DNA of 64,000 bases from Daejeonella lutea. Lineage in GTDB: Bacteria > Bacteroidota > Bacteroidia > Sphingobacteriales > Sphingobacteriaceae. Below the pieces are notes generated by a model. The model had not been told where the DNA came from. It did not search any database and saw only the letters and a list, made by a program, of their open reading frames with translations. The position numbers were made by a program, and so were the translations under genes. This document shows positions 1-64,000 of this stretch, one piece after another. The DNA is taken from the NCBI RefSeq assembly GCF_900168015.1, contig NZ_FUYR01000005.1, forward strand, positions 1 through 64,000, in the 5' to 3' direction. The stretch's first letter is position 1; the number at the start of each line of letters is the position of its first letter.

Positions 1-164
1 ATGATCTAATTTCAGGAAAAGTGCCTTTTTAGAAAAACATGAATTATCAACCGATGTTAGTTGTGCAACGGTCACCTAAAGCAAAAAGTATGTGCACTGC
101 CGGCATAAGGCGGAAAAGGACCAATTACTTTTAACATTTAATAACACTCTCCTACTTAAAACTT

Positions 165-180
165 TTCGTATTTTTACGAA
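165..180. promoter_or_regulatory. Probable BlaI-type operator upstream of blaI
   Basis: A perfect inverted repeat, TTCGTA-TTTT-TACGAA, ends 37 bases before the likely blaI start. The same core TCGTA-N4-TACGA recurs upstream of the GLPGLI operon (5768-5781). The palindrome contains TATTTTTA, one base from the Bacteroidota -7 box TAnnTTTG, so a bound repressor would cover the promoter. BlaI/MecI proteins are known to bind short palindromes as dimers; autoregulation through this site is inferred. Bases 1-164 show nothing else recognisable. Confidence 0.65.
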
Positions 181-217
181 ACCCTCGTAGATAATCCTGG
201 GTGTATAATTGATATTA

Positions 218-580
218 ATGAAGAAGTTAACCTTACAGGAAGAAGAAGTGATGCTTGCGATCTGGCAGGCGGGAAAAGGCTTTATAAAAGATTTTGTTGA
301 TCAGATGCCGGATCCTAAACCGCCTTACACAACCGTAGCTTCAACAGTCAGGAAGCTGGAACAAAAAGGCTTTGTAAGCAGCGAAAAATTTGCAAACGCT
401 TTACGCTACAGCCCTAAGGTAAAGGAAGTGGATTACAAGAAACGATTCCTCAGCGGCTTTGTAGACGACTATTTCAAAAGTTCGTATAAGGAGCTGGTCA
501 CATTTTTTGCGAAAGACAAAAAGATCAGCCCTGACGAATTGAAAGAGATCATTAATCTTATCGAAGAATCCGAAAAATAG
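218..580 (+). CDS. blaI: BlaI/MecI/CopY family transcriptional repressor
   Basis: The product of about 120 residues is a winged-helix repressor of the BlaI/MecI/CopY family. Family hallmarks are the N-terminal LTLQEEEVMLAIWQ helix and the recognition segment PPYTTVASTVRKLEQKG, followed by a C-terminal dimerisation helix rich in charged residues. I place the start at the ATG at 218; a TTG three codons earlier is possible. It lies 4 bases before the BlaR1-like gene, the standard two-gene arrangement in which the membrane peptidase triggers release of the repressor. In Bacteroidota such pairs are common and are not usually linked to beta-lactamase; no beta-lactamase gene is present here. Confidence 0.9.
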   Translation: MKKLTLQEEEVMLAIWQAGKGFIKDFVDQMPDPKPPYTTVASTVRKLEQKGFVSSEKFANALRYSPKVKEVDYKKRFLSGFVDDYFKSSYKELVTFFAKDKKISPDELKEIINLIEESEK

Positions 581-584
581 TGCT

Positions 585-2006
585 ATGCCAGCTCTCTTTA
601 TACTCCTGTTCAAAATAAATGTAGTACTTATTCTGTTCGCGGCAGCTTATTATTTCGTACTTAGAAAACTCACTTTCTACGGACTAAACCGGGCATTTTT
701 GATATTCGGAATCTTATTTTCGTCTGCATATCCGTTCATTAATATAAACACCGTATCGAGTCGCTACGATAAAATTGCCTCGATCGCACCGGCCATTGGT
801 CAGCAGGTGTCCGGATACATTCAACCCGGCAGTATATCTGTTTACTGGCAATCCGCAAATTTTGTTTTCTGGACTATTGTAGTGCTGATGGCCTTCCGAT
901 TGGCTATGCAGTTTTTCTCGCTGTATCGGATCCACAAAAATTCCAGTCCCGGGCATGCTTCAGATTATAGGATGAGAATCTTATCGGATGACCTGGGACC
1001 GTTCTCCTTTTGGCAAACGATCTACATTAACCCCAAACTTCACAGCAAAACTGACCTGGAAAATATCCTGAAACATGAAAAGGTGCATGTTGATGACTGG
1101 CACACTCTCGATATAATTCTGGCTGAGCTTTCCATTGTGTTTTACTGGTTTAATCCCGGGGTCTGGTTGATGAAGCGTGCGGTACGTGAAAATATCGAGT
1201 TTATAACTGATGCGAAGATTCTGAGAAAGGGTATTGACAAAAAAACATATCAATATAGCCTGCTTCACGCGGGCAATCTGGTGCCGGCTATGGCGATCGT
1301 AAATAATTTCAGTCTCTCGGATCTCAAAAAAAGGATCAAAATGATGAACGCCAGACGGTCGTCGCCCCTGGCTTTGTCGCGGTATCTTTTTTTACTGCCC
1401 ATTTTATTATTAACCACCCTCGCTTTTACCATCAGTAAGAAAGCCGAAATAAAAAAGATCATTTTTTCAAAGCCAATGCTGGCTATTAGTAGCCCAGAGC
1501 GCCGGGAGTCACAACCAAACCCGAAAATGAGCATGAGAAGTGCTGAGCTAAAAAGGACGCCCTCTCTAGCGCCCGCTGTCGAAAAGGATACACTGAAACG
1601 CTTTCTAATTATCGAAGCCTATGATACCGACAGCGGTTCAGTCCACTCCGAATTTGATGAGCTCCCGATGCCAAAGCCTGGCGATCGCATAAAAATGATC
1701 ACAGTTAGACGAACCGGCGAGGAAAGCCCAAGCACAATATTTTCAGACACCGACAGCTTGCGCATCCGTCCAAAGAATGTTTTTATCGTCCACCGGGAGA
1801 GCGGAGAAAACCCTCCAACTGGTATAATGAATTTTCGACATATAGCTGGGCCTGGACAATCGCCTGATACCGGCAGCAAACTTTCTGCAAAGTTCTTTCT
1901 GAATGGCGAAGAAATCTCACAGGAAGAATTCAGAAAGCTTGAATTAGCAGGTCCTGACGGTGCTGGTAGTGGTAAGAAATTGATGATTAGGGTGGAGAAA
2001 CAGTAG
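585..2006 (+). CDS. BlaR1/MecR1-like M56 family membrane metallopeptidase
   Basis: A 473-residue M56 family protein. The N-terminal half has several membrane segments (about residues 5-25, 38-55 and 93-110), then the zinc-peptidase motif HEKVH near residue 164 and an aromatic segment with FYWFNPGVW. A further membrane segment (LFLLPILLLTTLAF) near residue 265 precedes an approximately 190-residue C-terminal extracytoplasmic part. There is no penicillin-binding transpeptidase sensor domain, so the signal is unlikely to be a beta-lactam in the BlaR1 manner. By family knowledge, activation leads to inactivation of the adjacent BlaI. Co-transcription with blaI is inferred from the 4-base gap. Confidence 0.85.
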   Translation: MPALFILLFKINVVLILFAAAYYFVLRKLTFYGLNRAFLIFGILFSSAYPFININTVSSRYDKIASIAPAIGQQVSGYIQPGSISVYWQSANFVFWTIVVLMAFRLAMQFFSLYRIHKNSSPGHASDYRMRILSDDLGPFSFWQTIYINPKLHSKTDLENILKHEKVHVDDWHTLDIILAELSIVFYWFNPGVWLMKRAVRENIEFITDAKILRKGIDKKTYQYSLLHAGNLVPAMAIVNNFSLSDLKKRIKMMNARRSSPLALSRYLFLLPILLLTTLAFTISKKAEIKKIIFSKPMLAISSPERRESQPNPKMSMRSAELKRTPSLAPAVEKDTLKRFLIIEAYDTDSGSVHSEFDELPMPKPGDRIKMITVRRTGEESPSTIFSDTDSLRIRPKNVFIVHRESGENPPTGIMNFRHIAGPGQSPDTGSKLSAKFFLNGEEISQEEFRKLELAGPDGAGSGKKLMIRVEKQ

Positions 2007-2021
2007 TGTTAATAATTTGAG

Positions 2022-2131
2022 CCAAGAACCAAGAGCCAGGAATCAAGATCGGCCATATAAAACGTTTAAAAGTACCTGAATAAGCGCTTGTGTCTTGGTT
2101 CTTGGTTCCTAATTCTTGATACTTGATACTA
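2022..2131. repeat. Heptamer-repeat palindrome between convergent genes
   Basis: Left arm 2022-2049 is four 7-mers (CCAAGAA, CCAAGAG, CCAGGAA, TCAAGAT). Right arm 2093-2127 is five 7-mers of complementary type (TCTTGGT twice, TCCTAAT, TCTTGAT, ACTTGAT). The arms are inverted around a centre of about 43 bases. The right arm runs into the TAG stop codon of the minus-strand receptor gene (2129-2131). It could fold into a two-way terminator-like hairpin. Confidence 0.75.
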
Positions 2132-4786
2132 AAAATTAAATCTCGCCCTCAACATCGCAATCCTTCCTGGAATCCTGTATGATCCGGTAGTAAATGAGTT
2201 AGCGGAAAGGATCAAAGCATCAAAGGTTTTTATATTAGCCAGATTAGTTACCCCAAACTCAAGATCAGTTTTCATTTTGACCAGCTTGTATCTTAAATTT
2301 AAGTCTGCGAAAAGATATTCCAGATCCGGCTGCGTCGATTGGTGCGTATATAGGTGTTCGCCGGAAACATTGACGTATACATTTTTAAGTGTAGTAAACG
2401 ACAAGGTTGATTGCTGCCGTAACTGCTGATAATTGTTCTCCAGGCCATTGCTTACCTTCGCCTTATTATCGGTTACAGAATAATTCAGGTTATAGGATGC
2501 AGTCATGAACCGGGTTAATTTGGATTCTATACCGCCCTTATAGCTTAGGGTCCTTGAGCCGAAAGGCGTTAAAAGGCCGTTTTGAAGTTGGGCAAATGTG
2601 CTATAGTTAAAGCTCACCCCGGCATTGACCGTGCTGCTAAGCCCGAAAAGGTACTTGCTTGAACTTGCACTAAGTCCGTAGTTACGGATGTGATTTGACA
2701 ACGGCAATGCTACGCTCTGCTGTATATTATCAGTGAGCGACATTGAGGAAATGGTGTTTAAAGCTGCATCGCTGTAGTTGCCGGTAATATTGAAGAACAA
2801 CATTTGCATAGCCTTCCTGAAGTTAAAGCTTGCACCAACATTGTGTGTCCGTACTTCAGATAGGGGCGAGTTATTAGCAAAAAAAGAGCGGTAGTTTCTG
2901 AGGATTGTCCCCCGGTAGATATCATTGATCCCGCCAAGCTCGTTGCGGAACGAATAATTCATCGTAAGGTAGGTTTCGATACCGGTCAGGTACTTAACGT
3001 TGAGAGAGGGCGTCAGGAACAGGCGCCGCATAGATTTATCCAGCCTGGTTACGCCGTCCTGATACTTAATTAAATTATAGCCAAGCGGCAGACTCAGCCC
3101 CCCCTGAATTTTATCCTTTTTCAATTCATATGTACCCTCGGCATAAACCCTTGTCCTTGACCAGTTCAGATCATTAACAGCATTTGACGATAGCAATTCT
3201 GTTATCCCCGAGTTTTGGATTCGGTAAAGCTGCGAATTGATCTCCTGTTCCTGCAAACTAAACCCGGCTTTATAGGTCTGCGAAAATTGATTCTTCACGA
3301 AGGCCATCGAGGCGTAATTATTAGTAAAAAATGCTGGTTGCTTCAGCAATTGATCCAGGCCTGCATATGGCATGCCGCTATTGTTGATGTCCGCATTTAA
3401 GCCTGGCGTTATCGATAATATTTCAGGCTGGCTGATCTTATTAAGGAATGAATACAGGTTAAGGATATTCTCCGATTTTAATTTCTTCCGGTAGTTAAAC
3501 TCGTTCGAAATGTCAAAGGTCTTTTGATTAAGAGATTGATTTGCACCTGTTCCGTTAAGGACAATGCGAGATGTGGCCTGAGAAGGCAGATAATCTGCCT
3601 TAAATGTATTGTTAAGATAGTGCAGGTCGGAATTTTCATTGAGGTTAAGCTGAGTTTGCAGTTTCTGCGGCTTAAGCAAATTATCCTGCAGTTCTGTATA
3701 CCTCACCGTTTGTCCGGGAAGATATATTTCGGAAAGCTTGTCGTATTGCTGAACGCGCTCATCATATAAATAAGACACATTTGCCCGCATCTGCAGGTCT
3801 GTATTGAACTTATATAAGTTGTTTAGATTTACTAAGCCGGCAGTGTTTAAAAGTGAGCGGTTCTGAGGGAGACCAGGCACTCCGGCGGCGCCGGTCGAAA
3901 GTAAATTCGCAGGCTTGCTATTTTCCTGGCGGCGCATGAGATCAGCCATATTATGCCCCACCACATCCATACCTGGATCAACACCAATATTATTTCCTTT
4001 TATATTATTCACAAACTTGAGCTCCTTATTGAATAGCATCGCCGAAACATTCCCATCGAACTTATCCGGCGCCCCTGCTCCTGCCAAAGCGTCGCCCATC
4101 ACTTTCATTTTCGCGTCGTCCTTGATAACGAGGTTTAGTGCCACATCTTCACTCATATTGTTCTTCCGCATCATTTTGATCGGCTGATCGTTCTGGATTA
4201 CCTGAACCTTATCAACAGCGCCTTGAGGAATACTTTTTGTCGCAATGTTGTATTTGTCGTCAAGCAAATTATCGCCATCGACGTATAAGTTGGATATGGC
4301 CTTTCCGTTATAACTGATCTTCCCGCTTTCCGCGACTTCAACGCCAGGCATACGCTTAATTACATCTCCGATCGTCCGGTCCTGCTTATCCGCAAAATCG
4401 GAAGTTTTGTAACTCAAGGTATCACCATTGACCGTCAGAGCAGCACGGTTTTTCACCGTGACGGGTGCCAGATCAATAGCGTTATCCTGCAGAATTAGGT
4501 TATAGGGTTTGGTGGGATCGGTGACATTGACGCCAGCCTTTTTATATCCCAGGCTTGATGCCTCCACCCTCAGACCTTTAGCCTGATCTTTAAGACTGAA
4601 CTTGTAGACCCCGGCTGCATTGGTCCTGGTAAAGCTCAGGATGTTACCCTCCGCATCCTTTAGATTAATGCTAACAGCTTCAATAGCTTTGCCCTGGGCG
4701 TCTGTTACTTTACCATTAATAGTTTGCTGCCCAAATGCAAAACATGCGAATAGGGAAAAGCATGTCAAAATAAGGAGCTGTTTCAT
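2129..4786 (-). CDS. Carboxypeptidase-regulatory-like / TonB-dependent outer membrane barrel protein
   Basis: An 885-residue outer-membrane protein. It has a signal peptide (about residues 1-19, ending CFAFGQ), a carboxypeptidase-D-regulatory-like domain (about 20-95: GKVTDAQGKAIEAVSINL), a plug-like domain (about 120-220, with RMPGVEVAESGKISYNG and YVDGD) and a long beta-barrel ending in an aromatic residue (RARFNF). It overlaps the upstream GLPGLI gene by 4 bases, implying translational coupling. Such barrels are regularly paired with GLPGLI proteins in Bacteroidota; the substrate is unknown. With the shared palindrome at 5768, it is probably under BlaI control. Confidence 0.85.
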   Translation of the reverse strand: MKQLLILTCFSLFACFAFGQQTINGKVTDAQGKAIEAVSINLKDAEGNILSFTRTNAAGVYKFSLKDQAKGLRVEASSLGYKKAGVNVTDPTKPYNLILQDNAIDLAPVTVKNRAALTVNGDTLSYKTSDFADKQDRTIGDVIKRMPGVEVAESGKISYNGKAISNLYVDGDNLLDDKYNIATKSIPQGAVDKVQVIQNDQPIKMMRKNNMSEDVALNLVIKDDAKMKVMGDALAGAGAPDKFDGNVSAMLFNKELKFVNNIKGNNIGVDPGMDVVGHNMADLMRRQENSKPANLLSTGAAGVPGLPQNRSLLNTAGLVNLNNLYKFNTDLQMRANVSYLYDERVQQYDKLSEIYLPGQTVRYTELQDNLLKPQKLQTQLNLNENSDLHYLNNTFKADYLPSQATSRIVLNGTGANQSLNQKTFDISNEFNYRKKLKSENILNLYSFLNKISQPEILSITPGLNADINNSGMPYAGLDQLLKQPAFFTNNYASMAFVKNQFSQTYKAGFSLQEQEINSQLYRIQNSGITELLSSNAVNDLNWSRTRVYAEGTYELKKDKIQGGLSLPLGYNLIKYQDGVTRLDKSMRRLFLTPSLNVKYLTGIETYLTMNYSFRNELGGINDIYRGTILRNYRSFFANNSPLSEVRTHNVGASFNFRKAMQMLFFNITGNYSDAALNTISSMSLTDNIQQSVALPLSNHIRNYGLSASSSKYLFGLSSTVNAGVSFNYSTFAQLQNGLLTPFGSRTLSYKGGIESKLTRFMTASYNLNYSVTDNKAKVSNGLENNYQQLRQQSTLSFTTLKNVYVNVSGEHLYTHQSTQPDLEYLFADLNLRYKLVKMKTDLEFGVTNLANIKTFDALILSANSFTTGSYRIPGRIAMLRARFNF

Positions 4787-5736
4787 TTCGCTTCAGGCAG
4801 TTCTATCGGATTGTTGATTACAATGGTCGGACGTGTTACGCCAGCTGCTCCCGTAGGTCCGGAGGGCGAGCCTTGCCGTATAGTTATGTTTGCACCGCTT
4901 ATACCCCTTGCTGCCATTTGCGCCTTCATAAATCCCTGCGGGTCCTTATCGCGGGTTTCTTTTAACTTATCAAAATCCTTTTGTGTGGTTTTTATACCAT
5001 CAGCCGGCAGCTTCACCTCCGCACCGGCGTAAAGATTATTATCCATTCCACCTATCATAACAGTTGCGCCAGAGGGTCCGGTAATATGTCCCCCTGCCGC
5101 GGAAGCTTCTGCACTAACTTGTGGCTTTTCTGTGCCAGCGAACAGAAACTGAACTTCCTTCTTGTCATCATAGGCTTCAATGATCAATCCCGGCAAACCG
5201 TTCAGCTTCCACGGACCGCTTTGAAAAGGCATATCCGGAGCATACCAGGCGATCCAATTTCTGCCTTTAAACCGCGCTGTGGCTTTTTGGGTTTGAATGC
5301 CGGAAATGGTCATGGTATCTTTGGATATCTTCCAGTCAATCACCGGGGCCTTTTCTTCAATCAGGTAATTGTTAAACAAATTCTCAACGGTGATAAATTT
5401 ATTCTCCCTGGCAAAAAAATAATTGTCGGTCCGGGTGATCGGCCGGCTGGATGTCTGCTCGACCCTGATCTGAGTTGGCCCCCCGGCACTATTTTTTATT
5501 TGTTCCTGTATTTGCTTTAAGCGGTTTGCATTTTGGCTTATCTTGTCATTGCTGGTATATACAGAAGCATTTCTACCTGCAATGAGCAACATATTCTCCG
5601 TGCGCGGTTTATCACGATTTAATGTATCATGTATATGGTTAAAAGTGTAGAGCACCCGGATAAGCGCCTTGTCCGGTTCCTGTGAGTAAGCTGTAAAGCT
5701 AAATAAGATCGCACAGCAAAGTAAAAGTCGTTTCAT
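4783..5736 (-). CDS. GLPGLI family protein
   Basis: A 317-residue secreted protein with a signal peptide (about residues 1-18, ending FTAYSQ). It contains the family signature LNGLPGLIIEAYD in the middle, after a typical WYAPDMPFQSGPWK segment. GLPGLI proteins are of unknown function and confined largely to Bacteroidota. The C-terminal third is rich in Gly, Ala and Pro and ends in IELPEAK. The stop overlaps the start of the TonB-type barrel gene by 4 bases (ATGA), so the two are one operon. The operator-like palindrome lies about 32 bases upstream of the start. Confidence 0.88.
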   Translation of the reverse strand: MKRLLLCCAILFSFTAYSQEPDKALIRVLYTFNHIHDTLNRDKPRTENMLLIAGRNASVYTSNDKISQNANRLKQIQEQIKNSAGGPTQIRVEQTSSRPITRTDNYFFARENKFITVENLFNNYLIEEKAPVIDWKISKDTMTISGIQTQKATARFKGRNWIAWYAPDMPFQSGPWKLNGLPGLIIEAYDDKKEVQFLFAGTEKPQVSAEASAAGGHITGPSGATVMIGGMDNNLYAGAEVKLPADGIKTTQKDFDKLKETRDKDPQGFMKAQMAARGISGANITIRQGSPSGPTGAAGVTRPTIVINNPIELPEAK

Positions 5737-5767
5737 ATCAGTTTTTAATTAATTTTCTATTTAACTA

Positions 5768-5781
5768 TCGTAAATCTACGA
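5768..5781. promoter_or_regulatory. Second BlaI-type operator, upstream of the GLPGLI operon
   Basis: TCGTA-AATC-TACGA, an inverted repeat with the same half-site and 4-base spacer as the palindrome at 165-180. Read on the minus strand, the flank is also alike: both sites follow CTACT and an A-rich stretch ending in CTTT. The core contains TAGATTTA on the minus strand, again one base from TAnnTTTG. Placement about 32 bases before the start codon mirrors the blaI site, supporting co-regulation. Confidence 0.6.
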
Positions 5782-5894
5782 AAGTTTAGTAGCTCTGTGA
5801 GGAGTTTAACAAATTTTAACAGTTGGGGACGAAGGAGGAGGCAGGAAGTATGAGGTATGATGGATTTCCGTGAACTGAAGTCGGATGACAAGGC

Positions 5895-6092
5895 GAGATT
5901 GCTTCACTGCGTTCTCAATGACAAGAGCACTTTTTAAAAAAAGGCAGGGGTGGAAGGGCCGCGCCCTTCCACCCCTGCCCAATCCTCGCTATTAACGCCT
6001 GTCATTGCGAGGAGGTACGGCCAAGCAATCTGTTGACCGTTGGTCTGCAACAGCACATGTCATTGCCCTGAGGCACGAGGAAAGAATCGCCC
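5895..6092. repeat. Dispersed-repeat cluster with GTCATTGCGAGG / GCAATC arms
   Basis: This gene-free stretch holds three copies of a degenerate repeat. One is inverted (5895-5922, GATTGCTTC...CAATGAC) and two are direct (6001-6030, GTCATTGCGAGG...AAGCAATC; and about 6059-6090). Elements with GTCATTGCGAGG and GAAGCAATC ends are seen between genes in many Bacteroidota, recalled from general experience. The inverted copies flank a strong central hairpin (5943-5979). The layout resembles a non-autonomous palindromic element. Confidence 0.55.
5943..5979. repeat. Perfect 17-bp GC-rich hairpin
   Basis: Stem 5943-5959 pairs without mismatch to 5963-5979 around a 3-base loop (CGC). The stem begins GGCAGGGGTGGAAGGG. 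It is preceded by TTTTTAAAAAAA but followed by no T-run, so it is a poor classical terminator. It sits in the centre of the dispersed repeat cluster and is probably its core. Confidence 0.7.
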
Positions 6093-6125
6093 ATCATATA
6101 TTGACGGCGTTATCTATCAAACAAG

Positions 6126-6155
6126 AAAAGGCCGACCGCTAACTGTCGACCTTTT
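6126..6155 (-). terminator. Probable terminator of the SusCD/EEP operon
   Basis: Stem AAAAGG-C-CGAC (6126-6136) pairs with GTCG-A-CCTTTT (6145-6155), one internal mismatch. On the minus strand the stem is followed by TTTTCTTGTTTG. It lies about 30 bases beyond the stop of the minus-strand phosphatase gene. Confidence 0.6.
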
Positions 6156-6187
6156 GAATATTGATTGGTTTTAGTCTGCCAAGTCTC

Positions 6188-7021
6188 TCACAACGTCACC
6201 GTAGCAGCCACAGGAAAGTGATCTGAAGGAAACTTACCAAAGTAAGTATCAGTCAGGATACCCCACCTGTTTGCTTTAAAGTGCTTCGATATAAAGATAT
6301 GGTCGATCACTCCCTTACCGCGCGGCACCCTGAATCCGTTAGAGGATGAGTTATTCTCATATGGATATTTTACGTCTTTATAAGAATCCCTTAATATCCC
6401 GGAATTTGCGATAGTCTGATACCATTCGCTTTCACGGCCACCGTTAAAATCTCCTGTTAACAAGACAGGGTCGTTGCCCGCGATTTCTTTGATCTTTTGG
6501 ACCATTAACTTGCCGCTTTCCTTACGAGCGATTACTCCCTGATGATCAAAATGCACATTAAAGAGATAGAACTTCTTTTTGCTTTTGACCTCCTGAAGCT
6601 GCACCCATGAGGCAATGCGGTTACAGCAGGTAGCATCCCAACCCTTACCAGGTACATCCGGTGTTGCTGAAAGCCAGAAATCACCACTCTTCAGCAACTT
6701 GAACATCTCTTTCTTATAGTAAATAGAGGAATGTTCTCCACCGTCCTTTCCGTCATCACGCCCTTTACCGTAAACGGCATATTCAGGAAGTGCAGCACTA
6801 ATGTCATTCAGCTGGTTCTTTAACGCCTCCTGCACTCCGAATACATCGAAGTCGTGGTAACGAATCAGATTCGCAACCACCGGTGCCCGGGCAACCCAAA
6901 GGTTGCCCGAATCACGTGGATTATCATACCTGACATTGAAAGTGCCAACTTTTAACGATTGGGAATTGGCCAAAGCGACAGTGAAAACGAAAATTGCTGT
7001 TAAAATTGATTTTATTTTCAT
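6188..7021 (-). CDS. Secreted endonuclease/exonuclease/phosphatase family protein
   Basis: A 277-residue exported protein: signal peptide about residues 1-20 (ending VALANSQ), then an EEP (DNase I/sphingomyelinase-like) fold. Metal-site and catalytic motifs are visible in order: FNVRYDN, VFGVQEAL, NVHFDHQG, LLTGDFNGG, VIDHIFIS and SDHFPVAA, so the active site appears intact. Members cleave phosphodiester or phosphomonoester bonds in nucleic acids, inositol phosphates or lipids; the substrate cannot be told from sequence. It lies 24 bases after susD in the same orientation, so it probably acts with the SusC/SusD importer. Confidence 0.85.
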   Translation of the reverse strand: MKIKSILTAIFVFTVALANSQSLKVGTFNVRYDNPRDSGNLWVARAPVVANLIRYHDFDVFGVQEALKNQLNDISAALPEYAVYGKGRDDGKDGGEHSSIYYKKEMFKLLKSGDFWLSATPDVPGKGWDATCCNRIASWVQLQEVKSKKKFYLFNVHFDHQGVIARKESGKLMVQKIKEIAGNDPVLLTGDFNGGRESEWYQTIANSGILRDSYKDVKYPYENNSSSNGFRVPRGKGVIDHIFISKHFKANRWGILTDTYFGKFPSDHFPVAATVTL

Positions 7022-7045
7022 ATTTCTGATTTTAAAACCATCGAA

Positions 7046-8815
7046 CTACCAGCCAGGATTTTGCCCCAGTTTAGGATTTTTCAACACATCCACTTGAGGA
7101 ATTGGATAGAAATACTGTTTGTCATTCCATTTCCGGGATATTTCATTCATCCAGGTTAATTCACCGGATGTGCCGTTTTTCAGTCGTTGTGAATTTACCG
7201 CAGTACCTATTGTCGGAGATACATCCACAAAGGTTACACCGGCAATATTTGCTGGTTTTGTACCAGAATAAAATAGTACATCCATAACACCGTCTTCATT
7301 CAGGTCCATTGGTGTATTAAGAGCAGGAACGTAAAATCCATTCCATTCCATCTGCATGAGCGGACCACGTTTCCATCTTAAGAGATCAGGGAAACGGTGA
7401 CCTTCTAGACTCAGTTCAATACCCCGTTCACGTCTTACTTCAAGAATGGTAGCATCAGATATACCCGGGAAATAATTAGTCATCAGATAGGGATCCGCTA
7501 TTGTTGGTTTTGTTGTCAATCCCCCTGTAATACCTCCTCTGGCACGAAGAACACCAACAGTACTAGCCCATTCAGCATCTGTAAGTGTCCCAAGCTCGGC
7601 TTTCGCCTCGGCATAATTCAACAGAACTTCCGCAAAGCGAAACAAAGGAATTGAATTATTATTCAATGCACCAGCGTCATAATACATGTCATCCAAAGAG
7701 AATTTGATCGGGTGATAGCCGGTAAAGGTATAAGTGAATACCGGTGGCGCTGCAACCTGTACTCCTCCATTAACTCTCTTATAACTCCCCATTCGAATCG
7801 TCTGCTGTAACCTAAGATCTCTGTTCTTCACTTCGTCCTTGAACACCATTGTTGGATATGCAGGATTGTTTGTAAAAGGAGTACCATCCCGGTTGAGGTA
7901 AGTATTAACAAACGTGCGGATTAGACTTGCTTTGGCACCATAAGTACCACTTGTCCACCACCAATTGGCATCGTTCAAAACATTAAGCGTAATATCCGTA
8001 ACAGCCGCCATCATAACCTCGTTAGCTACCGGTGCGGGGTTAGTAAATACCAGCCGGTAGGAAGCACCTGGCCCTCCTGTTGAATTGATCGTATAAGTTC
8101 CCTTATCCATCACAACTTTCGAAGCTGCTGCAGCATTGGTCAGCCATGCATTGGCCGTGCTCTGAAGATTCAGCTGAGTATGGTATTTCCTGAAAGTTCC
8201 TTCGAACAGACAGATCCTGGATTTCAGCGCAAAAGCGATGTCACGGGTAACAGTACTTCTCGAATTATCAGCTGTGGCTCTCAGATTTGCACACGCATAA
8301 TCAATATCTGCCAGTACCGAATCCATTACAAGAGTGCGGGAATCCCGCCCGTTGTATAAAGCCGGATCATTTACGTCCAATGGCTTTCCAATCCATGGCA
8401 CATCGCCAAAGCGCTTTACTTTCTCAAAATAAAAATAAGCGCGGAAAAATTTCGCCAGCCCCATATAATGTCTTCGGCTCTCAGCACTGACACCAGGACC
8501 CGTGTTATTTTCGATAAAGTAATTTATATTCCGGAGGTCACCCCAACTCCAGCCTGAGCTCAGGGATGGAGCAAATGCATTCTCCTGTATAAATGTTGGA
8601 ACAGCTTTTACTGCGAGGTAATCCGACATAGCATCAAGACTGGTAGAAGTACCCGGCAAAATTCCGTAAAATGAATTTGCATATAGCTGCAAGCCGTTAT
8701 CACTTCCAAACACCGCTGATTTCGATGTGGTCGACTCAGGTTCCTGCTCCAGTTTTTCGCAAGCAGCCACAAAAAGCATGAGTGGCAGCAGCAATAAATA
8801 ATAGTTTATTTTCAT
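7046..8815 (-). CDS. RagB/SusD family nutrient-uptake lipoprotein
   Basis: A 589-residue SusD-like lipoprotein. It has a lipoprotein signal (LMLFVAAC, lipid-anchored Cys near residue 19), followed by an acidic EKLEQEPES stretch typical of surface-exported Bacteroidota lipoproteins. Family features are a helical TPR-like core, the segment FRFAEVLLNYAEAKAELG and the C-terminal RRERGIELSLEGHRFPDLLRWKRG. It binds substrate at the surface and caps the SusC barrel. It lies 21 bases after susC. There are no glycoside hydrolases nearby; the partner enzyme is the EEP protein. Confidence 0.93.
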   Translation of the reverse strand: MKINYYLLLLPLMLFVAACEKLEQEPESTTSKSAVFGSDNGLQLYANSFYGILPGTSTSLDAMSDYLAVKAVPTFIQENAFAPSLSSGWSWGDLRNINYFIENNTGPGVSAESRRHYMGLAKFFRAYFYFEKVKRFGDVPWIGKPLDVNDPALYNGRDSRTLVMDSVLADIDYACANLRATADNSRSTVTRDIAFALKSRICLFEGTFRKYHTQLNLQSTANAWLTNAAAASKVVMDKGTYTINSTGGPGASYRLVFTNPAPVANEVMMAAVTDITLNVLNDANWWWTSGTYGAKASLIRTFVNTYLNRDGTPFTNNPAYPTMVFKDEVKNRDLRLQQTIRMGSYKRVNGGVQVAAPPVFTYTFTGYHPIKFSLDDMYYDAGALNNNSIPLFRFAEVLLNYAEAKAELGTLTDAEWASTVGVLRARGGITGGLTTKPTIADPYLMTNYFPGISDATILEVRRERGIELSLEGHRFPDLLRWKRGPLMQMEWNGFYVPALNTPMDLNEDGVMDVLFYSGTKPANIAGVTFVDVSPTIGTAVNSQRLKNGTSGELTWMNEISRKWNDKQYFYPIPQVDVLKNPKLGQNPGW

Positions 8816-8836
8816 AATTCTAGTTTCTAGATATTA

Positions 8837-11800
8837 TTAATAAGATAAATTCAAACCTAAGGAGATACTTTTCAGCATAGGATAATTATATCCATCACCT
8901 GAATTGCCCCCCGGATTAAACACCTGATCGGATGCCACGGTGTTCTCTACGTCAATACCACTTGCGATCTTATAGAGCGGTGAGTAAGTCCATAGATTTT
9001 CCCCTGAGAAATATACCCTTGCAGAAGTGGCTTTAACTTTAGAGATCCATTTCTGCGGAAGATTATATCCAACCTGAATATTTTTCATCCTTATGTAGGC
9101 AACATTTTGCAAATATCTCGTTTGAGCCACTCCGAGGGTTCTGTTCGTTGCATTTGAAGCTGCACGTGACATCGTTCTCGGAAAATAAGCGTTCGTATTT
9201 TCTGGCGTCCACATATTGCCTAAATGGAAGTTTGGAATATTGTTATATGGCCTGTTGTACTGGCCCCAGAAAAATTCCGCTTCTGTACTTGGATACCAGT
9301 CCTGCTTGCCAACGCCCTGGAAGAATGAAGTAAAATAGAGGTTATTCCAGTCCGCGCCGAGGTTTATTCCATAGGTATATCTTGGTGACCTGTTTCCAAT
9401 AATCTTTCGGTCTCCAGGATTAGAAACCCTGTCAGTACCAACATTAATGAACCCGTCATTGTTCAGATCTTTTAACTTGATATCGCCCGGATACCATAAG
9501 TTTGTTGGCGAGGCTCTCATCTGCGGGCCTTGTTTGGCATGGGAATCAATATCTTTCTGATCGATAAAAAACCCTTCAGTTTCATAACCCCAGATTTCCC
9601 CTACTGTCTGCCCTTCATAATAGTCATTGAGTAACTTATCCGGGTTATTGTACTTTAAGATTTTAGTTGTATTGTCAGCCAACGACAGGCGAATATTGTA
9701 TCCTAATGGCTTAGACATGCCTTTTATCCGATCCTGCCATGCCATTGATAATTCCCAGCCCTTGGTGCGCAGATCCGCATAATTACCCTTTGGAACAGTC
9801 GCACCGAATACGGCCGGTGCAGTTAAACCTACCGTGAACATGTCTGTGGTATTCCTTATATAAGCATCTCCAGAGAAAGTCAGGCGGTCCGATAAAAGCG
9901 CCATGTCCAGACCAAGATTGGATGTTGTCGAAGTTTCCCAGGTAAGACCGTTTGGAAGTACACTCGGGCGGCTTGTTTGCTGAGGTCTTGTCCCATTTAA
10001 AATAATACCGGACTGAGAAATTCCAAAGTTCTCCTGGAAAACGTAGGAATCAATATTACCATTTCCTAAAGAACCATATGATGCCCTGATCTTCAGATCG
10101 GAGATGAATTTGGGTGAAACTTTCCAGAATGGTTCCTGGCTAACCCTCCATCCAGCCGATAATGACGGGAAAAATCCAAATCGTTGATCCGATGGAAATT
10201 TGGAGGATCCATCGTAGCGGCCATTTACTTCAAGCAGGTAGCGATCTTTAAAGGCATAATTCAGCCTTGAGAAACCCCCAAGAATTGCCCAGCGGTCATA
10301 ACCTCCCCCGGTCACGATTTGCTGACCCAATGCAAGGTTAAGGTCAGATGCCCCATCATAGATTATACCATTGCGCTGTGCAGCAAGCCGGTTATATGTC
10401 GATTGCTCGAAGTTATAACCTGCCATGATTTTAAACGAGTGAGCATCCCGGAATTTATTTTCGTATTCCGCATATAAGTTATTAGCTATATACTCGGTGT
10501 TGCGGTTATCATATGCAAGATCATTGGTCGTCGTTCCAACATAACTTGTGATTCCCTGAATTGCACTGTAAGGAACTTGCACACGCTTCTGCTCGCGGTT
10601 GAAATCGTTATTTCTAAAAGTGAAATCTCCATTAACCCTAAACTTATTCCCGAAAAAACTCGTGGTAAAACCTGTCGTATTTCGAAAAAGCTGCTTTTTA
10701 GAATCGATACCATTTTTACCATACCAAAAATCACCGACAGTATAAACTGCGGAAAATGCCAGGGTTCCATCGGGATTAAACATTACTGAGGTTGGATGCC
10801 CCTCATCAGCAATATTCCGCCAGATTCCGCCTCCTTCACCCACATTCAAAGGGTTAAAATAAGATACCACCGAGAAATCCGCATTATTATCTATTTTCAA
10901 CCACGGAAATACTTGAATTGATCCGCGTGCTCTAAAGTTCTTCGCGTCATAGTCATCAGAATTGTAACGGAATAAGCCTCCTTGTTTCTGATATCTTCCA
11001 GAAACCAGGAAATTTAGTTTGTCGGTTGCACCGGTAATGGACAAGTTGTGTTCATTTGCTCCATTATGATCGTTGTATAACTCTTTGTAAAAGTCTGTAC
11101 TTCCATAATAAACATATTCTTTTGTCACGGGATCTACCTCTACTGTATTATACGGCTGACCGGATTCTGCTCGCTTTTTAAATTCAGCCAGGTAAGCTGG
11201 CGACCATTTTTGCGTTTTATTAGCATTTTGAGGGAATGAACCATCTCCATTTAGAAACGCTTCTGTAAACATCCTCGCCCAGGTATATCCGTCGGTTACG
11301 AAATCGGGACGCTCAACGGGACTTTTCGAAGCGTAATTGTTAGAATAGTTTACAGAAGTTCTACCTCCCAATGCTTTCTTCGTCATTATCATTACCACCC
11401 CAAACACTGCCCTTGCCCCATAAATGGATGAAGATGCTGCATCTTTTAGCACGGTAACACTCTCTACATCGTTTGGATTTAACAAGCTAGGGTCGCCTTC
11501 AACACCATCTATAAGCACTAAAGCGTTACCTCCCTGTCCGATTGAGGTTGCTCCACGAACATTGAATGAAGGTGCCTGATTGGGTTTACCATCCCCAAGC
11601 CTGATATTCAAATTTGGCAGAACACCCTGTAGTCCCTGACTAAGATTTGGAATAGGTCTGTTCTGCAGGGTTTTTCCTGAAACCTGATCCACTGATCCTG
11701 TTAAATTCTCTTTTTTCTGTGTTCCATAACCAACGACAACTACCTCATTCAGAACACCTGATTCTGGTAAAAGGGTAATATTATTGATTGCAGTCTGCCC

Positions 11801-12112
11801 TGAACTCACCACAATTCCTGTGATACGCTTTTGCTGGTAAGAAATGAAAGTCGCGATCAGGGTGTAAGTACCTGGCTGCGCGGTCAAAGAGTAGGTACCA
11901 TCAGCGCCAGTCTGCGCTCCATTAGTAGTTCCTTCTATTTTAACGCTTGTTCCGGGGAGCGGGGCTCCCGTTTCATCGGTTACCTTGCCGCTTATCCGGC
12001 CGGTTCCGGTTTGTGAGTAGACTGATTGTGTTTGGAAAATTAGTAAAGCGTGTACCAATAGGAACATACCTAGAAGCACACCCTTCTGCTGGTGCAGTAA
12101 GAATATTTTCAT
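8837..12112 (-). CDS. SusC/RagA family TonB-linked outer membrane transporter
   Basis: A 1091-residue SusC-type transporter. It starts with a long export signal (about residues 1-33, ending SVYSQ), then a carboxypeptidase-regulatory-like domain (about 38-120: GRISGKVTDETGAPLPG), the TonB box and plug (EVVVVGYGTQKKENLTGSV; about 125-240, with LIDGVEGDPS and SIYGARAVFGVV) and a beta-barrel ending ISLGLNLSY. It imports the ligand delivered by SusD using TonB energy. Regulation may involve the adjacent membrane winged-helix protein and a leader of up to about 170 bases (see 12113-12560). Confidence 0.95.
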   Translation of the reverse strand: MKIFLLHQQKGVLLGMFLLVHALLIFQTQSVYSQTGTGRISGKVTDETGAPLPGTSVKIEGTTNGAQTGADGTYSLTAQPGTYTLIATFISYQQKRITGIVVSSGQTAINNITLLPESGVLNEVVVVGYGTQKKENLTGSVDQVSGKTLQNRPIPNLSQGLQGVLPNLNIRLGDGKPNQAPSFNVRGATSIGQGGNALVLIDGVEGDPSLLNPNDVESVTVLKDAASSSIYGARAVFGVVMIMTKKALGGRTSVNYSNNYASKSPVERPDFVTDGYTWARMFTEAFLNGDGSFPQNANKTQKWSPAYLAEFKKRAESGQPYNTVEVDPVTKEYVYYGSTDFYKELYNDHNGANEHNLSITGATDKLNFLVSGRYQKQGGLFRYNSDDYDAKNFRARGSIQVFPWLKIDNNADFSVVSYFNPLNVGEGGGIWRNIADEGHPTSVMFNPDGTLAFSAVYTVGDFWYGKNGIDSKKQLFRNTTGFTTSFFGNKFRVNGDFTFRNNDFNREQKRVQVPYSAIQGITSYVGTTTNDLAYDNRNTEYIANNLYAEYENKFRDAHSFKIMAGYNFEQSTYNRLAAQRNGIIYDGASDLNLALGQQIVTGGGYDRWAILGGFSRLNYAFKDRYLLEVNGRYDGSSKFPSDQRFGFFPSLSAGWRVSQEPFWKVSPKFISDLKIRASYGSLGNGNIDSYVFQENFGISQSGIILNGTRPQQTSRPSVLPNGLTWETSTTSNLGLDMALLSDRLTFSGDAYIRNTTDMFTVGLTAPAVFGATVPKGNYADLRTKGWELSMAWQDRIKGMSKPLGYNIRLSLADNTTKILKYNNPDKLLNDYYEGQTVGEIWGYETEGFFIDQKDIDSHAKQGPQMRASPTNLWYPGDIKLKDLNNDGFINVGTDRVSNPGDRKIIGNRSPRYTYGINLGADWNNLYFTSFFQGVGKQDWYPSTEAEFFWGQYNRPYNNIPNFHLGNMWTPENTNAYFPRTMSRAASNATNRTLGVAQTRYLQNVAYIRMKNIQVGYNLPQKWISKVKATSARVYFSGENLWTYSPLYKIASGIDVENTVASDQVFNPGGNSGDGYNYPMLKSISLGLNLSY

Positions 12113-12560
12113 ATTTTCGAATACTTAGGTGATTAATAGTTTAGTTGCTTAGACAGCGGCGCGGGGCTCAATCCAAATTGCTGCTGGTAAACCGGCTCTG
12201 CTTCAGGGCCGGTTTTATTGTGTGAGGGTCTTCTATTGCGTCATAGTTGCCATTTACTCGTCAATATATTCTATTTTAAGATGCAGCAAAACTAACTGCC
12301 TCCTGTTAACTGAACATTAAAATAACAATACCCCAACTCACAAAATCCGCCATTAAAAGATAGATGGATCTTACCGTTGACAGTGGAATAGTAACGATCC
12401 TGTAACTAAATGTAACATTTTGTTAACATTAAAAAAACAATAAAAAGCAAAATGAAAGCAAATTGTAACAAACAATTGATAATCAGAAGAATATCTTTTC
12501 AAGAATATTCAAATTTGATATAAATACCTGCTAATAGATAAAGCTAAAGCGTTTTAGCGA
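12113..12560 (-). promoter_or_regulatory. susC upstream region: possible long leader with hairpin
   Basis: This 448-base gap contains a hairpin at 12189-12216 (AAACCGGC pairing with GCCGGTTT, loop about 11 bases). On the minus strand TAGTTTTG at 12287-12294 matches the Bacteroidota -7 box TAnnTTTG, though I see no -33 box at the usual spacing. If it is the promoter, susC has a leader of about 170 bases carrying the hairpin. The rest is A/T-rich, with no other recognisable site. Confidence 0.35.
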
Positions 12561-13430
12561 TCAGGATTTTGTACTTAAAAGGTAGCCTTTGCCGTGAACG
12601 TTTGTGATCTTGACTGAAGCGTCATTCACCAATTTCTTTCTTAGCCTGGACACGTACATATCCAGGCTTCGTTGGGTAATGACACCTTCGTCTTCCCAGC
12701 CTTTTTTTAATAACTGATTTCTATCAATTATCTTGTTAATATCTCCTGCAAAAATTCGCAGCAGTTTATTCTCCTTGGGTGTCAGGACGAAAGGTGTGTG
12801 GTGGTGCATTAATAGCAAACTATCAGGATAGAAAGAGTATTCGCCTATAAGAATTGGCCTCGACTGCAAAACGGAAGCGCCGGCTATACGATCAGTATTT
12901 TTACGACGGCTGAAAAATGTCGCTCCGCTGATACTAATAAGTAGAAAAAAGGCAAAAAGAGGGAATTTATTCCGGGCAACGATTGACGTTGGTTTTGCTT
13001 CAGGTATGATGTTTATTTTATACTTTTTTTCGGGCAATACGCGACCCATACAGGGCACAATGTTGTCGCTAGTCCTTGAGATGGCAAAACCGTAGACGAG
13101 CTTGTTACTTTTTGAGTCCAACACATTAACCACATAATCAGTTGAAATCTTATTTTTCTGCATCACCCTGTTAACTGACTTGACCAGCGAGTCTGGCACA
13201 ATCGCGAAAGCATGCTCAAATTCAAGCTGGTATTGATTTGACGACGAAATACTCACAGGAAGCACTCTTGAACTGGAGTCGTTTGCAGATAGCAGAATCT
13301 GATGTCCCACTTGCCTGAACGCTATTAGCTCCCTTGAACGCTCATACTCGTCAGACTTTCCAACATACAATATCGCCGTAGAGAAAACGGAGAGCGCAAT
13401 AAGAGCGGCATACAAATAACGTAAGTTCAT
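12561..13430 (-). CDS. Membrane-anchored winged-helix (OmpR/PhoB-type) regulator, ToxR-like layout
   Basis: I take the start at the ATG at 13430 (about 289 residues), because a membrane segment (LYAALIALSVFSTAILYVG) begins right after it; an ATG at 13493 would add 21 atypical residues. A periplasmic region of about 150 residues follows, then a second membrane segment (FPLFAFFLLISISGATFF) and a C-terminal winged helix of the OmpR/PhoB type (FVLTPKENKLLRIF...RSLDMYVSRLRKKL...VHGKGYLL). There is no receiver domain. Sensing and DNA binding are thus on one membrane protein, as in ToxR or CadC. Its position makes the SusC/SusD operon a plausible target; this is inference. Confidence 0.75.
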   Translation of the reverse strand: MNLRYLYAALIALSVFSTAILYVGKSDEYERSRELIAFRQVGHQILLSANDSSSRVLPVSISSSNQYQLEFEHAFAIVPDSLVKSVNRVMQKNKISTDYVVNVLDSKSNKLVYGFAISRTSDNIVPCMGRVLPEKKYKINIIPEAKPTSIVARNKFPLFAFFLLISISGATFFSRRKNTDRIAGASVLQSRPILIGEYSFYPDSLLLMHHHTPFVLTPKENKLLRIFAGDINKIIDRNQLLKKGWEDEGVITQRSLDMYVSRLRKKLVNDASVKITNVHGKGYLLSTKS

Positions 13431-13733
13431 ATCCAAAAAAACTTTACAATGCGTTTTACAGTAATTTACATTTCCTTTTTCACGGAAGTCCAAACAGTCA
13501 GATCACTTTGTCCAAGTTATTCAATTCAAATCATAAAGCCATAAGGCAAATCATTAATCTACCGGAGGGTAATTTATTTACCTGTATATAAAGGATGTTA
13601 TAATAGGTGCTAATGGATCGGTAGTATCCAAAGAGATATGCTGCGGCATCAAAAAGGCTTGAATTTCTCTAAGGTTTCCTACCGGGCCAATAAAGGATAG
13701 CTATCGGTAGAAACCGTCTGTGCCCAATAAAAA
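13431..13733. other. Gene-free region upstream of the winged-helix gene
   Basis: About 300 A/T-rich bases between the regulator and the tRNA terminator. I see no ORF, repeat or clear promoter box beyond the expected regulator promoter. Confidence 0.5.
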
Positions 13734-13758
13734 AAGCCTTAGATTTAATCTAAGGCTT
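13734..13758 (-). terminator. Rho-independent terminator of tRNA-Leu
   Basis: A perfect 11-bp stem (13734-13744 with 13748-13758, arms AAGCCTTAGAT and ATCTAAGGCTT) with a 3-base loop. An A-run (13728-13735) gives a U-run on the minus-strand transcript. It begins 2 bases after the tRNA 3' end. Confidence 0.85.
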
Positions 13759-13760
13759 CG

Positions 13761-13840
13761 TACCCAGCGCCGGAATCGAACCGGCACAGTTTCCTATCGG
13801 TGTTTGAGACCGACGCGTCTACCAGTTCCGCCAGCTGGGC
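13761..13840 (-). tRNA. tRNA-Leu (anticodon CAA)
   Basis: On the minus strand the acceptor arms GCCCAGC and GCTGGGT pair (one G-U). A D-arm with GGTAGACGC, an anticodon stem TCGGT/ACCGA around loop CTCAAAC (anticodon CAA) and a T-arm GCCGG-TTCGATT-CCGGC follow. The variable region of about 11 bases is short for leucine but longer than in class I tRNAs. CCA is not encoded. A strong terminator follows directly. Confidence 0.92.
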
Positions 13841-13870
13841 ATTTTGAAAGTTTAACGTACAACCTGTAAG

Positions 13871-13932
13871 CCTGCCTGCCGGTAGGCAGGTTTTACGTCT
13901 GGGCGGCGTGCCCACCGTTAAGTCGTTAACGG
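13871..13932. repeat. Cluster of small hairpins upstream of tRNA-Leu
   Basis: There are two clear stems: CCTGCCT/AGGCAGG (13871-13877 with 13884-13890, followed by TTTT) and CCGTTAA/TTAACGG (13915-13921 with 13926-13932). Between them lies a short GGGC...GCCC. The first could end plus-strand transcription. The region is otherwise gene-free. Confidence 0.5.
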
Positions 13933-14034
13933 GTTGCAAACTTAGAAATTTTTTTGAAATTATCGAAGACGCGAAAAATAATAGTAAAATCGGTGACCAT
14001 TATATTTATTATGATCGATACTTAGTGTGTATGG

Positions 14035-14325
14035 CTAAGTGTATTTCTGGCGGTTTTTCTGCTTGACCAACTCATCGATACTATTGGGCTGATAAAGCTT
14101 CACCTTCTTGGACAAAAACTCCGAGCCTCTCCTTTGTCCAGGAATTAGATTTTTGGAGGCTGACATGTGGACCAAAAGCTTGTCGTTTAAGGGGCAAATA
14201 AAACCGCCTGTTGAAAGCAATTGCTCGCAGGGGCAAAATGTATGTCTGACGCCGCGCTTACCACCAAAACGCTTATTTTGAGCTAAATTTTCTAAAATGT
14301 CGTTTTTTGCATTTAGAACGGACAT
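14035..14325 (-). CDS. Hypothetical small ORF, possibly not a gene
   Basis: From the ATG at 14325 this gives 96 residues, lysine-rich towards the end, with two cysteine pairs around FCPCEQLL and FICPL. The frame stays open upstream, but only through the 11-bp repeat array, which is open in several frames. I recognise no family. It is isolated between hairpins and the array, with no good ribosome site. Coding is possible but unproven. Confidence 0.25.
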   Translation of the reverse strand: MSVLNAKNDILENLAQNKRFGGKRGVRHTFCPCEQLLSTGGFICPLNDKLLVHMSASKNLIPGQRRGSEFLSKKVKLYQPNSIDELVKQKNRQKYT

Positions 14326-14382
14326 TTTGGAAGCCTTTTCAAAGAATGATGGCAGACAGATACGGGAAAAAGGGTGAAGTTG

Positions 14383-14536
14383 TTCGACCGCGCTTCGAGT
14401 GTTGTTCGACTGAGCTTCGACAAAACACCCCTCCAGTCGAACAACACTCGAACAACACTCGAAGAAAAGCCGAACACTTCCCGAACGCTTCCCGAACCTG
14501 TCTCGAACCTGTCTCGAAGAACTGTCGAACAAAGCA
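14383..14536. repeat. Inverted array of 11-bp repeats (TTCG / CGAA units)
   Basis: TTCG occurs at 14383, 14394, 14405 and 14416, exactly 11 bases apart. After a short centre, CGAA occurs at 14438, 14449, 14460, 14471, 14482, 14493, 14504, 14515 and 14526, again exactly 11 apart. The seven bases between vary, with neighbouring units often identical (CAACACT twice, CCTGTCT twice). It is an inverted-arm array like the 7-bp elements but with an 11-bp period. It leaves spurious open frames in several directions. Confidence 0.8.
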
Positions 14537-14662
14537 CTACCAGGGTAAATTTAAAGACTTAGTGTATAATACTTGAATTTTCCACAAGTGTTATGGGCCG
14601 AATCGAAGGATGAACGGACCCTCATCTTCGAGTATAATAATCAAAAGTCTTTCCCGTAAGGA

Positions 14663-15211
14663 CTAGCCTTTCGCGCGAAGTTTATCGATGCTCGTGCGTA
14701 TCCGCATCAGATACTTTTCTCGATACCAGATATCCCTAACCTTTTCGAGAATTTCTTTACGATCTGAACCGCCATTAGCGTCGAATTTGTCAGTTAACTG
14801 TTTCAATTCATCGAATAGAGCTGCTTCAAGCTGATCAACTTCAGAAGTAATCGTCATTAACCTGCTCGGATCAGGATCAAATTCCATATCCATCAAAGCC
14901 TCGTTCACATCCATCATATCCATCAGGAAATCCTGGGGAAGGGTGTATTTATCGCCTTCGGCAATAAGATCATGAAGTTCAAGGATGTACTCGATCCGCT
15001 TGAGTGGATCCGATAACACCTTATACGCTTTGTTATTAATTGTTGACAACTCTAATATCTCATCCTGCTTCTCCTGTGATTCATTCGCGTGAAAATCAGG
15101 GTGGTATTCCTTACTTAAAGCGTAGAATTTCTTCTTCAGCTGGGCCTCATCGATCTGGAAAGATAGAGGGAGATCGTAAAACTCGAAATAGGATTGGGAA
15201 CTTTTTGTCAT
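14663..15211 (-). CDS. hscB: HscB-type Fe-S assembly co-chaperone (J domain)
   Basis: A 182-residue protein with an N-terminal J domain (about residues 6-75) carrying HPD at 37-39 (YHPDF). The C-terminal oligomerisation helices include FLMDMMDVNEALMD and end in RIRTSIDKLRAKG. HscB brings the scaffold protein IscU to HscA for cluster release. Length and motif order match the family. IscX and an Isc-type ferredoxin are encoded elsewhere in the window (57090-57688), consistent with an Isc pathway. The repeat tract 15214-15290 lies just upstream of the start. Confidence 0.88.
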   Translation of the reverse strand: MTKSSQSYFEFYDLPLSFQIDEAQLKKKFYALSKEYHPDFHANESQEKQDEILELSTINNKAYKVLSDPLKRIEYILELHDLIAEGDKYTLPQDFLMDMMDVNEALMDMEFDPDPSRLMTITSEVDQLEAALFDELKQLTDKFDANGGSDRKEILEKVRDIWYREKYLMRIRTSIDKLRAKG

Positions 15212-15213
15212 GA

Positions 15214-15290
15214 GTAGGATTCGTAGGATAATAGGATGGCTGGATTTGGACTAAGATTCATAGGATTATAGGATTCATAAGATCCAGGCG
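15214..15290. repeat. TAGGATT-type short repeat tract
   Basis: About nine copies of (T)AGGAT(T/A/C), spaced 7-9 bases, directly upstream of the hscB start and downstream of the rseP-side heptamer array. The same family is much larger between hisD and hisC (32608-32830). Confidence 0.65.
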
Positions 15291-15356
15291 GAGACTTCTT
15301 TTTCGCAACGACTCGCATATCATCCAGACACTCAACTCATAAAACCGGTCTGCCGC

Positions 15357-15454
15357 TTTCAACTTTCACCTTTCAACTCTCAACCGTCAACTCTCAACAG
15401 TCAACTGTCAACCGTCAACCGTCAACTGTCAACTGTCAACCGTCAACTGTCCAC
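15357..15454. repeat. Array of 14 heptamers, consensus nnTCAAC
   Basis: Fourteen exact 7-base units run without a gap from 15357 to 15454 (TTTCAAC, TTTCACC, TTTCAAC, TCTCAAC, CGTCAAC, and so on to TGTCCAC). Positions 3-7 are nearly fixed and the first two vary. The last base is also the first base of the rseP stop codon (CTA on the plus strand). Confidence 0.9.
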
Positions 15455-16782
15455 TAATTAATTACGTGCTTAATAATATCATTCCCAAACACAAACACCA
15501 TTAAGGTAATAAGGATCACGAATCCCACCATTTGTGCGCGTTCCATAAACTTGTCACCAAGCGGCTTGCCTTTAACCATTTCGATAAGGAGGAAAATTGC
15601 ATGCCCGCCATCAAGCGCCGGGATAGGTAAAAGATTCATCAGCGCAAGTGCCATAGAAAGTAATCCTACAAGGCTCCAGAACTTAACCCAGTTAACGGTA
15701 GACCCGAACATGGTTGCGATACCTATAGGTCCTGTAAAGGCCTTATTAGCCTTAACCTGACCGGATGCTACTTTACCAAGACCTTTTGCATTATCCATAA
15801 AGGAACCCCATGCGCGAGACGCACCTACAGGCAGGGATTCCAAGAATCCGTATTCTACAGTTTCCAGGGGGATGTCATGATACAGCGGGATATAAACTCC
15901 AACAGTACCTTCAGGGGTAACTTTGGTTGGAATCTGAACAGTTTTATTGTCTCTTGCTACTGTAATGGCGACCTGCTTACCTTTGTTCGCAACAACTATC
16001 TGCTTGAATTCGTCATAAAACGTAACTGGAGTATTATTGATCGCCAGGATACTGTCCCCTAATTTGACCCCTGCTTTCTCTGCATTTCCACCGGGCTCAA
16101 CCATCGAAATTCCGGAAATTTTTACACGCGGTTCTACAAACTGCCCGATGCCCAGATCTGATACTTTCTCAAGAACATCTCCCGGAACGTGAATATTTTT
16201 AGTCTCTTCGCCACGCTTAACAGTAAGTTCAGTATTACCCAGCAATACTTTTGAGCTCGTCAGTTCTTCAAAGCGCTTTACAGGCTTGCCGTTCACCTCG
16301 GTGATACGGTCGCCATTCTGCAAGCCAATTTCACGGCCAATTATCCCTGGTGCTATGCCATAAGGAATTTTATCATTCGGTACGAATGTCTCGCCATTGC
16401 TTAAAGTAAGCATCCAGAATATGAAAATACCAAGGACAATATTCACAGTTACACCGCCAAGCATGACAATTAGTCGCTGCCATGCCGGTTTGGAACGGAA
16501 CTCCCAGGGCTGCGGGGGACCCGATAATTGTTCAGTGTCCATCGATTCGTCGATCATACCGGATATCTTCACGTAGCCTCCAAGAGGAAGCCATCCAATA
16601 CCGTATTCACAACCTTTATAATTGAAGCTGACTAATTTAAATCCCCAGGCATCAAAGAAGAGATAGAATTTCTCTACCCGAATGCCAAAAGCACGGGCGG
16701 CTAAAAAGTGCCCTGCTTCGTGTAATATGATTAAAATTGATAACCCAAGTAACAGCTGACCTGTCATTACTAATCCATCCAT
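15454..16782 (-). CDS. rseP: RseP-type site-2 zinc protease (M50)
   Basis: A 442-residue intramembrane protease. HEAGH near residue 21 lies in the first membrane segment; two PDZ domains follow in the middle (about residues 140-215 and 220-290); the C-terminal membrane segments carry NLLPIPALDGGH, the third zinc ligand region. In other bacteria it cuts anti-sigma factors or signal peptides within the membrane. The gene is 29 bases from dxr and probably co-transcribed. The TAG stop abuts a 14-unit heptamer array. Confidence 0.92.
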   Translation of the reverse strand: MDGLVMTGQLLLGLSILIILHEAGHFLAARAFGIRVEKFYLFFDAWGFKLVSFNYKGCEYGIGWLPLGGYVKISGMIDESMDTEQLSGPPQPWEFRSKPAWQRLIVMLGGVTVNIVLGIFIFWMLTLSNGETFVPNDKIPYGIAPGIIGREIGLQNGDRITEVNGKPVKRFEELTSSKVLLGNTELTVKRGEETKNIHVPGDVLEKVSDLGIGQFVEPRVKISGISMVEPGGNAEKAGVKLGDSILAINNTPVTFYDEFKQIVVANKGKQVAITVARDNKTVQIPTKVTPEGTVGVYIPLYHDIPLETVEYGFLESLPVGASRAWGSFMDNAKGLGKVASGQVKANKAFTGPIGIATMFGSTVNWVKFWSLVGLLSMALALMNLLPIPALDGGHAIFLLIEMVKGKPLGDKFMERAQMVGFVILITLMVFVFGNDIIKHVIN

Positions 16783-16811
16783 GCCTTATTCTCTATTTTA
16801 TTTTTTAGATA

Positions 16812-17990
16812 TTAATACTTCTTATTTGTTACCAGGTCCTGCGCATAAGCCCTGGTTTGCCTGTCGGTTTCCAGATAATCTTCCAGCGTTGGTTCACCAA
16901 TGAAAGATATTTCAGACATGCAATTTTGAATGACATCGCTCATCTGCAGGAATCCAAGACGGTCGTTCAAAAACTCAGCCACAACAACTTCATTAGCTGC
17001 ATTGATAACGCATGGCATGTTTCCTCCGGTATTGAGTGCTTCGAACGCCAGCGCCAGATTTCTGAACGTCTTTTTGTCAGCCTGTTCAAAGCTAAGATTT
17101 GGAAAGTCTATGAAATTAAATCTCGGGAAATTATTCTGAATCCTTTCCGGATACGCTAAAGCGTACTGAATCGGCAGCTTCATATCAGGTAAACCCATCT
17201 GAGCTTTCATTGATCCATCCTCAAACTGAACGATAGAATGAACAATTGACTGAGGGTGCACGATCACGTCAATTTGAGAAACCTCGAGGTTGAAAAGCCA
17301 TTTTGCTTCTATAACCTCAAGGCCCTTATTCATGAGCGAGGCTGAATCAATCGTGATCTTTTCACCCATTACCCAATTCGGGTGCTTCAGCGCTTCCTTC
17401 TTGCTTATGGATGCCAGGAATGCTAAATCCCTTCCCCTGAAAGGTCCGCCGGATGCTGTGAGATAGATCTTTTCAATCGGATTTAAATCCTCTCCGGCAA
17501 GGCATTGGAATATCGCTGAATGTTCAGAATCTACTGGAAGGATCCTGACCTTATGCTTTTTGGCAAGGCTCGTTACTAAGTCTCCGGCTACCACCAGTGT
17601 TTCCTTATTCGCTAATGCAATGTCTTTGCCCGCTTTAATCGCCGCAAGCGTGGGCTTTAGTCCGGCAAAGCCAACCATTGCGGTCAGTACAATAGCAATA
17701 TCCGAGTGAGTGACCACCTCGCACATATCGTCAATACCACATAGCACTTTTATGCCGTATGGATGAAGGGTAAACTGAAGGTCTTCATATTTCTCACGAC
17801 TTCCGATAACTACATAGGCCGGTTTGAATTCGATTGCCTGGGCAATGAGCAGATCGGCGTTATTTTGGGCGGTAAGCACAAAGGCCCTGAAGCGACCCGG
17901 ATTTTGACGGATAACTTCCAAAGCCTGGGTTCCAATGCTGCCGGTGGAGCCCAGGATGGCTATATTTTTAATCTGTTGATCTTCGTTCAC
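16812..17990 (-). CDS. dxr: 1-deoxy-D-xylulose 5-phosphate reductoisomerase
   Basis: A 392-residue enzyme of the MEP isoprenoid pathway that converts DXP to MEP using NADPH. The nucleotide-binding motif ILGSTGSIGTQALEVI begins near residue 12; metal and substrate segments PVDSEHSAIFQCL, ASGGPFRG, HPNWVMGEKITIDSASLMNKGLEVIEA and AANEVVVAEFL are all present. The start is a GTG that overlaps the upstream TAG stop (TAGTG), so translation is probably coupled to the GH3-family gene. Confidence 0.95.
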   Translation of the reverse strand: MNEDQQIKNIAILGSTGSIGTQALEVIRQNPGRFRAFVLTAQNNADLLIAQAIEFKPAYVVIGSREKYEDLQFTLHPYGIKVLCGIDDMCEVVTHSDIAIVLTAMVGFAGLKPTLAAIKAGKDIALANKETLVVAGDLVTSLAKKHKVRILPVDSEHSAIFQCLAGEDLNPIEKIYLTASGGPFRGRDLAFLASISKKEALKHPNWVMGEKITIDSASLMNKGLEVIEAKWLFNLEVSQIDVIVHPQSIVHSIVQFEDGSMKAQMGLPDMKLPIQYALAYPERIQNNFPRFNFIDFPNLSFEQADKKTFRNLALAFEALNTGGNMPCVINAANEVVVAEFLNDRLGFLQMSDVIQNCMSEISFIGEPTLEDYLETDRQTRAYAQDLVTNKKY

Positions 17991-19498
17991 TATTCTTTGT
18001 CGTTAAGCATTCTGTGCAGCTCATCCGCAATGATCCTGTCGTTCGACAGTCTGGGAACTTTATTTTGCCCGCCCAATTTACCCTGCGACTTCATATATTC
18101 CCTGAATGCGTCCTTTTGAAGGGCGTGCATAATAAGCGGCTGTAAAACTTTCCCTTCCACCAGATCAAAGTAATACGAATTCAAAGCTTGCAAAGATTTG
18201 TCCACTTTAGCACTAAATGCCTTTAAGTCATCGGGCGGCTTAGCAAACTCCACATACCACTCATGATAAGGAAGACTTCCTTCCTGAGGGTTTACCTGCG
18301 GCGCCACCGTGAATTCTGTTATCTCCAGGTTCTCATCCTTCGCAACCGATAGTATTGCCGATTCAACTTCCTCCCCTATCACATGTTCACCAAAAGCCGA
18401 AATATAATGTTTAATTCTGCCGGTAACAATTATCCGGTATGGATCTTTTGAGACAAACTTAACGGTGTCGCCGATGCTGTATCCCCAAAGGCCGGCATTT
18501 GTATTCATTATTAAGGCATAATTTCTATCGAGCTCTACATCTTTGAGCGAAATTCGGGTAGGATTCTCGTTGAAATATTCTTCAGAGGGAATAAATTCAT
18601 AGAATATCCCTGAATTCAGAATCAATAGCAATCCTTTCTCCGTCTGGGAATCCTGGAAAGCAATAAAGCCTTCAGAAGCAGGGTAGGTCTCAATTGAAGG
18701 GATACTCTTCCCAATGCTTTCCTCCAGCCTGGCACGATAGGGCTCAAAATTCACACCGCCATAAACAAAAAGAGAAAAATTCTTAAAAATGTCTTTGATC
18801 TTCTTACCGTCAGCATGTGCCGACAGGCGGTCGAAATACATCTGCACCCATGGTGGAATGCCCGATATAAGGCGCATATCTTCGTTAATTGTTTCCGCAA
18901 CGATTGCCTCTACCTTTTCTTCCCAATCTTCAATGCTGTTCGTCGCAAATGAAGGAAGCCGGTTCCTCTGCAGATAAGCAGGAACATGATTGGCAACTAT
19001 CCCCGAAAGACGGCCGAAGGCTATACCGTTCTTATGTTCCATTACTGGACTGCCCTGCAGGAAAATGATCCTCCCATCCAGGAATTCTGCTTTGCCTGTT
19101 TCATGAATATAGCAGAACATAGCATTCTGTGCGCCCCTGACATGTTCGGGCATCGAATCATCTGAAATGGGAATGTATTTTGTGCCCGAGGTTGTACCTG
19201 AGGTTTTCGCCAGATATTTAGGTTTGCCGGGCCAAAGTACATCACGTTCCCCTTTGACAACACGTTCGATGTAGGGTTTCAGGCCTTCGTAGTCGCGGAC
19301 AGGCACATTTTTTTTGAAATCTTCGTAGGTCCGTATGGCTGAAAAAGAATGGTCTTGACCAAAGGCGGTATCTTTGCCTTTTTTCAGAAGCTTCGCAAAA
19401 ACCTTTTCCTGGGCTGCAAGCGGATTGTTTTTCCACTTATTGATCCGCATAACAACCAAGGCAGCCAGCGGCTTAGCTAAGGCAGACTTAATTCCCAT
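17990..19498 (-). CDS. GH3 family (acyl-acid amido synthetase-like) protein
   Basis: A 502-residue member of the GH3 adenylate-forming superfamily. The phosphate-binding motif LAKTSGTTSGTKYIP, the segment FVYGGVNFEPYR and the YPASEGFIAFQ motif are visible, then VTGRIKHYISAFGEHV in the C-terminal hinge. Plant GH3 enzymes join amino acids to auxin or jasmonate; bacterial substrates are mostly unknown. It overlaps the membrane-protein gene upstream by 11 bases and dxr downstream by one base, so it belongs to a run of co-directional genes. The substrate here is unknown. Confidence 0.88.
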   Translation of the reverse strand: MGIKSALAKPLAALVVMRINKWKNNPLAAQEKVFAKLLKKGKDTAFGQDHSFSAIRTYEDFKKNVPVRDYEGLKPYIERVVKGERDVLWPGKPKYLAKTSGTTSGTKYIPISDDSMPEHVRGAQNAMFCYIHETGKAEFLDGRIIFLQGSPVMEHKNGIAFGRLSGIVANHVPAYLQRNRLPSFATNSIEDWEEKVEAIVAETINEDMRLISGIPPWVQMYFDRLSAHADGKKIKDIFKNFSLFVYGGVNFEPYRARLEESIGKSIPSIETYPASEGFIAFQDSQTEKGLLLILNSGIFYEFIPSEEYFNENPTRISLKDVELDRNYALIMNTNAGLWGYSIGDTVKFVSKDPYRIIVTGRIKHYISAFGEHVIGEEVESAILSVAKDENLEITEFTVAPQVNPQEGSLPYHEWYVEFAKPPDDLKAFSAKVDKSLQALNSYYFDLVEGKVLQPLIMHALQKDAFREYMKSQGKLGGQNKVPRLSNDRIIADELHRMLNDKE

Positions 19499-20228
19499 TA
19501 TTCTCTTCTACATCATCGAGCAATATCTCCTCTTCGTCGGCATAGCTGTTCACCATGTGGCGGTAAGCTATGATCAGGATGATACTTGAAAAGGGGACAC
19601 TGAACAGGGTGCCTATACCAAAGGCCATGGCCCCTAAAATATTAACAGCCAGCATGAGTAGGAACAACCTGAAAATAAACCAGAAATGGCCTTTTGTTAA
19701 TGTCCAGCTCTGACTGATCGATTCAGATGATCCTGATTCCTGATCAACAATAAATGCCACCACGAAACAAAGGCGTATTGTTAAGTAGGTTATCGGGATC
19801 GAGATCAGAACAAAAATAGGCAGCATCTCCCAGCTAAAGGGGTTTTCTTTGTCTATCTCAATCTGAGGGGTATCATAGAAATATATCGTGCTTATAATCG
19901 CGATAACAAAAACCAGTGCCAGGCTGATGATGAGCTTAACAATGAGGAAATTGAATGCCTTAACCAAATTCGGTATAACATCGGGGAACGACGCATCTTT
20001 AGGATCATCAATCAACTTGAAAAATATCTGGTAGAAAGCCACCGTGTAGAATGCGTCAAATAAAGAAAGAATCAATGGACTGGCGCTGCCTAATACCAGG
20101 GAAAGCATTGAAATGATGAAAATTATGGCAAACTGAAACACAGTCAGCCCGAGCAATACCCATATATTATCCTTCGCTAATGCCCACGAATCCCAAAAAA
20201 CCTGCTTGACCGTTACCGCCCTATCCAT
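19488..20228 (-). CDS. Multi-pass membrane protein of unknown function
   Basis: A 246-residue protein with about six hydrophobic segments (for example VLLGLTVFQFAIIFIISMLSLVLG near the start, and FWFIFRLFLLMLAVNILG). It ends in an acidic tail (DEEEILLDDVEENNGN). The pattern is like DUF4013 or glycerophosphodiesterase membrane-domain proteins, but I cannot assign a family firmly. It lies 3 bases after a glycosyltransferase gene and overlaps the GH3 gene by 11 bases. Confidence 0.75.
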   Translation of the reverse strand: MDRAVTVKQVFWDSWALAKDNIWVLLGLTVFQFAIIFIISMLSLVLGSASPLILSLFDAFYTVAFYQIFFKLIDDPKDASFPDVIPNLVKAFNFLIVKLIISLALVFVIAIISTIYFYDTPQIEIDKENPFSWEMLPIFVLISIPITYLTIRLCFVVAFIVDQESGSSESISQSWTLTKGHFWFIFRLFLLMLAVNILGAMAFGIGTLFSVPFSSIILIIAYRHMVNSYADEEEILLDDVEENNGN

Positions 20229-20231
20229 AAA

Positions 20232-21197
20232 TTATTTCCTTAAAATTATCCGCTTCCAAAAATCCTGTATAAAACCCAGCCCATACCCGGCAAGCTGAAT
20301 GAATGAAGCAAAGATGCTCAAAAATGCAACTTTTACTGATCTGTTCACTGCCAGTGAGTGGAAAAATATTAACAATACCCATAAACCCAGCATAGTATTA
20401 CAAAATGCTGCCAGCGGATGTTTTAAAAGGTTTAAAATCAAGCCTAAAAACAGAAAAATTGTAAAGCATGCCGGAAAAAAATGCACAAGCTTTAGCTCCG
20501 AAGGAAAGTGTTTGTATATATTGATCCTGGCACGGCCAAAGAAATGTACCTGCTTATAAAACTGTTTGAAACTAGTACGCCTTTTGTGATATACAATAGC
20601 GCCCGGGATTAGGCCAATTTTAAAGCCAAGTGATTGTATGCGGATACTGAATTCAATGTCTTCCCCTAGCCTGGTAAGAATATAGCCGCCAGTTCTTTCC
20701 CAAACTTCCCGGGAGATCCCCATGTTAAAGCTCCGCGGATGGAATTGGCCGATGTGTTTTTTATTTCCTCTGATCCCGCCAGTGGTAAACGGCGAAGTCA
20801 TAGAGTAACTTATTGCTTTTTGAATCGGTGTAAAAGAGCTATGTGCACCATCTGGCCCCCCATAGGCGTCTAACTGGTGTTCCAGCAAAAAGTCCTTAAC
20901 TGTTTCCAGATAGTCTTCAGGAATGAGGCAATCGGAATCAAAAACAACAAAATAATCGCCTTTTGCGCGGGCGAAACCATAATTCCTTGTAAAGCCCTGC
21001 CCTTCATTATCCTTAAAATAATAGCTGATATCGAGCTTCTCCGAATAGGATTTCACAATATCTTTCGCACCATTTACCGAACCGTCTTCAATAACTAAAA
21101 CTTCAAATTGCAGGTACGTCTGTTTTGTCAGCGTATACAGTAATTCGTCTATTTCTTGCGGACGGTTATAAAGCGGTATTATGATAGAGAAAAACAT
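20232..21197 (-). CDS. Family 2 glycosyltransferase, membrane-linked
   Basis: A 321-residue GT-A fold enzyme. The N-terminal catalytic domain has SIIIPLYNRPQEIDELL, VLVIEDGSV, a DxD-like FDSDCL near residue 92 and the acceptor-side LGEDIEFSIRIQSLG. Two or three hydrophobic segments near the C-terminus (FFPACFTIFLFLGLIL and after) anchor it to the membrane. The sugar and acceptor are unknown. A five-unit heptamer tract fills the whole gap to the next glycosyltransferase gene. Confidence 0.88.
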   Translation of the reverse strand: MFFSIIIPLYNRPQEIDELLYTLTKQTYLQFEVLVIEDGSVNGAKDIVKSYSEKLDISYYFKDNEGQGFTRNYGFARAKGDYFVVFDSDCLIPEDYLETVKDFLLEHQLDAYGGPDGAHSSFTPIQKAISYSMTSPFTTGGIRGNKKHIGQFHPRSFNMGISREVWERTGGYILTRLGEDIEFSIRIQSLGFKIGLIPGAIVYHKRRTSFKQFYKQVHFFGRARINIYKHFPSELKLVHFFPACFTIFLFLGLILNLLKHPLAAFCNTMLGLWVLLIFFHSLAVNRSVKVAFLSIFASFIQLAGYGLGFIQDFWKRIILRK

Positions 21198-21198
21198 G

Positions 21199-21233
21199 GT
21201 GACAGTGGACAGTTGACGGTTGACAGTTGACTA
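21199..21233. repeat. Five heptamers (TTGACAG family) between two glycosyltransferase genes
   Basis: Units GTGACAG, TGGACAG, TTGACGG, TTGACAG and TTGACTA fill the complete gap. The last unit contains the stop codon (CTA, read TAG on the minus strand) of the upstream gene, and the first begins 2 bases from the start codon of the next. Confidence 0.85.
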
Positions 21234-22181
21234 AACAGTTTTCTCAATGTGGTACGAGTTCCGTTCCGGGGAATTTCTTGAAACCAGTTCAGCTACAAAT
21301 CCGGTAAGGAAAAGCTGGAAGCCAACAATTATTGCGACCAGGGCAATATAGAATAAAGGTTGATCGGTAGCATTTCGGTATTTTAGGTTATGAGAAATGT
21401 CGATAAGCTTTTCAGCGATTAACCAAACTGCTATAAAAAGTCCGGCAAGGAAGCTCAATGCTCCCATTGTGCCAAAAAAGTGCATAGGACGCTTTGCAAA
21501 TTTACCCACAAAAAATATCGAAAGCAGATCCAGGAAACCATTCACAAAGCGGCTTAACCCAAATTTTGTAGTTCCATATTTCCTTGCACGATGTTCTACG
21601 ACCTGCTCACCTATTTTAGTAAATCCTGCCCATTTTGCAATCACAGGGATATATCTGTGCATTTCGCCATACACCTCGATATTTTTCACAACGTCCTTCC
21701 GATAGGCTTTCAGTCCGCAATTGAAATCGTGCAGGTTATGTATTCCCGACATCTTGCGGGTGAAAAAATTGAAAACTTTGGTTGGAATAGTTTTGCTCAG
21801 GGGATCATGCCTCTTCTGCTTCCAGCCCGACACAAGGTCAAACTTATCTTCCGTGATTTTTCTGTATAGCTCTGGTATTTCATCCGGACTATCCTGTAGG
21901 TCGGCGTCCATCGTTATCACTACGGTACCCTTACTTGCTTCAAAGCCAACATTTAACGCAGCCGACTTGCCATAATTTCTACGGAATTTAATGCCTACGA
22001 TATTCGGCAGGTTTTGCTTCAGGGACTCAATTACTTCCCACGAACCGTCGTTACTTCCATCATCAACCAGGATAATTTCATAAGTAAAACCATTAGCATC
22101 CATAACGCGGCTGATCCAGCTCGTCAATTCAGGCAATGATTCAGCCTCGTTTAATAAAGGGACGACTACAGAAATGTTCAT
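21231..22181 (-). CDS. DPM1/GtrB-like family 2 glycosyltransferase
   Basis: A 316-residue polyprenyl-phosphate glycosyltransferase type. The catalytic part has SVVVPLLNEAESLPELTSW, ILVDDGSNDGSW, KFRRNYGKSAALN and the DxD motif in ITMDADLQDSPDE near residues 92-96. HRARKYGTTKFGLSR precedes two C-terminal membrane segments (LSFLAGLFIAVWLIA and PLFYIALVAIIVGFQLF). These enzymes load a sugar onto undecaprenyl or dolichyl phosphate at the cytoplasmic face. The exact sugar is unknown. Confidence 0.9.
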   Translation of the reverse strand: MNISVVVPLLNEAESLPELTSWISRVMDANGFTYEIILVDDGSNDGSWEVIESLKQNLPNIVGIKFRRNYGKSAALNVGFEASKGTVVITMDADLQDSPDEIPELYRKITEDKFDLVSGWKQKRHDPLSKTIPTKVFNFFTRKMSGIHNLHDFNCGLKAYRKDVVKNIEVYGEMHRYIPVIAKWAGFTKIGEQVVEHRARKYGTTKFGLSRFVNGFLDLLSIFFVGKFAKRPMHFFGTMGALSFLAGLFIAVWLIAEKLIDISHNLKYRNATDQPLFYIALVAIIVGFQLFLTGFVAELVSRNSPERNSYHIEKTV

Positions 22182-22187
22182 TTTTCA

Positions 22188-22222
22188 GTTGACGGTTGAC
22201 GGTTGACGGTTGACAGGGGACG
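22188..22222. repeat. Heptamer tract GTTGACG/GTTGACA
   Basis: Units GTTGACG three times, GTTGACA and GGGGACG, followed by a decayed continuation (TTGACAG, GTTAACAG) to about 22243. It starts 7 bases upstream of the glycosyltransferase start codon, inside its presumed 5' region. No matching inverted arm is visible downstream. Confidence 0.8.
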
Positions 22223-22621
22223 TTGACAGTAGAAAGTTAACAGCGACATATTGTATAAACAGGATTTCTAAGGAGCAAATTTCATCAAAAAAGGTCGGAA
22301 TATATAGTTTTCTTTCGGAATGCTTAAAATTACAAGTTATCGGGTGCCGTCTAACTGGATGGATGGTCGACTCACCCCTGGCGCAAGTTCGCCTGCTTAA
22401 AGCGCCGATTGTTGCCCAATTGTAAAATTGCTCTTAAATATTATGCTCTCAGAACAGACTGAACACTCAGAACCGTTATTCTAATTACGTATCACGGACC
22501 CAGAAATGACTCTTAAATCCAAACACTAACAACATCCGTATATGGATGAGAATTGGAACTTCATTTTATCTTCATAATCCACTTTTATTTTAGTATCAGA
22601 ACATTAGCAATACCATTATAC
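22223..22621. other. Gene-free region before the S41 protease
   Basis: After the decayed heptamers I find no convincing gene, repeat or promoter box. A short open frame at 22210-22425 has no protein-like character. The S41 protease promoter is presumably in the A/T-rich stretch 22520-22620. Confidence 0.45.
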
Positions 22622-24235
22622 ATGAAAAATTTCTTCGGTCTGTTTACCCTCCTGATACTATTTGCAGCCTGTAAAAAAGAACCTGCAATAACAACACAAC
22701 CAACAACACCGACTTCTACCGGTACAACGACTGCACCGGCAAATGGCACCCGACGACAACTTACCCTTGATTCGTTATTTCTATACGCAAAAGAAGTTTA
22801 CTATTGGAACGACGCAATTCCAGGTTATGACGTTTTTAACCCAAGGAGTTACACAAGCGGTTCAAATATTTCATCCTACCAGATGGCTTTGTTCAATCTG
22901 AGTCAATACAGCATAAACCCTGCAACGGGAAAGCCCTATGAATTTGTTGGAAACAGCAATGGGGGAAACGCAGGATATGCGAAATATTCTTACATAAAGG
23001 ATCAGGGTGCTGCCAACCCGGTTGCATACCTTCCTGATTTGCAGGGTTCAGTCGACATCGAAGGAAACGGCTTTGATACGGGGATCTCTTTTTCAGCGAT
23101 TGGGACGTCCTCTTCTTATGAAGTACGGGTTAAGTCTGTTAGCGAAGGTTCACCCGCAGATCGTGCCGGACTCTCACGCGGTGATATCATCACCAGAATT
23201 AATAATACTGCCGTGGGAAATAATTACAATAGTGAGGCAACACTGATCAACAATGCGGTAAGTGGCAGTTCAGTCAGGCTTACAGGCAAAAAGAACAGCG
23301 GTACCACATTTGACGTAACGCTAAGTAGAACTTCGTATAAAAGCAGTCCGGTTTTCAAAGACACAATAATATCCACTAATGGCAAAAAGGTTGGTTATGT
23401 GGCTTATGCCAGGTTTTCAAGCGCGAGCAATTCAAACAGCGTTCTCAATTCCATTTTTTCAGAGTTTGCCGGGACGGGTGTTACCGATCTGGTTATCGAC
23501 TTGAGATACAATGGCGGAGGTTATGTTTCTACGGCTGAACACTTTACGAACTTAATAGCTCCTTCAAGTCTGAACGGTAAGGTTATGTTTCGGGAAAAAT
23601 TCAACACATTAATGCAAAGCGGCGGTGCCAACATATTAAAAAATCAGCCTGCGCTTGACGTGAATGACAAGGTCCAGTATTCTAATGGCAGGCTTCTGAC
23701 TTATGCCGATTACAGCTACAGGGAACAGGATAATAGCTATAATTTCAAAAAGGCTGGCAGTCTGAACTCGATTCAGAAAGTTGTCTTTATCATCAGCGGA
23801 AATACGGCCTCTGCCAGTGAAATGCTGATCAACAATCTGCGTCCTTATATGGATGTAAAACTCGTAGGCAAGACATCCTATGGAAAACCGGTAGGATTTT
23901 TTCCAATAACCCTGGAAAACAATTACGATGTGTATTATTCGATGTTCACCAGTATAAATTCTGCCGGACAAACAGACTACTTCTCAGGATTTGCTCCAGA
24001 TTGGGATTCCGCGGATGACGTGACGCATGATTTTGGTGACCCTAAGGAAGCTTGTTTTGCCGCTGCCCTAAACTACATCTCGCGGGGAAGCTTTATTTCG
24101 ACAAGCAGTCTGGCAACTTTACTTAGCATCAAGGGTGAGAAGATCAGTAGTACGTCCAGCTCACTTGAGGTGCGCGACCTGAACGAAGATCATTCTTTCA
24201 GGGGAATGGTGGAGCATAGATTTAAAACAAAATGA
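22622..24235 (+). CDS. S41 family C-terminal-processing-type peptidase, lipoprotein
   Basis: I start at the ATG at 22622, which gives a clean lipoprotein signal (LLILFAACKKE, Cys near residue 17); the frame is open upstream but without sense. A Thr/Pro linker follows, then an N-terminal helical part, a PDZ domain (about residues 155-240: VKSVSEGSPADRAGLSRGD) and the S41 core with DLVIDLRYNGGGYV and the catalytic Ser in NTASASEMLINN near residue 398, with Lys in VGKTSYGKP. It is a cell-envelope serine protease with Ser/Lys chemistry. A response-regulator-like gene follows after 42 bases. Confidence 0.9.
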   Translation: MKNFFGLFTLLILFAACKKEPAITTQPTTPTSTGTTTAPANGTRRQLTLDSLFLYAKEVYYWNDAIPGYDVFNPRSYTSGSNISSYQMALFNLSQYSINPATGKPYEFVGNSNGGNAGYAKYSYIKDQGAANPVAYLPDLQGSVDIEGNGFDTGISFSAIGTSSSYEVRVKSVSEGSPADRAGLSRGDIITRINNTAVGNNYNSEATLINNAVSGSSVRLTGKKNSGTTFDVTLSRTSYKSSPVFKDTIISTNGKKVGYVAYARFSSASNSNSVLNSIFSEFAGTGVTDLVIDLRYNGGGYVSTAEHFTNLIAPSSLNGKVMFREKFNTLMQSGGANILKNQPALDVNDKVQYSNGRLLTYADYSYREQDNSYNFKKAGSLNSIQKVVFIISGNTASASEMLINNLRPYMDVKLVGKTSYGKPVGFFPITLENNYDVYYSMFTSINSAGQTDYFSGFAPDWDSADDVTHDFGDPKEACFAAALNYISRGSFISTSSLATLLSIKGEKISSTSSSLEVRDLNEDHSFRGMVEHRFKTK

Positions 24236-24277
24236 GAAAACTAAGTGATAATTCGTTAAGTTTGTATTACACCTACT

Positions 24278-24688
24278 ATGATACCTGTACTTTGCATTAA
24301 CGATAACAGCATTAATCTGTTTGTTCAGAAAAGACTGTTATTACAATCAGGAATAACTGATTCTGTAATAACCGCCGCTGACGGACAGGAAGCGCTGGAT
24401 TATTACGCCAAACTTAAGAAAACACCCGGAACAAACTACCCGCGGCTTGTCTTGCTTGACATCCATATGCCTAAAGTAGACGGATGGGAATTCCTTGATA
24501 AATTTTCAGAGCTATATTTGCCTTCATTCGACGAAACCAGCGTCATTATCAACTCATTCACCGTTGATGAAAATGAGATCAATAAAGCTAAAAGTTATCC
24601 TGTGATAGTTGATTTTGTCACATCACAACTTACTGCTGATTATTTCCGAAAACTGGCACTGCCGGGAATGCAGGATAAAGTGGTTTAA
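24278..24688 (+). CDS. Stand-alone response-regulator receiver protein, partly degenerate
   Basis: A 136-residue single receiver domain. The phospho-acceptor Asp61 is kept (LVLLDIHMPKVDGWEF), but the acidic pocket is reduced to IND (Asp9 only, where DD is usual). The conserved Lys near the end (normally in a KP pair) is missing: DFVTSQLT stands there. Phosphorylation may therefore be weak or absent. It follows the S41 protease gene by 42 bases and is convergent with a kinase remnant at 24733-24996, possibly once its partner. Confidence 0.75.
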   Translation: MIPVLCINDNSINLFVQKRLLLQSGITDSVITAADGQEALDYYAKLKKTPGTNYPRLVLLDIHMPKVDGWEFLDKFSELYLPSFDETSVIINSFTVDENEINKAKSYPVIVDFVTSQLTADYFRKLALPGMQDKVV

Positions 24689-24732
24689 AATCGGATTAGA
24701 TAATTTTAGGAGTCCTCCAGAGATTCTCAGTT

Positions 24733-24996
24733 TTCTCATAATACGGATTTGTCTTTGACCATGTCAAGAGTAAAACAGATATAAAGTCCGGGGCCCAGAC
24801 ATGAACATTGACTTCCGCTGCTATAAACCCGGTAATACCGATCGAATAAGTCCGGAAGCATGTCTTTGCGAATACCTGGCCCTTTATCATTTACAGAGAT
24901 TTTCACCATCCCCTGATGCTTCAGAATATCTATAATGATTTCTTTTGCCGAAGGTGCAAACTTCACAGATAAATTTGCCTGAAATCACTGAATTCC
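24733..24996 (-). pseudogene. Remnant of a histidine kinase ATPase domain
   Basis: In one frame the minus strand encodes NLSVKFAPSAKEI, then VKISVNDKGPGI (G1 box) and LPDLFDRYYRV (F box) and GPGLYIC (G2 box), all HATPase_c features. Upstream the frame is closed by a TGA just before the N box; downstream it stops after MVKDKSVL, about 25 residues short of a normal end. No dimerisation or sensor part is present. It is a fragment truncated at both ends. Confidence 0.7.
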
Positions 24997-25003
24997 GGAA
25001 TGC

Positions 25004-25043
25004 AAAAAAAAGCAGATACCCTCAATTGAAAGAGTATCCGCTT
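25004..25043 (-). terminator. Probable terminator of the DUF4199 gene
   Basis: Stem AAGC-A-GATAC (25010-25019) pairs with GTATC-C-GCTT (25034-25043), one mismatch, with an A-run at 25004-25011 giving a U-run on the minus-strand RNA. It lies 20 bases after the stop codon. Confidence 0.7.
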
Positions 25044-25062
25044 ATTATATTCTGTATGAATT

Positions 25063-25635
25063 TTAGTCTATGTCGTCTTCAACCGGAGCAAAGATCGGCG
25101 GTTCCTTTTTGAAAATTGCAGCGAAAATCAGTGACATAACAAATGCTACTCCAATCCCAATGGCGAGATTTTGCACCATCTGAAGTGGTGTAGGATCAAA
25201 CTGGGCTTGCATTCTTTCAACTGCCTTTGCAACTTCTGCATCGGCTGCATCTGCATCCATTCCCATATTTTCGAAAGTTTTAGTCATCCCCTCTTCAATG
25301 TAACCGGAGATTTTTGAAAACGCGTCTGGCTCAACAAACTTATAAAACACATAGTTGACAACGGCTCCAACTATAACAGCGACAAAAGCCATAAGGAATA
25401 TTCCTTTTAATGCTTGTCTGAAATTCCAGTATCCTCCAACTTTTTTCCGCAGGTCTATAGTAAAGAAAATATACACCACGAGAAAAAAGATCATGTTAGC
25501 GATACCGAACCACATCGATCCAAAAAGAGCGGGTGCTACGTAAAAGATAATAATACCGAATACGGCAGACAGAATGCCAATTATAAGGCCGTTGTTTGCG
25601 GCAGCCTTATTTAAATTTTCAAGTGATAATTCCAT
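25063..25635 (-). CDS. DUF4199 domain membrane protein
   Basis: A 190-residue protein with four hydrophobic segments: NNGLIIGILSAVFGIIIFYVA, WFGIANMIFFLVVYIFF, FLMAFVAVIVGAVVNYVFY and NLAIGIGVAFVMSLIFAAIF. Between segments three and four is an amphipathic loop with a Met/Asp-rich stretch. It ends in an acidic tail. This matches DUF4199, common in Bacteroidota and without known function. It is 30 bases downstream of the hypothetical acidic protein gene in the same direction and ends at a good terminator, so it closes that operon. Confidence 0.85.
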   Translation of the reverse strand: MELSLENLNKAAANNGLIIGILSAVFGIIIFYVAPALFGSMWFGIANMIFFLVVYIFFTIDLRKKVGGYWNFRQALKGIFLMAFVAVIVGAVVNYVFYKFVEPDAFSKISGYIEEGMTKTFENMGMDADAADAEVAKAVERMQAQFDPTPLQMVQNLAIGIGVAFVMSLIFAAIFKKEPPIFAPVEDDID

Positions 25636-25665
25636 TCTTGCAAAGTTTAGTTTAGGTTTAGTTTA

Positions 25666-26337
25666 TTAACGTTGATTATAAGATATTAAAAGTGCATATA
25701 CCGCTGAATCAAATTCAGCATTTTTGCTGTATTTCACAAATTCATCGAAGTCTTCGTTGTCCGGATGCTGGTCGCGGAAAAACCCCATCATCGGATAAAA
25801 TAATTCTCTCAGTTCTGAATCTTCGGGGAGTGTATTGGCAACCCGTGCTACTTCTTTCAGATCGCTGTCAATTAGTATCTGGTTCGCGATAATATCTTCA
25901 TAGATCCTGTGTTCGTCCTGAAACTCATCTTCATCCACCAGCAAAAACTCCTTCAAAAAATCCTCAAGTTCAGGCTCAATATCTTCGTCTTCGCATTCTT
26001 TCAGATATAACATCAGGTTTAAAAGCTCGGTGCCGCGGTCCAGAGTCTTCTCCTCAATTGCTTCCCATTCTGGTGAATCCAGGTAATCCTCCTCCAGCTT
26101 GCGTACATCCTCGTTAAAGAAGTTGATAAGCAACAGATCGAAAAATAATTCACGCAGCGATTCAAATTCCGGATTATCATCGAATTTACTGTCCATAGCA
26201 GCCACCTTTTTCAGGTAGTCATCGGAATCATCAAAGACCTTGACCAGGCTATCGTAAAATTCACCGCTGTCTTTTTTGCTTATCGCAGCATACTGCCGCA
26301 ATGCAGCGAGCATTGCCTTTTTTACACTTGCATCCAT
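25666..26337 (-). CDS. Acidic protein of unknown function
   Basis: A 223-residue soluble-looking protein, very rich in Asp and Glu, mostly predicted helical, with no signal peptide, membrane segment or cysteine-rich motif. I recognise no family. It lies 9 bases after the dihydroorotase-like gene and 30 bases before DUF4199 in one direction, so it is probably part of the same transcript as the BatA-like and dihydroorotase-like genes. Confidence 0.75.
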   Translation of the reverse strand: MDASVKKAMLAALRQYAAISKKDSGEFYDSLVKVFDDSDDYLKKVAAMDSKFDDNPEFESLRELFFDLLLINFFNEDVRKLEEDYLDSPEWEAIEEKTLDRGTELLNLMLYLKECEDEDIEPELEDFLKEFLLVDEDEFQDEHRIYEDIIANQILIDSDLKEVARVANTLPEDSELRELFYPMMGFFRDQHPDNEDFDEFVKYSKNAEFDSAVYALLISYNQR

Positions 26338-26346
26338 AAATCCTGT

Positions 26347-27612
26347 TTAGTAAGTGAAGTATTGGGCATTATTATACGCTAACTTAATCTTTCCTGTTAA
26401 CTTTTTGCCCATAAAAGGTGAATTTTCTGAGCGGGAATAATTTGTCTTTTCATCGAATGTCCATTCTTCGGAAGGGTCAAACAAGATAAAATTAGCGGGA
26501 AGCCCCACTTCCAAGTCAGGGTATTGCAAGCCTAAAATTTTTCGCGGGTTGACGGCCATCTTCTCGACAATCTGCTCCGGTGATAATCCGGCTTTCAATG
26601 CCAAAGGCAGAGCAGTCTGCAGTCCGGTAATTCCGTATGAGGCTATTTCAAATTCGACATTCTTGAATTCGATCTCATGGGGGGTGTGTTGTGAAACAAT
26701 AGCATCAATGGTTCCGTCTTTGAGACCTGAAATCAAAGCTTTCTGATCTGCTCTCGTCCTTAACGGTGGTTTAACCTTATAATTACTATCAAATCCTTCC
26801 AGAAGGTCTTCTGTTAATACCAAAGCATGTGCCGCAACATCACAGCTAACCTTTACTCCAGCCTTTTTGGCCTTCCGTATCAGATCCACGCTGCCGGCGG
26901 CACTAATTGTGCTGAAATGAATAGGGGCATCATTATACTCAGCAAGATAGATATCACGTGATATCATAAGTTCCTCAGCAAGGGAAGGATTTCCCTTCAT
27001 ACCGAGGTAAGTACTCATTACACCTTCGTTCATCTTTGCCTTTCCGGCGATGTCCTGATCTTCCGCGTGAGAAAATATAAGTCCCTTAAATGATTTTGTG
27101 TATAATAAGGCTCTGCTCATTAAGCCAGCATTTGATACTGGCTTTTTTCCATCTGTAAAGGCCACAGCTCCTGTTTGTTGCATATCGTACATTTCGGCAA
27201 GCTCCTTGCCTTCGCAATTATGGCTGATGCAACCCAGCGGATAAATATCAACCAGATAATTTTTTGAGCGGTTTACGAGGTAAGCAACTTCAGCTTTGGA
27301 ATGAATTGGGGGCTGAGTATTAGGCATTAGGGCCAGCCCGGTAAATCCTCCTGCAGCTGCCGCGGACGTACCTGTGATGAGATCTTCTTTGCTTTCAAGT
27401 CCGGGATCTCCAAAATTCACGTTTAGATCAAAAAAACCTGCTGAAAAATACTGGTTTTTAGCATCTATAATAGTTGTATTCTTTGCCGAAGTCTTAATTC
27501 CCTTTCCGATTTCAGAGATCTTTCCGTCAAGGACAAGTATATCAGCAACTTTCCCGTGCATTTTATTTCCAGGATGGAGAATTGTGGCCGACTGAATTAA
27601 TAAATTATTCAA
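26347..27612 (-). CDS. Dihydroorotase homologue with degenerate metal site
   Basis: A 421-residue amidohydrolase closest to dihydroorotase (pyrimidine synthesis, step 3). The fold signatures are kept: FTDGKKPVSNAGL, IFSHAEDQD, VKPPLRTRAD and ASYGITGLQTALPL. However, the HxH metal motif is replaced by DLNVN (Asn64, Asn66); the usual HVST has become TISA; and the usual TDHAPH reads SQHTPH, removing the catalytic Asp. Three metal or catalytic positions are thus lost, so it is probably inactive, like the PyrC-like partner subunits that support aspartate transcarbamoylase in some bacteria. A 4-base overlap couples it to the BatA-like gene. Confidence 0.8.
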   Translation of the reverse strand: MNNLLIQSATILHPGNKMHGKVADILVLDGKISEIGKGIKTSAKNTTIIDAKNQYFSAGFFDLNVNFGDPGLESKEDLITGTSAAAAGGFTGLALMPNTQPPIHSKAEVAYLVNRSKNYLVDIYPLGCISHNCEGKELAEMYDMQQTGAVAFTDGKKPVSNAGLMSRALLYTKSFKGLIFSHAEDQDIAGKAKMNEGVMSTYLGMKGNPSLAEELMISRDIYLAEYNDAPIHFSTISAAGSVDLIRKAKKAGVKVSCDVAAHALVLTEDLLEGFDSNYKVKPPLRTRADQKALISGLKDGTIDAIVSQHTPHEIEFKNVEFEIASYGITGLQTALPLALKAGLSPEQIVEKMAVNPRKILGLQYPDLEVGLPANFILFDPSEEWTFDEKTNYSRSENSPFMGKKLTGKIKLAYNNAQYFTY

Positions 27613-29663
27613 GTTGTTACAGCTTTAGTTTGTGACTTTTTATAGAACCGGATAAGCATTATTTCTGCTGCCAAAAATAATAGTGCCAGAATAATACAAA
27701 GTTTCCATAAGGAGGTACCCTGATTAATAGATTTAACCTTTGCCTGCATTGATCCGCGTTCCGGTGTGATAACATCAATTTTCTGATTCGGAAATTTCCC
27801 TTTTATCACCCGGTCGGTTGCATAGCTAAGGTTAGATTCCGGGCCTGCATCATTAAATGATAAAATAGCAAGCAGACTGTCATTTTTGAGAAGCTGGTAA
27901 TTGCCAATCTGCCTGATTTGATCCGCGATATATAATTGAGAGGCATTTTCATTTTGACGCAAATCAGGAATTGCTTCAAATTTATCCTTTTTAAGTTTTA
28001 ATGTCTGGTTTGCATTCAACGTGAGCTTAGGCAGTTCAATAACCTGATCCCTGTTCAGCTTATGGAACAGGTTCTGATCTTGCAACGACAAAAGAGCAGT
28101 TTGATACATAACAGGTACAAATACTGAATGTCGGGCAAAATTACTGTTTTCCGCATTCAAAGGCACTGCCGAGAGGTAAATCTTACCACGTCCCAGTCGG
28201 TACTCCCCAAAAAATGTCCCCCGGCCGGGAAAGTCGAGTACACTTTGCTTTGTGGTATTATTCTGACTACTGTAGCGGAGGTACTTTTTGGCGATCGGAA
28301 GATCCAGCTTTTGCGGAATGTTTTCAAAAACCCCTTTAAAGATCGGATGCTGAAGGTTGATGGCAGAGACTTTTGTTTCGGCTGTGACTATTTCAGCGGG
28401 AACGTCGGTACCTAAGGTTTGCAATAATTTTCTCAATCCTTCCTGATTAGTCAGAAGCTCCGGAAATACCATCAGGCTGCCGCCTTTATTTACATACGCC
28501 CTTAATTGCTGAATGAGCCCATCGCTGATCTGGGCAACTTCGTTAAGTACAATCAGCGGGAAATTATTCAAGCCTGAGTAGTTTATATTTCCTGAACTTA
28601 CATTGCTTACATTAAAGAAAACATCGGAGCGGTATACCGAATTCAGGTACTCATTCTCAGACCCCCCATTGATAATTAGAAGTGGAATTGATTGCTGTAC
28701 ATTGAAGCTAAAATAGAACCGATCGTCAAAAACCACCGGGAAATCCGTGATCTCTATTTCGCCTTCCTGCCAACCTGATTTGAGGCCGCTGAAAGAAAGG
28801 GTATCAGTTGATGTTGCACGAGGCGCGATGCTTAGGCTCCCGATAGCCTTCTGCTGCTTATTGATCATTATCCGGACAGGAATATTTTCAGCTTCCTCAT
28901 CCGAATTGTTCCTAAGTTTCACAACCATTTGCTCAGGGTCGCCAGGTTTGTGGATCGCAGAGGCGAACCAGACGGAATCAATTGAAATATTAGGCTGGGC
29001 ATTCGCCTTTACCCGAACCAGCCTGACAGTTACTGCCGTATCACTTTGAATGGGTGCTGAAGGAAGGATGTTGTCCTGAAAATCAGAAACCACATATACA
29101 GTTTTTTTGGAATTGGGTTCTTTAGTAAAGACATCCTCCTGCCTGCGGATAATCTGACTAAGATCCCTATTGGCTGAACTTATTTTTACTTCATCGACTG
29201 CACTTTGAAATTCGTCATAGTTTAACAGGCGTTGAAAGCGGCCCTCGAAATCATTGGTGAGCAGTTGAAATTTATCGTTAAAGCTGTAAGCTGAAGCAAT
29301 TTCCTTTGCCCGCCGCTTTGCCTCATCAAGTAAGGTACCCTCTTTATTCAGAGCTTCCATGCTAAACGAGTTGTCAATAAATATACTGACTACCTGCTCC
29401 TCATAAGTATTTTTCTGCTCAGGATTTGGGATGTAGGGTCTGGCAAAAGCGAATACAAGAAATGCTATTGCGAGAATCCTGGAAGCGAGAATCAGCCGGT
29501 CCTTCAGGTGCTGCCGGGAAGAAGTTTGAATCTGCACAAACTTCAAAAAACGAACATTGCTGAAATAGACTTTCTTGAACTTCCGGAAATTAAAAAGGTG
29601 TATAATAATTGGAATGGCAATAGCCAGAAGGGCAAATAAAAATCCGGGGGACAGGAATCTCAT
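27609..29663 (-). CDS. BatA-domain, von Willebrand A-like membrane protein
   Basis: A 684-residue protein. The N-terminal BatA region has two membrane segments (FLFALLAIAIPIIIHLF near residues 8-24 and a second near 60-78) and the family phrase FNFRKFKKVYFSNVRFLK. A VWA-like domain follows with a metal-site motif DNSFS (near residue 98), then a beta-rich region and a glutamine-amidotransferase-like section (LIINGGSENEYLNSVY). A last membrane segment ends the protein (LCIILALLFLAAEIMLI). The function is not known; such genes occur with oxygen-tolerance Bat proteins or alone. It starts the operon with the dihydroorotase-like gene. Confidence 0.82.
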   Translation of the reverse strand: MRFLSPGFLFALLAIAIPIIIHLFNFRKFKKVYFSNVRFLKFVQIQTSSRQHLKDRLILASRILAIAFLVFAFARPYIPNPEQKNTYEEQVVSIFIDNSFSMEALNKEGTLLDEAKRRAKEIASAYSFNDKFQLLTNDFEGRFQRLLNYDEFQSAVDEVKISSANRDLSQIIRRQEDVFTKEPNSKKTVYVVSDFQDNILPSAPIQSDTAVTVRLVRVKANAQPNISIDSVWFASAIHKPGDPEQMVVKLRNNSDEEAENIPVRIMINKQQKAIGSLSIAPRATSTDTLSFSGLKSGWQEGEIEITDFPVVFDDRFYFSFNVQQSIPLLIINGGSENEYLNSVYRSDVFFNVSNVSSGNINYSGLNNFPLIVLNEVAQISDGLIQQLRAYVNKGGSLMVFPELLTNQEGLRKLLQTLGTDVPAEIVTAETKVSAINLQHPIFKGVFENIPQKLDLPIAKKYLRYSSQNNTTKQSVLDFPGRGTFFGEYRLGRGKIYLSAVPLNAENSNFARHSVFVPVMYQTALLSLQDQNLFHKLNRDQVIELPKLTLNANQTLKLKKDKFEAIPDLRQNENASQLYIADQIRQIGNYQLLKNDSLLAILSFNDAGPESNLSYATDRVIKGKFPNQKIDVITPERGSMQAKVKSINQGTSLWKLCIILALLFLAAEIMLIRFYKKSQTKAVTT

Positions 29664-29822
29664 TAAGAATCAAAAATACAAATTAAGTTGAACTATCAAC
29701 TTTTATACTGTCAGATATTTGAAACGGTTTGTTAGTTGACAGGTGACTGTTGACGGTTGACAGCGGTGAGGCCGTTAAATAAATACTTGTTGACTTAATA
29801 ATTAAGACCGCGTGGCCCAACT

Positions 29823-29830
29823 TAGCTTTG
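29823..29830 (+). promoter_or_regulatory. Promoter -7 box of the four-helix-bundle gene
   Basis: TAGCTTTG matches the Bacteroidota -7 consensus TAnnTTTG and lies 22 bases before the start codon. No -33 TTG is seen at normal spacing. It suggests that the gene has its own promoter inside the flanking arms. Confidence 0.45.
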
Positions 29831-29852
29831 ATTTTCAAACTAAATAAGTCGT

Positions 29853-30203
29853 ATGGGTGTAGTAGCTACAAAATCATATTCATTTGCCCTCGAGGTAATT
29901 GAAATTCACAGGCATTTGTTAGAAACGAAGAAAGAATATGTCTTATCTAAACAATTACTTAGAAGTGGAACTGCTATTGGAGCTTTAATAAAGGAGGCGG
30001 AGCACGCGCAGTCGAGGGCTGATTTCCTTCACAAAATGAATATAGCCTTAAAAGAGGCGAATGAGACGGAGTATTGGCTTATGTTACTCAAAGACAGCAA
30101 CAACATCGACAAGGAAAGATATAACAAAATAATTGCACCTTGTAAATCAATCCTACGCCTGCTTATATCTATTGTAAAGAGCACAAAATCCAATCTTAAA
30201 TAA
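29853..30203 (+). CDS. Four-helix-bundle protein (S23 / 23S rRNA intervening-sequence family)
   Basis: A 116-residue, all-helical, basic protein. The segments FALEVIEIHRHL, YVLSKQLLRSGTAIGALIKEAEHAQSRADFLHKM and ALKEANETEYWLMLL are the hallmark of the S23 four-helix-bundle family, first seen as ORFs inside 23S rRNA intervening sequences and related in fold to the Avd protein of diversity-generating retroelements. Its role is unknown; nucleic-acid binding is suspected from the basic surface of homologues. Here it stands alone between two 28-base inverted heptamer arms, next to no rRNA or reverse transcriptase. Confidence 0.88.
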   Translation: MGVVATKSYSFALEVIEIHRHLLETKKEYVLSKQLLRSGTAIGALIKEAEHAQSRADFLHKMNIALKEANETEYWLMLLKDSNNIDKERYNKIIAPCKSILRLLISIVKSTKSNLK

Positions 30204-30286
30204 TTATTAATCGATAATAATTGTCAACTGTCAACAGTCAACTGTCAACTTATTAAAATTCATTTTCAATTTTAACACGGTATCCG

Positions 30287-30294
30287 TATATTTG
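30287..30294 (+). promoter_or_regulatory. Promoter -7 box of the his operon
   Basis: TATATTTG fits the Bacteroidota -7 box TAnnTTTG and lies 33 bases before the leader-peptide start. A small hairpin, CCCAA/TTGGG (30302-30317), follows. No convincing -33 box is visible. Confidence 0.5.
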
Positions 30295-30326
30295 TGAGCC
30301 TCCCAAGCATATTTGGGCCAAATATT

Positions 30327-30389
30327 ATGAATAAAGTTTTCACACATCACGTACATTTTCATCATCGCTTTGCGGCGATGGTAAAATAA
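30327..30389 (+). CDS. hisL: Histidine-rich leader peptide of the his operon
   Basis: A 20-codon ORF from ATG 30327 to TAA 30387-30389. Histidine is at positions 7, 8, 10, 12 and 13, five of seven consecutive codons. It ends 62 bases before hisG, where an attenuation leader is expected. Ribosome stalling at these His codons when charged tRNA-His is scarce would favour transcription into the operon. The small size, position and His density make this a strong case, although no experiment supports it here. Confidence 0.88.
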   Translation: MNKVFTHHVHFHHRFAAMVK

Positions 30390-30430
30390 TATACGTTTCT
30401 ACGTGAAACTACTTCATAATAATTTTTTTT
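30347..30430 (+). promoter_or_regulatory. Putative his attenuator (alternative RNA pairings plus U-tract)
   Basis: TCACGTA inside the His codons (30347-30353) is complementary to TACGTGA (30400-30406). A local hairpin CATCGC/GCGATG (30363-30368 with 30375-30380) lies in the leader end and another, GTTTC/GAAAC (30395-30399 with 30405-30409), before an eight-T run (30423-30430). These could be exclusive structures controlled by ribosome position. The terminator stem is weak and A/T-rich, so the exact fold is uncertain. Confidence 0.55.
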
Positions 30431-30451
30431 GGTCTGATTAAAACTTAAAAT

Positions 30452-31303
30452 TTGAAAACTCTTAAAATAGCTATCCAGAAATCTGGTAGATTAAACGAAA
30501 AATCGGTTGAACTTCTTAAAAATTGCGGATTAAGTTTCGAAAACTATAAAAGCTCTTTAATTTCTACCGTTTCTAACTTCCCTCTAGAAATTTTATTCCT
30601 TCGCGACGATGATATTCCCGAATATGTTCAGGACGGCATTGCAGACCTGGGGATCGTCGGGGAAAACGTGATCAGCGAAACGGAAGTGGACGTTAGTTAC
30701 CTCCAAAAACTTGGATTTGGGAAATGTACTTTAAAGCTGGCAGTTCAAAACAACAGCGATATTCAAAATATTAATGATTTGAACGGAAAAGCGATAGCTA
30801 CCTCCTACCCGGTCATCCTCAAGAAATTTCTTGACAAAAACAATATCCAGGCCGATATACGGACCATCTCCGGATCGGTGGAAATTTCTCCGGGCCTTGG
30901 GCTGAGCGATGCGATATTTGATATTGTTTCAACAGGCGGCACATTAAAAAGTAATGGTCTAAAGCCATTCGCCGACGTACTTTCTTCTGAAGCGGTGCTT
31001 ATTGGCAGAAAAGGTGAAGAATCCAATCCGCTGATAATCGAATTGATCCAGAGGATTCAATCGGTTTTACGTGCAAAAGAAACCAAATACGTGGTTTTGA
31101 ATGCCGAGTCAAAAAACCTGGATAAGATCGTGAAGCTATTACCTGGTGTAAAAAGCCCAACGGTCGTACCTCTTGCAGAAGAAGGTTGGGTTGCTGTTCA
31201 CACGGTAATTCCTGAGCGGGATTTCTGGGAAAAAATAAGCCTGCTGAAAAGCGCTGGTGCCCAGGGCATAGTGGTAATGCCGATCGAAAAGATCATATTA
31301 TAA
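30452..31303 (+). CDS. hisG: ATP phosphoribosyltransferase
   Basis: A 283-residue long-form HisG, the first and feedback-controlled step of histidine synthesis (ATP + PRPP). It begins IAIQKSGRLNEKSVELL, has the PRPP-side DIVSTGGTLKSNGL near residues 155-170 and a C-terminal ACT-like regulatory domain (about 205-283). Because it is the long form, no HisZ is needed. The start is TTG at 30452, giving the conserved N-terminus; no ATG is available. It is the first structural gene after the leader. Confidence 0.95.
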   Translation: MKTLKIAIQKSGRLNEKSVELLKNCGLSFENYKSSLISTVSNFPLEILFLRDDDIPEYVQDGIADLGIVGENVISETEVDVSYLQKLGFGKCTLKLAVQNNSDIQNINDLNGKAIATSYPVILKKFLDKNNIQADIRTISGSVEISPGLGLSDAIFDIVSTGGTLKSNGLKPFADVLSSEAVLIGRKGEESNPLIIELIQRIQSVLRAKETKYVVLNAESKNLDKIVKLLPGVKSPTVVPLAEEGWVAVHTVIPERDFWEKISLLKSAGAQGIVVMPIEKIIL

Positions 31304-31320
31304 AACCGGAAGTGAAAACC

Positions 31321-32610
31321 ATGCTGAACGTTTTTAAACTAAGTGATCTGGACCAAAAGAAGATCTCTGAGCTGTGCCTTCGAAATGTTGACGGGAACAA
31401 TGATATAAAAAATACTGTTGCCGATATTATTGAAGAAGTTAAGCTCAACGGTGATCGTGCACTGCGGGGATTTGCTGAGAAGTTTGATGGGATACAACTG
31501 CAGCAGCTGTACATTGGCAAAGAAGAAATCGACAGACTCGCTTTACATGTCGGAAATGCCGAAAAACAAGCGCTACAATTGGCCTATTCCAATATCCGGA
31601 AGTTTCATGAGCCACAATTAATTAGCGAAAGCAAAATTGAAACAAGCAATGGTGTAGTTTGCTGGAGAGAAACCCGGGCTATTGAGAAAGTAGGGTTATA
31701 TATTCCTGGCGGAACTGCGGTTCTTCCTAGTACCTTTCTAATGCTCGGCATACCGGCAAGAATTGCAGGATGCGCCGAAATAGTTGTTTGTTCTCCTCCC
31801 CAAAAGGATGGAAAAGTAAATCCTTACCTGGCGTATTGTGCCCAGCTTTTGAACATCGGGAAAATCTATCTGGTTGGCGGCGCTCAGGCCGTGGCTGCTA
31901 TGGCTTACGGCACAGAAAGCATTCCGAAAGTTAACAAAATATTCGGCCCGGGAAACCAGTACGTCACTAAGGCTAAGACTATTATACAGTCTGAAAGCCA
32001 GACGGCCATTGACATGCCTGCTGGACCATCAGAAGTGCTGATCATTGCTGATCAAACAGCTAATGCCGCATTTGTCGCCGCTGATATGCTGGCTCAGGCG
32101 GAACATGGGGTCGATAGCCAGGCTGTGCTGGTTTCAGACTCAATGGATTTGATAGACCAGACCCAGAAAGAGATCCTCAAACAAATAAAGGACCTTCCGA
32201 GACAGGAAATTGCGGCAAAAGCGATCGAAAATTCTTTCGCAATTTTAGCTGAGGATTTGAATCTGGCTATGGGGTTTAGCAATGAGTATGCACCAGAGCA
32301 TCTCATTCTTGCTACAGACACCTGGGAATCACTCACCAGCAAAATTATTAATGCGGGATCAGTCTTCCTTGGTCATCTAACACCTGAAAGTGCTGGTGAT
32401 TATGCGTCAGGAACCAACCATACCTTGCCAACCAGTTCATTTGCTAAAGCTCATTCGGGCGTCTCGGTAGATTCGTTCGTAAAAAAGATCACCTTTCAGC
32501 ATATAACCAGGATTGGGATTGAGAACCTGGGCCCAACAGTGGAGGTTTTAGCAGAGTTGGAAGGGCTGGATGCTCACAAAAATGCGATAACGGTTAGATT
32601 AAAAGACTAG
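31321..32610 (+). CDS. hisD: Histidinol dehydrogenase
   Basis: An enzyme of about 430 residues that oxidises histidinol to histidine in two steps. Motifs include [65 protein letters not shown] and the C-terminal [10 protein letters not shown] with zinc-site residues. I take ATG 31321 as start; a GTG at 31312 would add three residues. It follows hisG by 17 bases. The TAG stop is part of the first TAGGATT unit of a 300-base repeat region that separates it from hisC. Confidence 0.95.
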
Positions 32611-32915
32611 GATTGTCAGGACTAGGATTAGTAGGATGATGGGATTATAGGATTATAAAGCGGAATCGGAATAGGATGCATAGGATTATAGGATTCATAG
32701 GATGGCAAAGCGGAATAGGAATAGGATTAGTAGGATTATAGGATTCATAGGATGGCAAAGCGGAATAGGAATAGGATGCGTAGGATATCGGACAGGATTT
32801 ATCGGATTATAGGATTTGTGTGGTTAAGAATCTAAAGAGTAATTCGAATGTTAGCACCCTCAGATCTTGATACTTGATACCTGATACCTGATACTTGATA
32901 CCTGATACTTGATAC
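32608..32915. repeat. Repeat-filled gap between hisD and hisC: 50-bp tandem plus heptamers
   Basis: From the hisD stop onward, TAGGAT-type units continue to about 32815. Within this a 50-base unit starting CGGAAT(A/C)GGAATAGGAT is repeated at 32661 and 32711 and partly at 32761. A second array of seven exact 7-mers (TTGATAC or CTGATAC) covers 32867-32915, ending 10 bases before the hisC start. No gene is present. The operon otherwise has tight spacing, so this is an insertion-like interruption. Confidence 0.85.
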
Positions 32916-32925
32916 ATAAAAAGAC

Positions 32926-33981
32926 ATGTTCGATCTTCAACACATACTTAGAGAAAATATTAAAAACCTGGTCCCTTACTCGTCGGCAAGGGATGAGTTT
33001 AAGGGAGACGCGTCGGTTTACCTGGACGCAAATGAAAATAGCTTTGGTTCCCCTCTGAATACAAATTACAATCGTTACCCGGATCCGATGCAGTTTAAGG
33101 TAAAACAGAGGCTGAGCGAGATTAAGGGCGTACCTCCCCGTAATATATTCGTAGGAAACGGCAGCGACGAGGCTATAGATATTTTGTTCAGGGCATTTTG
33201 CCGCCCCGGATTGGATAATGTGATAACAGTCCCTCCTACATACGGAATGTACGAGGTATCAGCAAACATCAATGATATCGAAGTTCGTAAGGTTAGGTTA
33301 ACCGCAGACTACCAACTGAATATCGAGGGCATAGCTGAAGCTATCGATGATAACACAAAGATCATCTTCATTTGCTCGCCCAACAATCCAACGGGCAACT
33401 CGATAAATCGGACAGATATAGAAACCATTCTGGCTAATTTCAACGGACTTGTAGTCATCGATGAGGCCTATATAAATTATTCCCGCCAGAAAACATTTAT
33501 ACAGGAGTTGACAGAATATTCAAACCTTGTAGTATTACACACCCTTTCAAAAGCGTGGGGACTTGCAGGATTGAGACTTGGGATGGCGTTTGCAAGCGAA
33601 GAGATCATCGAGGTGTTTAATAAAGTTAAACCTCCATATAACGTAAACGAGGCATCACAACAGCTTGCCCTGGAAGCACTACAGAATATTGAACAAATCA
33701 ATGACTGGATCCGGCTTACCGTTTCGGAAAGAGAAAAACTTTCGAGCGATCTGAGAAATCTTGAAATAGTTCAGAAGATCTACCCATCCGATGCAAACTT
33801 TATCCTGGTTAAGACATTCGATGCAAAAGGTATCTACGATCATCTTGTAAGTAAAGGCATTATCGTTCGCGATCGTTCCAAAGTGGAACTTTGTGAAGGT
33901 TCATTGCGCATAACAATTGGCACCCCTGAAGAGAATCAAAGCCTAATTAATAATCTGAAAACTTTTTCTGTGCAGAAATGA
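32926..33981 (+). CDS. hisC: Histidinol-phosphate aminotransferase
   Basis: A 351-residue fold-type I PLP enzyme that converts imidazole-acetol phosphate to histidinol phosphate. It shows YLDANENSFGSP near the start, FVGNGSDEAIDILFRAF, ICSPNNPTGNSI, VVIDEAYINYS and the PLP-lysine motif HTLSKAWGLAGLRLG. Length and motifs are normal. Its end overlaps hisB by 4 bases (ATGA). Upstream is the repeat-filled gap; whether transcription reads through from hisD is not visible, but no terminator stem with a T-run is seen there. Confidence 0.95.
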   Translation: MFDLQHILRENIKNLVPYSSARDEFKGDASVYLDANENSFGSPLNTNYNRYPDPMQFKVKQRLSEIKGVPPRNIFVGNGSDEAIDILFRAFCRPGLDNVITVPPTYGMYEVSANINDIEVRKVRLTADYQLNIEGIAEAIDDNTKIIFICSPNNPTGNSINRTDIETILANFNGLVVIDEAYINYSRQKTFIQELTEYSNLVVLHTLSKAWGLAGLRLGMAFASEEIIEVFNKVKPPYNVNEASQQLALEALQNIEQINDWIRLTVSEREKLSSDLRNLEIVQKIYPSDANFILVKTFDAKGIYDHLVSKGIIVRDRSKVELCEGSLRITIGTPEENQSLINNLKTFSVQK

Positions 33982-35069
33982 AGAAAGTACTATTTATCGA
34001 CCGCGACGGCACAATGATCGTGGAGCCACCAGTTGATATGCAGGTTGACAGTCTCGAGAAACTGGAGTTTTTGCCGTATGCCATATCATCGTTAAAAAAA
34101 CTGCAGGATTTTGGTTATGAGCTCGTAATGGTTACAAACCAGGACGGGCGGGGAACAAACAGTTTTCCTGAGGAGGATTTTCAGAAGCCGCATCAAAAAA
34201 TGCTTGACATCCTCAAAAATGAAGGTGTTAGCTTTTCTGAAATTTTTATTGACGATTCTTTTGCAGAAGATAATAGTCCCAACAGAAAGCCGAACACAGG
34301 CCTGCTTACAAGCTATCTCATTTCAAACCTTATCGACTTGCACAATTCTTACACCATTGGGGACAGGGCGACAGATGTGCAGCTTGCAAAAAATCTGGGC
34401 TGCAAAGCTATATTTTATGGTGAGCAAAACCCGGATGCTGTTCTGAACAGCAGAAACTGGCTTGATATCACCGCATTTCTTACAACAAAAGCAGTTCGTA
34501 AAGTCGACCTTGAAAGAAATACAAAGGAAACAAAAATTAAACTTTCACTTAACCTCGACGGAAACGGAGAACCTAATATAAACACTGGTTTGAAGTTTTA
34601 TGATCATATGCTCGACCAACTGGCCAAGCATTCTGGAGTAGACTTGAGCCTGACCGTTGAAGGAGATCTTGAGATTGACGAACATCATACAATTGAAGAC
34701 AGTGCAATCGCTCTCGGTAAAGCTTTTAAACAGGCTCTTGGGGATAAGCGTGGAATTGAACGTTATGGATTTCTGTTGCCAATGGACGAAGCTCTTGTAC
34801 AATGTGCGATAGATTTTTCAGACAGGGCATATTTTATTTATGAAGGGAAGTTCAGCCGGGAATACGTAGGAGATTTCCCTACGGAAATGTTTGAACACTG
34901 GATGAAATCTTTTTCAGAGCATGCCGGGATGAATCTTAACTTAAAGATAATTGATGGTGATAATACCCATCACATGATTGAGGCAAGCTTCAAAGCTCTC
35001 GCCAAAAGCATCAAACAGGCAATAAAAGTAACAGGTACAGAACTGCCGACTACCAAAGGAGTGATATGA
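33978..35069 (+). CDS. hisB: Bifunctional histidinol-phosphatase / imidazoleglycerol-phosphate dehydratase
   Basis: A 363-residue fusion. The N-terminal HAD phosphatase (about residues 1-165) starts KKVLFIDRDGT (nucleophile Asp and acid/base Asp) and has MVTNQDG and IGDRATDVQLAKNLG. The C-terminal dehydratase (about 170-363) has two metal-binding EHHTIEDSAIALG / EHAGMNL type motifs. The phosphatase lacks the zinc-binding cysteines of the E. coli enzyme: the loop reads DDSFAEDNSPNRKPNTG. It overlaps hisC and hisH by 4 bases each. Confidence 0.95.
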   Translation: MKKVLFIDRDGTMIVEPPVDMQVDSLEKLEFLPYAISSLKKLQDFGYELVMVTNQDGRGTNSFPEEDFQKPHQKMLDILKNEGVSFSEIFIDDSFAEDNSPNRKPNTGLLTSYLISNLIDLHNSYTIGDRATDVQLAKNLGCKAIFYGEQNPDAVLNSRNWLDITAFLTTKAVRKVDLERNTKETKIKLSLNLDGNGEPNINTGLKFYDHMLDQLAKHSGVDLSLTVEGDLEIDEHHTIEDSAIALGKAFKQALGDKRGIERYGFLLPMDEALVQCAIDFSDRAYFIYEGKFSREYVGDFPTEMFEHWMKSFSEHAGMNLNLKIIDGDNTHHMIEASFKALAKSIKQAIKVTGTELPTTKGVI

Positions 35070-35659
35070 TCGGTATCGTATACTACGGAGCAGGTAACAT
35101 TTTTTCACTCACAGCGGCGCTCGACCGGCTTGGGCTGGAATACGGCATGATCCATACAGCCGAGGATTTTGATAAATTTGATCGTTTTATCATTCCGGGC
35201 GTCGGTCATGCGGGCTCGGCAATGAAAAAGCTTGAACAAACCGGGCTTGTGCCGGCTATTTTGAACCTCAGGAAACCCGTGCTCGGAATATGCGTCGGAA
35301 TGCAATTGCTCACGGAGTTCTCGGAAGAGGGGAATTCAACGTTAACGGGTATCATACCGTTGAAAACCAGATTGTTTGATGAACATTTGAAGATCAAAAT
35401 TCCCCATACCGGTTGGAACCGTGTCAGTGCACTTCCGGGCAACGTCCTTTTTGACGGAATATCACCGGGAGCTCATTTTTATTTTGTGCACTCTTATTTT
35501 ATAGAATTTAATTCTAATTTTACGATTGCTTTGGCAGAATACGGAATAAAATTTTCTGCAGTTATTCAAAAAAATAACTTTTTTGGTGTACAGTTTCACC
35601 CCGAAAAATCCGGTCTGGCCGGTGAACAATTATTAAAAAATTTCTCACAATTAGCATAA
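35066..35659 (+). CDS. hisH: Imidazole glycerol phosphate synthase, glutaminase subunit
   Basis: A 197-residue class I glutamine amidotransferase that supplies ammonia to HisF. The nucleophile Cys is in VLGICVGMQLL (near residue 76) and the His-Glu pair in GVQFHPEKSG near residues 176-178. IPGVGHAG is the oxyanion-side motif. It overlaps hisB by 4 bases and lies 4 bases before hisA, so translation is probably coupled. Confidence 0.95.
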   Translation: MIGIVYYGAGNIFSLTAALDRLGLEYGMIHTAEDFDKFDRFIIPGVGHAGSAMKKLEQTGLVPAILNLRKPVLGICVGMQLLTEFSEEGNSTLTGIIPLKTRLFDEHLKIKIPHTGWNRVSALPGNVLFDGISPGAHFYFVHSYFIEFNSNFTIALAEYGIKFSAVIQKNNFFGVQFHPEKSGLAGEQLLKNFSQLA

Positions 35660-35663
35660 TCAC

Positions 35664-36413
35664 ATGTATATAATCCCAGCCATTGATATTTTAAACGGAA
35701 AGGTTGTTCGTCTTCGCGAAGGAGATTATGAGCAGGCTACTTTTTATGATGTTACCCTCGAGGAAATGATTGAGAAATATCAGTCAAACGGCACAGAGTT
35801 CATTCATATCATCGATTTAAATGGGGCAAAAGGTGACTTTAGCAACCAGAAATTTTTGTTTGACATCATCAATAAAACCGAAATAAAAGTTCAATATGGA
35901 GGTGGCGTCCGGAGTATCGATAAGGTGAAAGAGTTAATTGATTCGGGCATTCACAGAATTATTGTGGGAACACAGGCTCTGACTAACACAGACTTTTTGC
36001 CAGAACTCAGTAAAGAGATCTGTGGGAAATACAAGTCACAGGATCAAATTGTCGTGGCTATTGATGTACTTGATGAAGTCATAAAATATTCCGGATGGAT
36101 GGAAAGCTCCCCAATAAAATTAATGGATTACGTCGATAAATGTCTCCATTTAGGGTTCTTCCGGTTTCTTTGTACCGATATCGATAAAGATGGAAAATTA
36201 GGAGGTGCGGGAGTTGAGTTATACAAAAAGCTTTTGGAACACTCACCATTTATCAAATTAATTGCTTCCGGCGGAATTAGCTCAATGGATGACATTGAGA
36301 AACTTCAGGAAATAAAAGTGGAGTCTTGTGTTGTAGGGAAAGCCATTTATGAAGGTCGTATCACGATCGAAGAAATCAAAGACTGGAACCTGAAAGCTTT
36401 GATCAGCTTTTAA
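35664..36413 (+). CDS. hisA: ProFAR isomerase (HisA)
   Basis: A 249-residue TIM-barrel isomerase. The catalytic Asp is in [15 protein letters not shown] near residue 7 and the second in VVAIDVLDE near residue 130. The phosphate-binding loops QYGGGVRS and [11 protein letters not shown] are present. It sits between hisH and hisF in the usual order. The loop [12 protein letters not shown] is slightly longer than in proteobacterial HisA. Confidence 0.95.
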
Positions 36414-36466
36414 TTGATCAAGCATTGACTGCCCAAAAATCCCATATTTTAACAGGAAGTCTGGCA

Positions 36467-37231
36467 TTGGATACCTGCCTGGCTAAACGAATTGTTCCCT
36501 GCCTCGACGTTAAAGATGGCCGCACCGTAAAAGGTGTAAATTTTGTTGCTTTACGCGATGCAGGAGATCCCGTGGAACTGGCATATCAGTATTCACAGCA
36601 GGGGGCAGATGAATTGGTATTCCTGGATATTACTGCTACCCATGAACGACGTAAAACTCTAGTGGACCTCGTAAAATCAGTAGCTACGCAAATTAATATC
36701 CCTTTCACAATTGGTGGTGGTATCAATGAGATTGCTGATGCTGATATCCTGTTAAACTCGGGAGCTGATAAAATTTCCATTAATTCAGCTGCAGTACGAA
36801 GTCCGGCTTTCATAGATGAGCTGGCACGGGCATTTGGAAAACAATTTGTTGTTGTGGCCATAGACACTAAGTTTATTGACGGCAAAAACTTTGTTCATTT
36901 AAACGGCGGCAGGATTAAAACGGACATTGAAACTGAACACTGGATCAGAGAAGCGGAAAACCGGGGTGCGGGAGAAATATTGCTTACCTCCATGGATCAC
37001 GACGGCACTAAAGGAGGTTTCGATAACGGCCTGCTGAAGAAAGTGAACGACACCCTGGGAATTCCTTTGATTGCATCCGGAGGCGCTGGAAATGTGGAGC
37101 ATTTTGTTGACCTTTTTCATAAGACCAATGTCGATGCTGCATTAGCCGCTTCTGTTTTTCATTACGGCGAAATTTTAATTCCGGATTTAAAGCAATTACT
37201 GAAGGAGAATAATATTGAAGTAAGAATTTAA
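36467..37231 (+). CDS. hisF: Imidazole glycerol phosphate synthase, cyclase subunit
   Basis: A TIM-barrel cyclase with [22 protein letters not shown] at the start, [17 protein letters not shown] and LIASGGAGN. There is no ATG in the region. I choose TTG at 36467 because it lies 7 bases after AGGAAG and gives about 254 residues, the normal size; a TTG at 36425 would add 14 residues. It pairs with HisH. The stop is 6 bases before a heptamer palindrome that separates it from hisIE. Confidence 0.93.
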
Positions 37232-37237
37232 AAATTG

Positions 37238-37314
37238 TTGCCGGTTGTCTGTTAGCAGTTACCAGGCAAATCGAATAGCCTTCCAGACTGACAACTGGCA
37301 ACTCACAACTGATT
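37238..37314. repeat. Heptamer palindrome between hisF and hisIE
   Basis: Left arm 37238-37265: TTGCCGG, TTGTCTG, TTAGCAG, TTACCAG. Right arm 37287-37314: ACTGACA, ACTGGCA, ACTCACA, ACTGATT. The arms are roughly complementary around a 21-base centre and fill the gap from hisF to hisIE. Confidence 0.75.
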
Positions 37315-37319
37315 AGAAC

Positions 37320-37922
37320 ATGAAGATTGATTTTGATAAAAGCAACGGACTCGTTCCGGTGATCATCCAGGACGAAAAAACCCTTGAGGTGTTGATGCTT
37401 GGCTATATGAATGAAGCTGCATATCAAAAAACTTCGTCGGAGAACAAAGTCACTTTCTTTTCGAGAACAAAAAACCGCCTATGGACCAAGGGTGAAGAGA
37501 GCGGCAATTTTTTGCACGTAATTTCAATCAAAGAAGATTGTGATAATGACACGCTTCTCATCAAAGTAAAACCGGAAGGGCCAACTTGCCATACCGGTTC
37601 CAGAAGCTGCTTTAATACGGAATACAATCAAAACTTCATTTTTGAACTTGAGAATATCATCCATGACCGATACACTAATCCAGTCGAAGGCTCCTATATA
37701 AACAAGCTTCGTGGAAAAGGTATCAACAAGATCGCTCAAAAGGTTGGGGAAGAAGGTGTAGAAACCGTTATAGCTGCCCTCAACGAAACAGAGCATGACT
37801 TCGTCAACGAGGTTTCCGATTTGGTTTTCCACCTGTTCGTACTTATGAAAGAAAAAAATGTTAACCTGGACACAATCGCAAAAAATCTTGCTGCGAGACA
37901 CTCCGCAAAAGTTGACAGTTGA
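37320..37922 (+). CDS. hisIE: Bifunctional phosphoribosyl-AMP cyclohydrolase / phosphoribosyl-ATP pyrophosphatase
   Basis: A 200-residue fusion. The HisI part (about 1-105) has MLGYMNEAAY, RTKNRLWTKGEESGN and the zinc Cys motif GPTCHTGSRSCF. The HisE part (about 110-200) has YINKLRGKGINKIAQKVGEEGVETVIAA, the MazG-like metal site. It is the last his gene. Its final codons and TGA stop (37911-37922) are formed by the first heptamers of a GTTGACA array, so the last residues KVDS derive from repeat. Confidence 0.95.
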   Translation: MKIDFDKSNGLVPVIIQDEKTLEVLMLGYMNEAAYQKTSSENKVTFFSRTKNRLWTKGEESGNFLHVISIKEDCDNDTLLIKVKPEGPTCHTGSRSCFNTEYNQNFIFELENIIHDRYTNPVEGSYINKLRGKGINKIAQKVGEEGVETVIAALNETEHDFVNEVSDLVFHLFVLMKEKNVNLDTIAKNLAARHSAKVDS

Positions 37923-37952
37923 GAGTTGACAGTTGACAATTGAGAGTTGAGA
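37911..37952. repeat. Six heptamers at the hisIE stop codon
   Basis: GTTGACA, GTTGAGA, GTTGACA, GTTGACA, ATTGAGA and GTTGAGA, exactly in phase. The hisIE stop TGA is inside units 2-3 of the array. No inverted arm is evident before the WD40 gene at 38032. Confidence 0.9.
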
Positions 37953-38031
37953 ATGGCGAGTGGCCTGCCTGCCTCCAGGGGTACAGCTTGTTCAGCTATT
38001 AAGATCGTGAACGTAATATCTAATTCATCCG

Positions 38032-38943
38032 ATGATTGAAGTAAAGCTTTTAGCGACCTTTTCGGGCCATCAGAATCCAATATTCACCGCTGAAAATTCA
38101 CAAAAACCCGAAATTTTATTTACGGCCGGAAATGATAAAGGTGTGGTGGAATGGAGTCTGAAAACCATGAGCTTTATAAAAGTCATGTTCCCTGTCAGTT
38201 CATCCGTGTACACCCTGCATTGCCCCTCTGGCCAGCCCTATTTGATAGCAGGCGAAAGAAACGGCCAGGTTAGTGTATTTGATTTTACAGAACAACGGGT
38301 AACGCAGGTCCTGCGTCATCACAAGCTTCCTGTATTTGACATTAAAACAGTGAGCGGTAAGGATGAGATGCTGGTAGCGTCCGAAGACGGGACCGTGTCC
38401 GTCTGGGATGTGCAAAGCTTGAAAATGCTTTACAACTTTAAAGTTTCATCAGATACAGTGCGTGTTATCAGTATAAGTCCCGACCAAAAGTCAGTCGCAT
38501 TTGGGTGTAAAGACAACAAAGTCAGGATATATAAGCTTGAAGACTATAGCCTGGTAGCTGAGCTCAGTGAACATACACTTCCAGTTACATCCCTCCAATT
38601 CTCCCCTGATGGCAGGTTCCTGTTGTCGGGAAGCAGGGATGCTCAGCTCAAGATATGGGATACCACAGACTACAGGCTCACTCAAAATGTCGCCGCACAT
38701 TTGTTTTCCATATATAGCATAGCATTTCATCCGGAGTTGCCCTTCGTTGCCACCGCAAGCAGAGACAAAAGCATAAAGATTTGGGATGCTGACAATTTTA
38801 ACCTTAAAAAAACTATCAGTTTTGAGAAGGGCTACGAGATGCATCGACTTTCTGTCAATAAGATTATTTGGGATATGGAGAACAGGCTGATATCTGTCGG
38901 AGACGATAAATTAGTAAAGGTTTGGGACGTTTTGTGTGAGTGA
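38032..38943 (+). CDS. WD40-repeat protein
   Basis: A 303-residue cytoplasmic beta-propeller of about seven blades. Several blades end in the typical WD pair (VSVWDVQSL, LKIWDTTDY, IKIWDADNF, VKVWDVLCE) and carry LLSGSRD or TASRDK strands. There is no signal peptide or extra domain. It is a likely protein-interaction scaffold; partners are unknown. The TGA stop is followed directly by a heptamer palindrome. Confidence 0.88.
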   Translation: MIEVKLLATFSGHQNPIFTAENSQKPEILFTAGNDKGVVEWSLKTMSFIKVMFPVSSSVYTLHCPSGQPYLIAGERNGQVSVFDFTEQRVTQVLRHHKLPVFDIKTVSGKDEMLVASEDGTVSVWDVQSLKMLYNFKVSSDTVRVISISPDQKSVAFGCKDNKVRIYKLEDYSLVAELSEHTLPVTSLQFSPDGRFLLSGSRDAQLKIWDTTDYRLTQNVAAHLFSIYSIAFHPELPFVATASRDKSIKIWDADNFNLKKTISFEKGYEMHRLSVNKIIWDMENRLISVGDDKLVKVWDVLCE

Positions 38944-39047
38944 TACGTTATACGTATTACGTTATACGTTATACGTTATGGCTTCCGACTAATCACTATT
39001 TACCTATCCGATATGCAACGTAATACGTACAACGTAATACGTACAAC
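38944..39047. repeat. TTATACG heptamer palindrome exactly filling a stop-to-stop gap
   Basis: Left arm (about 38947-38975): TTATACG, TATTACG, TTATACG, TTATACG. Right arm (about 39016-39047) reads on the other strand as TTGTACG, TATTACG, TTGTACG, TATTACG. It begins at the base after the WD40 stop codon and ends at the base before the stop codon of the convergent NlpC/P60 gene. Confidence 0.85.
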
Positions 39048-39830
39048 TCAAATCCTTTTTATAATCCTCAATTTGTGCGTATATCTGCCTGATTCCTTGC
39101 TAAATATACCCTGATTATCGATCGAGTCAATCCTCACCCTGCCTGAAGCATGGATTATTTGTTCATTATCAAGCATAATTCCAACGTGAACGATCCTTCC
39201 CTCGTCGTTATCGAAGAAGGCCAGATCTCCAGCCTTACATTCCTGTAGGAACCCAACAAGCTCACCCTGCTCGGCCTGCTGATATGCATCTCGTTTAAGC
39301 TTTAAACCAAACTGCCTGAATACCATCTGTGTTAACCCGGAACAGTCTATACCAAACACAGACTTTCCTCCCCATAAATAAGGGGCATTCAGATAGAACA
39401 TGGCAGCATCAGCCACGCCATTTCTGAACTTGTCCTTTGCCGGTTTAATGGTATCCCCTTCCAGCTTATATTTAGTGTCTCGCAAATAAAAAAACCTATC
39501 CAGGGCATTTGGGATATTAGACCCCGCAATTAAGTTCAGCTTTTCATTGCTTGCTGTCTTAGTTATCGTATGGCTAAGTGAAAGACCGAGAATTGTATGG
39601 AGATCATGGAGCGCGACAAATGCGGCATGCTCGATTTCTTCAAACTGTTTGCGATCAATCCATCCTTCGTAATCATCATGGGCAATTAATATGTGCAACC
39701 ATTTGTCGGTTGTTTCCAAAATGGTGAAGTGGTCCCCAAATAATAATTGCGATGACATCTCACTTCTATCTGATGGTTCTGTCCGCACGGGCACCAAAGA
39801 GAGATTACATACACCAAATTGTTGATTCAT
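39048..39830 (-). CDS. NlpC/P60 family (C40) cysteine peptidase with SH3-like N-terminus
   Basis: From ATG 39830 the product is about 260 residues. The N-terminal part resembles bacterial SH3 domains (LSLVPVRTEPSDRSEM and HDDYEGWIDRKQF). The C-terminal NlpC/P60 domain has the catalytic Cys in SVFGIDCSGLTQMVFRQFG, the following VGFLQECKAGDLAFFDN and the His in GRIVHVGIML. It hydrolyses peptidoglycan peptides (gamma-D-Glu-diamino acid bonds in known members). No clear signal peptide is seen, so it may act on recycled muropeptides in the cytoplasm. Confidence 0.88.
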   Translation of the reverse strand: MNQQFGVCNLSLVPVRTEPSDRSEMSSQLLFGDHFTILETTDKWLHILIAHDDYEGWIDRKQFEEIEHAAFVALHDLHTILGLSLSHTITKTASNEKLNLIAGSNIPNALDRFFYLRDTKYKLEGDTIKPAKDKFRNGVADAAMFYLNAPYLWGGKSVFGIDCSGLTQMVFRQFGLKLKRDAYQQAEQGELVGFLQECKAGDLAFFDNDEGRIVHVGIMLDNEQIIHASGRVRIDSIDNQGIFSKESGRYTHKLRIIKRI

Positions 39831-39993
39831 AATTGCAAATAAACTGAATTTCAATTAATTTGAGACTTAAATTTAGAAATGTTAAGAATATAAAAAATTG
39901 CAGGATTAAATCATCTTCCGAAGTTATGGGATGATGGATATCGCTTGCATTAGTCACTAGAAACAGAAACCATTTACACTTGTTGTTAAATCT

Positions 39994-40461
39994 ATGAAGA
40001 GCTCAGAGAATATAGAAAGAATTTTAATAGCTGTTGAAGACAGTCCTTATTCAGATCAGGCGATTCAGTATGGCATGATGCTGGCTAAGAAAATGGGTTC
40101 AAAAATTGCATTTGTTCATGCCGACGAGATTCCGGTAAATACCCCCTTTATTGCTGATCCCATGCTAAGCGAAACCCCGTTAATGATCCCTGAAATGATG
40201 GAAGTACAAGAGGAAGCCAGCAAAAGCCTTTTCAAAAGAATACAGGAGCAGTATGGAGACGATATAGAAATTTCGAAATACATCCGGGTAGGTCGCGCCC
40301 AGGATGAGATCCTTGCAGTTGCCGACGAGTATAAAGCCGACCTGATAATTTTAGGAACCCACGGCAGAACTGGCCTCGATCATTTTATCTCAGGGAGCGT
40401 TTCGGCAAGTGTTGCAAAAAGAGCGAAATGTCCGGTGCTGATTATTCCGAAGCGGGAGTAG
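39994..40461 (+). CDS. Universal stress protein (UspA family)
   Basis: A 155-residue single Usp domain. It has RILIAVEDSPYSDQAIQYG at the N-terminus and the ATP-binding signature GTHGRTGLDHFISGSVSASV near residues 127-146, with VLIIPKRE at the end. The ATP-binding type is therefore likely. The gene is monocistronic between heptamer elements; its TAG stop is immediately followed by a CAAGTAT heptamer array. Confidence 0.9.
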   Translation: MKSSENIERILIAVEDSPYSDQAIQYGMMLAKKMGSKIAFVHADEIPVNTPFIADPMLSETPLMIPEMMEVQEEASKSLFKRIQEQYGDDIEISKYIRVGRAQDEILAVADEYKADLIILGTHGRTGLDHFISGSVSASVAKRAKCPVLIIPKRE

Positions 40462-40568
40462 CAAGTATCAGGTATCAAGAATCGAGATTCGAGGAAGATT
40501 AACTTACACATGAAATTTAGCTATGCAAGATACACCAGCCTTGATACTTGATTCTTGATACTTGATAC
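40462..40568. repeat. CAAGTAT/TTGATAC heptamer palindrome
   Basis: Left arm 40462-40489 (CAAGTAT, CAGGTAT, CAAGAAT, CGAGATT) begins at the base after the uspA stop. Right arm 40541-40568 (TTGATAC, TTGATTC, TTGATAC, TTGATAC) is its inverse. The TTGATTC unit pairs with GAATC of the left arm, so the variant is kept in both arms. Confidence 0.85.
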
Positions 40569-40570
40569 AT

Positions 40571-40608
40571 AAAAAAAAAGCGGCTACCTATAAAAAGTAC
40601 CCGCTTTT
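40571..40608 (-). terminator. Terminator of the ferredoxin gene
   Basis: Stem AAAAGCGG-C-TAC pairs with GTA-C-CCGCTTTT (40576-40587 with 40597-40608), after a nine-A run (40571-40579) that gives a U-run on the minus-strand RNA. It lies 18 bases beyond the stop. Confidence 0.8.
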
Positions 40609-40626
40609 CCGTTAAAAAAATATCGT

Positions 40627-40977
40627 CTACTCCGCGTGCAGCCATGCTTTTTTAGCAAGCAGTTCTTCACGGCTTTCGCGAATGTCTTCGTCATCGACAC
40701 AACAATCAACCGGACACACAGCAGCACATTGAGGCTCGTCATGGAAGCCTACACACTCCGTACATTTATCCGGAACGATGTAATAAACCTCGTCTGAAAT
40801 TGCAGCTTGAGTTTCGCCAGCGTCAAGAGTTGTTCCATCTCCAAAATCAATCACTCCACTCAGACCTGTGCCGTCTGAAAATCTCCAGGCAGCTCCGGCA
40901 TCGTAAATTGCATTGTTCGGGCATTCTGGTTCACATGCCCCGCAGTTAATACACTCATCGGTGATTTTAATTGCCAT
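40627..40977 (-). CDS. 2[4Fe-4S] ferredoxin with long inter-cluster insertion
   Basis: A 116-residue ferredoxin. The first motif is C9-x2-C12-x2-C15-x3-C19; the second is C72-x2-C75-x8-C84-x3-C88, the Allochromatium-type spacing. C92/C93 follow. About 50 residues rich in Gly, Asp and Thr separate the motifs, longer than in classical ferredoxins. It is a low-potential electron carrier; the partner is unknown. It is divergent from the LuxC-like gene with about 100 bases between. Confidence 0.88.
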   Translation of the reverse strand: MAIKITDECINCGACEPECPNNAIYDAGAAWRFSDGTGLSGVIDFGDGTTLDAGETQAAISDEVYYIVPDKCTECVGFHDEPQCAAVCPVDCCVDDEDIRESREELLAKKAWLHAE

Positions 40978-41076
40978 CTCTATCTAAAATTCTATTTGTT
41001 AAACTATTTTTACACCCAAACCGGGTAATTGTTTTAAAACGACACAAATATAACATTATTTGAAGTATTTTTTTTG

Positions 41077-42102
41077 ATGACTGAGATTTTGACAACCAAA
41101 CAACGATTGGAGGCATTTGCGAAATTGGGCACGATTTTGAGCACGCCGGATCAGGAGTTAACGCTCCTGATAAATTCCGCACATCAATTTAATGCGTGGT
41201 TTACATCTGACAGTACTGCGAATGCTGTTAAAGCAATTGCAGCAATGCTGGACCGGGCAGACCTGGAGAAATGGATAGCTGACCCCGATAAATTCGACAC
41301 GGTTGAACCCTATTCAGTAGGGTTAATTCTTGCTGGAAATATTCCGCTTGTTGGGTTTCATGACATCTTGTGTGTCCTCGTTACCGGGAATATAGCCTTG
41401 ATTAAGCTGTCATCACAGGATACGAAAATGATACCCTATATTCTCACTAAATTAACTGAGATTGAGCCCGGGTTTAAGGATCAGATAAAGTACATTGATC
41501 GGCTGGTGGACTTTGATGCTGTCATAGCTACGGGAAGTAATAATACTTCCCGGTATTTTGAATATTACTTCAGCAAGGTGCCTCACGTTATCCGCAAAAA
41601 CCGGAACAGCGTTGCTATTTTAAATGGGAATGAAAGTCCTGCTGAACTAAGCCAGCTCGGGCACGACATTTTTGACTACTTCGGCCTAGGTTGCAGAAAC
41701 GTATCTAAGCTTTATGTTCCGAGGGGATATGATTTCAAACTTTTTTTTGAAGGAGTTGAAAGCTTTAAACCCATCATCGATCATCACAAGTATAATAACA
41801 ATTACGACTATAATAAATCCATATTTCTTGTAAATCTGGATAAACATCTCGACAATGGCTTCCTCTTATTAAAAGAAGACGAGCGCATGGCTTCGCCGCT
41901 GGCAGTACTTTATTATCAGGAATATGACGACGTGCGTATGCTTGAAAAAGAACTCATAGACAAAGCCAATCATATTCAATGTGTGATATCATCTGATAAT
42001 CTTAGCATCAAAACAATAGAACCAGGTGATAGTCAAACACCAAAGCTGTGGGATTATGCTGATGGTGTTGATACGATAGCTTTTTTGTGTAGTATTAAGT
42101 AA
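41077..42102 (+). CDS. LuxC-like acyl-CoA reductase family protein
   Basis: I take ATG 41077 (341 residues). The segment VGLILAGNIPLVGFHDILCVLVTGN is the nucleotide-binding loop of the LuxC/acyl-CoA reductase family; DAVIATGSNNTSRYF and FGLGCRNVSKLYVP, with the likely catalytic Cys, follow. LuxC proteins reduce acyl groups to aldehydes with NADPH, but the family in Bacteroidota has no luciferase partner and an unknown substrate. The neighbouring divergent ferredoxin gene is frequently associated. The TAA stop abuts a heptamer element. Confidence 0.82.
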   Translation: MTEILTTKQRLEAFAKLGTILSTPDQELTLLINSAHQFNAWFTSDSTANAVKAIAAMLDRADLEKWIADPDKFDTVEPYSVGLILAGNIPLVGFHDILCVLVTGNIALIKLSSQDTKMIPYILTKLTEIEPGFKDQIKYIDRLVDFDAVIATGSNNTSRYFEYYFSKVPHVIRKNRNSVAILNGNESPAELSQLGHDIFDYFGLGCRNVSKLYVPRGYDFKLFFEGVESFKPIIDHHKYNNNYDYNKSIFLVNLDKHLDNGFLLLKEDERMASPLAVLYYQEYDDVRMLEKELIDKANHIQCVISSDNLSIKTIEPGDSQTPKLWDYADGVDTIAFLCSIK

Positions 42103-42212
42103 CAGATATAAGGTATCAAGATTCGGAGCCGGTAAGCTTTTAATTTCATTGTGACCTTTTTATTCCTTTGATACACCTGTCTTGATACATAATACCTGAT
42201 ACTTGCTACTAA
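42103..42212. repeat. GTATCAAG-type heptamer palindrome
   Basis: The left arm (42103-42123: CAGATAT, AAGGTAT, CAAGATT) begins at the base after the stop codon of the LuxC-like gene. The right arm (42181-42208: CTTGATA, CATAATA, CCTGATA, CTTGCTA) is roughly its inverse. The arms are more decayed than at other sites. Confidence 0.65.
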
Positions 42213-42230
42213 TTCGTAACTTTGAACCTC

Positions 42231-42434
42231 ATGTATGTAATAAAAGTTAAGGGTGTCGCCAAAATTCCTGATTACGTTCAGTTAAGGGATGAGAAATTTA
42301 CTTTATTGGCGTATTTCAGACTGGACAGACCGGAAAAAGCCCTCGACAAGGCGGGTTTAGCTGAGCATGCATCATACATTTTGGATACGATAAAAGACCT
42401 CCCTTTCGGGCAAATAAAAAAATTAGACATCTGA
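42231..42434 (+). CDS. Small conserved-looking protein upstream of ftsE
   Basis: From ATG 42231 the product is 67 residues, basic, with no membrane segment: MYVIKVKGVAKIPDYVQLRD at the start and DLPFGQIKKLDI at the end. I do not recognise the family. It ends 2 bases before the FtsE-like gene, so the two are almost certainly co-translated. A TTG at 42222 is a less likely start. Confidence 0.7.
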   Translation: MYVIKVKGVAKIPDYVQLRDEKFTLLAYFRLDRPEKALDKAGLAEHASYILDTIKDLPFGQIKKLDI

Positions 42435-42436
42435 TT

Positions 42437-43117
42437 ATGAGTGGTAATTCCGTAATTAAATTACAGGGCGTAGACGTGTACCAGCAGAAACACCTGGTGT
42501 TAAACAATGTTAATCTACACATTGATAAGGGAGAATTTGTATTCCTTATCGGTCAAACTGGTTCCGGGAAAAGCAGCTTGTTAAAAATAATTTATGGCGA
42601 CCTGCATATTGGAAATGGTGAAGGACAGGTAGCGGGTTTTGACCTTAAAAAATTGGCGGAAAGAGATATTCCGTTCCTTAGAAGAAAGCTTGGTATTGTT
42701 TTCCAGGATTTTCAACTGCTAACCGACAGAACTATTGAACAGAATCTCGAGTTTGTGATGAAAGCAACCGGCTGGAAAGACAAAAAGCTTATCTCGGAGC
42801 GCATACGGGATGTTCTGGAAAAAGTAGGCTTGCGTTCTAAGATAAAAAAAATGCCGCATGAACTTTCAGGTGGCGAACAGCAGCGCGTCGTAATTGCCCG
42901 TGCTTTATTGAATGATCCGGAATTAATCCTTGCAGATGAACCAACCGGAAACCTCGACCCTGACACCTCAGAAGAAATTGTAACCTTATTGAAGCAGATC
43001 AGTCTTTCAGGTACGTCTGTACTGATGGCATCCCATGATTTTCACATCATTCGTAAGTTTCCGACAAGGATTATTAAATGTGAAGGCGGGCATGTGCATG
43101 AAGATGTGACGATATAG
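42437..43117 (+). CDS. ftsE: FtsE-like ABC transporter ATPase
   Basis: A 226-residue single ATPase. Walker A is GQTGSGKSS near residue 41, the signature is LSGGEQQRV, Walker B is [13 protein letters not shown] and the H-loop is MASHDFHII. The size and the phrase FQDFQLL fit FtsE, which with FtsX controls peptidoglycan hydrolases at division; LolD-like ATPases are the alternative. No ftsX is next to it here. The stop lies just before a long GTATCAG/GTATCAA array. Confidence 0.82.
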
Positions 43118-43122
43118 AACTA

Positions 43123-43274
43123 GTATCAGGTATCAGGTATCAGGTATCAAGTATCAGGTATCAAGTATCAGGTATCAAGTATCAGGTATCAGGTATCAAG
43201 ACTAACGTACCCAGCGGTAAATCGTTTTTATTTACAAACTCCAAATCTTGCTACTTGATACTTGCTACGTGATA
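43123..43274. repeat. Eleven GTATCAG/GTATCAA heptamers with inverted right arm
   Basis: Units run exactly from 43123 to 43199 (77 bases). Position 7 alternates between G and A in an irregular pattern (G G G A G A G A G G A). The right arm (43247-43274: CTTGCTA, CTTGATA, CTTGCTA, CGTGATA) is inverted and shorter, so the arms are unequal in unit number. The element begins 5 bases after the ftsE stop. Confidence 0.9.
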
Positions 43275-43332
43275 CTCTATCTGACACTCTGACGCATTTC
43301 AGCTTTTGGCAAAAAAATTGTCATAGGCAGGT

Positions 43333-43947
43333 ATGCGTCTTTCAGACATGTTGAATAAAATGAAGAAGAATAAAATGGAAGAGAATAAATTACCTGAGGA
43401 TCAGGAGTTGAACGAATTAAATGAGGATAGTCTGGCTGAGGAAACTGTAGATCAGACAGATACAGAAAATACGGATGACACTAAAGAAGGCGCTTTATCT
43501 GAAGAAGAGAAACTAAAAGCCGAGGTTGCTGAATGGCAGAACAAACATCTGCGACTGTATGCGGAATTCGATAATTTCAAACGCCGGACTAGTAAAGAAC
43601 GCCTGGAATTACTACAGATAGCAGGTAAGGACGTCATTGTAGACTTATTACCCGTTCTTGACGATTTTGAAAGAGCTCAGAAGTCGATGGAGACCGCTAC
43701 TGATATCGATGCAGTGAAGGAGGGAGTTAAGCTTGTTCATCAGAAACTAAAAAGTACGCTTTCTAATAAAGGCTTGAAGGAAATGGATGCGAAAGGGAAA
43801 GAATTCGACGCTGATGTTCACGAAGGAATTACGAATATTCCAGCACCTTCTGACGATTTAAAGGGAAAAGTTATTGACGAGTTGGAGAAAGGTTATTATC
43901 TGAACGATAAAGTTATCCGCTTCGCGAAAGTTATAATTGGATCATAA
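43333..43947 (+). CDS. grpE: GrpE nucleotide exchange factor
   Basis: A protein of up to 204 residues. A very acidic N-terminal tail (about residues 15-60) leads into the long coiled-coil helix (KLKAEVAEWQNKHLRLYAEFDNFKRRTSKERLEL) and the beta-wing with KGKVIDELEKGYYLNDKVIRFAKVIIG. It releases ADP from DnaK. Inner ATGs at residues 6, 10 and 15 are alternative starts. dnaJ follows after 65 bases; no dnaK is in the window. No CIRCE element is visible upstream. Confidence 0.95.
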   Translation: MRLSDMLNKMKKNKMEENKLPEDQELNELNEDSLAEETVDQTDTENTDDTKEGALSEEEKLKAEVAEWQNKHLRLYAEFDNFKRRTSKERLELLQIAGKDVIVDLLPVLDDFERAQKSMETATDIDAVKEGVKLVHQKLKSTLSNKGLKEMDAKGKEFDADVHEGITNIPAPSDDLKGKVIDELEKGYYLNDKVIRFAKVIIGS

Positions 43948-44012
43948 AAACACAACTAGTTAAACCGGGGATTTAACAAGGTATGCCGGACTGGCATAAC
44001 TGAAAAATAAAA

Positions 44013-45179
44013 ATGGGGAAAAGAGATTACTACGATGTACTTGGCGTCACCCGCTCTTCTACGGCGGATGAGATTAAGAAGGCATATCGCAAAATGGCAA
44101 TCAAATATCATCCGGATAAGAATCCTGGTGATAAGAAATCTGAAGATAACTTCAAGGAAGCCGCCGAAGCATACGAAGTTTTGAGCAACGCCGATAAAAA
44201 GAAGCGTTACGATCAGTTTGGTCATGCGGGAGGTGCTGCAAGTGCTAATGGCGGAGGCTATGGTGGCGGAAACATGAACATGGATGATATCTTCAGCCAG
44301 TTTGGAGATATCTTCGGTGGTGGCGGTGGAAGTCCTTTTGACAGTTTTTTTGGAGGGCAACAACAATCTCGGGGAGGCCGTCGTGTATCAAGAGGAAGTA
44401 ATCTGAGGATCAAAGTCAAATTAACTCTGGAAGAGATCGCGAAAGGGGTTGAGAAGAAGGTTAAAGTTAATAAACAGATCATCTGTGAAACATGTGACGG
44501 TAGCGGCGCAAAAGACAAATCTTCATTCCATACCTGTCATACTTGTAACGGAAGCGGATCGGTACGCCGGGTTACCAACACCATTCTTGGCCAGATGCAG
44601 ACTACCAGCACCTGCCCTACCTGTAATGGCGAAGGAAGTGAAATAACTGCAAAATGTACTGTTTGTCATGGCGACGGCCTGACAAGAGGAGAAGAAACGA
44701 TTAATATTAATATTCCTGCTGGTGTGAGCGAGGGAATGCAGTTATCGATGAGCGGTAAAGGTAATTCAGCTCCACGGGGTGGTATTGCCGGAGACCTGAT
44801 TATCCTGATCGAAGAATTGCCTCATGAATTGCTGAAACGAGAAGGTAATAATATTATCTATGATCTTCATGTCAGCTTTATTGACGCTGCCGTGGGATCA
44901 AGTGTTGAGGTTCCTACCATCGACGGTAAAGCAAAAATTAAGATAGAGCCTGGAACGCAAGGTGGAAAAATCCTTCGCTTGAAATCTAAGGGAGTACCGG
45001 AAGTTAATTCCTACCACCGCGGCGACCAGCTTATTTATGTTAATATCTGGACGCCAAAAGCATTGTCCAAAGACGAACGTGAAATGCTCGATAAACTAAA
45101 AGATTCTCCCAATTTCAAACCACAACCGGGTAAAAATGAAAAGAGCTTCTTTGATAAGATGAAGGAGTACTTTGAGTAA
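44013..45179 (+). CDS. dnaJ: DnaJ chaperone
   Basis: A 388-residue type I J-protein. The J domain has HPD at 33-35, followed by a Gly/Phe region (about 75-125), four CxxCxGxG zinc motifs ([32 protein letters not shown]; about residues 155-220) and the C-terminal client-binding domains. It stimulates DnaK. It follows grpE and is terminated by a hairpin at 45229-45265. The TAA stop is followed directly by four CGAGAAG-type heptamers. Confidence 0.96.
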
Positions 45180-45207
45180 CGAGAAGCGAGAGACGAGAAA
45201 CGAGATG
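45180..45207. repeat. Four CGAGAAG heptamers at the dnaJ stop
   Basis: CGAGAAG, CGAGAGA, CGAGAAA and CGAGATG run from the base after the stop codon. No inverted arm is visible before the terminator at 45229. Confidence 0.8.
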
Positions 45208-45228
45208 TGAGCTCTTTGGCAACGATTT

Positions 45229-45265
45229 AAAAGCCTGTCCTTAAAAAGGATGGGCTTTTTTTATT
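45229..45265 (+). terminator. Terminator after dnaJ
   Basis: The stem AAAGCCTGTCCTT pairs with AAGGATGGGCTTT (two G-U pairs), followed by a seven-T run and ATT. It overlaps the end of the convergent MG2/TonB-plug gene (stop at 45261), so it may serve both directions. Confidence 0.85.
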
Positions 45266-47696
45266 GAACGGTAAAGGTCTTTACACTTCTTCCTAATCTT
45301 CCTTTATAATCCAAACCTTCTACAACAACCCGATAAATACCAGGTCTATCAGCAGTGTAGAACTCAATAGGCTTGACCACTCCTTTGTCACTAAAGATGT
45401 CCGGATTCCAGTAAATTGTAGACCGGAAATCAGCTTTAGCTTTTTGTGTTTCAGGGGCAGCATAATCCGGCGAGTAAAAAGTACGTGAAACGGTATAGCC
45501 CTGGGGCAGGTATTTAATGATTCCTTGCGCGTCTGTCTGAACATTATTATTACTTATACCTGCATATCCCTTTGTTGTAACGATTAGTATCCCAGCTGCC
45601 GCTTTTCCACCATAAATAGCTGCACTTGCTCCGCCTTTTAACACTTCCACATAGGCAACATCCTGCATGTTCACCTGGCTAAGATCTGTGCCCATCGGCA
45701 TACCGTCGACAAATAATTCCATTGCGGGTGGCCCTGATACCATTGTATTTCTGGCCAGGGATCCGGTGACAACACCTTTTTCACCGATGTGAAAATCGAA
45801 ACCCAATACTTTTCCCTTTAGGGCAAATGCCAGATTCGGATCAGATAATTGCTCCGAGCGAAAGGTATAATCTGCCGGACTATTTCCCAGTTTACTGGAA
45901 TTGGTAAGTGTTTTTGAATCTTTAACTCCTTTTACAACCACCTCATTAAGTACATTATTTCTTGTAATCAGGCCTTGCTTGAGAAGTTCAGCCAACTCCT
46001 CCTTGATATCTTTACCATAGGTCTGCACCAGGTCAGGTATTTCGTCTTTTCGGGAAGCAAAAAAAACATCATTTCCTACCGATTGACGGCTGACTTGATC
46101 TAGCTTGATCTGCACGTTTGCTTTTGATTTCTCTGTTCTTCCCTGCACTATAAATCTGGTACTGTCCGGGAACACCAGGTTATCAAAGTTGAACCATCCC
46201 TTTGAATTACTTACTGTATCCATTAACATCCCCCCATCCGGTGTGAAGGCGGTCACCTTCCCACCTGCTACCGGAGAACCACCACGGGATACTGTTCCCG
46301 AAATACTTATACCCTTCTCTGGAATTAATGACAGTTTTGGTTTATTTTTTGTCCAGTCAAGCCGGCGCCAACCCTGGGTCATGAGGAGGTTATCCAAATG
46401 CTTTTGTTTAAGTTTAACGGCTTCAGCGCCGCGAGTAAAATAATAGTTCGGCTGTTCAACGAAACCCTTCAGCTCTGATTTCACCAAAAGTTCGGAAAAT
46501 ATCGTGGTTTCATCATCCTCCTTAACACCTACTCTATCCATATCTGTAACTGCCACAGAAAAGCTCGCAATCGCCTGTGACTGATCCTCAAAAGTGGGTG
46601 CAATGTCCAATTTGACCTTTTCCCTTTTCGAATATGCATCTTTACCCGACTGCACTGAAATATTCAAATCACCATTCTTCCTTGTAAAAACCAGACGTTC
46701 GGCAACTGCCATGTCATTTTTGTCAAATAGCGTTAGCTGGGCGATACCAGTCTTTAATTCGCCCTTGGAGATAGCGACATCTGCGAACTGCCTTGTCATC
46801 TTAAACGATGATTGCAATATAGATCCATCATAAGTTTTAACGGCCACAGTTAGCTCCCTGTCGTCGATTGGAGCTGTTGGAGTAGCGGTTATTCTGATTA
46901 AGATTTTATCCTGAGGCTCCGTGTTTACGCTAATCACATATCCATCCTTCGCTGCCGATGGAATGGGGAAAGTCTTTTCCCCCTCGGGCAGAGACACGAT
47001 AGCTTTGTACGATTGCCCCTCAAAAGGAGTTAGCAGAAATGACCCCATGCCAGCATGGTCGCTTTTAAATTCAGCTACTTTCGTTCCAAGGTTATCCATC
47101 ACGTAGCCGGTCATATCTTTTCCAAGGCCGTTCGATGCCAGCGCTTTAAAAGCTACACGCGATCGCACCCCTTCTACCTGCTGGCCCCCTTCAGGAAAAA
47201 ATTGAACTGTTACTGCCTGAGAACCAGACTGAGCTTTATTTTTAACTGTACCGCTTTTGAAGGAATTTACTATTACCAGGCTATGATCATAAAACGATTC
47301 CTCGCCGAAATTCCTCATCCACTGGGTATAGCCGCGTATACGATAGTTACCTTCACTGAGGGTATCCGGAAGTGCGATATCCCCCCATCCAAGGCCAGCT
47401 GACAAAGGGAGTTTAAGAGTTTTCTTGATCTGCTTTTCCTCGTTTATCAAATCAACATACAGGATTTTGCTTAACATCGACGGTTGGTTTGATCCGTCGA
47501 CTACATAAGCCTTGAACCAAATATTCTGCCCCGCAGCGTAAAATGGCTTATCAAGATGGAGATAAACTTTCTCGGGTGGATAAAGGTCGTTAATGCTATC
47601 TGTTGATGCAATAAACTGCTCCAAACTTAGTTTTCGAGATTGCCCGAATCCGGCCAGAGAATAAAGAAGAAATAAAATTACCACAAAAGATTTCAT
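45261..47696 (-). CDS. MG2-domain protein with C-terminal TonB plug-like domain
   Basis: From ATG 47696 the product is about 811 residues with a signal peptide (ending AGFGQ). An N-terminal macroglobulin-type MG2 region (VYLHLDKPFYAAGQNIWFKAYV) and further Ig-like domains follow to about residue 560. The last third holds a plug-like domain (LFVDGMPMGTDLSQVN, EVLKGGASAAIYGGKAAAGILIVTTKG), but no beta-barrel follows; it ends in a small beta-rich segment. This MG2-plus-plug type is frequent in Bacteroidota and of unknown function, perhaps an envelope partner of a TonB transporter. A divergent TonB receptor gene lies upstream. Confidence 0.82.
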   Translation of the reverse strand: MKSFVVILFLLYSLAGFGQSRKLSLEQFIASTDSINDLYPPEKVYLHLDKPFYAAGQNIWFKAYVVDGSNQPSMLSKILYVDLINEEKQIKKTLKLPLSAGLGWGDIALPDTLSEGNYRIRGYTQWMRNFGEESFYDHSLVIVNSFKSGTVKNKAQSGSQAVTVQFFPEGGQQVEGVRSRVAFKALASNGLGKDMTGYVMDNLGTKVAEFKSDHAGMGSFLLTPFEGQSYKAIVSLPEGEKTFPIPSAAKDGYVISVNTEPQDKILIRITATPTAPIDDRELTVAVKTYDGSILQSSFKMTRQFADVAISKGELKTGIAQLTLFDKNDMAVAERLVFTRKNGDLNISVQSGKDAYSKREKVKLDIAPTFEDQSQAIASFSVAVTDMDRVGVKEDDETTIFSELLVKSELKGFVEQPNYYFTRGAEAVKLKQKHLDNLLMTQGWRRLDWTKNKPKLSLIPEKGISISGTVSRGGSPVAGGKVTAFTPDGGMLMDTVSNSKGWFNFDNLVFPDSTRFIVQGRTEKSKANVQIKLDQVSRQSVGNDVFFASRKDEIPDLVQTYGKDIKEELAELLKQGLITRNNVLNEVVVKGVKDSKTLTNSSKLGNSPADYTFRSEQLSDPNLAFALKGKVLGFDFHIGEKGVVTGSLARNTMVSGPPAMELFVDGMPMGTDLSQVNMQDVAYVEVLKGGASAAIYGGKAAAGILIVTTKGYAGISNNNVQTDAQGIIKYLPQGYTVSRTFYSPDYAAPETQKAKADFRSTIYWNPDIFSDKGVVKPIEFYTADRPGIYRVVVEGLDYKGRLGRSVKTFTVQ

Positions 47697-47931
47697 AGGT
47701 GCTAAAGGGTTGAGCAATTGAATATACAAAATATTTTCAATCAGCCTTTTAGCAGCTTTTTACATTAATTTTATGTTGACATATTTTTCGCAAATCCGCA
47801 AGCCTTACTAATTTGGAAAATATTAACGCAGAAATTTTACACAAATCCCATATATCATAATTGAATACAGAAGCAAATGGCAGGAACTTTTGATAATTTA
47901 GCGTCGCCTATTTAAAGAGGCTCATCCCCAA

Positions 47932-50019
47932 ATGAATATCCGTTCAAAATATTTCCGTTCAAGGGCAATTATCACAACAGTTTTTCTTGCTTCTGTTGGC
48001 TCCGTTTTTTCTCAAACTAAGGTTGATTCCATTCAGAAAATGGATGAAATAGTTGTTAGGGGTTATATTACCGAGCAGGCTATATTAAAAGTTCCATCTT
48101 CGGTCAGTGTAATAAGCAGTAAAGCTTTGAGAGACCAGCCCGGCATTTCTATGCTACCAGCTTTTAATACGATAGCAGGAATACGCATGGAAGAACGTTC
48201 GCCCGGCAGTTACCGATTATCGATTCGGGGAAGTCTTCTGCGTTCTCCTTTTGGGGTTAGAAATGTTAAAGTTTATATCGATGATTTTCCATTAACTGAC
48301 GCGGGCGGAAATACTTACCTGAATTCCCTGGATGTAGGAAGTATTAACAACATCGAAATACTCAAAGGGCCGGATGGAAGTTTATTCGGAGCTAATTCTG
48401 GGGGCGTTGTGCTATTGAATCCTTTCGATAAACGTTCGGATAGCAGCTGGGCATCAGCCAATATTACCAGCGGATCGTATGGCTTGTTCCAGGAAAAAGT
48501 GGCTTTACAGAAAAAGTGGAATAACAATTACTTAAACGTTAATCACTCATACCAAACCTCAGATGGCTACCGCGAGCACAGCTCAATGCAGCGTCATTAT
48601 GGCCAGGTGGGGTATCGCTGGAATTATTCAAATGCCAGCCAACTTCGTTTCCTTGCTTTATATTCAGATCTCGATTATCAGACTCCGGGGGGATTAACGA
48701 CGGCCCAATACGCGGCAAATCCTAAACTTGCCCGTCCCTCAACACCTGCAGTGGCTGGGCCGGTTGCACAAAAAGCCAGAATTGACAATAAAACTTTTTT
48801 TGGAGGTGTTGTTAATGAAACTAAGCTGACAAGTAATTTTCGGCATGTCCTTGCCCTTTTTGGATCGCATACAGACTTTCTTAACCCGTTTATAACGAAT
48901 TATGAAGTTCGGAGCGAGGGCACCCTGGGCCTTCGCACATACTTCGAACTTGCTGGAAATGGAAAAAAGGCTCTTACTTGGAAATGGAATGCTGGCCTGG
49001 AATTACAGGGTACCAACGCAGACATCGCGAACTATGACAACAACAGGGGCGTAAGAGGAAACAGCCAGGCTCAGGATGATATTATTTCACGACAGTTCTT
49101 TTATTTCACCCGCTTTTCAGCCAATATTGGCGAAAGGCTTACAGCTGAGGTTGCAGCAAGTTTTAACTATTATAAATATGAGTTTGACAAGGATGTTAAA
49201 ACGGCAACATCACACTCCGTTAGAAAATTTGATCCTCAGCTAATGCCGCGGTTTGCACTATCTTACCAGGTAAGTGATGGTGTAGCATTTAGAACATCAG
49301 TAAGCCGGGGTTATTCAACCCCAACAATTGCTGAAGTACGGGCGTCAGACAATAAGATCAATACAAACCTAGAATCGGAAACAGGCTGGAATTATGAAGG
49401 AGGGATACGTCTTCGCGACCGAACTGACCGATTCTGGCTGGACGCCTCGCTTTTCAATTACCGCTTGGAAAGTGCGATTGTACGCAGAGTAAATGCTGAT
49501 GACACCGAATTTTATCTGAATGCCGGGGGCACGAAACAAACAGGTTTTGAAACTCAGGCTTCTTACTGGCTAATTCATCCCGGGTCAAAAGGATTTATAA
49601 GTGGCTTACAACTTCAAAACAGTTATACATTAAGTAAATACTATTTTAGAAGTTATGTCAATGGAGCCGCCAATTACTCAGGTAACAGATTAACGGGAGT
49701 TCCCCGAGGGGTAGTCATCAGCGGTATTGACCTGCGTATGGATAAAAATTTCTACTTGTTCGCACAGCATAATTATACCTCGAAGATTCCTTTGAATGAT
49801 GCAAATAGCCTGTACTCAGGAGAATATAACCTAATACATTTTAAAGCCGGCTGGAGAAGGTCTACGCCTGGAAAACCTGGTTTAGACTTTTTCGCAGGAG
49901 TCGACAATCTATTGGATGAAAATTACAGCCTTGGCAACGATCTAAATGCGTTTGGAGGACGTTATTTTAATGCGGCACCCAGACGAAACTTCTTTGGGGG
50001 ACTAAGGATAATATTGTAG
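47932..50019 (+). CDS. TonB-dependent outer membrane receptor
   Basis: A 695-residue receptor. Signal peptide about residues 1-28 (ending SVGSVFSQ), a TonB-box-like MDEIVVRGY, then the plug (about 45-160: IRGSLLRSPFGVRNVKVYIDDFPLTDAGG and ILKGPDGSLFGANSGGVVLL) and a barrel ending RRNFFGGLRIIL. It lacks the carboxypeptidase-regulatory domain of SusC types and resembles siderophore or vitamin receptors. The substrate cannot be told; no Fur box or riboswitch is evident in the gap 47697-47931. Confidence 0.92.
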   Translation: MNIRSKYFRSRAIITTVFLASVGSVFSQTKVDSIQKMDEIVVRGYITEQAILKVPSSVSVISSKALRDQPGISMLPAFNTIAGIRMEERSPGSYRLSIRGSLLRSPFGVRNVKVYIDDFPLTDAGGNTYLNSLDVGSINNIEILKGPDGSLFGANSGGVVLLNPFDKRSDSSWASANITSGSYGLFQEKVALQKKWNNNYLNVNHSYQTSDGYREHSSMQRHYGQVGYRWNYSNASQLRFLALYSDLDYQTPGGLTTAQYAANPKLARPSTPAVAGPVAQKARIDNKTFFGGVVNETKLTSNFRHVLALFGSHTDFLNPFITNYEVRSEGTLGLRTYFELAGNGKKALTWKWNAGLELQGTNADIANYDNNRGVRGNSQAQDDIISRQFFYFTRFSANIGERLTAEVAASFNYYKYEFDKDVKTATSHSVRKFDPQLMPRFALSYQVSDGVAFRTSVSRGYSTPTIAEVRASDNKINTNLESETGWNYEGGIRLRDRTDRFWLDASLFNYRLESAIVRRVNADDTEFYLNAGGTKQTGFETQASYWLIHPGSKGFISGLQLQNSYTLSKYYFRSYVNGAANYSGNRLTGVPRGVVISGIDLRMDKNFYLFAQHNYTSKIPLNDANSLYSGEYNLIHFKAGWRRSTPGKPGLDFFAGVDNLLDENYSLGNDLNAFGGRYFNAAPRRNFFGGLRIIL

Positions 50020-50056
50020 GTGCAAAGCAAGTGCGGTGTTGATTTTCGATTCTGAT

Positions 50057-50078
50057 ATCGAAGCCGCTTTGCTTCGAT
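50057..50078. terminator. Hairpin after the TonB receptor gene
   Basis: ATCGAAGC pairs with GCTTCGAT (50057-50064 with 50071-50078), loop six bases. No T-run follows, so it is a weak terminator candidate 38 bases after the stop. Confidence 0.45.
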
Positions 50079-50210
50079 CCAATGTGGTAGAAATAATTGA
50101 AATAAGGGGAAACTTGTACCCACATTATTTGTTACGCTTCAGGTTGTAAGCTAGCTCCGCTGGAAACAATAGCGGAGACCGAATAGGTAGCATCTGAAAA
50201 TTCTAGCAAC

Positions 50211-51326
50211 ATGTTTACAACCAGTCCCTCACTTTCTAAAAGTATTTCAATACTGTTCTTTGCCTTCCTGGTGATCAGCGGTTTATACTTTGGCAGAGAA
50301 TTTCTTATCCCAATAGCCATTGCCACTTTATTGGCAATGTTGTTTCTGCCTCTATGCAGATGGTTTGAGAACAAGGGGATGAACCGCGCGGTTGCGAGTT
50401 TGTTGTGCATTCTCACCTTGTTGGTGGGTATCGCAGGCATAGTCGCGCTGCTTTCCTGGCAGGCATCAGACATTACTAATGACCTTTCACAAATTGGCGA
50501 ACGAATAAGCAAAATCTCTAGTGAGATCAAACAGTATATTGCAAAGAACATGGGGATCTCTCCAGAGAGGCAAAAAGCCTGGTTAGATAAACAATCGTCA
50601 TCCGGCGGAGCCTCAATGGGTACTGCAACTACGGTGTTAAGCTCAATTATGGGAATCCTGGTAGATACTGTGCTGGTATTAGTCTATTTGTTCCTTTTCA
50701 TTTCCTCGAGAGCCCATCTGAAAAAATTCGTTCTGATGATCGTTCCCAACTCCGAAGCTAAAGAGGCAAATCAAATTATGGATGATGCCGGGAAAATGGC
50801 TCAGAAGTATCTTTCGGGGATGAGCCTGATGATCGTTTCTCTATGGGTCCTTTATGGCATAGGTTTCACTGTGGCTGGTGTTGAAAATGCATTGTTTTTT
50901 GCCGTCTTGTGTGGGATTCTGGAAATAATACCCTTTGTGGGCAATTTGGCTGGAACAAGTTTGACATTATTGATGGTGGTTTCCCAGGGTGGAGATGACA
51001 AAATGATTTTTTCTGTTTTAGCGACATATCTGATCGTCCAATTTTTGCAAACTTATATCCTTGAACCGCTGGTCGTCGGATCTGAGGTAAATATCAATCC
51101 TATGTTTACAATTTTTGCATTGGTTCTTTTTGAACTAATATGGGGTATTCCCGGAATGATCCTCGCAATTCCGATGATTGGTATTTTAAAGATAATTTGC
51201 GATCATGTAAAACCCCTTAAACCCTATGGTTACCTGATCGGAAAGGAAAAAAATAGCGACCCTAAAATATTTCTTACCATTAAAAACTGGTTTGGACACT
51301 CTAAGAGCAAAAAAGCCAAATCCTGA
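50211..51326 (+). CDS. AI-2E family permease (PerM/TqsA-like)
   Basis: A 371-residue membrane protein with seven to eight hydrophobic segments. The N-terminal pair (ILFFAFLVISGLYF and LIPIAIATLLAMLFLPL) precedes a soluble loop (about 100-150), and the C-terminal half has the family phrase LEPLVVGSEVNINPMFTIFALV and LIWGIPGMILAIPMIGILKI. The family includes the E. coli autoinducer-2 exporter TqsA and Na+/H+ antiporters; no specific substrate can be assigned. It stands alone with about 110 bases to the ABC genes. Confidence 0.88.
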   Translation: MFTTSPSLSKSISILFFAFLVISGLYFGREFLIPIAIATLLAMLFLPLCRWFENKGMNRAVASLLCILTLLVGIAGIVALLSWQASDITNDLSQIGERISKISSEIKQYIAKNMGISPERQKAWLDKQSSSGGASMGTATTVLSSIMGILVDTVLVLVYLFLFISSRAHLKKFVLMIVPNSEAKEANQIMDDAGKMAQKYLSGMSLMIVSLWVLYGIGFTVAGVENALFFAVLCGILEIIPFVGNLAGTSLTLLMVVSQGGDDKMIFSVLATYLIVQFLQTYILEPLVVGSEVNINPMFTIFALVLFELIWGIPGMILAIPMIGILKIICDHVKPLKPYGYLIGKEKNSDPKIFLTIKNWFGHSKSKKAKS

Positions 51327-51379
51327 GCTATCTTCCGCTAATATTTTATAATTTACGCATCTAATCATAACGAAAGGGC

Positions 51380-51399
51380 CGTGTAACTAAAGTCACACG
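51380..51399. promoter_or_regulatory. Operator-like palindrome before the ABC exporter pair
   Basis: CGTGTAACT-AA-AGTCACACG, 9-base arms with one mismatch, 37 bases upstream of the ATPase start. It could bind a dimeric regulator, or form a hairpin. No cognate regulator is encoded nearby. Confidence 0.35.
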
Positions 51400-51435
51400 T
51401 GCTCATCTAAATTTCGTTTAACCATAAAAAATAAG

Positions 51436-52332
51436 ATGCTGAGTATCAGAAATATTGTCAAGCAATATGCTAATCACCGCGCGTTGGATAATGTATCTAT
51501 CGAGGTCGAAAAAGGGAGCGTATTTGGTCTGCTCGGCCCTAACGGCGCAGGAAAAACGTCCTTAATCCGCATTATTAATCAAATTACTGGCCCTGATAGC
51601 GGCGAAGTATTTTTTAATGGTGAAAAATTAAATCCTTCGCACATTTCTAAAATTGGTTACCTCCCCGAAGAGAGAGGCCTGTACAAAAAAATGGAGATCG
51701 GTGAGCAAATGCTTTACCTCGCTCAATTAAAAGGCATGAGTAAGCAGGATGCTACCAAACGAATCAAATATTGGTTTGAAAAAATGGAAATCGAAAGCTG
51801 GTGGAAGAAAAAGGTGGAAGATCTTAGTAAGGGCATGCAACAAAAAGTGCAGTTTGTAGCAACGGTAGTGCACGACCCAGAGCTTATAATTCTGGATGAG
51901 CCTTTTTCTGGTTTTGATCCGGTCAATGCACAGGTTATTACCAATGAAATATTAGAACTCAACAGAAAGGGTGCTACAATCATTTTCTCAACCCACCGGA
52001 TGGAATCTGTTGAACAACTATGTGATAGTATTGCTCTTATCCACAAATCCAAAAAGATACTTGACGGGAAAGTCAAGGATATCAAAAACCTCTACCGCAG
52101 CAATACGTACAGAATAGGCTTTGAAGGTCAGTTAACGTCAACAGAAAATACAATGTTTGAAATTTTAGACCAAACCGCCGACAATGACCTTAACTATTTG
52201 ACCGTGAAAGTTCAAGAGAAATATTCTGCGAATGACGTGCTAAAATTTTTAATTCAGGAGGTACAGGTGAACGAATTCATGGAAGTAATTCCGAGTATGA
52301 ACGACATATTTATTCAGAACGTAAAGAATTAG
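51436..52332 (+). CDS. ABC transporter ATPase (NatA-like)
   Basis: A 298-residue ATPase. Walker A is GPNGAGKTS near residue 37; the signature is degenerate (LSKGMQQKV); Walker B is LIILDEPFSGFDP; the H-loop is IFSTHRM. The C-terminal about 80 residues form the extra domain seen in NatA/YhaQ exporters. It pairs with the permease gene, which follows 4 bases later. Such NatAB pairs export sodium, drugs or antimicrobial peptides; the cargo is unknown. Confidence 0.9.
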   Translation: MLSIRNIVKQYANHRALDNVSIEVEKGSVFGLLGPNGAGKTSLIRIINQITGPDSGEVFFNGEKLNPSHISKIGYLPEERGLYKKMEIGEQMLYLAQLKGMSKQDATKRIKYWFEKMEIESWWKKKVEDLSKGMQQKVQFVATVVHDPELIILDEPFSGFDPVNAQVITNEILELNRKGATIIFSTHRMESVEQLCDSIALIHKSKKILDGKVKDIKNLYRSNTYRIGFEGQLTSTENTMFEILDQTADNDLNYLTVKVQEKYSANDVLKFLIQEVQVNEFMEVIPSMNDIFIQNVKN

Positions 52333-52336
52333 CATC

Positions 52337-53638
52337 ATGAACAAAACCTTACTCATAATACAACGAGAATATTTAAGCCGTGTTAAGAAAAAGTCATTCC
52401 TGTTAATGACGTTCCTGGTCCCCATGCTGATTATCGGGATGTATGCTTTAGTTATCGCCTTATCTATCAACGGAGGTGATAACGTTCCGACAGTAGAGGT
52501 GATTGACGACAGCGGCATTTTTAATAAAGGGCTCAAAGACAAGAAGTCTGTAAAGTTCCATTTGTCGACAGAACCTCTCGACCAGGCTAAGCAAAAAGTT
52601 ATTGCAGATGATGGAGCATTTCTTTTACATATCCCAAAAGACATAGCAAGCGGAGGGAACCTGGAATTATTTTCGCAAAAAAAGGCAGGGCTATCAGTTA
52701 TGAGCACAATCGAAGACCAGCTGAATGATGGACTGAGAAATAAAATGCTTCAGGATGCTGGAATCGACGCCGCGACACTTGATAACATAAAGCCTGATGT
52801 AAACATAGTTTCTAAGCAGCTAACTCTGGAGGGCGAAAAAGACAGCAGCTCGGGCGCGGCGATGGCTGTTGGATTTGCTGCAGCGATCCTCATTTATATG
52901 TCACTTTTCATATACGGAATCCAGGTTATGCGTGGTATAATTGAGGAAAAGACAAGTCGTATCGTTGAAGTGGTGATCTCATCAGTAAGGCCCTTCCAGC
53001 TTATGATGGGTAAAATAATCGGAATTGGTTTAGTGGGTTTGACTCAATTTCTTCTTTGGATTATTTTATCCGGAACCTTGATGACAGTTGCAACCAATGT
53101 ACTGTTTAAAGATAAAATGGAGGCTGTTAAATCGGAAATGCCTGCCGCACAACAGCAAATTGCAGCGCAGTCTGGACCAGGAACAGATATAGTTAAAGCG
53201 ATACAGACCGTTGAGTGGAGTTATATCCTTCCGGCATTCATCATCTTCTTTTTCGGAGGATATATGCTTTACAGTGCCTTATTCGCGGCAGTAGGATCCG
53301 CCGTGGACAGTGATACAGAGACGCAGCAGTTTATGCTGCCAATAACTCTGCCGCTGTTATTTACCTACATCATGTCCTTCAGCTTCATTGTTAATAACCC
53401 GGATAGCTCATTATCATTCTGGCTAAGTATCATTCCATTTACGTCACCTATTGCTATGATGGTTCGTTTACCATTCGGGGTGCCCATGTGGGAACTGGCT
53501 TTATCCATCGTGCTGCTTATCGGAGGATTCATTTTCACGACCTGGGTTGCATCGAGAATCTATCGCATAGGAATTCTTATGTACGGTAAGAAAGTTAGCT
53601 TTAAGGAGCTCGGCAAATGGTTTATGTATAAAGGATAA
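52337..53638 (+). CDS. ABC-2 type permease (NatB-like)
   Basis: A 433-residue permease. Its N-terminal membrane segment (SFLLMTFLVPMLIIGMYALVIAL) is followed by a large extracytoplasmic region (about 55-180) and then five or six segments, with the family phrase QVMRGIIEEKTSRIVEVVISSVRPFQLMMGKI between. It forms the channel with the ATPase just upstream. The TAA stop is followed directly by a TGGTTGG-type heptamer element. Confidence 0.88.
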   Translation: MNKTLLIIQREYLSRVKKKSFLLMTFLVPMLIIGMYALVIALSINGGDNVPTVEVIDDSGIFNKGLKDKKSVKFHLSTEPLDQAKQKVIADDGAFLLHIPKDIASGGNLELFSQKKAGLSVMSTIEDQLNDGLRNKMLQDAGIDAATLDNIKPDVNIVSKQLTLEGEKDSSSGAAMAVGFAAAILIYMSLFIYGIQVMRGIIEEKTSRIVEVVISSVRPFQLMMGKIIGIGLVGLTQFLLWIILSGTLMTVATNVLFKDKMEAVKSEMPAAQQQIAAQSGPGTDIVKAIQTVEWSYILPAFIIFFFGGYMLYSALFAAVGSAVDSDTETQQFMLPITLPLLFTYIMSFSFIVNNPDSSLSFWLSIIPFTSPIAMMVRLPFGVPMWELALSIVLLIGGFIFTTWVASRIYRIGILMYGKKVSFKELGKWFMYKG

Positions 53639-53740
53639 TGGTTGGGCATTAGTGTTTGGTTGTTGGACAGTGTTGAATTAAATTAAGATTCATGACCTCA
53701 GAAATGCCCAAGCAACTAACAACTAATAACCAGCCAACCA
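53639..53740. repeat. TGGTTGG heptamer element reaching into the ppx coding start
   Basis: Left arm 53639-53666 (TGGTTGG, GCATTAG, TGTTTGG, TTGTTGG) starts at the base after the permease stop. Right arm 53713-53740 (CAACTAA, CAACTAA, TAACCAG, CCAACCA) is its inverse and lies inside the first codons of the Ppx/GppA gene, so it is translated. Confidence 0.7.
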
Positions 53741-54645
53741 GAACCGCGATATTAGATCTGGGGACAAATACGTTCCACCTCCTTATCGCAGACATAGAAA
53801 AGCAACACCCGTTTATTGTATATCAGGACACTATAGACGTTAAACTTGGCGAAGGTGGTATATCCAGGGGCATTATTTCAAGCCAGGCTTTTGAACGTGG
53901 GATAAATGCCATAAAGGAATTCAAAGACCGCATTGTCCATTATGATGTTAGTAAAGTAAAAAGTGCGGCAACGTCAGCCGTAAGAACTGCCTCAAATGGT
54001 CCGGAATTTATTACGGCGATAAAAAATCAGACCGGACTAAATCTGGAAATCATTGACGGCGAGCGGGAAGCAGAACTTATTTACTTTGGGGTGAGGGCTG
54101 CTGTCAATTTAACGAGTAAAGCTCTGATAGTGGACATTGGAGGTGGAAGTGTCGAATTCATCATCTGCGACAACTCCACCATATTTTGGAAACACAGCTA
54201 TCCAATTGGGGCTGCCCGCATGATGGAAAAATTTCATCAAAATGATCCTATCACTAAGCACGAACGAGATCAGCTTAAACAATTTCTGGATGAAACACTT
54301 TCGGGTCTGCAAGATCAACTTTACTTACATGCTCCTGACGTATTAGTGGGCTCTGCAGGATCTTTTGAAACCTTTGCTGCATTACAGGATCCCGAATTCA
54401 AACCTGCGTTTAGCAGACCTGAATTCAACTTGGACCTGAACAGGTTCAGAAAAATATCAGAGTGGATTGAAGAAAGCACCCATCATGAACGGAGCCAAAT
54501 GCATGCAATCCCCACAGTGCGTGTGGATATGATTGTCGTAGCAACGATGCTCACGAAATATATACTGACTATGAGGGAGTTTAAATCTTTTAAACTTTCG
54601 ACCTATTCGCTTAAAGAAGGAGTTCTTTTTGAGATGCTTATGTAA
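53692..54645 (+). CDS. Ppx/GppA family exopolyphosphatase
   Basis: A 317-residue sugar-kinase-fold phosphatase. The N-terminal phosphate loop is ILDLGTNTFHLLIADI, the catalytic-site segments are SAATSAVRTASNG and GEREAELIYFGV, and the second loop is LIVDIGGGSVEFII. It has the two short domains only, without an HD domain, so it is the small Ppx/GppA form, acting on polyphosphate or pppGpp. Family members begin close to the RTAILDLG motif; here about 17 residues precede it, and most are encoded by a heptamer arm. ATG 53704 is an alternative start. Its 3' end overlaps the next, opposite gene by 43 bases. Confidence 0.9.
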   Translation: MTSEMPKQLTTNNQPTRTAILDLGTNTFHLLIADIEKQHPFIVYQDTIDVKLGEGGISRGIISSQAFERGINAIKEFKDRIVHYDVSKVKSAATSAVRTASNGPEFITAIKNQTGLNLEIIDGEREAELIYFGVRAAVNLTSKALIVDIGGGSVEFIICDNSTIFWKHSYPIGAARMMEKFHQNDPITKHERDQLKQFLDETLSGLQDQLYLHAPDVLVGSAGSFETFAALQDPEFKPAFSRPEFNLDLNRFRKISEWIEESTHHERSQMHAIPTVRVDMIVVATMLTKYILTMREFKSFKLSTYSLKEGVLFEMLM

Positions 54646-55322
54646 CTATCGGGACGAAAATAACCGCGTTTAAACAGTGTCAGATTCCACAACATCATGA
54701 TAAAGAAACATATGCTGAAAAAGAATTCCCCGATTTCCTCCTCATGTCCGGTTTGAAAATCCAGCATTAGAATAGCTCCAATAGTGAACCCGCCCCGAAG
54801 GAACATTGGTGGAACAATGAATTGCCGGACGACGAAATTTTCATTTTGCCAATTTCTGTCGCGCATGAGCCCTGGAAGTATACTTCCATATAGGAATAAC
54901 ACTAATAGTGCAATATGCTTAGTCTTTATGTGAAAGATCCCCTGAAAGGTATTGTGCAGGTTGATTTCATTTTGATCGCTGTATTCATGAAACACGCCGG
55001 TAGTTTCTACGTGAAAAACGCGTTGCCCCCAGCTAATCTCCTCAAGACCGGCCAGTATATTGAAACCAAAGAATAAGATAAAAAACCAGTGCAAATACTG
55101 ATGAGTGTGTTTAATTCTAATTGCAACTATTAAAGACAGAATGCCGGCAGCGAATAAGAACGCGAAAGTGAGCCATTCAACGATGCTGTCCTCCTTAATT
55201 ATATAACGATATAAGCTTTCGTCAAGCAGGTAAAACCCAGCAAAAATAATTGTCAGAAATGGGAATACGAACAAGCCCCATTTAGGGATTCGACCTGTCT
55301 CGCTTTTATCAATAAGGACCAT
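54603..55322 (-). CDS. Multi-pass membrane protein of unknown function
   Basis: A 239-residue protein with about six hydrophobic segments (WGLFVFPFLTIIFAGFYLL, WLTFAFLFAAGILSLIVAI, YLHWFFILFFGFNILAGLEE, ALLVLFLYGSILPGLM, FTIGAILMLDF and FFFSICFFIMMLWNLTLF). The motif LEEISWGQRVF after segment three is distinctive, but I cannot name the family. Its C-terminal 14 codons overlap the ppx 3' end on the other strand, an unusually deep convergent overlap. Confidence 0.75.
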   Translation of the reverse strand: MVLIDKSETGRIPKWGLFVFPFLTIIFAGFYLLDESLYRYIIKEDSIVEWLTFAFLFAAGILSLIVAIRIKHTHQYLHWFFILFFGFNILAGLEEISWGQRVFHVETTGVFHEYSDQNEINLHNTFQGIFHIKTKHIALLVLFLYGSILPGLMRDRNWQNENFVVRQFIVPPMFLRGGFTIGAILMLDFQTGHEEEIGEFFFSICFFIMMLWNLTLFKRGYFRPDSYISISKRTPSLSE

Positions 55323-55401
55323 ACTACGGTCGTAGCAAAATTCATACTAAAATTGAAAAAGAGCTTTAAAACTTACTTATAAGCAAATTGTTCAGAAAAT
55401 A

Positions 55402-55974
55402 TTAAATTAAACTGCATAATTCCTGATACAGTCTGTGTGTAGGAAGCCCAACAACATTTGTGTAAGAGCCATTTATTTTTTCGATGGCGACCAGTCCAAT
55501 CCATTCCTGAATTCCATATGCCCCGGCCTTGTCCATTGGGTTTCCAGTCTTGATATAATAACGTATTTGCTCTTCTGTTATAGGTTTAAAAAACACTTCG
55601 GAGATTTCGTAAAAACTATGAATTTGCCCATTCTTCAACAAACTAACGGCTGTAATAACCTGATGCATATTTCCTGATAAAGTCGTAAGAATTTCGAAGG
55701 CATTTTCTTCACTTTCCGGTTTGCCAAGAATCTTTCCATCGATAACGACTATTGTGTCGGCGGTAATAACGATTTCATCAATAACCATCTCATCAAAAGC
55801 CTTTGCTTTCTTTTCGGAAATATATAGGGCTATCTCATGCGGCTCAAGTCCATCGGGAAAACTTTCATCAACTTCTTTCAGTACAACCCGAAAATCAATA
55901 CCCATAAGCTTTAAGAGCTCCTGCCTGCGTGGAGATTTAGAGGCTAATATTATTGGAGGAAATTGATTGTTCAT
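55402..55974 (-). CDS. maf: Maf family nucleotide pyrophosphatase
   Basis: From ATG 55974 the product is 190 residues. The N-terminal LASKSPRRQELLKLMG is the Maf signature; VDESFPDGLEPHEIA, ITADTIVVIDGKILGKPES and the C-terminal GAYGIQEWIG follow. Maf proteins hydrolyse non-canonical or modified nucleotides (dTTP/UTP types) to monophosphates and are linked to septum inhibition. The earlier ATG at 56010 would add 12 residues reaching into the terminator stem of the next gene, so it is rejected. Confidence 0.92.
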   Translation of the reverse strand: MNNQFPPIILASKSPRRQELLKLMGIDFRVVLKEVDESFPDGLEPHEIALYISEKKAKAFDEMVIDEIVITADTIVVIDGKILGKPESEENAFEILTTLSGNMHQVITAVSLLKNGQIHSFYEISEVFFKPITEEQIRYYIKTGNPMDKAGAYGIQEWIGLVAIEKINGSYTNVVGLPTHRLYQELCSLI

Positions 55975-55989
55975 ATTTTGTATTTCTCC

Positions 55990-56020
55990 AAAAATAAGAA
56001 AAGCGGCCATTAGCCGCTTT
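55990..56020 (-). terminator. Terminator of the Spy-like gene
   Basis: AAAGCGGC pairs with GCCGCTTT (56000-56007 with 56013-56020), 5-base loop, with an A-rich stretch (55989-56002) that gives a U-rich tail on the minus strand. It is 25 bases after the stop codon. Confidence 0.8.
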
Positions 56021-56044
56021 AATAATTTCAGAGTAGACCGACGA

Positions 56045-56407
56045 TTAATTATTCATTCGTGCTCTTTGCTCAGCAAGCATAGCCTCGTAAGACTTTTTCT
56101 GCTCATCATTCAAAAGTGTCATTACTCTTTTAGTAGTAGCTGCCTGGATTGGAGCCATTTTTTCGCGCATGCCTTCAAAGCCGGCACCACCGTTTGCAGC
56201 TCTCAGGCTGTCAATTGATTTCCCCTGAGCCAAAAATACTTCTGTAAGCTTTGCTTTTTGATCTGCTGTCAGCTTTAGTGCCTCCATACGAGTGATAGAT
56301 CTTTCAGCTCTTTCTTGTGGAGTACCTCCCCTTTGGCCACCACCTTGTGCTTTAGCAAATGTTACTACACATAACATGAAGCCTAATGCAATAATTAATT
56401 TTCTCAT
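56045..56407 (-). CDS. Small periplasmic Spy/CpxP-like protein
   Basis: A 120-residue exported protein: signal peptide about 1-20 (ending TFAKAQ), a Gly/Gln/Arg-rich stretch, then helices with ERSITRMEALKLTADQKAKLTEVFL and VMTLLNDEQKKSYEAML, which recall the LTxxQ motifs of Spy/CpxP envelope chaperones. The match is suggestive only, and the size is smaller than Spy. It has its own terminator and lies 62 bases after the KdsC-like gene. Confidence 0.75.
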   Translation of the reverse strand: MRKLIIALGFMLCVVTFAKAQGGGQRGGTPQERAERSITRMEALKLTADQKAKLTEVFLAQGKSIDSLRAANGGAGFEGMREKMAPIQAATTKRVMTLLNDEQKKSYEAMLAEQRARMNN

Positions 56408-56469
56408 ATCGTTCTTTAGTTTTTCAGTTTGATACCATTTTCCTCAAATGGTTTAACCACCTCACAAAA

Positions 56470-57000
56470 TTAATTCAAGCTGCCATCATGTGCTGATGGA
56501 CTTTCATCGTGCCAGTCGCCACGGATCTTCATTACTTTTTCAATAACATCACGTACGCAACCCTGGCCGCCATTTTTCGGTGATATGTAATGACAAGCAG
56601 CTTTTATTTCCTCCACGGCGTCAGCCGGACAGGTTGCCAATCCCACTAATTTTGTTACAGGAAGATCAGGTATATCATCACCCATGTACAGAACCTGATC
56701 GGACGATAGCCCGCTGCTTGCAAGAAAGTTGTTGTAAGTTTCGATCTTGGAATCAAGACCGAGAAATACTTCGGTAATACCAAGTCCTTTTAGGCGTAGC
56801 TCTATACCCTTAGACCGGCCCCCAGAAAGTGCTACAACATGATAACCGCGCTTCACTGCGAGTTGTAATGCATAGCCATCTTTGATATTGAATCTTCGGT
56901 ACTGCTCACCAGTTTCCGTCACAAGAACAGTACCATCCGTAAGCACCCCATCAACGTCGAGTACGAAGGCTTTTATATGTTTGATTTTTTCGAGAAACAT
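56470..57000 (-). CDS. KdsC-type HAD phosphatase (KDO-8-phosphate phosphatase)
   Basis: A 176-residue HAD phosphatase without a cap, the KdsC type that acts as a tetramer. Motif I is LDVDGVLTDG near residue 15, motif II is VALSGGRS, and motif III/IV is YMGDDIPDLPVTKLVG with CPADAVEEIK. In LPS synthesis it makes free KDO. No kdsB or kdsA is adjacent. A four-unit heptamer array lies just upstream of the start. Confidence 0.9.
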   Translation of the reverse strand: MFLEKIKHIKAFVLDVDGVLTDGTVLVTETGEQYRRFNIKDGYALQLAVKRGYHVVALSGGRSKGIELRLKGLGITEVFLGLDSKIETYNNFLASSGLSSDQVLYMGDDIPDLPVTKLVGLATCPADAVEEIKAACHYISPKNGGQGCVRDVIEKVMKIRGDWHDESPSAHDGSLN

Positions 57001-57009
57001 TAGAGAAGC

Positions 57010-57037
57010 TGACAGTTGACAGTTGACAGTTGACAGC
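57010..57037. repeat. Four TGACAGT heptamers upstream of the KdsC-like gene
   Basis: TGACAGT three times and TGACAGC, exactly in phase, starting 9 bases upstream of the start codon. It lies in the gap between iscX and the phosphatase gene. No inverted partner is evident in this gap. Confidence 0.85.
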
Positions 57038-57089
57038 GTGTTGGGCCAACTAACCTGGACAAAACTGTTTCCTCTATTCTCATATCTCG

Positions 57090-57335
57090 CTAGTCCTGAT
57101 TATCCCGCCATTCATAAACCCAGGCAGACTGTATCTGTTCCAAATGACCCTCATTGCTTTCTTCACGGGTACCCGCAAAATTAGGCAAACTTAAAACCCA
57201 TTCAAGCAGTTCAGTAAATCGAATACGATATATTTTTGATTCGCTGAAGTCATCGCCAAACTTTTCGTAAAGCCCCATTGCAATATCTTCGTAGTCATTC
57301 CAATGGATGGGTAGTTCAAATTTTTCGTTAGCCAT
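57090..57335 (-). CDS. iscX: IscX-like Fe-S assembly protein
   Basis: An 81-residue acidic protein of the IscX family: IHWNDYEDIAMGLYEKFGDD, VLSLPNFAGTREESNEGHLEQIQSAW, ending in YEWRDNQD. In other bacteria IscX binds IscS and iron and adjusts cluster-assembly rate. The length is near the normal 66 plus an N-terminal extension. It lies 20 bases from an Isc-type ferredoxin gene in the same direction. Confidence 0.85.
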   Translation of the reverse strand: MANEKFELPIHWNDYEDIAMGLYEKFGDDFSESKIYRIRFTELLEWVLSLPNFAGTREESNEGHLEQIQSAWVYEWRDNQD

Positions 57336-57355
57336 ATATTTGATTCAGCAATTTA

Positions 57356-57688
57356 TTAATGTCCTAAAAACTGGTTTTGGTCCGGTAATGTCACTTCGAT
57401 ATCGCCATCAATAATTACGCACTGACATCCCAGGCGGGAGTTAATTCTAGGATTAACAGCTCGGTCTATAAAATCTTCTTCTTTATCAGAAATTTCTTCA
57501 ATATTGTCCATTCCACGATTAACATATACCTGGCATGTACTGCAACCGCAAACACCCCCACAGTTATGTTGAAGTTCTATTCCGTTATCGAGACAGACGT
57601 CAAGAACAGATTCCCCCTCGGCAATAGGTAGTTCCACAGAGGGTTTTGATGCCTCTTCAAAGTTAATTTTAATCTTAAAAATGTTCAT
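57356..57688 (-). CDS. fdx: Isc-type 2Fe-2S ferredoxin
   Basis: A 110-residue adrenodoxin-type ferredoxin: the cluster ligands are C43-x5-C49-x2-C52 and C88 (in SRLGCQC), with extra cysteines at 32, 47 and 90. The Isc ferredoxin donates electrons to cluster assembly, consistent with adjacent iscX and the hscB elsewhere in the window. It is 24 bases from the DUF2520 gene. Confidence 0.88.
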   Translation of the reverse strand: MNIFKIKINFEEASKPSVELPIAEGESVLDVCLDNGIELQHNCGGVCGCSTCQVYVNRGMDNIEEISDKEEDFIDRAVNPRINSRLGCQCVIIDGDIEVTLPDQNQFLGH

Positions 57689-57712
57689 TAGGGCAAAAAT
57701 AACAAATTAAAT

Positions 57713-58489
57713 TCAGCCCTGCGGATGCTTATGCAAATTGACTATGCTCTGACTTAGCTTCTTATAAAGGTCCTGCAATTCAGGTTGATCCTTCAGCATT
57801 TCAAGGTGCGAATTTATGATCTCCATGTCCTCACGGACAGCCGGACCGGTTTGAACGGATACGGGATCATACAATTGCACTTTATGAGCTGTTTCAGCTA
57901 TCAGGGGCCTTATAAGATCAAAGTCCAGATTCTCTTCTTTGAGTAAATTTTGAGAAACTGCAAACAGGTGATTAGTAAAATTACATGCAAATACCGCCGC
58001 TACATGCAAGGCCTTTCGCTGAGCAGAGGAAAGTTCTGTTACCTTTTCTGAAATACGGTCTGCGATGGCCCTTATGGCTGCTAAGTCGTCCGGATTATTT
58101 GCCTCGATCGCTATAGGAATTTGTCTGAAATCGACCGCCTTATTTTTAGAGAAAGTTTGTAAGGGATATAAGACGCCGATATGATCGGATACACCTATTA
58201 AAGCATCGATGGACGTTGAACCCGAAGTATGAACAATCAGTTTATCTGTTAGATCCAAAGATTTTGCAAGCTCTGTGATTGCGCTATCTTTTACGGCAAT
58301 AATGTATAAATCAGCGGATCGGTTTATATCATCTATATCAAAAATCGCTTGAGAAGCAAGGGTATCCGCCAACTGCTTTGCATGTTCAAGATCACGACTC
58401 CAAACCTGGTCGATTGTTTGCCCGGCCATCTTAAAAGCACGGCCTAAGTGTGTAGCAACATTGCCACTTCCTAATAAAACGATATTCAT
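57713..58489 (-). CDS. Rossmann-fold and DUF2520 domain protein
   Basis: A 258-residue protein. The N-terminal Rossmann part has IVLLGSGNVATHLGRAFKMAG (dinucleotide-binding glycines near residues 7-12) and IDALIGVSDHIGVLYPLQTFSK; the C-terminal helical DUF2520 part has ALHVAAVFACNFTNHLFAVS. It resembles pyrroline-5-carboxylate or ketopantoate reductases, but the substrate is unknown. It shares one base with the ccmF-like gene upstream, so it is co-transcribed with it. Confidence 0.88.
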   Translation of the reverse strand: MNIVLLGSGNVATHLGRAFKMAGQTIDQVWSRDLEHAKQLADTLASQAIFDIDDINRSADLYIIAVKDSAITELAKSLDLTDKLIVHTSGSTSIDALIGVSDHIGVLYPLQTFSKNKAVDFRQIPIAIEANNPDDLAAIRAIADRISEKVTELSSAQRKALHVAAVFACNFTNHLFAVSQNLLKEENLDFDLIRPLIAETAHKVQLYDPVSVQTGPAVREDMEIINSHLEMLKDQPELQDLYKKLSQSIVNLHKHPQG

Positions 58490-60951
58490 CAGGCTGCCTT
58501 TAACTCTTTATTTCGTCGGAAAATAGAAAGCAGGAAACCAACGACCATAATAATCGTTCCGCCCCAGAAGAAATTTATATAGGGAAATTCTATTGCTTTT
58601 AACACGACCCAACTCTTCTCCGCTTTAGGTTTCTGATATACCATAAGCTCAAGTTTATCTTTATCCGGATAAACATTTGTAAAACGCAACTTCAATCCTG
58701 CCTCATCAACCTTTTTGCCAAAGTCAAACTTTGACCCGTCCTTCAGGAGATAAACTGGTTCCGAGTTGTAAGTCTTACCATTTGAATTGATTTCCAATTG
58801 CATACCGATAGCTATATCCTGCGCGGTAACAGGAATATTCTGAATTTTCGCCGCACGGTTTATCCCCTTAACAGTAATGAATCCCTCACGGAAACGAACA
58901 GTATCGCCCACATTAACTTCATGATTAACTGGTTTTTCATAGCTTTCATCATCTGAATGCCCTTCATGATCCTCGTGGTCTTCCTCTTTAAGTGGTACAC
59001 TGCTCACGTGTGTGTAAATATCATGGAACAAATAATGACGTGTATCCGGTGAAGCAATGATTTGCCTCATCTTTGCATTTTGCTGGGCATTGGGATACAA
59101 ATTGAAGTTCTCTTTAACCTTACCGCTAACTGAGTCAACAACCTGGTAATTTATTCTATAATAGGTGTTGACGCCTTCGGTAGAATCCCCTTTATAAGTT
59201 ACTGTGTACCGATCCATCTTGACAGGCTCGTCTTTATAAAGGATAATGTTTTCGCGAGGATTGTTGCTTTTTGCAAATTCATCGCCAAAGCCAATTCCTG
59301 TATTATTGACAGAGATCACATTGTTTGTTGCTGCAGCAATCAAAGCCCCCACGAGCAATAATGCAAACCCTATATGTGCAACCGCCGAACCTGCAAGCCG
59401 CCATTTGCCTTTAAATGCATCTCCGAGAATTTTGGCGTTTGCAAGAATAGAAAAAACTGCTGCATATGTAAGGATGATGTACATAAAGTTGGTGTACACC
59501 TTGGTGATATATACTGCCGCGGCTGTTATGAACAACGACAACACAAGCGAAATAGCGATGCTGACGAAAAATTTCTTGGCGTCGGTATTTTTGTATTTTA
59601 GATATTGAGAAAATGCAGATATAAATGCTATAACGACAGCAAATGGTACCTGCCACTTATTATAATGCTGAATTACATTAGGGGGAGGTGCGATCTCTGT
59701 GCCGAACATGGCATTAAAAACAGGTACGGAGGTAGTTGCAAGAATCTGTATACATGCAACTGATAATACCAGCGCACCGATGAATAACCAAAACTCTCTC
59801 GAATAGGTTTCCTCATCTTTCTTTGTAATAGGTAATTCCTTCCATCGGATAACTAGGAACGCGATCATCAAGCCAAAGAAAACCAACACGTAAGATACAA
59901 GATGCCAAAACATCCCGAGATCGGTAAACGCATGGACCGATGTTTCTCCAAGTATACCACTTCGCGTAAGAAACGACGCATAGAGAACAAGAACAAAGCT
60001 AATAAGCACTAAAAAAGTTGCCGTGAAGTATGAGTGCCCCGAATTTTTATAAGCGATCAACACGTGAACAGCAGCAATTAAGGTTAACCATGGAATGATT
60101 GAAGCATTTTCAACCGGATCCCATGCCCAAAAACCTCCAAAGTTCAGCGCTTCATAGGCCCAGAAGGAGCCCATAATGATGCCCGTACCCAGAATCATTA
60201 CAGCAAAAAGAGACCATGGCAAAGCCGGTTTTATCCATTCGCTATAACGTTTTTCCCATAATCCGCCTATGGCGTAAGCAAAAGGAATTATCATTGAAGC
60301 AAATCCAAGAAATAAGGTAGGGGGGTGTATAACCATCCAATAGTTCTGTAGTAGCGGGTTTAGGCCGTTACCATCAGTAATTAGTGTCAAATAGTCTGGT
60401 CGGGAAAAAATAGGCCCTGGGACGGCGTCGCGAAGCAAAATAAACGGCGAACTTCCTATCCTCTGACCGAACAACTCAACTCCGACCAGCATTGATGCAA
60501 TAAAAGCCTGCGACAGCATAACAGTCGTCATAACTGAGTTTTCCCAGGTTTTGCCCCTCAACACGATAATGGATCCTAAAACACCTTGCCAGAAAGTCCA
60601 CAACCAGAAACTACCTTCCTGCCCTTCCCAGAAAGATGAGATTATGTAGTATACCGGGAGAGTTTTAGATGAATGTGCCCAAGCGTAGTGATATTCAAAC
60701 AGGTGATTATAAATGATGTAAAATAGGCAAGAACCGATACCAACAACCGAAAGCAAGTTTAAACTGAAAGCAGTTCTCGCAATCTTTTGCCAACCGGCCA
60801 CTGATTGTTTTTGAAAAGTATCTCCGTGAGAATTAACTGTTGCAAAGTAATAACTTACCGTTGCCAGCAAAGCTGAGCAGAACGATAGGATGATGAAGAA
60901 TTGACCTAGCTTGCCAGGAAGAAGGTTTTCTCCAATAAATTGTACGTCCAT
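58489..60951 (-). CDS. ccmF: CcmF-type cytochrome c haem lyase subunit
   Basis: An 820-residue protein of the haem-handling family with about 14 hydrophobic segments. The WWD-type motif NFGGFWAWDPVENASIIPWL lies near residues 272-291; conserved HPPTLFLGF and the WEGQEGSFWLW segment are also present. A periplasmic region of about 230 residues near the C-terminus includes a His/Glu/Asp-rich stretch (EEDHEDHEGHSDDES). It takes haem from CcmE and attaches it to apocytochrome c. It is 6 bases from ccmE. Confidence 0.93.
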   Translation of the reverse strand: MDVQFIGENLLPGKLGQFFIILSFCSALLATVSYYFATVNSHGDTFQKQSVAGWQKIARTAFSLNLLSVVGIGSCLFYIIYNHLFEYHYAWAHSSKTLPVYYIISSFWEGQEGSFWLWTFWQGVLGSIIVLRGKTWENSVMTTVMLSQAFIASMLVGVELFGQRIGSSPFILLRDAVPGPIFSRPDYLTLITDGNGLNPLLQNYWMVIHPPTLFLGFASMIIPFAYAIGGLWEKRYSEWIKPALPWSLFAVMILGTGIIMGSFWAYEALNFGGFWAWDPVENASIIPWLTLIAAVHVLIAYKNSGHSYFTATFLVLISFVLVLYASFLTRSGILGETSVHAFTDLGMFWHLVSYVLVFFGLMIAFLVIRWKELPITKKDEETYSREFWLFIGALVLSVACIQILATTSVPVFNAMFGTEIAPPPNVIQHYNKWQVPFAVVIAFISAFSQYLKYKNTDAKKFFVSIAISLVLSLFITAAAVYITKVYTNFMYIILTYAAVFSILANAKILGDAFKGKWRLAGSAVAHIGFALLLVGALIAAATNNVISVNNTGIGFGDEFAKSNNPRENIILYKDEPVKMDRYTVTYKGDSTEGVNTYYRINYQVVDSVSGKVKENFNLYPNAQQNAKMRQIIASPDTRHYLFHDIYTHVSSVPLKEEDHEDHEGHSDDESYEKPVNHEVNVGDTVRFREGFITVKGINRAAKIQNIPVTAQDIAIGMQLEINSNGKTYNSEPVYLLKDGSKFDFGKKVDEAGLKLRFTNVYPDKDKLELMVYQKPKAEKSWVVLKAIEFPYINFFWGGTIIMVVGFLLSIFRRNKELKAA

Positions 60952-60957
60952 TAAGAT

Positions 60958-61368
60958 TTAGATTTTTGCGGTAGTAGCAGATACTTCAGTAACTTCTACC
61001 TCGTCTTTGGTGTATTTAGATGGGCATTTCATCAAGATTTTCGAAGCGTGAAATTCATTACCGATCATCTTTCCTGTCAGAACGATTTGCTCGGAACGCT
61101 CAAAATCTTGTGGTTTGGAACCGCTGAATACTACCTTGCACTCCTTACCGTCGTTATCTTTGAGGTAAAAGGAAAAATAGTTGGCATCTTGAACAGGATT
61201 GTAAAAAAGTTCTTTTTCTTTGTTTAATTGGCCTACAACATGCAATTCCGATTCAGTTTGACGAGCGTCAGTGAATGAACCGTATGTACTCGAATCTGCG
61301 TAGGTGCTGATGATGACACAGATAGCAATAGCTATAATGATCATACCTGCGATAGAACTTTTCTTCAT
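60958..61368 (-). CDS. ccmE: CcmE haem chaperone, CxxxY variant
   Basis: A 136-residue haem chaperone: one N-terminal membrane anchor (GMIIIAIAICVIISTYA), an OB-like beta-barrel (VVGQLNK..., FSFYLKDNDGKECKVVF) and a C-terminal tail. The haem-binding position is C115-x3-Y119 (KCPSKY), whereas most proteobacterial CcmE has HxxxY. A Cys version is known from archaea and Desulfovibrio. It precedes ccmF by 6 bases and follows the promoter at 61407-61438. Confidence 0.92.
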   Translation of the reverse strand: MKKSSIAGMIIIAIAICVIISTYADSSTYGSFTDARQTESELHVVGQLNKEKELFYNPVQDANYFSFYLKDNDGKECKVVFSGSKPQDFERSEQIVLTGKMIGNEFHASKILMKCPSKYTKDEVEVTEVSATTAKI

Positions 61369-61406
61369 TGTTGTGAATATTAGAACCTAAACGGCGATTG
61401 CCACCA

Positions 61407-61438
61407 CAAAAGTACTAAATGCTAAACTTTTGAAGCAA
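61407..61438 (-). promoter_or_regulatory. Promoter of the ccmE-ccmF operon
   Basis: On the minus strand TTG (61438-61436) and TACTTTTG (61414-61407) match the Bacteroidota -33 and -7 boxes with a 21-base spacer. The start codon is 38 bases downstream. Confidence 0.6.
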
Positions 61439-61478
61439 TTCTAACAACAATGTTTCTATATTAGAATCATTCTAAATA

Positions 61479-61616
61479 AGTTATACGTTTTACGTTGTAC
61501 GTTCTAAGTGTCTAAACGCTGCACCAGCCGTCAAGGTCTAAAACGTGGTTGTTATACGATTTATAACGCTGCGCTGACCGCCCAGGCGTAAAACGTACAA
61601 CGTAAAACGTATAACT
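61479..61616. repeat. Palindromic element with perfect 25-base inverted arms (TTATACG/TTTTACG)
   Basis: The left arm 61479-61503 is exactly complementary to the right arm 61592-61616. Within the arms the 7-base units TTATACG, TTTTACG and TTGTACG are visible. The centre, about 88 bases, holds further related short segments (TTATACGATTTATAACG). It ends 4 bases before the gdhA stop codon. Confidence 0.9.
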
Positions 61617-61619
61617 CAA

Positions 61620-63056
61620 TTATGGCCAGATTCCCATATTCATGTATGACACGGCAACTTTGTTAATTGAACTAACAAAAGCGGCAGTACGAAGGCTATC
61701 AATTCTGGAATTTTCCATTTTGATCTCACGAATCTCATGATATGAGCGAATCATTGTATCCTCCAAGCCTGAATTAACGAGCTCAAGTTCTGATGCACCT
61801 TTAATGATCATACTTCTTTGAGTTGCATCGAGGGTTACGCCTGTAGATTTTTCAATTGTGTTGACAAGATTGAGATTTGCATTCTCTTCATAACGCTTGT
61901 CCATACGGCCAAACGCAACATGCGAAAGGTTTTTCAACCACTCGAAATAGGATACGGTAACACCTCCGGCATTGCAGTACATATCAGGAATCAGAATACA
62001 ACCTCTCTCAATCAAAGCAGACGCCGCATCAGGAGTAGTAGGTCCGTTTGCAGCTTCAGCTATAATTTTTGCCTTAATATTTGCAACGTTATGTTCTGTA
62101 AGTTGATTTTCAAGAGCTGCAGGAACTAAGATATCGCATTCCTGTTCAAGACCCTCAGAAGAATTCTTAAATTCTTTGTGAGCCTTTGAAAATCCAAGGA
62201 TTGAACCTGTTGTTTTTCGATGATTAAAAACTTCATCAAGATCGAACCCTTCGGAACTGTAAATTGCACCCTCAAATTCGCAAATACCCACGATCGTGGC
62301 GCCAAATTCTGTAAGGTATTTGATGGTGTAATATCCTACGTTACCCATACCTTGAACAATTACCCGCTTGCCGGATAAACCTGCTTCAAGACCAAGTTTC
62401 TGCATATCTTCAGCAACGCTTACGCATTCGCGGATGGAAATGGCAACACCACGACCAGTAGCTTCTTTTCGTCCAGCAATACCATGAAGCGCCAGCGGCT
62501 TTCCCGTCACGCAACCCAGGGCATCCAGCTGGCCCGGATTCATTGTCTGATAGGTATCGGCTATCCAGCTCATTTCTCTCTCACCGGAACCATAATCAGG
62601 AGCAGGTACATCTATTCCGGGTCCAATAAAATTCTTTTTTATCAGCTCAACGGTGTACCGGCGTGTAATATTCTCCAACTCCGCAACCGTGTATTCTTTA
62701 GGATTAATTTTAATACCCCCTTTGGCTCCACCAAAAGGCACGTTGACAATCGCACACTTATACGTCATCAATGCTGCAAGAGCCATCACCTCATCCTCAT
62801 TCACCATTTCACTATAACGAATCCCACCTTTCGTTGGTGACTTGTGATGAGAATGCTCAACACGCCATGCATCAATCACCTCAAATCCATTCCCTCTTCG
62901 AATCGGAAAACGGAAGCGGTATACACTGTTACATGATCTGATCTGATCAAGCAATCCTTCAGGATGTGATGTAAATTGCGCTGCATGATCAAAAAACTGG
63001 CAGACGTCTCCAAAAAAAGATGTTTCGGAATGCGCTGCGTCTATAGACTTAGCCAT
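61620..63056 (-). CDS. gdhA: Glu/Leu/Phe/Val dehydrogenase (glutamate dehydrogenase type)
   Basis: A 478-residue oxidative deaminase. The substrate Lys motif is PFGGAKGGIKINP near residue 105, the catalytic region DVPAPDYGSGEREMSWI follows, and the NAD(P) loop is VIVQGMGNVGYYTIKYL near residue 235. EAANGPTTPDA and NAGGVTVSYFEW complete the family signature. It interconverts glutamate and 2-oxoglutarate plus ammonia. It stands among cytochrome c maturation genes, and its stop is next to a heptamer element. Confidence 0.92.
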   Translation of the reverse strand: MAKSIDAAHSETSFFGDVCQFFDHAAQFTSHPEGLLDQIRSCNSVYRFRFPIRRGNGFEVIDAWRVEHSHHKSPTKGGIRYSEMVNEDEVMALAALMTYKCAIVNVPFGGAKGGIKINPKEYTVAELENITRRYTVELIKKNFIGPGIDVPAPDYGSGEREMSWIADTYQTMNPGQLDALGCVTGKPLALHGIAGRKEATGRGVAISIRECVSVAEDMQKLGLEAGLSGKRVIVQGMGNVGYYTIKYLTEFGATIVGICEFEGAIYSSEGFDLDEVFNHRKTTGSILGFSKAHKEFKNSSEGLEQECDILVPAALENQLTEHNVANIKAKIIAEAANGPTTPDAASALIERGCILIPDMYCNAGGVTVSYFEWLKNLSHVAFGRMDKRYEENANLNLVNTIEKSTGVTLDATQRSMIIKGASELELVNSGLEDTMIRSYHEIREIKMENSRIDSLRTAAFVSSINKVAVSYMNMGIWP

Positions 63057-63201
63057 ACTGTAAATAAATTTATTTAATAATTGGTTTATGCAAAGTTGAA
63101 AGAAATTAATTGATACTAAAAATGAAAATCACTTAGTGTACCAAGTACATTTTCCAAACCAATTCAAAAAACTTAACAGACAGATTTTAAAGGCAGATTT
63201 T

Positions 63202-63417
63202 TTACTTCTGTTGCTTCTCGATTTTTTTTAGCCTGTTGTCTATTGAGAACAAATAGAATGCCAGTCCAATGAAAATTGCGGCCAACACCGCCACCACAAC
63301 ATATATTTTGCCGGAGCTCCGTAGCTCTGTCGCCATTTCAACTTCAGAGCTTCCCTGTGCGAAAATTGAGGCCGCCGTCAAGCATAAAAAACAGATTACA
63401 AAAAGGAATTTTTTCAT
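63202..63417 (-). CDS. CcmD-like small membrane protein
   Basis: A 71-residue protein with a signal-like N-terminus (ending SIFAQ), one membrane segment (YVVVAVLAAIFIGLAFYLF) and a basic tail (DNRLKKIEKQQK). The C-terminal half, a membrane segment followed by basic residues, is typical of CcmD, which supports haem export to CcmE. Its position after ccmC supports this. The N-terminal extension is longer than in proteobacterial CcmD. Confidence 0.78.
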   Translation of the reverse strand: MKKFLFVICFLCLTAASIFAQGSSEVEMATELRSSGKIYVVVAVLAAIFIGLAFYLFSIDNRLKKIEKQQK

Positions 63418-63440
63418 TGTTATAGTTTTGGGTATTATGT

Positions 63441-63513
63441 ATCAAGTATCGAATATCGAGGCTGGCGTTTAACCTGAAGATCCGCCGCTCTCAACTGTCA
63501 ACTTTCGAAATCA
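63441..63513. repeat. Two short heptamer tracts near the ccmC stop
   Basis: ATCAAGT, ATCGAAT and ATCGAGG (63441-63461), and TCTCAAC, TGTCAAC and TTTCGAAATCAAC (63489-63513). The latter contains the TCA (TGA on the minus strand) stop of ccmC. Confidence 0.65.
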
Positions 63514-64000
63514 ACTATTTAAGTTTTCTTGTTTCCGAATCCGGAATCTAAGATTTGTAATCCACAGGCTAACCAGAATCCATCCTAGACATGCAGGATA
63601 AAAAACAGGCCTTAACTCCGGAGCCATATCTTTTGTATTAAAACCCGGGTTTCCACCGTTTCCGGGATGCAGGGAATCTGTCATGCGCGGCAACACGAAT
63701 AATAAGACAACCATAATAGGAAAAGCAAAAACGTTGTACACTGAAGATATTTTGCCTCTTTTTTGCTCCTCGTCCATTGAATTACGAAGAACCAGATATG
63801 CCATATAAATCAAAAGCGCAATAGCGGAGCTGTTTTGCTTCGGATCGTTACTCCAGGGTTCGCCCCAAGTAAAATTCGCCCAAATCATGCCGGTTATTAA
63901 TCCCAATATTCCAAATACGATCCCAACGTTGGCGCTCTCTACGGCCATCAGATCATCATTCTCATTGCCTTTGTTGAGATATTTAATGCTGTAGACAAAT
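63511..64000 (-). CDS. ccmC: CcmC-type haem transporter (partial, continues past the window)
   Basis: About 163 residues of the C-terminal part are visible; the reading frame is open to the window edge. An inner ATG at 63948 is not the start, because FVYSIKYLNKGNENDD precedes it in frame. It has membrane segments and the conserved WANFTWGEPWSNDPKQ (WGxxWxxDPK motif), in which haem is handled. It belongs to the cytochrome c maturation cluster with the ccmD-like, ccmE and ccmF genes. Confidence 0.88.
   Translation of the reverse strand, partial: FVYSIKYLNKGNENDDLMAVESANVGIVFGILGLITGMIWANFTWGEPWSNDPKQNSSAIALLIYMAYLVLRNSMDEEQKRGKISSVYNVFAFPIMVVLLFVLPRMTDSLHPGNGGNPGFNTKDMAPELRPVFYPACLGWILVSLWITNLRFRIRKQENLNS

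Follow-up and report, generated by a model that had tools for sequence, protein, structure and literature searches.

Between the genes of the window (the whole stretch of 64,000 nucleotides that was analysed) lie rows of 7-base units whose spelling changes from one gap to the next. What are these rows, and how are they built and spread? An earlier note on this DNA had counted about 15 gaps with strict 7-base units. The arrays that it named were recovered with Tandem Repeats Finder at 15359-15455 (13.9 units), 43123-43198 (10.9 units), and 32866-32915 (7.1 units), together with about 16 further period-7 arrays, spread over about 15 gaps. The features of the window are collected in Table 1.

Table 1 Heptad arms, elements, and a neighbouring hairpin in the 64-kb window.
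Feature	Position	Strand	Context
Left arm, AGARYMA-type units (CCAAGAA)	2019..2048	+	12 bp past stop of gene ending at 2006
Right arm, TCTTGGT then CTTGATA units	2093..2131	+	Terminates in stop of minus-strand gene 2129-4786; fold z=-3.9
14-unit arm (TCAACTG / CAGTTGA)	15359..15455	-	Overlaps stop of M50 protease gene 15454-16782
Single AGTTGAC arm	21200..21231	+	Fills 33-bp operon gap
AGTTGAC arm	22188..22229	+	Adjoins start of gene 21231-22181
Left-type AGTTGAC arm	29734..29763	+	
Right-type TGTCAAC arm	30222..30250	+	3' of small gene 29853-30203
Right arm, CTTGATA x7	32866..32915	+	Upstream of hisC
Complete element, degenerate GTTGNCN arms	37237..37312	+	Between hisF and hisIE; fold z=-3.2
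Left arm AGTTGAC/AGTTGAG	37910..37961	+	Includes hisIE stop codon (37922)
Element, MGTTDTA arms 38943-38979 and 39016-39047	38943..39047	+	Between convergent WD40 gene and gene 39048
Element, GTATCAA arms	40462..40569	+	After universal-stress-protein gene; outer stem 22 bp; fold z=-9.3
Degenerate GTATCAA element	42109..42214	+	Sole one of seven tested not folding better than shuffles
Element: left arm GTATCAG x11 (43123-43198), centre, right arm CTTGATA (43247-43276)	43123..43276	+	
AGAAACG-type arm	45174..45205	+	At dnaJ stop (45179)
Ordinary terminator-like hairpin	45229-45259		Separate; follows dnaJ-stop arm 45174..45205
AGTTGAC arm	57010..57036	+	
Element, MGTTDTA arms	61476..61615	+	Outer stem 25 bp; variant of core CTGGGCGGATAACACAGCGTTTAG (reverse strand) near 61560-61588

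The class is set by its 7-bp period and not by its sequence, as had been claimed. An 800-kb scan found 50 intergenic arrays of period 7, one of period 9, and none of periods 5, 6, or 8, and shuffled sequence gave none. In 1.6 Mb of the genome, 134 intergenic period-7 arrays were counted versus 1, 1, 2, and 1 for periods 5, 6, 8, and 9. The excess over periods 6 and 8, on which the earlier note had staked its claim, is present at both scales. The share of the genome covered was 1.78 Mb of 4.03 Mb, and the gene calls behind the statistics were made with a home-made hexamer ORF caller. A reversed-pattern control matches the arrays themselves and is not valid as a control. When 117 unrelated loci were scanned with the search match masked, 131 arrays of period 7 were found, versus 0, 6, and 13 of periods 5, 6, and 8; cyanobacterial loci, the setting of the tandem STRR heptamers, are among those carrying period-7 arrays. 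Unit spelling varies by site and by species. Constant throughout are the 7-base step, the direction in which the rows face, and the invariant letters of the unit. Small elements of facing 7-base rows number hundreds between genes, mostly at stop codons. Arrays of period 11 were also seen in the same 1.6-Mb intergenic scan (21 arrays).

Each arm is built of 3 to about 25 consecutive 7-bp units and has a purine-G anchor at both ends, and an element consists of one or two arms. The two inverted arms described earlier are a feature of the class, but many sites carry one arm only. The arms at 29734 and 30222 form a facing pair across the small gene 29853-30203. Arm ends are phase-locked when compared with simulated random phase. 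Within the unit, nearly invariant bases stand beside free ones, with position-specific invariance at p values from 3e-6 to 8e-44 in this genome (G000), and the same fixed and free profile is found in the sister genome G003. In most families neighbouring units are no more alike than shuffled units. Some neighbour similarity was measured at position 6 of GTTGACA (186 vs 165), and two families have Fst-like values of 0.31-0.36, which leave room for some local duplication. The free positions are in linkage equilibrium in two of the five families tested (MGTTDTA and RGTRATC) and linked in the other three. Similarity between the two arms of one element (0.760) barely exceeds that between arms taken from different elements (0.738), and the lengths of the two arms are independent (r=0.05).

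The tip motif CTGGGCGGATA marks the inner arm end in several families; 15 of 54 matches lie there versus 0.5 expected, and their orientation is always inward. The element centres, 3-155 bp long, are mostly non-homologous, unlike those of a classical mobile element, and some hold sequence common to different species. A core common to all elements was rejected, with the full core CTGGGCGGATAACACAGCGTTTAG found only in G000, G003, and one G007 site. Mirror-copying from arm to arm was likewise rejected; the inner end has no excess (z=0.4) and the outer end a weak one (z=2.8), which may reflect a tendency of outermost MGTTDTA units to begin with A and of inner units to begin with C.

Anchoring at stop codons was compared with random placement inside the same gaps. 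Elements lay within 6 bp of a stop in 25 of 69 cases in C10 (10.6+/-2.5 expected), in 12 cases in C4 (5.8 expected), and in 23 cases in G003 (12.9 expected), and these values were reached in 0 of 1000 permutations. The same test gave no excess of elements near start codons. The anchoring claimed in the earlier note is thus above random intergenic placement in all three sets. The stop TAG is in register with the anchor in 16 of 39 cases (p=4e-5). The further argument that the unit puts a stop triplet into every frame applies to units of the types TTGAC, TAATC, and TTAGG. It fails for GTATCAA, AAGAACC, and GTGGAAA units in the sense reading and is not general. The earlier note also lists hisD, but the repeat next to the hisD stop (32610) is a 9-bp 'ATAGGATTC' array, and 255 bp separate it from the 7-bp array of the same gap. 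The arrays at 57010 and 21200 face a start codon as well.

Long 3'-end hairpins had been expected from the inverted arms, and six of the seven window elements tested do fold better than all of their shuffles. These strong folds and the anchoring at stops would suit hairpins in the 3' ends of mRNAs, acting as terminators or stabilisers under selection at the RNA level. The G-rich strand, however, runs 5' to 3' toward the gap centre in every gap type (68/75 arrays in convergent, 115/137 in codirectional, and 25/30 in divergent gaps), and this polarity is unchanged between divergent genes. Left (5') and right (3') arms are alike in unit profile, with no sense-strand bias, which indicates a constraint on the DNA and not on the mRNA. 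G.U mismatches do not significantly exceed A.C mismatches on the sense strand (33:24, p=0.29). Elements occur within operons, and the conventional terminator-like hairpin stands apart beside one of them. The arms lack the G+C-rich stem with U-run of an intrinsic terminator; between 29000 and 46000, one of 14 terminator-like hits overlaps an arm (30223-30242), and the count equals that of shuffles. An mRNA hairpin as the selected object is very unlikely.

The comparison of orthologous gaps in sister species, which the earlier note had called for, revealed empty and filled gaps and differing heptamers in one gap. Between hisF and hisIE, 14 relatives have 6-18 bp and no element; the gap measures 88 bp in this genome, and in a further species it reaches 104 bp and holds different heptamers. 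These differences indicate that arrays are inserted and replaced quickly. In G003, the counterpart of the 15359..15455 arm is a shorter array with related but different units, and the counterparts of the 21200..21231 and 43123..43276 gaps are 15 bp and 42 bp long without array or element. The gap of 42109..42214 carries other heptamer spellings in G010, G019, G007, G004, and G018, and that of 57010..57036 carries GAGGTAG units in G010 and mixed units in G003. Array replacement and nested arrays were found in comparisons of species with 90-94% identity in the flanking non-coding DNA. The insertions and replacements in orthologous gaps bear out the suggestion that the element spreads. Exact shared blocks of at least 35 bp number 8 versus 4.2 expected from unit-shuffled arrays (overall p=0.07), and the longest exact match to a distant array is 41 bp, both for the 32866..32915 arm and for the 43123 arm; block copying between arrays is weakly supported.

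Three further explanations address how the rows are made or kept. The arrays could be ordinary heptanucleotide simple sequence repeats, formed by replication slippage (with 7 nt as the polymerase footprint, as proposed by Mrazek in 2007), neutral, and tolerated in gaps. A period-7 excess is known in many bacteria according to PMC4692102 and PMC4679880, as they cite Mrazek et al.; array length differs between close species, and some higher-order repeats of 14, 21, and 46 bp occur. Slippage does not predict that a few unit families should keep the same positions fixed and the same ones free, that arms should have inverted partners and point inward, or that their ends should be phase-locked. It predicts neighbour similarity with no privileged position, and apart from position 6 of GTTGACA this was not seen. 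Which positions are fixed and which are free does not change between loci or species, and neighbours mostly show no more likeness than random units; this is evidence against plain slippage, and as the main builder, which the earlier note had considered, slippage is unlikely. The arms could instead be rows of sites bound cooperatively by a protein that recognises each 7-bp unit, as the ribbon-helix-helix protein Omega does with WATCACW heptads, and selected for a role in nucleoid organisation or segregation. Every unit has fixed bases, orientations are direct and inverted, at least 3-4 units are contiguous, and the symmetry is at the DNA level. Binding of one dimer per WATCACW heptad in either orientation is a known mode (PMC9499535), and GATYACY units are similar to it. 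Yet a single conserved protein does not sit well with the presence of several families in one genome or with their complete replacement from one species to another. In four species (40 kb each) the scan found no period-7 arrays above its threshold, although some of these carry degenerate heptads; G016, G005, and G014 were classed as array-free. Omega_Repress gave no match in 20 genomes of the genus, but the control genomes were likewise unmatched. This reading is judged quite improbable.

Highly improbable is a telomerase-like synthesis, unit by unit, in which a polymerase or reverse transcriptase with a degenerate or imprecise template would add rows to broken ends that are joined head to head. 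The units within species-specific arrays are already different, mainly at free positions (G002 vs G009, and eight loci in G002), the G-rich strand is directed at the junction, arm lengths are independent, and tandem-repeat-adding bacterial reverse transcriptases exist (DRT10, PMC12632851). Against it, RVT_1 was matched in just 3 of 20 genus members and in none of the array-rich G010, G004, G019, and G018, although divergent families could escape this search; a reverse transcriptase as agent was rejected, with none detected in most array-rich species. The centres of 3-155 bp, some with sequence common to different species, also speak against it.

The explanation that we favour, by a little over even chances, is that these are dispersed DNA elements, "convergent heptad arrays", which are spread and rewritten at the DNA level. 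Units or short blocks would be copied between arrays that have a common 7-bp register and anchor, possibly by template switching or recombination at the gap. The elements would persist mainly just past stop codons because this is the first site that can take up new DNA harmlessly. From the fixed bases it would follow that each unit is read, either by a putative copying machinery or by a putative array-binding protein. More speculative, and doubtful as it stands, is a bacteria-wide convergent heptad class, of which Xanthomonas GGGANTN, Beggiatoa TAACTGA, and Clostridia/Bacteroidales AATTGAC would be local spellings; an enzyme would write or a protein would guard each unit, and what is conserved would be the 7-bp step, the RG anchor, and the inward direction of the G-rich strand, not the letters. 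The heptanucleotide excess has been noted since 2007 and is unexplained, and single spellings were explained singly, as quadruplexes, translational signals, or slippage. These explanations do not cover the polarity, the phase-locked ends, the fixed and free positions, or the change of spelling in orthologous gaps, all of which can be tested. An old curiosity thereby becomes a defined class open to direct experiment.

Several known systems resemble these arrays in part. REP/BIME elements are palindromic, dispersed, located 3' of stop codons and within operons, and associated with RAYT, a Y1 transposase. The arrays share these traits of form and position, but REP/BIME have no tandem 7-bp units. 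RAYT was rejected as agent, since Y1 transposase (PF01797) had 0 matches in G000; it is present in 13 of 20 genus members, and its presence does not track the arrays. The parS heptads of pSM19035, bound by Omega/ParB, are runs of 7-10 adjoining, degenerate 7-bp units, some direct and some inverted (PMC9499535), as here, but they occupy six promoter sites on one plasmid, whereas hundreds of elements lie at gene ends here. Heptanucleotides are also over-represented among the long simple sequence repeats that Mrazek et al. described in 2007 (cited in PMC4679880) and that were explained by slippage; in that cited form, the account says nothing on the arms, polarity, or fixed positions of the present arrays. 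The Xanthomonas (GGGANTN)n and Nostoc GGGGA(C/T)T heptamers were explained as one-sequence G-quadruplex repeats (PMC4692102). The Xanthomonas repeats resemble the present arrays in that some positions of the 7-bp unit are fixed and others free, in their pairing as convergent inverted rows, in their location near ORF ends, and in G-rich-strand polarity, but here AGTTGAC, GTATCAA, GTAATCA, GTTDTAM, and AGARYMA are without GGG, and many families occur per genome. The TAACTGA direct repeats of marine Beggiatoaceae, short sets upstream of starts with one indirect repeat, were proposed as translational regulator sites (PMC4679880). They too are intergenic heptamers next to ORF ends, and TAACTGA is the reverse complement of TCAGTTA, one of the main units of genus member G002.

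The 7-base tandem arrays named in the earlier note were recovered by Tandem Repeats Finder. A phase scan with shuffled controls was applied to the first 800 kb of C10, a contig of the Daejeonella lutea genome. Intergenic arrays numbered 50 at period 7 and 0 to 2 at periods 3-6, 8-10, 12 and 13, which verifies the excess over periods 6 or 8 set as a check beforehand. Across 1.6 Mb of the genome, 134 arrays had period 7 and 21 had period 11; among 20 species of the genus, the counts were 106 at period 7, 5 at period 8 and 1 at period 6. The period-11 arrays, detected by the same scan of C10, are a separate, different set and a sibling class with a different step. The genome comprises 4.03 Mb in 10 contigs, of which 1.78 Mb was analysed together with small parts of relatives.

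The unit families, read in the register of their purine-G (R-G) anchor, are RGTKGAN, RGWAKCA, RGTRATC, MGTTDTA, AGGNDTT and AGARYMA. The positions that vary least are above 90-95% and the free positions are mixed (heterogeneity p 3e-6 to 8e-44 in D. lutea). These profiles were defined on the data that they also describe; the sister genome, G003, is a second sample, and its GTTDTAM unit frequencies are nearly equal to those of D. lutea. The two arms share one profile when each is read toward the centre, and the division into fixed and free unit bases is the same everywhere. Free positions are in linkage equilibrium for two families (MGTTDTA and RGTRATC), and not for three. At most positions tested, neighbouring units are no more concordant than shuffled ones, and the two arms of an element are barely more similar to each other than arms from different elements. 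In MGTTDTA elements of both genomes, the outermost unit of either arm tends to start with AGTT and the inner units with CGTT, which is an end-specific grammar.

The two facing arms are separated by a central stretch of 3 to about 160 bp. The G-rich strand runs 5' to 3' toward the gap centre in 68/75 arrays of convergent gaps, 115/137 of codirectional gaps and 25/30 of divergent gaps. This consistency indicates that the polarity is a property of the element and not of transcription. The inward trend was also found in 110/157 arrays (p=5e-7) at 117 other-phylum loci, fetched by a TTGAYAN pattern that was masked for period counts and unmasked in this polarity count. Arms start at an R-G anchor and tend to stop just past one; simulated random-phase arrays differ. 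An 11-base motif, CTGGGCGGATA, lies at the inner arm tip in several unit families (15 of 54 intergenic matches vs 0.5 expected), always oriented inward. Its extension in some MGTTDTA elements, a 24-base core, was matched in D. lutea, G003 and once in G007 only. Some 9-bp-type runs elsewhere terminate in a CTGGGCGGATA-like motif. Whole elements get duplicated, as observed in the tandem copies on C9, a contig of G003.

Coordinates of arrays and related repeats in D. lutea and other members of the genus
Location	Positions	Feature
Window	14379-14518	11-bp-unit arrays, TTCGANNNNNN left, TCGAACAACAC / CCGAACACTTC right; again two inverted arms
Window	15214-15287, 32614-32816	9-bp-unit runs (ATAGGATTC), 8- and 17-bp variants, 50-bp higher-order repeat
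G003, counterpart of gap at window 15214-15287		Shorter AGGATT run
Window	29734-29763, 30222-30250	Left-type arm opposite right-type arm; small gene 29853-30203 between
D. lutea, C10 (L150)	617611-617998	46-bp block in 8 or 9 tandem copies, of RGTKGAN heptamers and AGTTACTAAACGCTTAA
G003, C9 (L276, L278)	484882-485090	62-bp element four times in tandem, core CTGGGCGGATAACAGAGCGTTTAG with its arms
G019 (L218-L219), gap orthologous to window 42103-42230		AGTAGTT array apparently inserted next to older degenerate arm; nested element

Between D. lutea and G003, 112 gaps are conserved (median protein identity 87%). Arrays were present in D. lutea only in 10, in G003 only in 10 and in both in 7; in this comparison of orthologous gaps, proposed beforehand as a check, presence varies between the sister species. 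In 14 species, hisF and hisIE are separated by 6-18 bp; D. lutea carries a GTTGNCN element in this gap, and G013 an unrelated GAATTAA/ATCTAAT element. The heptamer spelling in the gap after window position 42102 differs across six species. G009 and G002 share 94% identity in their aligned non-coding flanks; at one site the units are AGTAGTT in one species and TCTGTTG in the other. Comparison of G010 with G019 (90% flank identity) places a new array next to an older arm. One 42-base array of G002 was matched at eight loci with 0-3 differences, nearly all in free positions. What is shown is a DNA-level element whose step, anchor and polarity are fixed and which is gained, lost and replaced rapidly.

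The arrays had been proposed to be anchored at stop codons. With approximate gene calls behind the position statistics, contacts between elements and stop codons are about double the number given by random placement inside the same gaps. This was seen in three data sets and supports the predicted excess; start codons showed no element excess in the same comparison. The stop codon itself lies within an array in 35 genes. TAG is the stop in 39 of 101 genes ending in a left-type array vs 23% genome-wide (p=4e-4), and in 16 of these 39 its AG falls in the register of the purine-G anchor (p=4e-5). Units containing a stop triplet may be the source of part of the excess.

Slippage, suggested earlier as a way of building the element, does not alone predict the arms, the polarity, the phase-locked ends or the fixed positions, and is not supported as the main mechanism. 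Of the window elements examined as RNA, 6/7 do fold well. Even so, selection for RNA hairpins gives no reason for arrays between divergent genes to behave like the others, and a wobble test on the sense strand was not significant (33:24, p=0.29). For this DNA-level element, we infer that arrays would spread and be rewritten by copying from array to array, that gene 3' ends would be the place where they are tolerated, and that some activity would read every single unit. The D. lutea genome has no Y1 transposase, and in most array-rich relatives no reverse transcriptase was detected.

Heptamer repeats were described earlier as GGGAATC in Xanthomonas and GGGGAYT in Nostoc (PMC4692102), and this account is the nearest published description. 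Like the arrays here, those repeats have free positions, form convergent pairs, lie near the preceding ORF, show the same strand polarity and differ between sister species; quadruplexes were the explanation preferred by the authors, and no function was found (PMC4692102). TAACTGA, the heptamer repeated in Beggiatoaceae (PMC4679880), is the G002 unit TCAGTTA read on the other strand. AATTGAC-type heptad arrays (AATKNAY), convergent and with free positions, were observed in Pseudoflavonifractor, Oscillospiraceae and Dysosmobacter (loci L008, L042, L059, L065, L077, L099 and L111), and the architecture of these Clostridia arrays is the same as that of the arrays here. The best analogy for a putative reader of 7-bp units is the Omega protein of pSM19035, which binds contiguous degenerate heptads (PMC9499535). 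The known heptamer cases may share one unexplained architecture.

What the first reader, a model, noticed from the sequence alone, without database searches (positions are those of the whole stretch)
29735..30249. Four-helix-bundle (S23/Avd-like) gene enclosed by inverted heptamer arms
Seen: two 28-base arms, four heptamers each, inverted and matching at 26 of 28 positions, enclose only a promoter-like box and the 116-residue S23-family gene. Established: this family occurs as ORFs in 23S rRNA intervening sequences, and its relative Avd works with retroelement reverse transcriptase. Inference: the protein may be the cargo or mobiliser of the heptamer elements, like a RAYT protein with REP sequences, with the empty elements elsewhere being gene-less derivatives.
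Basis: partly seen in the sequence, partly recalled or inferred. Interest (0 to 1): 0.85.

Follow-up and report, generated by a model that had tools for sequence, protein, structure and literature searches.

The report
S23 genes inside clade-specific heptamer elements
Genes for a small ring-forming protein (S23/four-helix bundle) sit, in almost every genome examined, inside a short DNA element bounded by inverted tandem 7-base repeats whose sequence matches the protein's own branch of the family, which suggests that this protein spreads or maintains the unexplained heptamer repeats of many bacteria and that the known insertions in 23S rRNA genes are one case of the same element.

Summary
In detail: a PF05635/TIGR02436 gene (29853-30203) lies between inverted arms 29735-29762 and 30222-30249, four heptamers each, 26/28 complementary. 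It is not a local curiosity. Of 99 S23 genes from the genus and class, 88 have such arms (period 7 in 72, 8 in 15). So do most of 79 further Bacteroidota-group loci and 19 of 20 plasmid loci in seven phyla, one of them inside 23S rRNA. Each protein clade has its own heptamer: at unrelated genome positions, proteins at least 65% identical always share it (26/26), those under 50% almost never. The heptamers without the gene are scattered through this genome (143 arrays in 864 kb; 0 and 1 in about 190-kb samples of two S23-less congeners), and 86% match an S23 gene of the same genome. Orthologous sites exist empty, with gene-less inverted pairs, or with another heptamer. Y1 transposase is absent here and reverse transcriptase usually is. 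I infer mobile, IVS-like elements whose pentameric S23 protein recognises its own heptamers, one per subunit. Binding and mobilisation are not shown.

The parts
29735..29762 (+). 5' arm: four GTTGACR-type heptamers
29763..29852 (+). leader between 5' arm and start codon (inside the element)
   Evidence: function not tested
29853..30203 (+). S23/four-helix-bundle protein gene, 116 aa, PF05635/TIGR02436
30222..30249 (-). 3' arm: four inverted GTTGAC heptamers
2019..2130 (.). gene-less inverted pair of AAGAACCA/AAGAGCCA heptamers (family of S23 gene L005), followed by CTTGATA (family of L001)
15356..15455 (-). gene-less array of about 14 GTTGAC/GTTGAG heptamers
21198..21231 (+). gene-less GTTGAC array
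22188..22214 (+). gene-less GTTGACG array
32866..32915 (-). gene-less CTTGATA (GTATCAR) array, family of S23 gene L001
37237..37312 (.). gene-less inverted pair, GTTGCC/GTTGTC-type heptamers
37910..37964 (+). gene-less GTTGAC/GTTGAG array
38940..39047 (.). gene-less inverted pair of ACGTTAT heptamers (family of S23 genes L002/L009)
40457..40568 (.). gene-less inverted pair of GTATCAR heptamers
43123..43276 (.). gene-less inverted pair of GTATCAR heptamers (11 copies on the left)
57007..57036 (+). gene-less GTTGACA array
61476..61615 (.). gene-less inverted pair of ACGTTNT heptamers

Best explanation
The window feature is one member of a widespread class of small mobile elements, relatives of the 23S rRNA intervening sequences. 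The element is: tandem heptamer arm, short leader, S23 gene, inverted copy of the arm (about 0.4-0.6 kb in all). SHOWN: S23 genes carry such arms across many phyla; heptamer sequence and even period (7 or 8) follow the protein's phylogeny, also at unrelated genome positions; matching gene-less arrays and inverted pairs are dispersed in the same genome; orthologous sites differ between species in presence and family; S23 genes are under purifying selection. INFERRED: the S23 protein, a homopentameric ring by homology, binds its own heptamers, one per subunit, probably as single-stranded nucleic acid, so that an arm of 4-5 heptamers fills a ring and two arms can be brought together. This recognition lets the element and, in trans, its gene-less derivatives spread. 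The chemistry comes from host enzymes, because S23 has no known catalytic site.
For: Arms at 88 of 99 S23 genes of genus and class; 79 loci across Bacteroidota, Ignavibacteriae and Balneolaceae: mean score 16.2 against 9.2 for displaced windows, best period 7 in 77 of 79; 46 further Bacteroidia genes, period 7 in 36 and 8 in 5; 19 of 20 plasmid loci in seven phyla. Specificity: non-orthologous pairs at 65% identity or more share the heptamer in 26 of 26, pairs under 50% in 2-4%; Mantel 0 of 500; heptamer families need 14 changes on the protein tree, shuffles at least 45; period needs 7, shuffles at least 11. Dispersal: 143 period-7 arrays in 864 kb, other periods 5-13 give 0-11, S23-less congeners 0 and 1; 123 of 143 match own S23 arms, 24% for permuted units. 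GTTGAC counts are highest where GTTGAC-type S23 genes occur. Empty sites. An inverted heptamer pair predicted an S23 gene in a Nostoc plasmid, and it was there. Gene-less pairs share AGCGTTTAG, 10 of 33 against 0.10 expected. dN/dS median 0.10. Solved homologues 2gsc and 2rld have five chains; X. campestris S23p is a homopentameric torus (PMC4990558, citing Lin 2006).
Against: No binding or transposition data. No target-site duplication was established. Several genomes with 1-8 S23 genes showed no dispersed arrays in 20-60 kb samples, so dispersal is not automatic. G011 and G007 hold 18 and 14 GTTGAC pairs without a GTTGAC-type S23 gene having been found there (not all their S23 genes were fetched). 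About 14% of arrays match no S23 gene of the genome. In Coxiella the IVS-encoded S23p seems not to be made (PMC4990558). No per-residue specificity signal was found.
Confidence: 0.6

Rival explanations
1. S23 is a sequence-specific RNA- or DNA-binding regulator. The heptamers are its binding sites in leaders and intergenic regions, the arms around its own gene serve autoregulation, and the arrays were spread by other means and kept for regulation.
For: Protein-heptamer co-divergence needs only binding. Polarity is fixed: G exceeds C in the coding-strand 5' arm in 81 of 88. MacGregor proposed translational regulation for TAACTGA repeats (PMC4679880).
Against: It does not explain presence/absence at orthologous sites, replacement by another heptamer at one site, insertion in 23S rRNA and between cas6 and cas4, nrdB and nrdA, hsdS and hsdR, or the inverted arms on both sides.
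Confidence: 0.2
2. Passenger model: heptamer arrays grow by replication slippage or template switching, and S23 genes are merely carried between them or insert into existing arrays.
For: Arrays vary in length, form composites and shift gradually between related heptamers.
Against: Period is 7 or 8 by protein clade, not by genome; S23-less congeners lack arrays; other periods are nearly absent; slippage gives no inverted arms and no shared internal motif; S23 is the cargo in 5 of 6 widely spaced pairs.
Confidence: 0.1
3. The chemistry is done by a Y1 (RAYT/IS200) transposase or by a reverse transcriptase acting with S23, as Avd does in diversity-generating retroelements.
For: Avd is an S23 relative that works with an RT (established knowledge); G000 has one RT.
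Against: No Y1_Tnp in G000, the genome with most arrays; RVT_1 in only 8 of 31 genomes and absent from G010, G018 and G004, which hold many GTTGAC pairs.
Confidence: 0.07

Closest known systems
23S rRNA intervening sequences (IVS) with an S23 ORF (Leptospira, Coxiella, Azospirillum)
   Same: Same gene family, similar size, inverted termini (28-bp stem in Coxiella) and heptameric repeats GACAGAT before the ORF (PMC4990558). The Azospirillum 23S insertion has heptamer arms.
   Different: The window element lies between protein genes, has gene-less copies of its arms elsewhere, and belongs to a set with many different, protein-specific heptamers.
Dispersed heptamer repeats: cyanobacterial STRRs, TAACTGA (MacGregor 2015), GGGAATC/GGGGAYT in Xanthomonas and Nostoc (Rehm 2015)
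   Same: Intergenic tandem heptamers, sometimes in inverted pairs; four units are the commonest in Xanthomonas (PMC4692102).
   Different: None of the papers found connects them with S23; here heptamer families are tied to S23 genes.
REP/REPIN elements with RAYT
   Same: Dispersed inverted short repeats plus a gene flanked by two of them.
   Different: RAYT is a Y1 HUH enzyme; S23 is not, and this genome has no Y1 gene.
Avd of diversity-generating retroelements
   Same: Same protein superfamily (established knowledge).
   Different: No adjacent RT or template/variable repeat seen; Avd is not known from heptamer arms.

Membership tests
PF05635 / TIGR02436 (S23, four helix bundle protein) | profile match above curated cut-off | tested here: met
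   93.6 bits vs 33.8; 103 bits vs 24
PF05635 / TIGR02436 (S23, four helix bundle protein) | homopentameric ring | not testable with these tools
   close homologue 2rld (E 2e-34) has five chains in the entry; 2gsc likewise
23S rRNA intervening sequence | insertion inside a 23S rRNA gene | tested here: not met
   window element lies between a batA-like gene and hisG; no rRNA match in L007
23S rRNA intervening sequence | complementary termini enclosing an S23 ORF | tested here: met
23S rRNA intervening sequence | excision of the RNA by RNase III | not testable with these tools
   needs RNA data
RAYT/REP system | Y1 (PF01797) transposase | tested here: not met
   gene is PF05635; 0 PF01797 matches in G000
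Diversity-generating retroelement | reverse transcriptase next to Avd | tested here: not met
   no RT among the neighbouring ORFs; RVT_1 in 8 of 31 genomes only, and the one of G000 lies on another contig
MITE / insertion sequence | terminal inverted repeats | tested here: met
MITE / insertion sequence | target-site duplication | tested here: inconclusive
   empty sites found but flanks too diverged to define junctions
MITE / insertion sequence | transposase in the autonomous copy | tested here: not met
   only S23 is enclosed
Cyanobacterial heptamer repeats (STRR) | dispersed tandem heptamers in cyanobacterial genomes | tested here: inconclusive
   arms of Nostoc, Calothrix, Anabaena and Planktothrix S23 genes are tandem heptamers; matching arrays on chromosomes not examined

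The most novel reading that the evidence does not exclude
S23 proteins and heptamers form a protein-repeat recognition code: pentameric rings that read tandem 7-mers (8-mers in one clade), one unit per subunit, and drive a previously unrecognised, phylum-spanning class of mobile elements that generated the STRR, TAACTGA and GGGAATC repeats and the rRNA intervening sequences.
Probability: 0.5. Interest if true: 0.95.

Novelty: new variant of a known kind. Interest (0 to 1): 0.87.

Why it matters
Tandem heptamers are known to be over-represented in bacteria without an explanation (PMC4692102, PMC4679880), and S23 proteins have had no known function (PMC4990558). Linking the two makes both directly testable and gives the 23S rRNA insertions an origin. 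If the recognition code is real, S23 rings would be a natural set of small, orthogonal binders of tandem repeats.

Tried and rejected
One heptamer for all S23 genes: rejected, since GTTGAC flanks only this one of the 11 matches here. RT as general partner: rejected. Y1/RAYT: rejected. Terminator hairpin: unlikely, as the window element lies between divergent genes. Specificity residues: partial correlations up to 0.25 without a significance test, not interpretable. The reversed-pattern control of the genome search is not clean for tandem repeats and was not used. Genome scan with the broad alignment A1 failed; A2 used. Structure alignment failed on a stop codon and was dropped because solved homologues exist. 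An attempt to reach Xanthomonas returned apparently Bacteroidia genomes because the centre genome (a 'Limnohabitans' MAG) seems misassigned; the loci served as a replicate. No phage record matches the L042 protein. Chromosome-wide dispersal in cyanobacteria was not tested.

Full report
Observation. The ORF is a PF05635/TIGR02436 protein. Its nearest solved relative is 2rld, with five chains in the entry.

The association is general in this genome. The genome holds 11 PF05635 matches. Seven others are also enclosed by inverted tandem heptamers about 460-570 bp apart, but with different sequences: GTATCAR (L001), ACGTTNT (L002 and the broken L009), GGCNTTA (L003), AAGAACCA (L005), AGTNATC (L006), CTGAAAN (L010). 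L008 has 8-base units; L004 is weak and L011 is a fragment. Most of these heptamers are also the gene-less arrays elsewhere in the window.

It is general in relatives. Among 100 distinct S23 genes of 31 genomes, 99 had enough flank; 88 have a clear inverted match, with best period 7 in 72, 8 in 15 and 6 in one. Matched arms have a median of 30 nt, about 4.3 units. G exceeds C on the coding strand of the 5' arm in 81 of 88. At 79 loci across Bacteroidota, Ignavibacteriae and Balneolaceae the mean inverted score is 16.2; displaced windows of the same loci give 9.2 (99th percentile 13, maximum 14). The best period is 7 in 77 of 79. A later set of 46 Bacteroidia genes gave period 7 in 36 and 8 in 5. 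On plasmids of Cyanobacteria, Azospirillum, Gemmatirosa, Treponema, Monoglobus, Bernardetia and Chlorohelix, 19 of 20 loci score 15-33 against a control maximum of 14. The Azospirillum one lies inside 23S rRNA, so a classical intervening sequence has the same arms; the Coxiella IVS was reported with a 28-bp stem and GACAGAT heptamers (PMC4990558).

The converse also holds. In about 1.65 Mb of contiguous pieces (some chosen knowing that they hold S23 genes), 5 of 6 inverted heptamer pairs spaced 300-620 bp enclose an S23 gene. In a Nostoc plasmid I searched for GGGAACA and found an inverted pair about 400 bp apart; I then looked, and a four-helix-bundle gene is annotated exactly between.

The heptamer follows the protein. 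Protein identity and arm similarity correlate (Mantel 0 of 500). To exclude simple inheritance of a site, I compared only genes whose flanks are not homologous: 26 of 26 pairs at 65% identity or more share the heptamer, 2-4% of pairs under 50% do. On the protein tree ten heptamer families need 14 changes (shuffles 45 or more) and the period needs 7 (shuffles 11 or more); ten octamer genes form one clade. Related clades have related heptamers (GTTGAC, GTTGAG, CTGAAA). This is the strongest hint of direct recognition, because slippage would not know the protein.

Dispersal follows S23. G000 has 143 period-7 arrays in 864 kb, against 0-11 for other periods from 5 to 13; two S23-less congeners have 0 in 182 kb and 1 in 200 kb. 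Of the 143, 123 match an S23 arm of the genome, against 24% of unit-permuted controls. GTTGAC pairs number 146, 85, 50, 20 and 17 in the five genomes with a GTTGAC-type S23 gene, 18 and 14 in two others, and 5 or fewer elsewhere; GAATTAC behaves similarly. Yet small samples of several S23-bearing genomes contain no arrays, so spread is episodic.

Mobility. At the batA-hisG site, G001 and G006 have no heptamers, G003 has a GTTATAC-type pair without gene, G010, G011 and G012 have GTTGAC pairs without gene, and G002 and G009 have composites. Sites of L001, L002 and L008 are free of an element in G003 or G001. Elsewhere elements split cas6|cas4, nrdB|nrdA and hsdS|hsdR. Gene-less pairs share internal motifs AGCGTTTAG (10 of 33, 0.10 expected) and CTGGGCGGA (4, 0.05 expected) across heptamer families, so they are a structured class. 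I could not define target duplications.

Mechanism. S23 genes evolve under purifying selection (median dN/dS 0.10), so the protein does something. The genome with most arrays has no Y1 transposase, and RT is present in only 8 of 31 genomes. The model I find most likely is that the pentameric ring binds one heptamer per subunit, holds the two arms together and lets host enzymes copy or insert the element and its gene-less relatives. Binding, nucleic-acid form and chemistry are inference.

Novelty. Papers on heptamer repeats (PMC4679880, PMC4692102) and on the Coxiella IVS (PMC4990558) were found; none links heptamers generally to S23. The search covers open-licence PubMed Central only. Because the rRNA intervening sequences share the anatomy, I call this a new variant of a known kind, although its breadth and the apparent recognition code are, as far as I could find, undescribed.

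Noticed in passing
window 32618-32816; L174:3602-3827; L178:8544-8833: A different repeat: TAGGATT-type units in a 50-bp tandem array between hisD and hisC, with similar copies at other places in the genome.
   Followed up: no
window 14379-14518: Tandem 11-base units (TTCGAC../TCGAACAACAC, CCGAACACTTC, CGAACCTGTCT); the genome sample has 11 period-11 arrays.
   Followed up: no
L167:17279-17608, L174:7114-7860, L177:9320-9994: Dispersed several-hundred-base repeat with GTTGAC arrays and a tRNA T-arm-like stretch (GGGTTCAAGTCCCC); one copy continues into 46-bp macro-repeats.
   Followed up: partly
L314, L316 (also L315): In Cyanobacteria and Chloroflexota plasmids an S23 element lies between a helicase-related gene and a DNA methyltransferase or large gene, possibly a repeated insertion point in a defence-like operon.
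   Followed up: no
L298, L305: S23 elements between cas6 and cas4 of type I-D CRISPR operons on two cyanobacterial plasmids, with different heptamers.
   Followed up: partly
L296 (G031): A MAG labelled Limnohabitans carries nine or more S23 matches, and its 'class' search returned apparently Bacteroidia genomes; the label is probably wrong.
   Followed up: partly
L062, L126, L128, L063: Isolated S23 genes outside the main octamer clade have 8- or 6-base arm periods.
   Followed up: no
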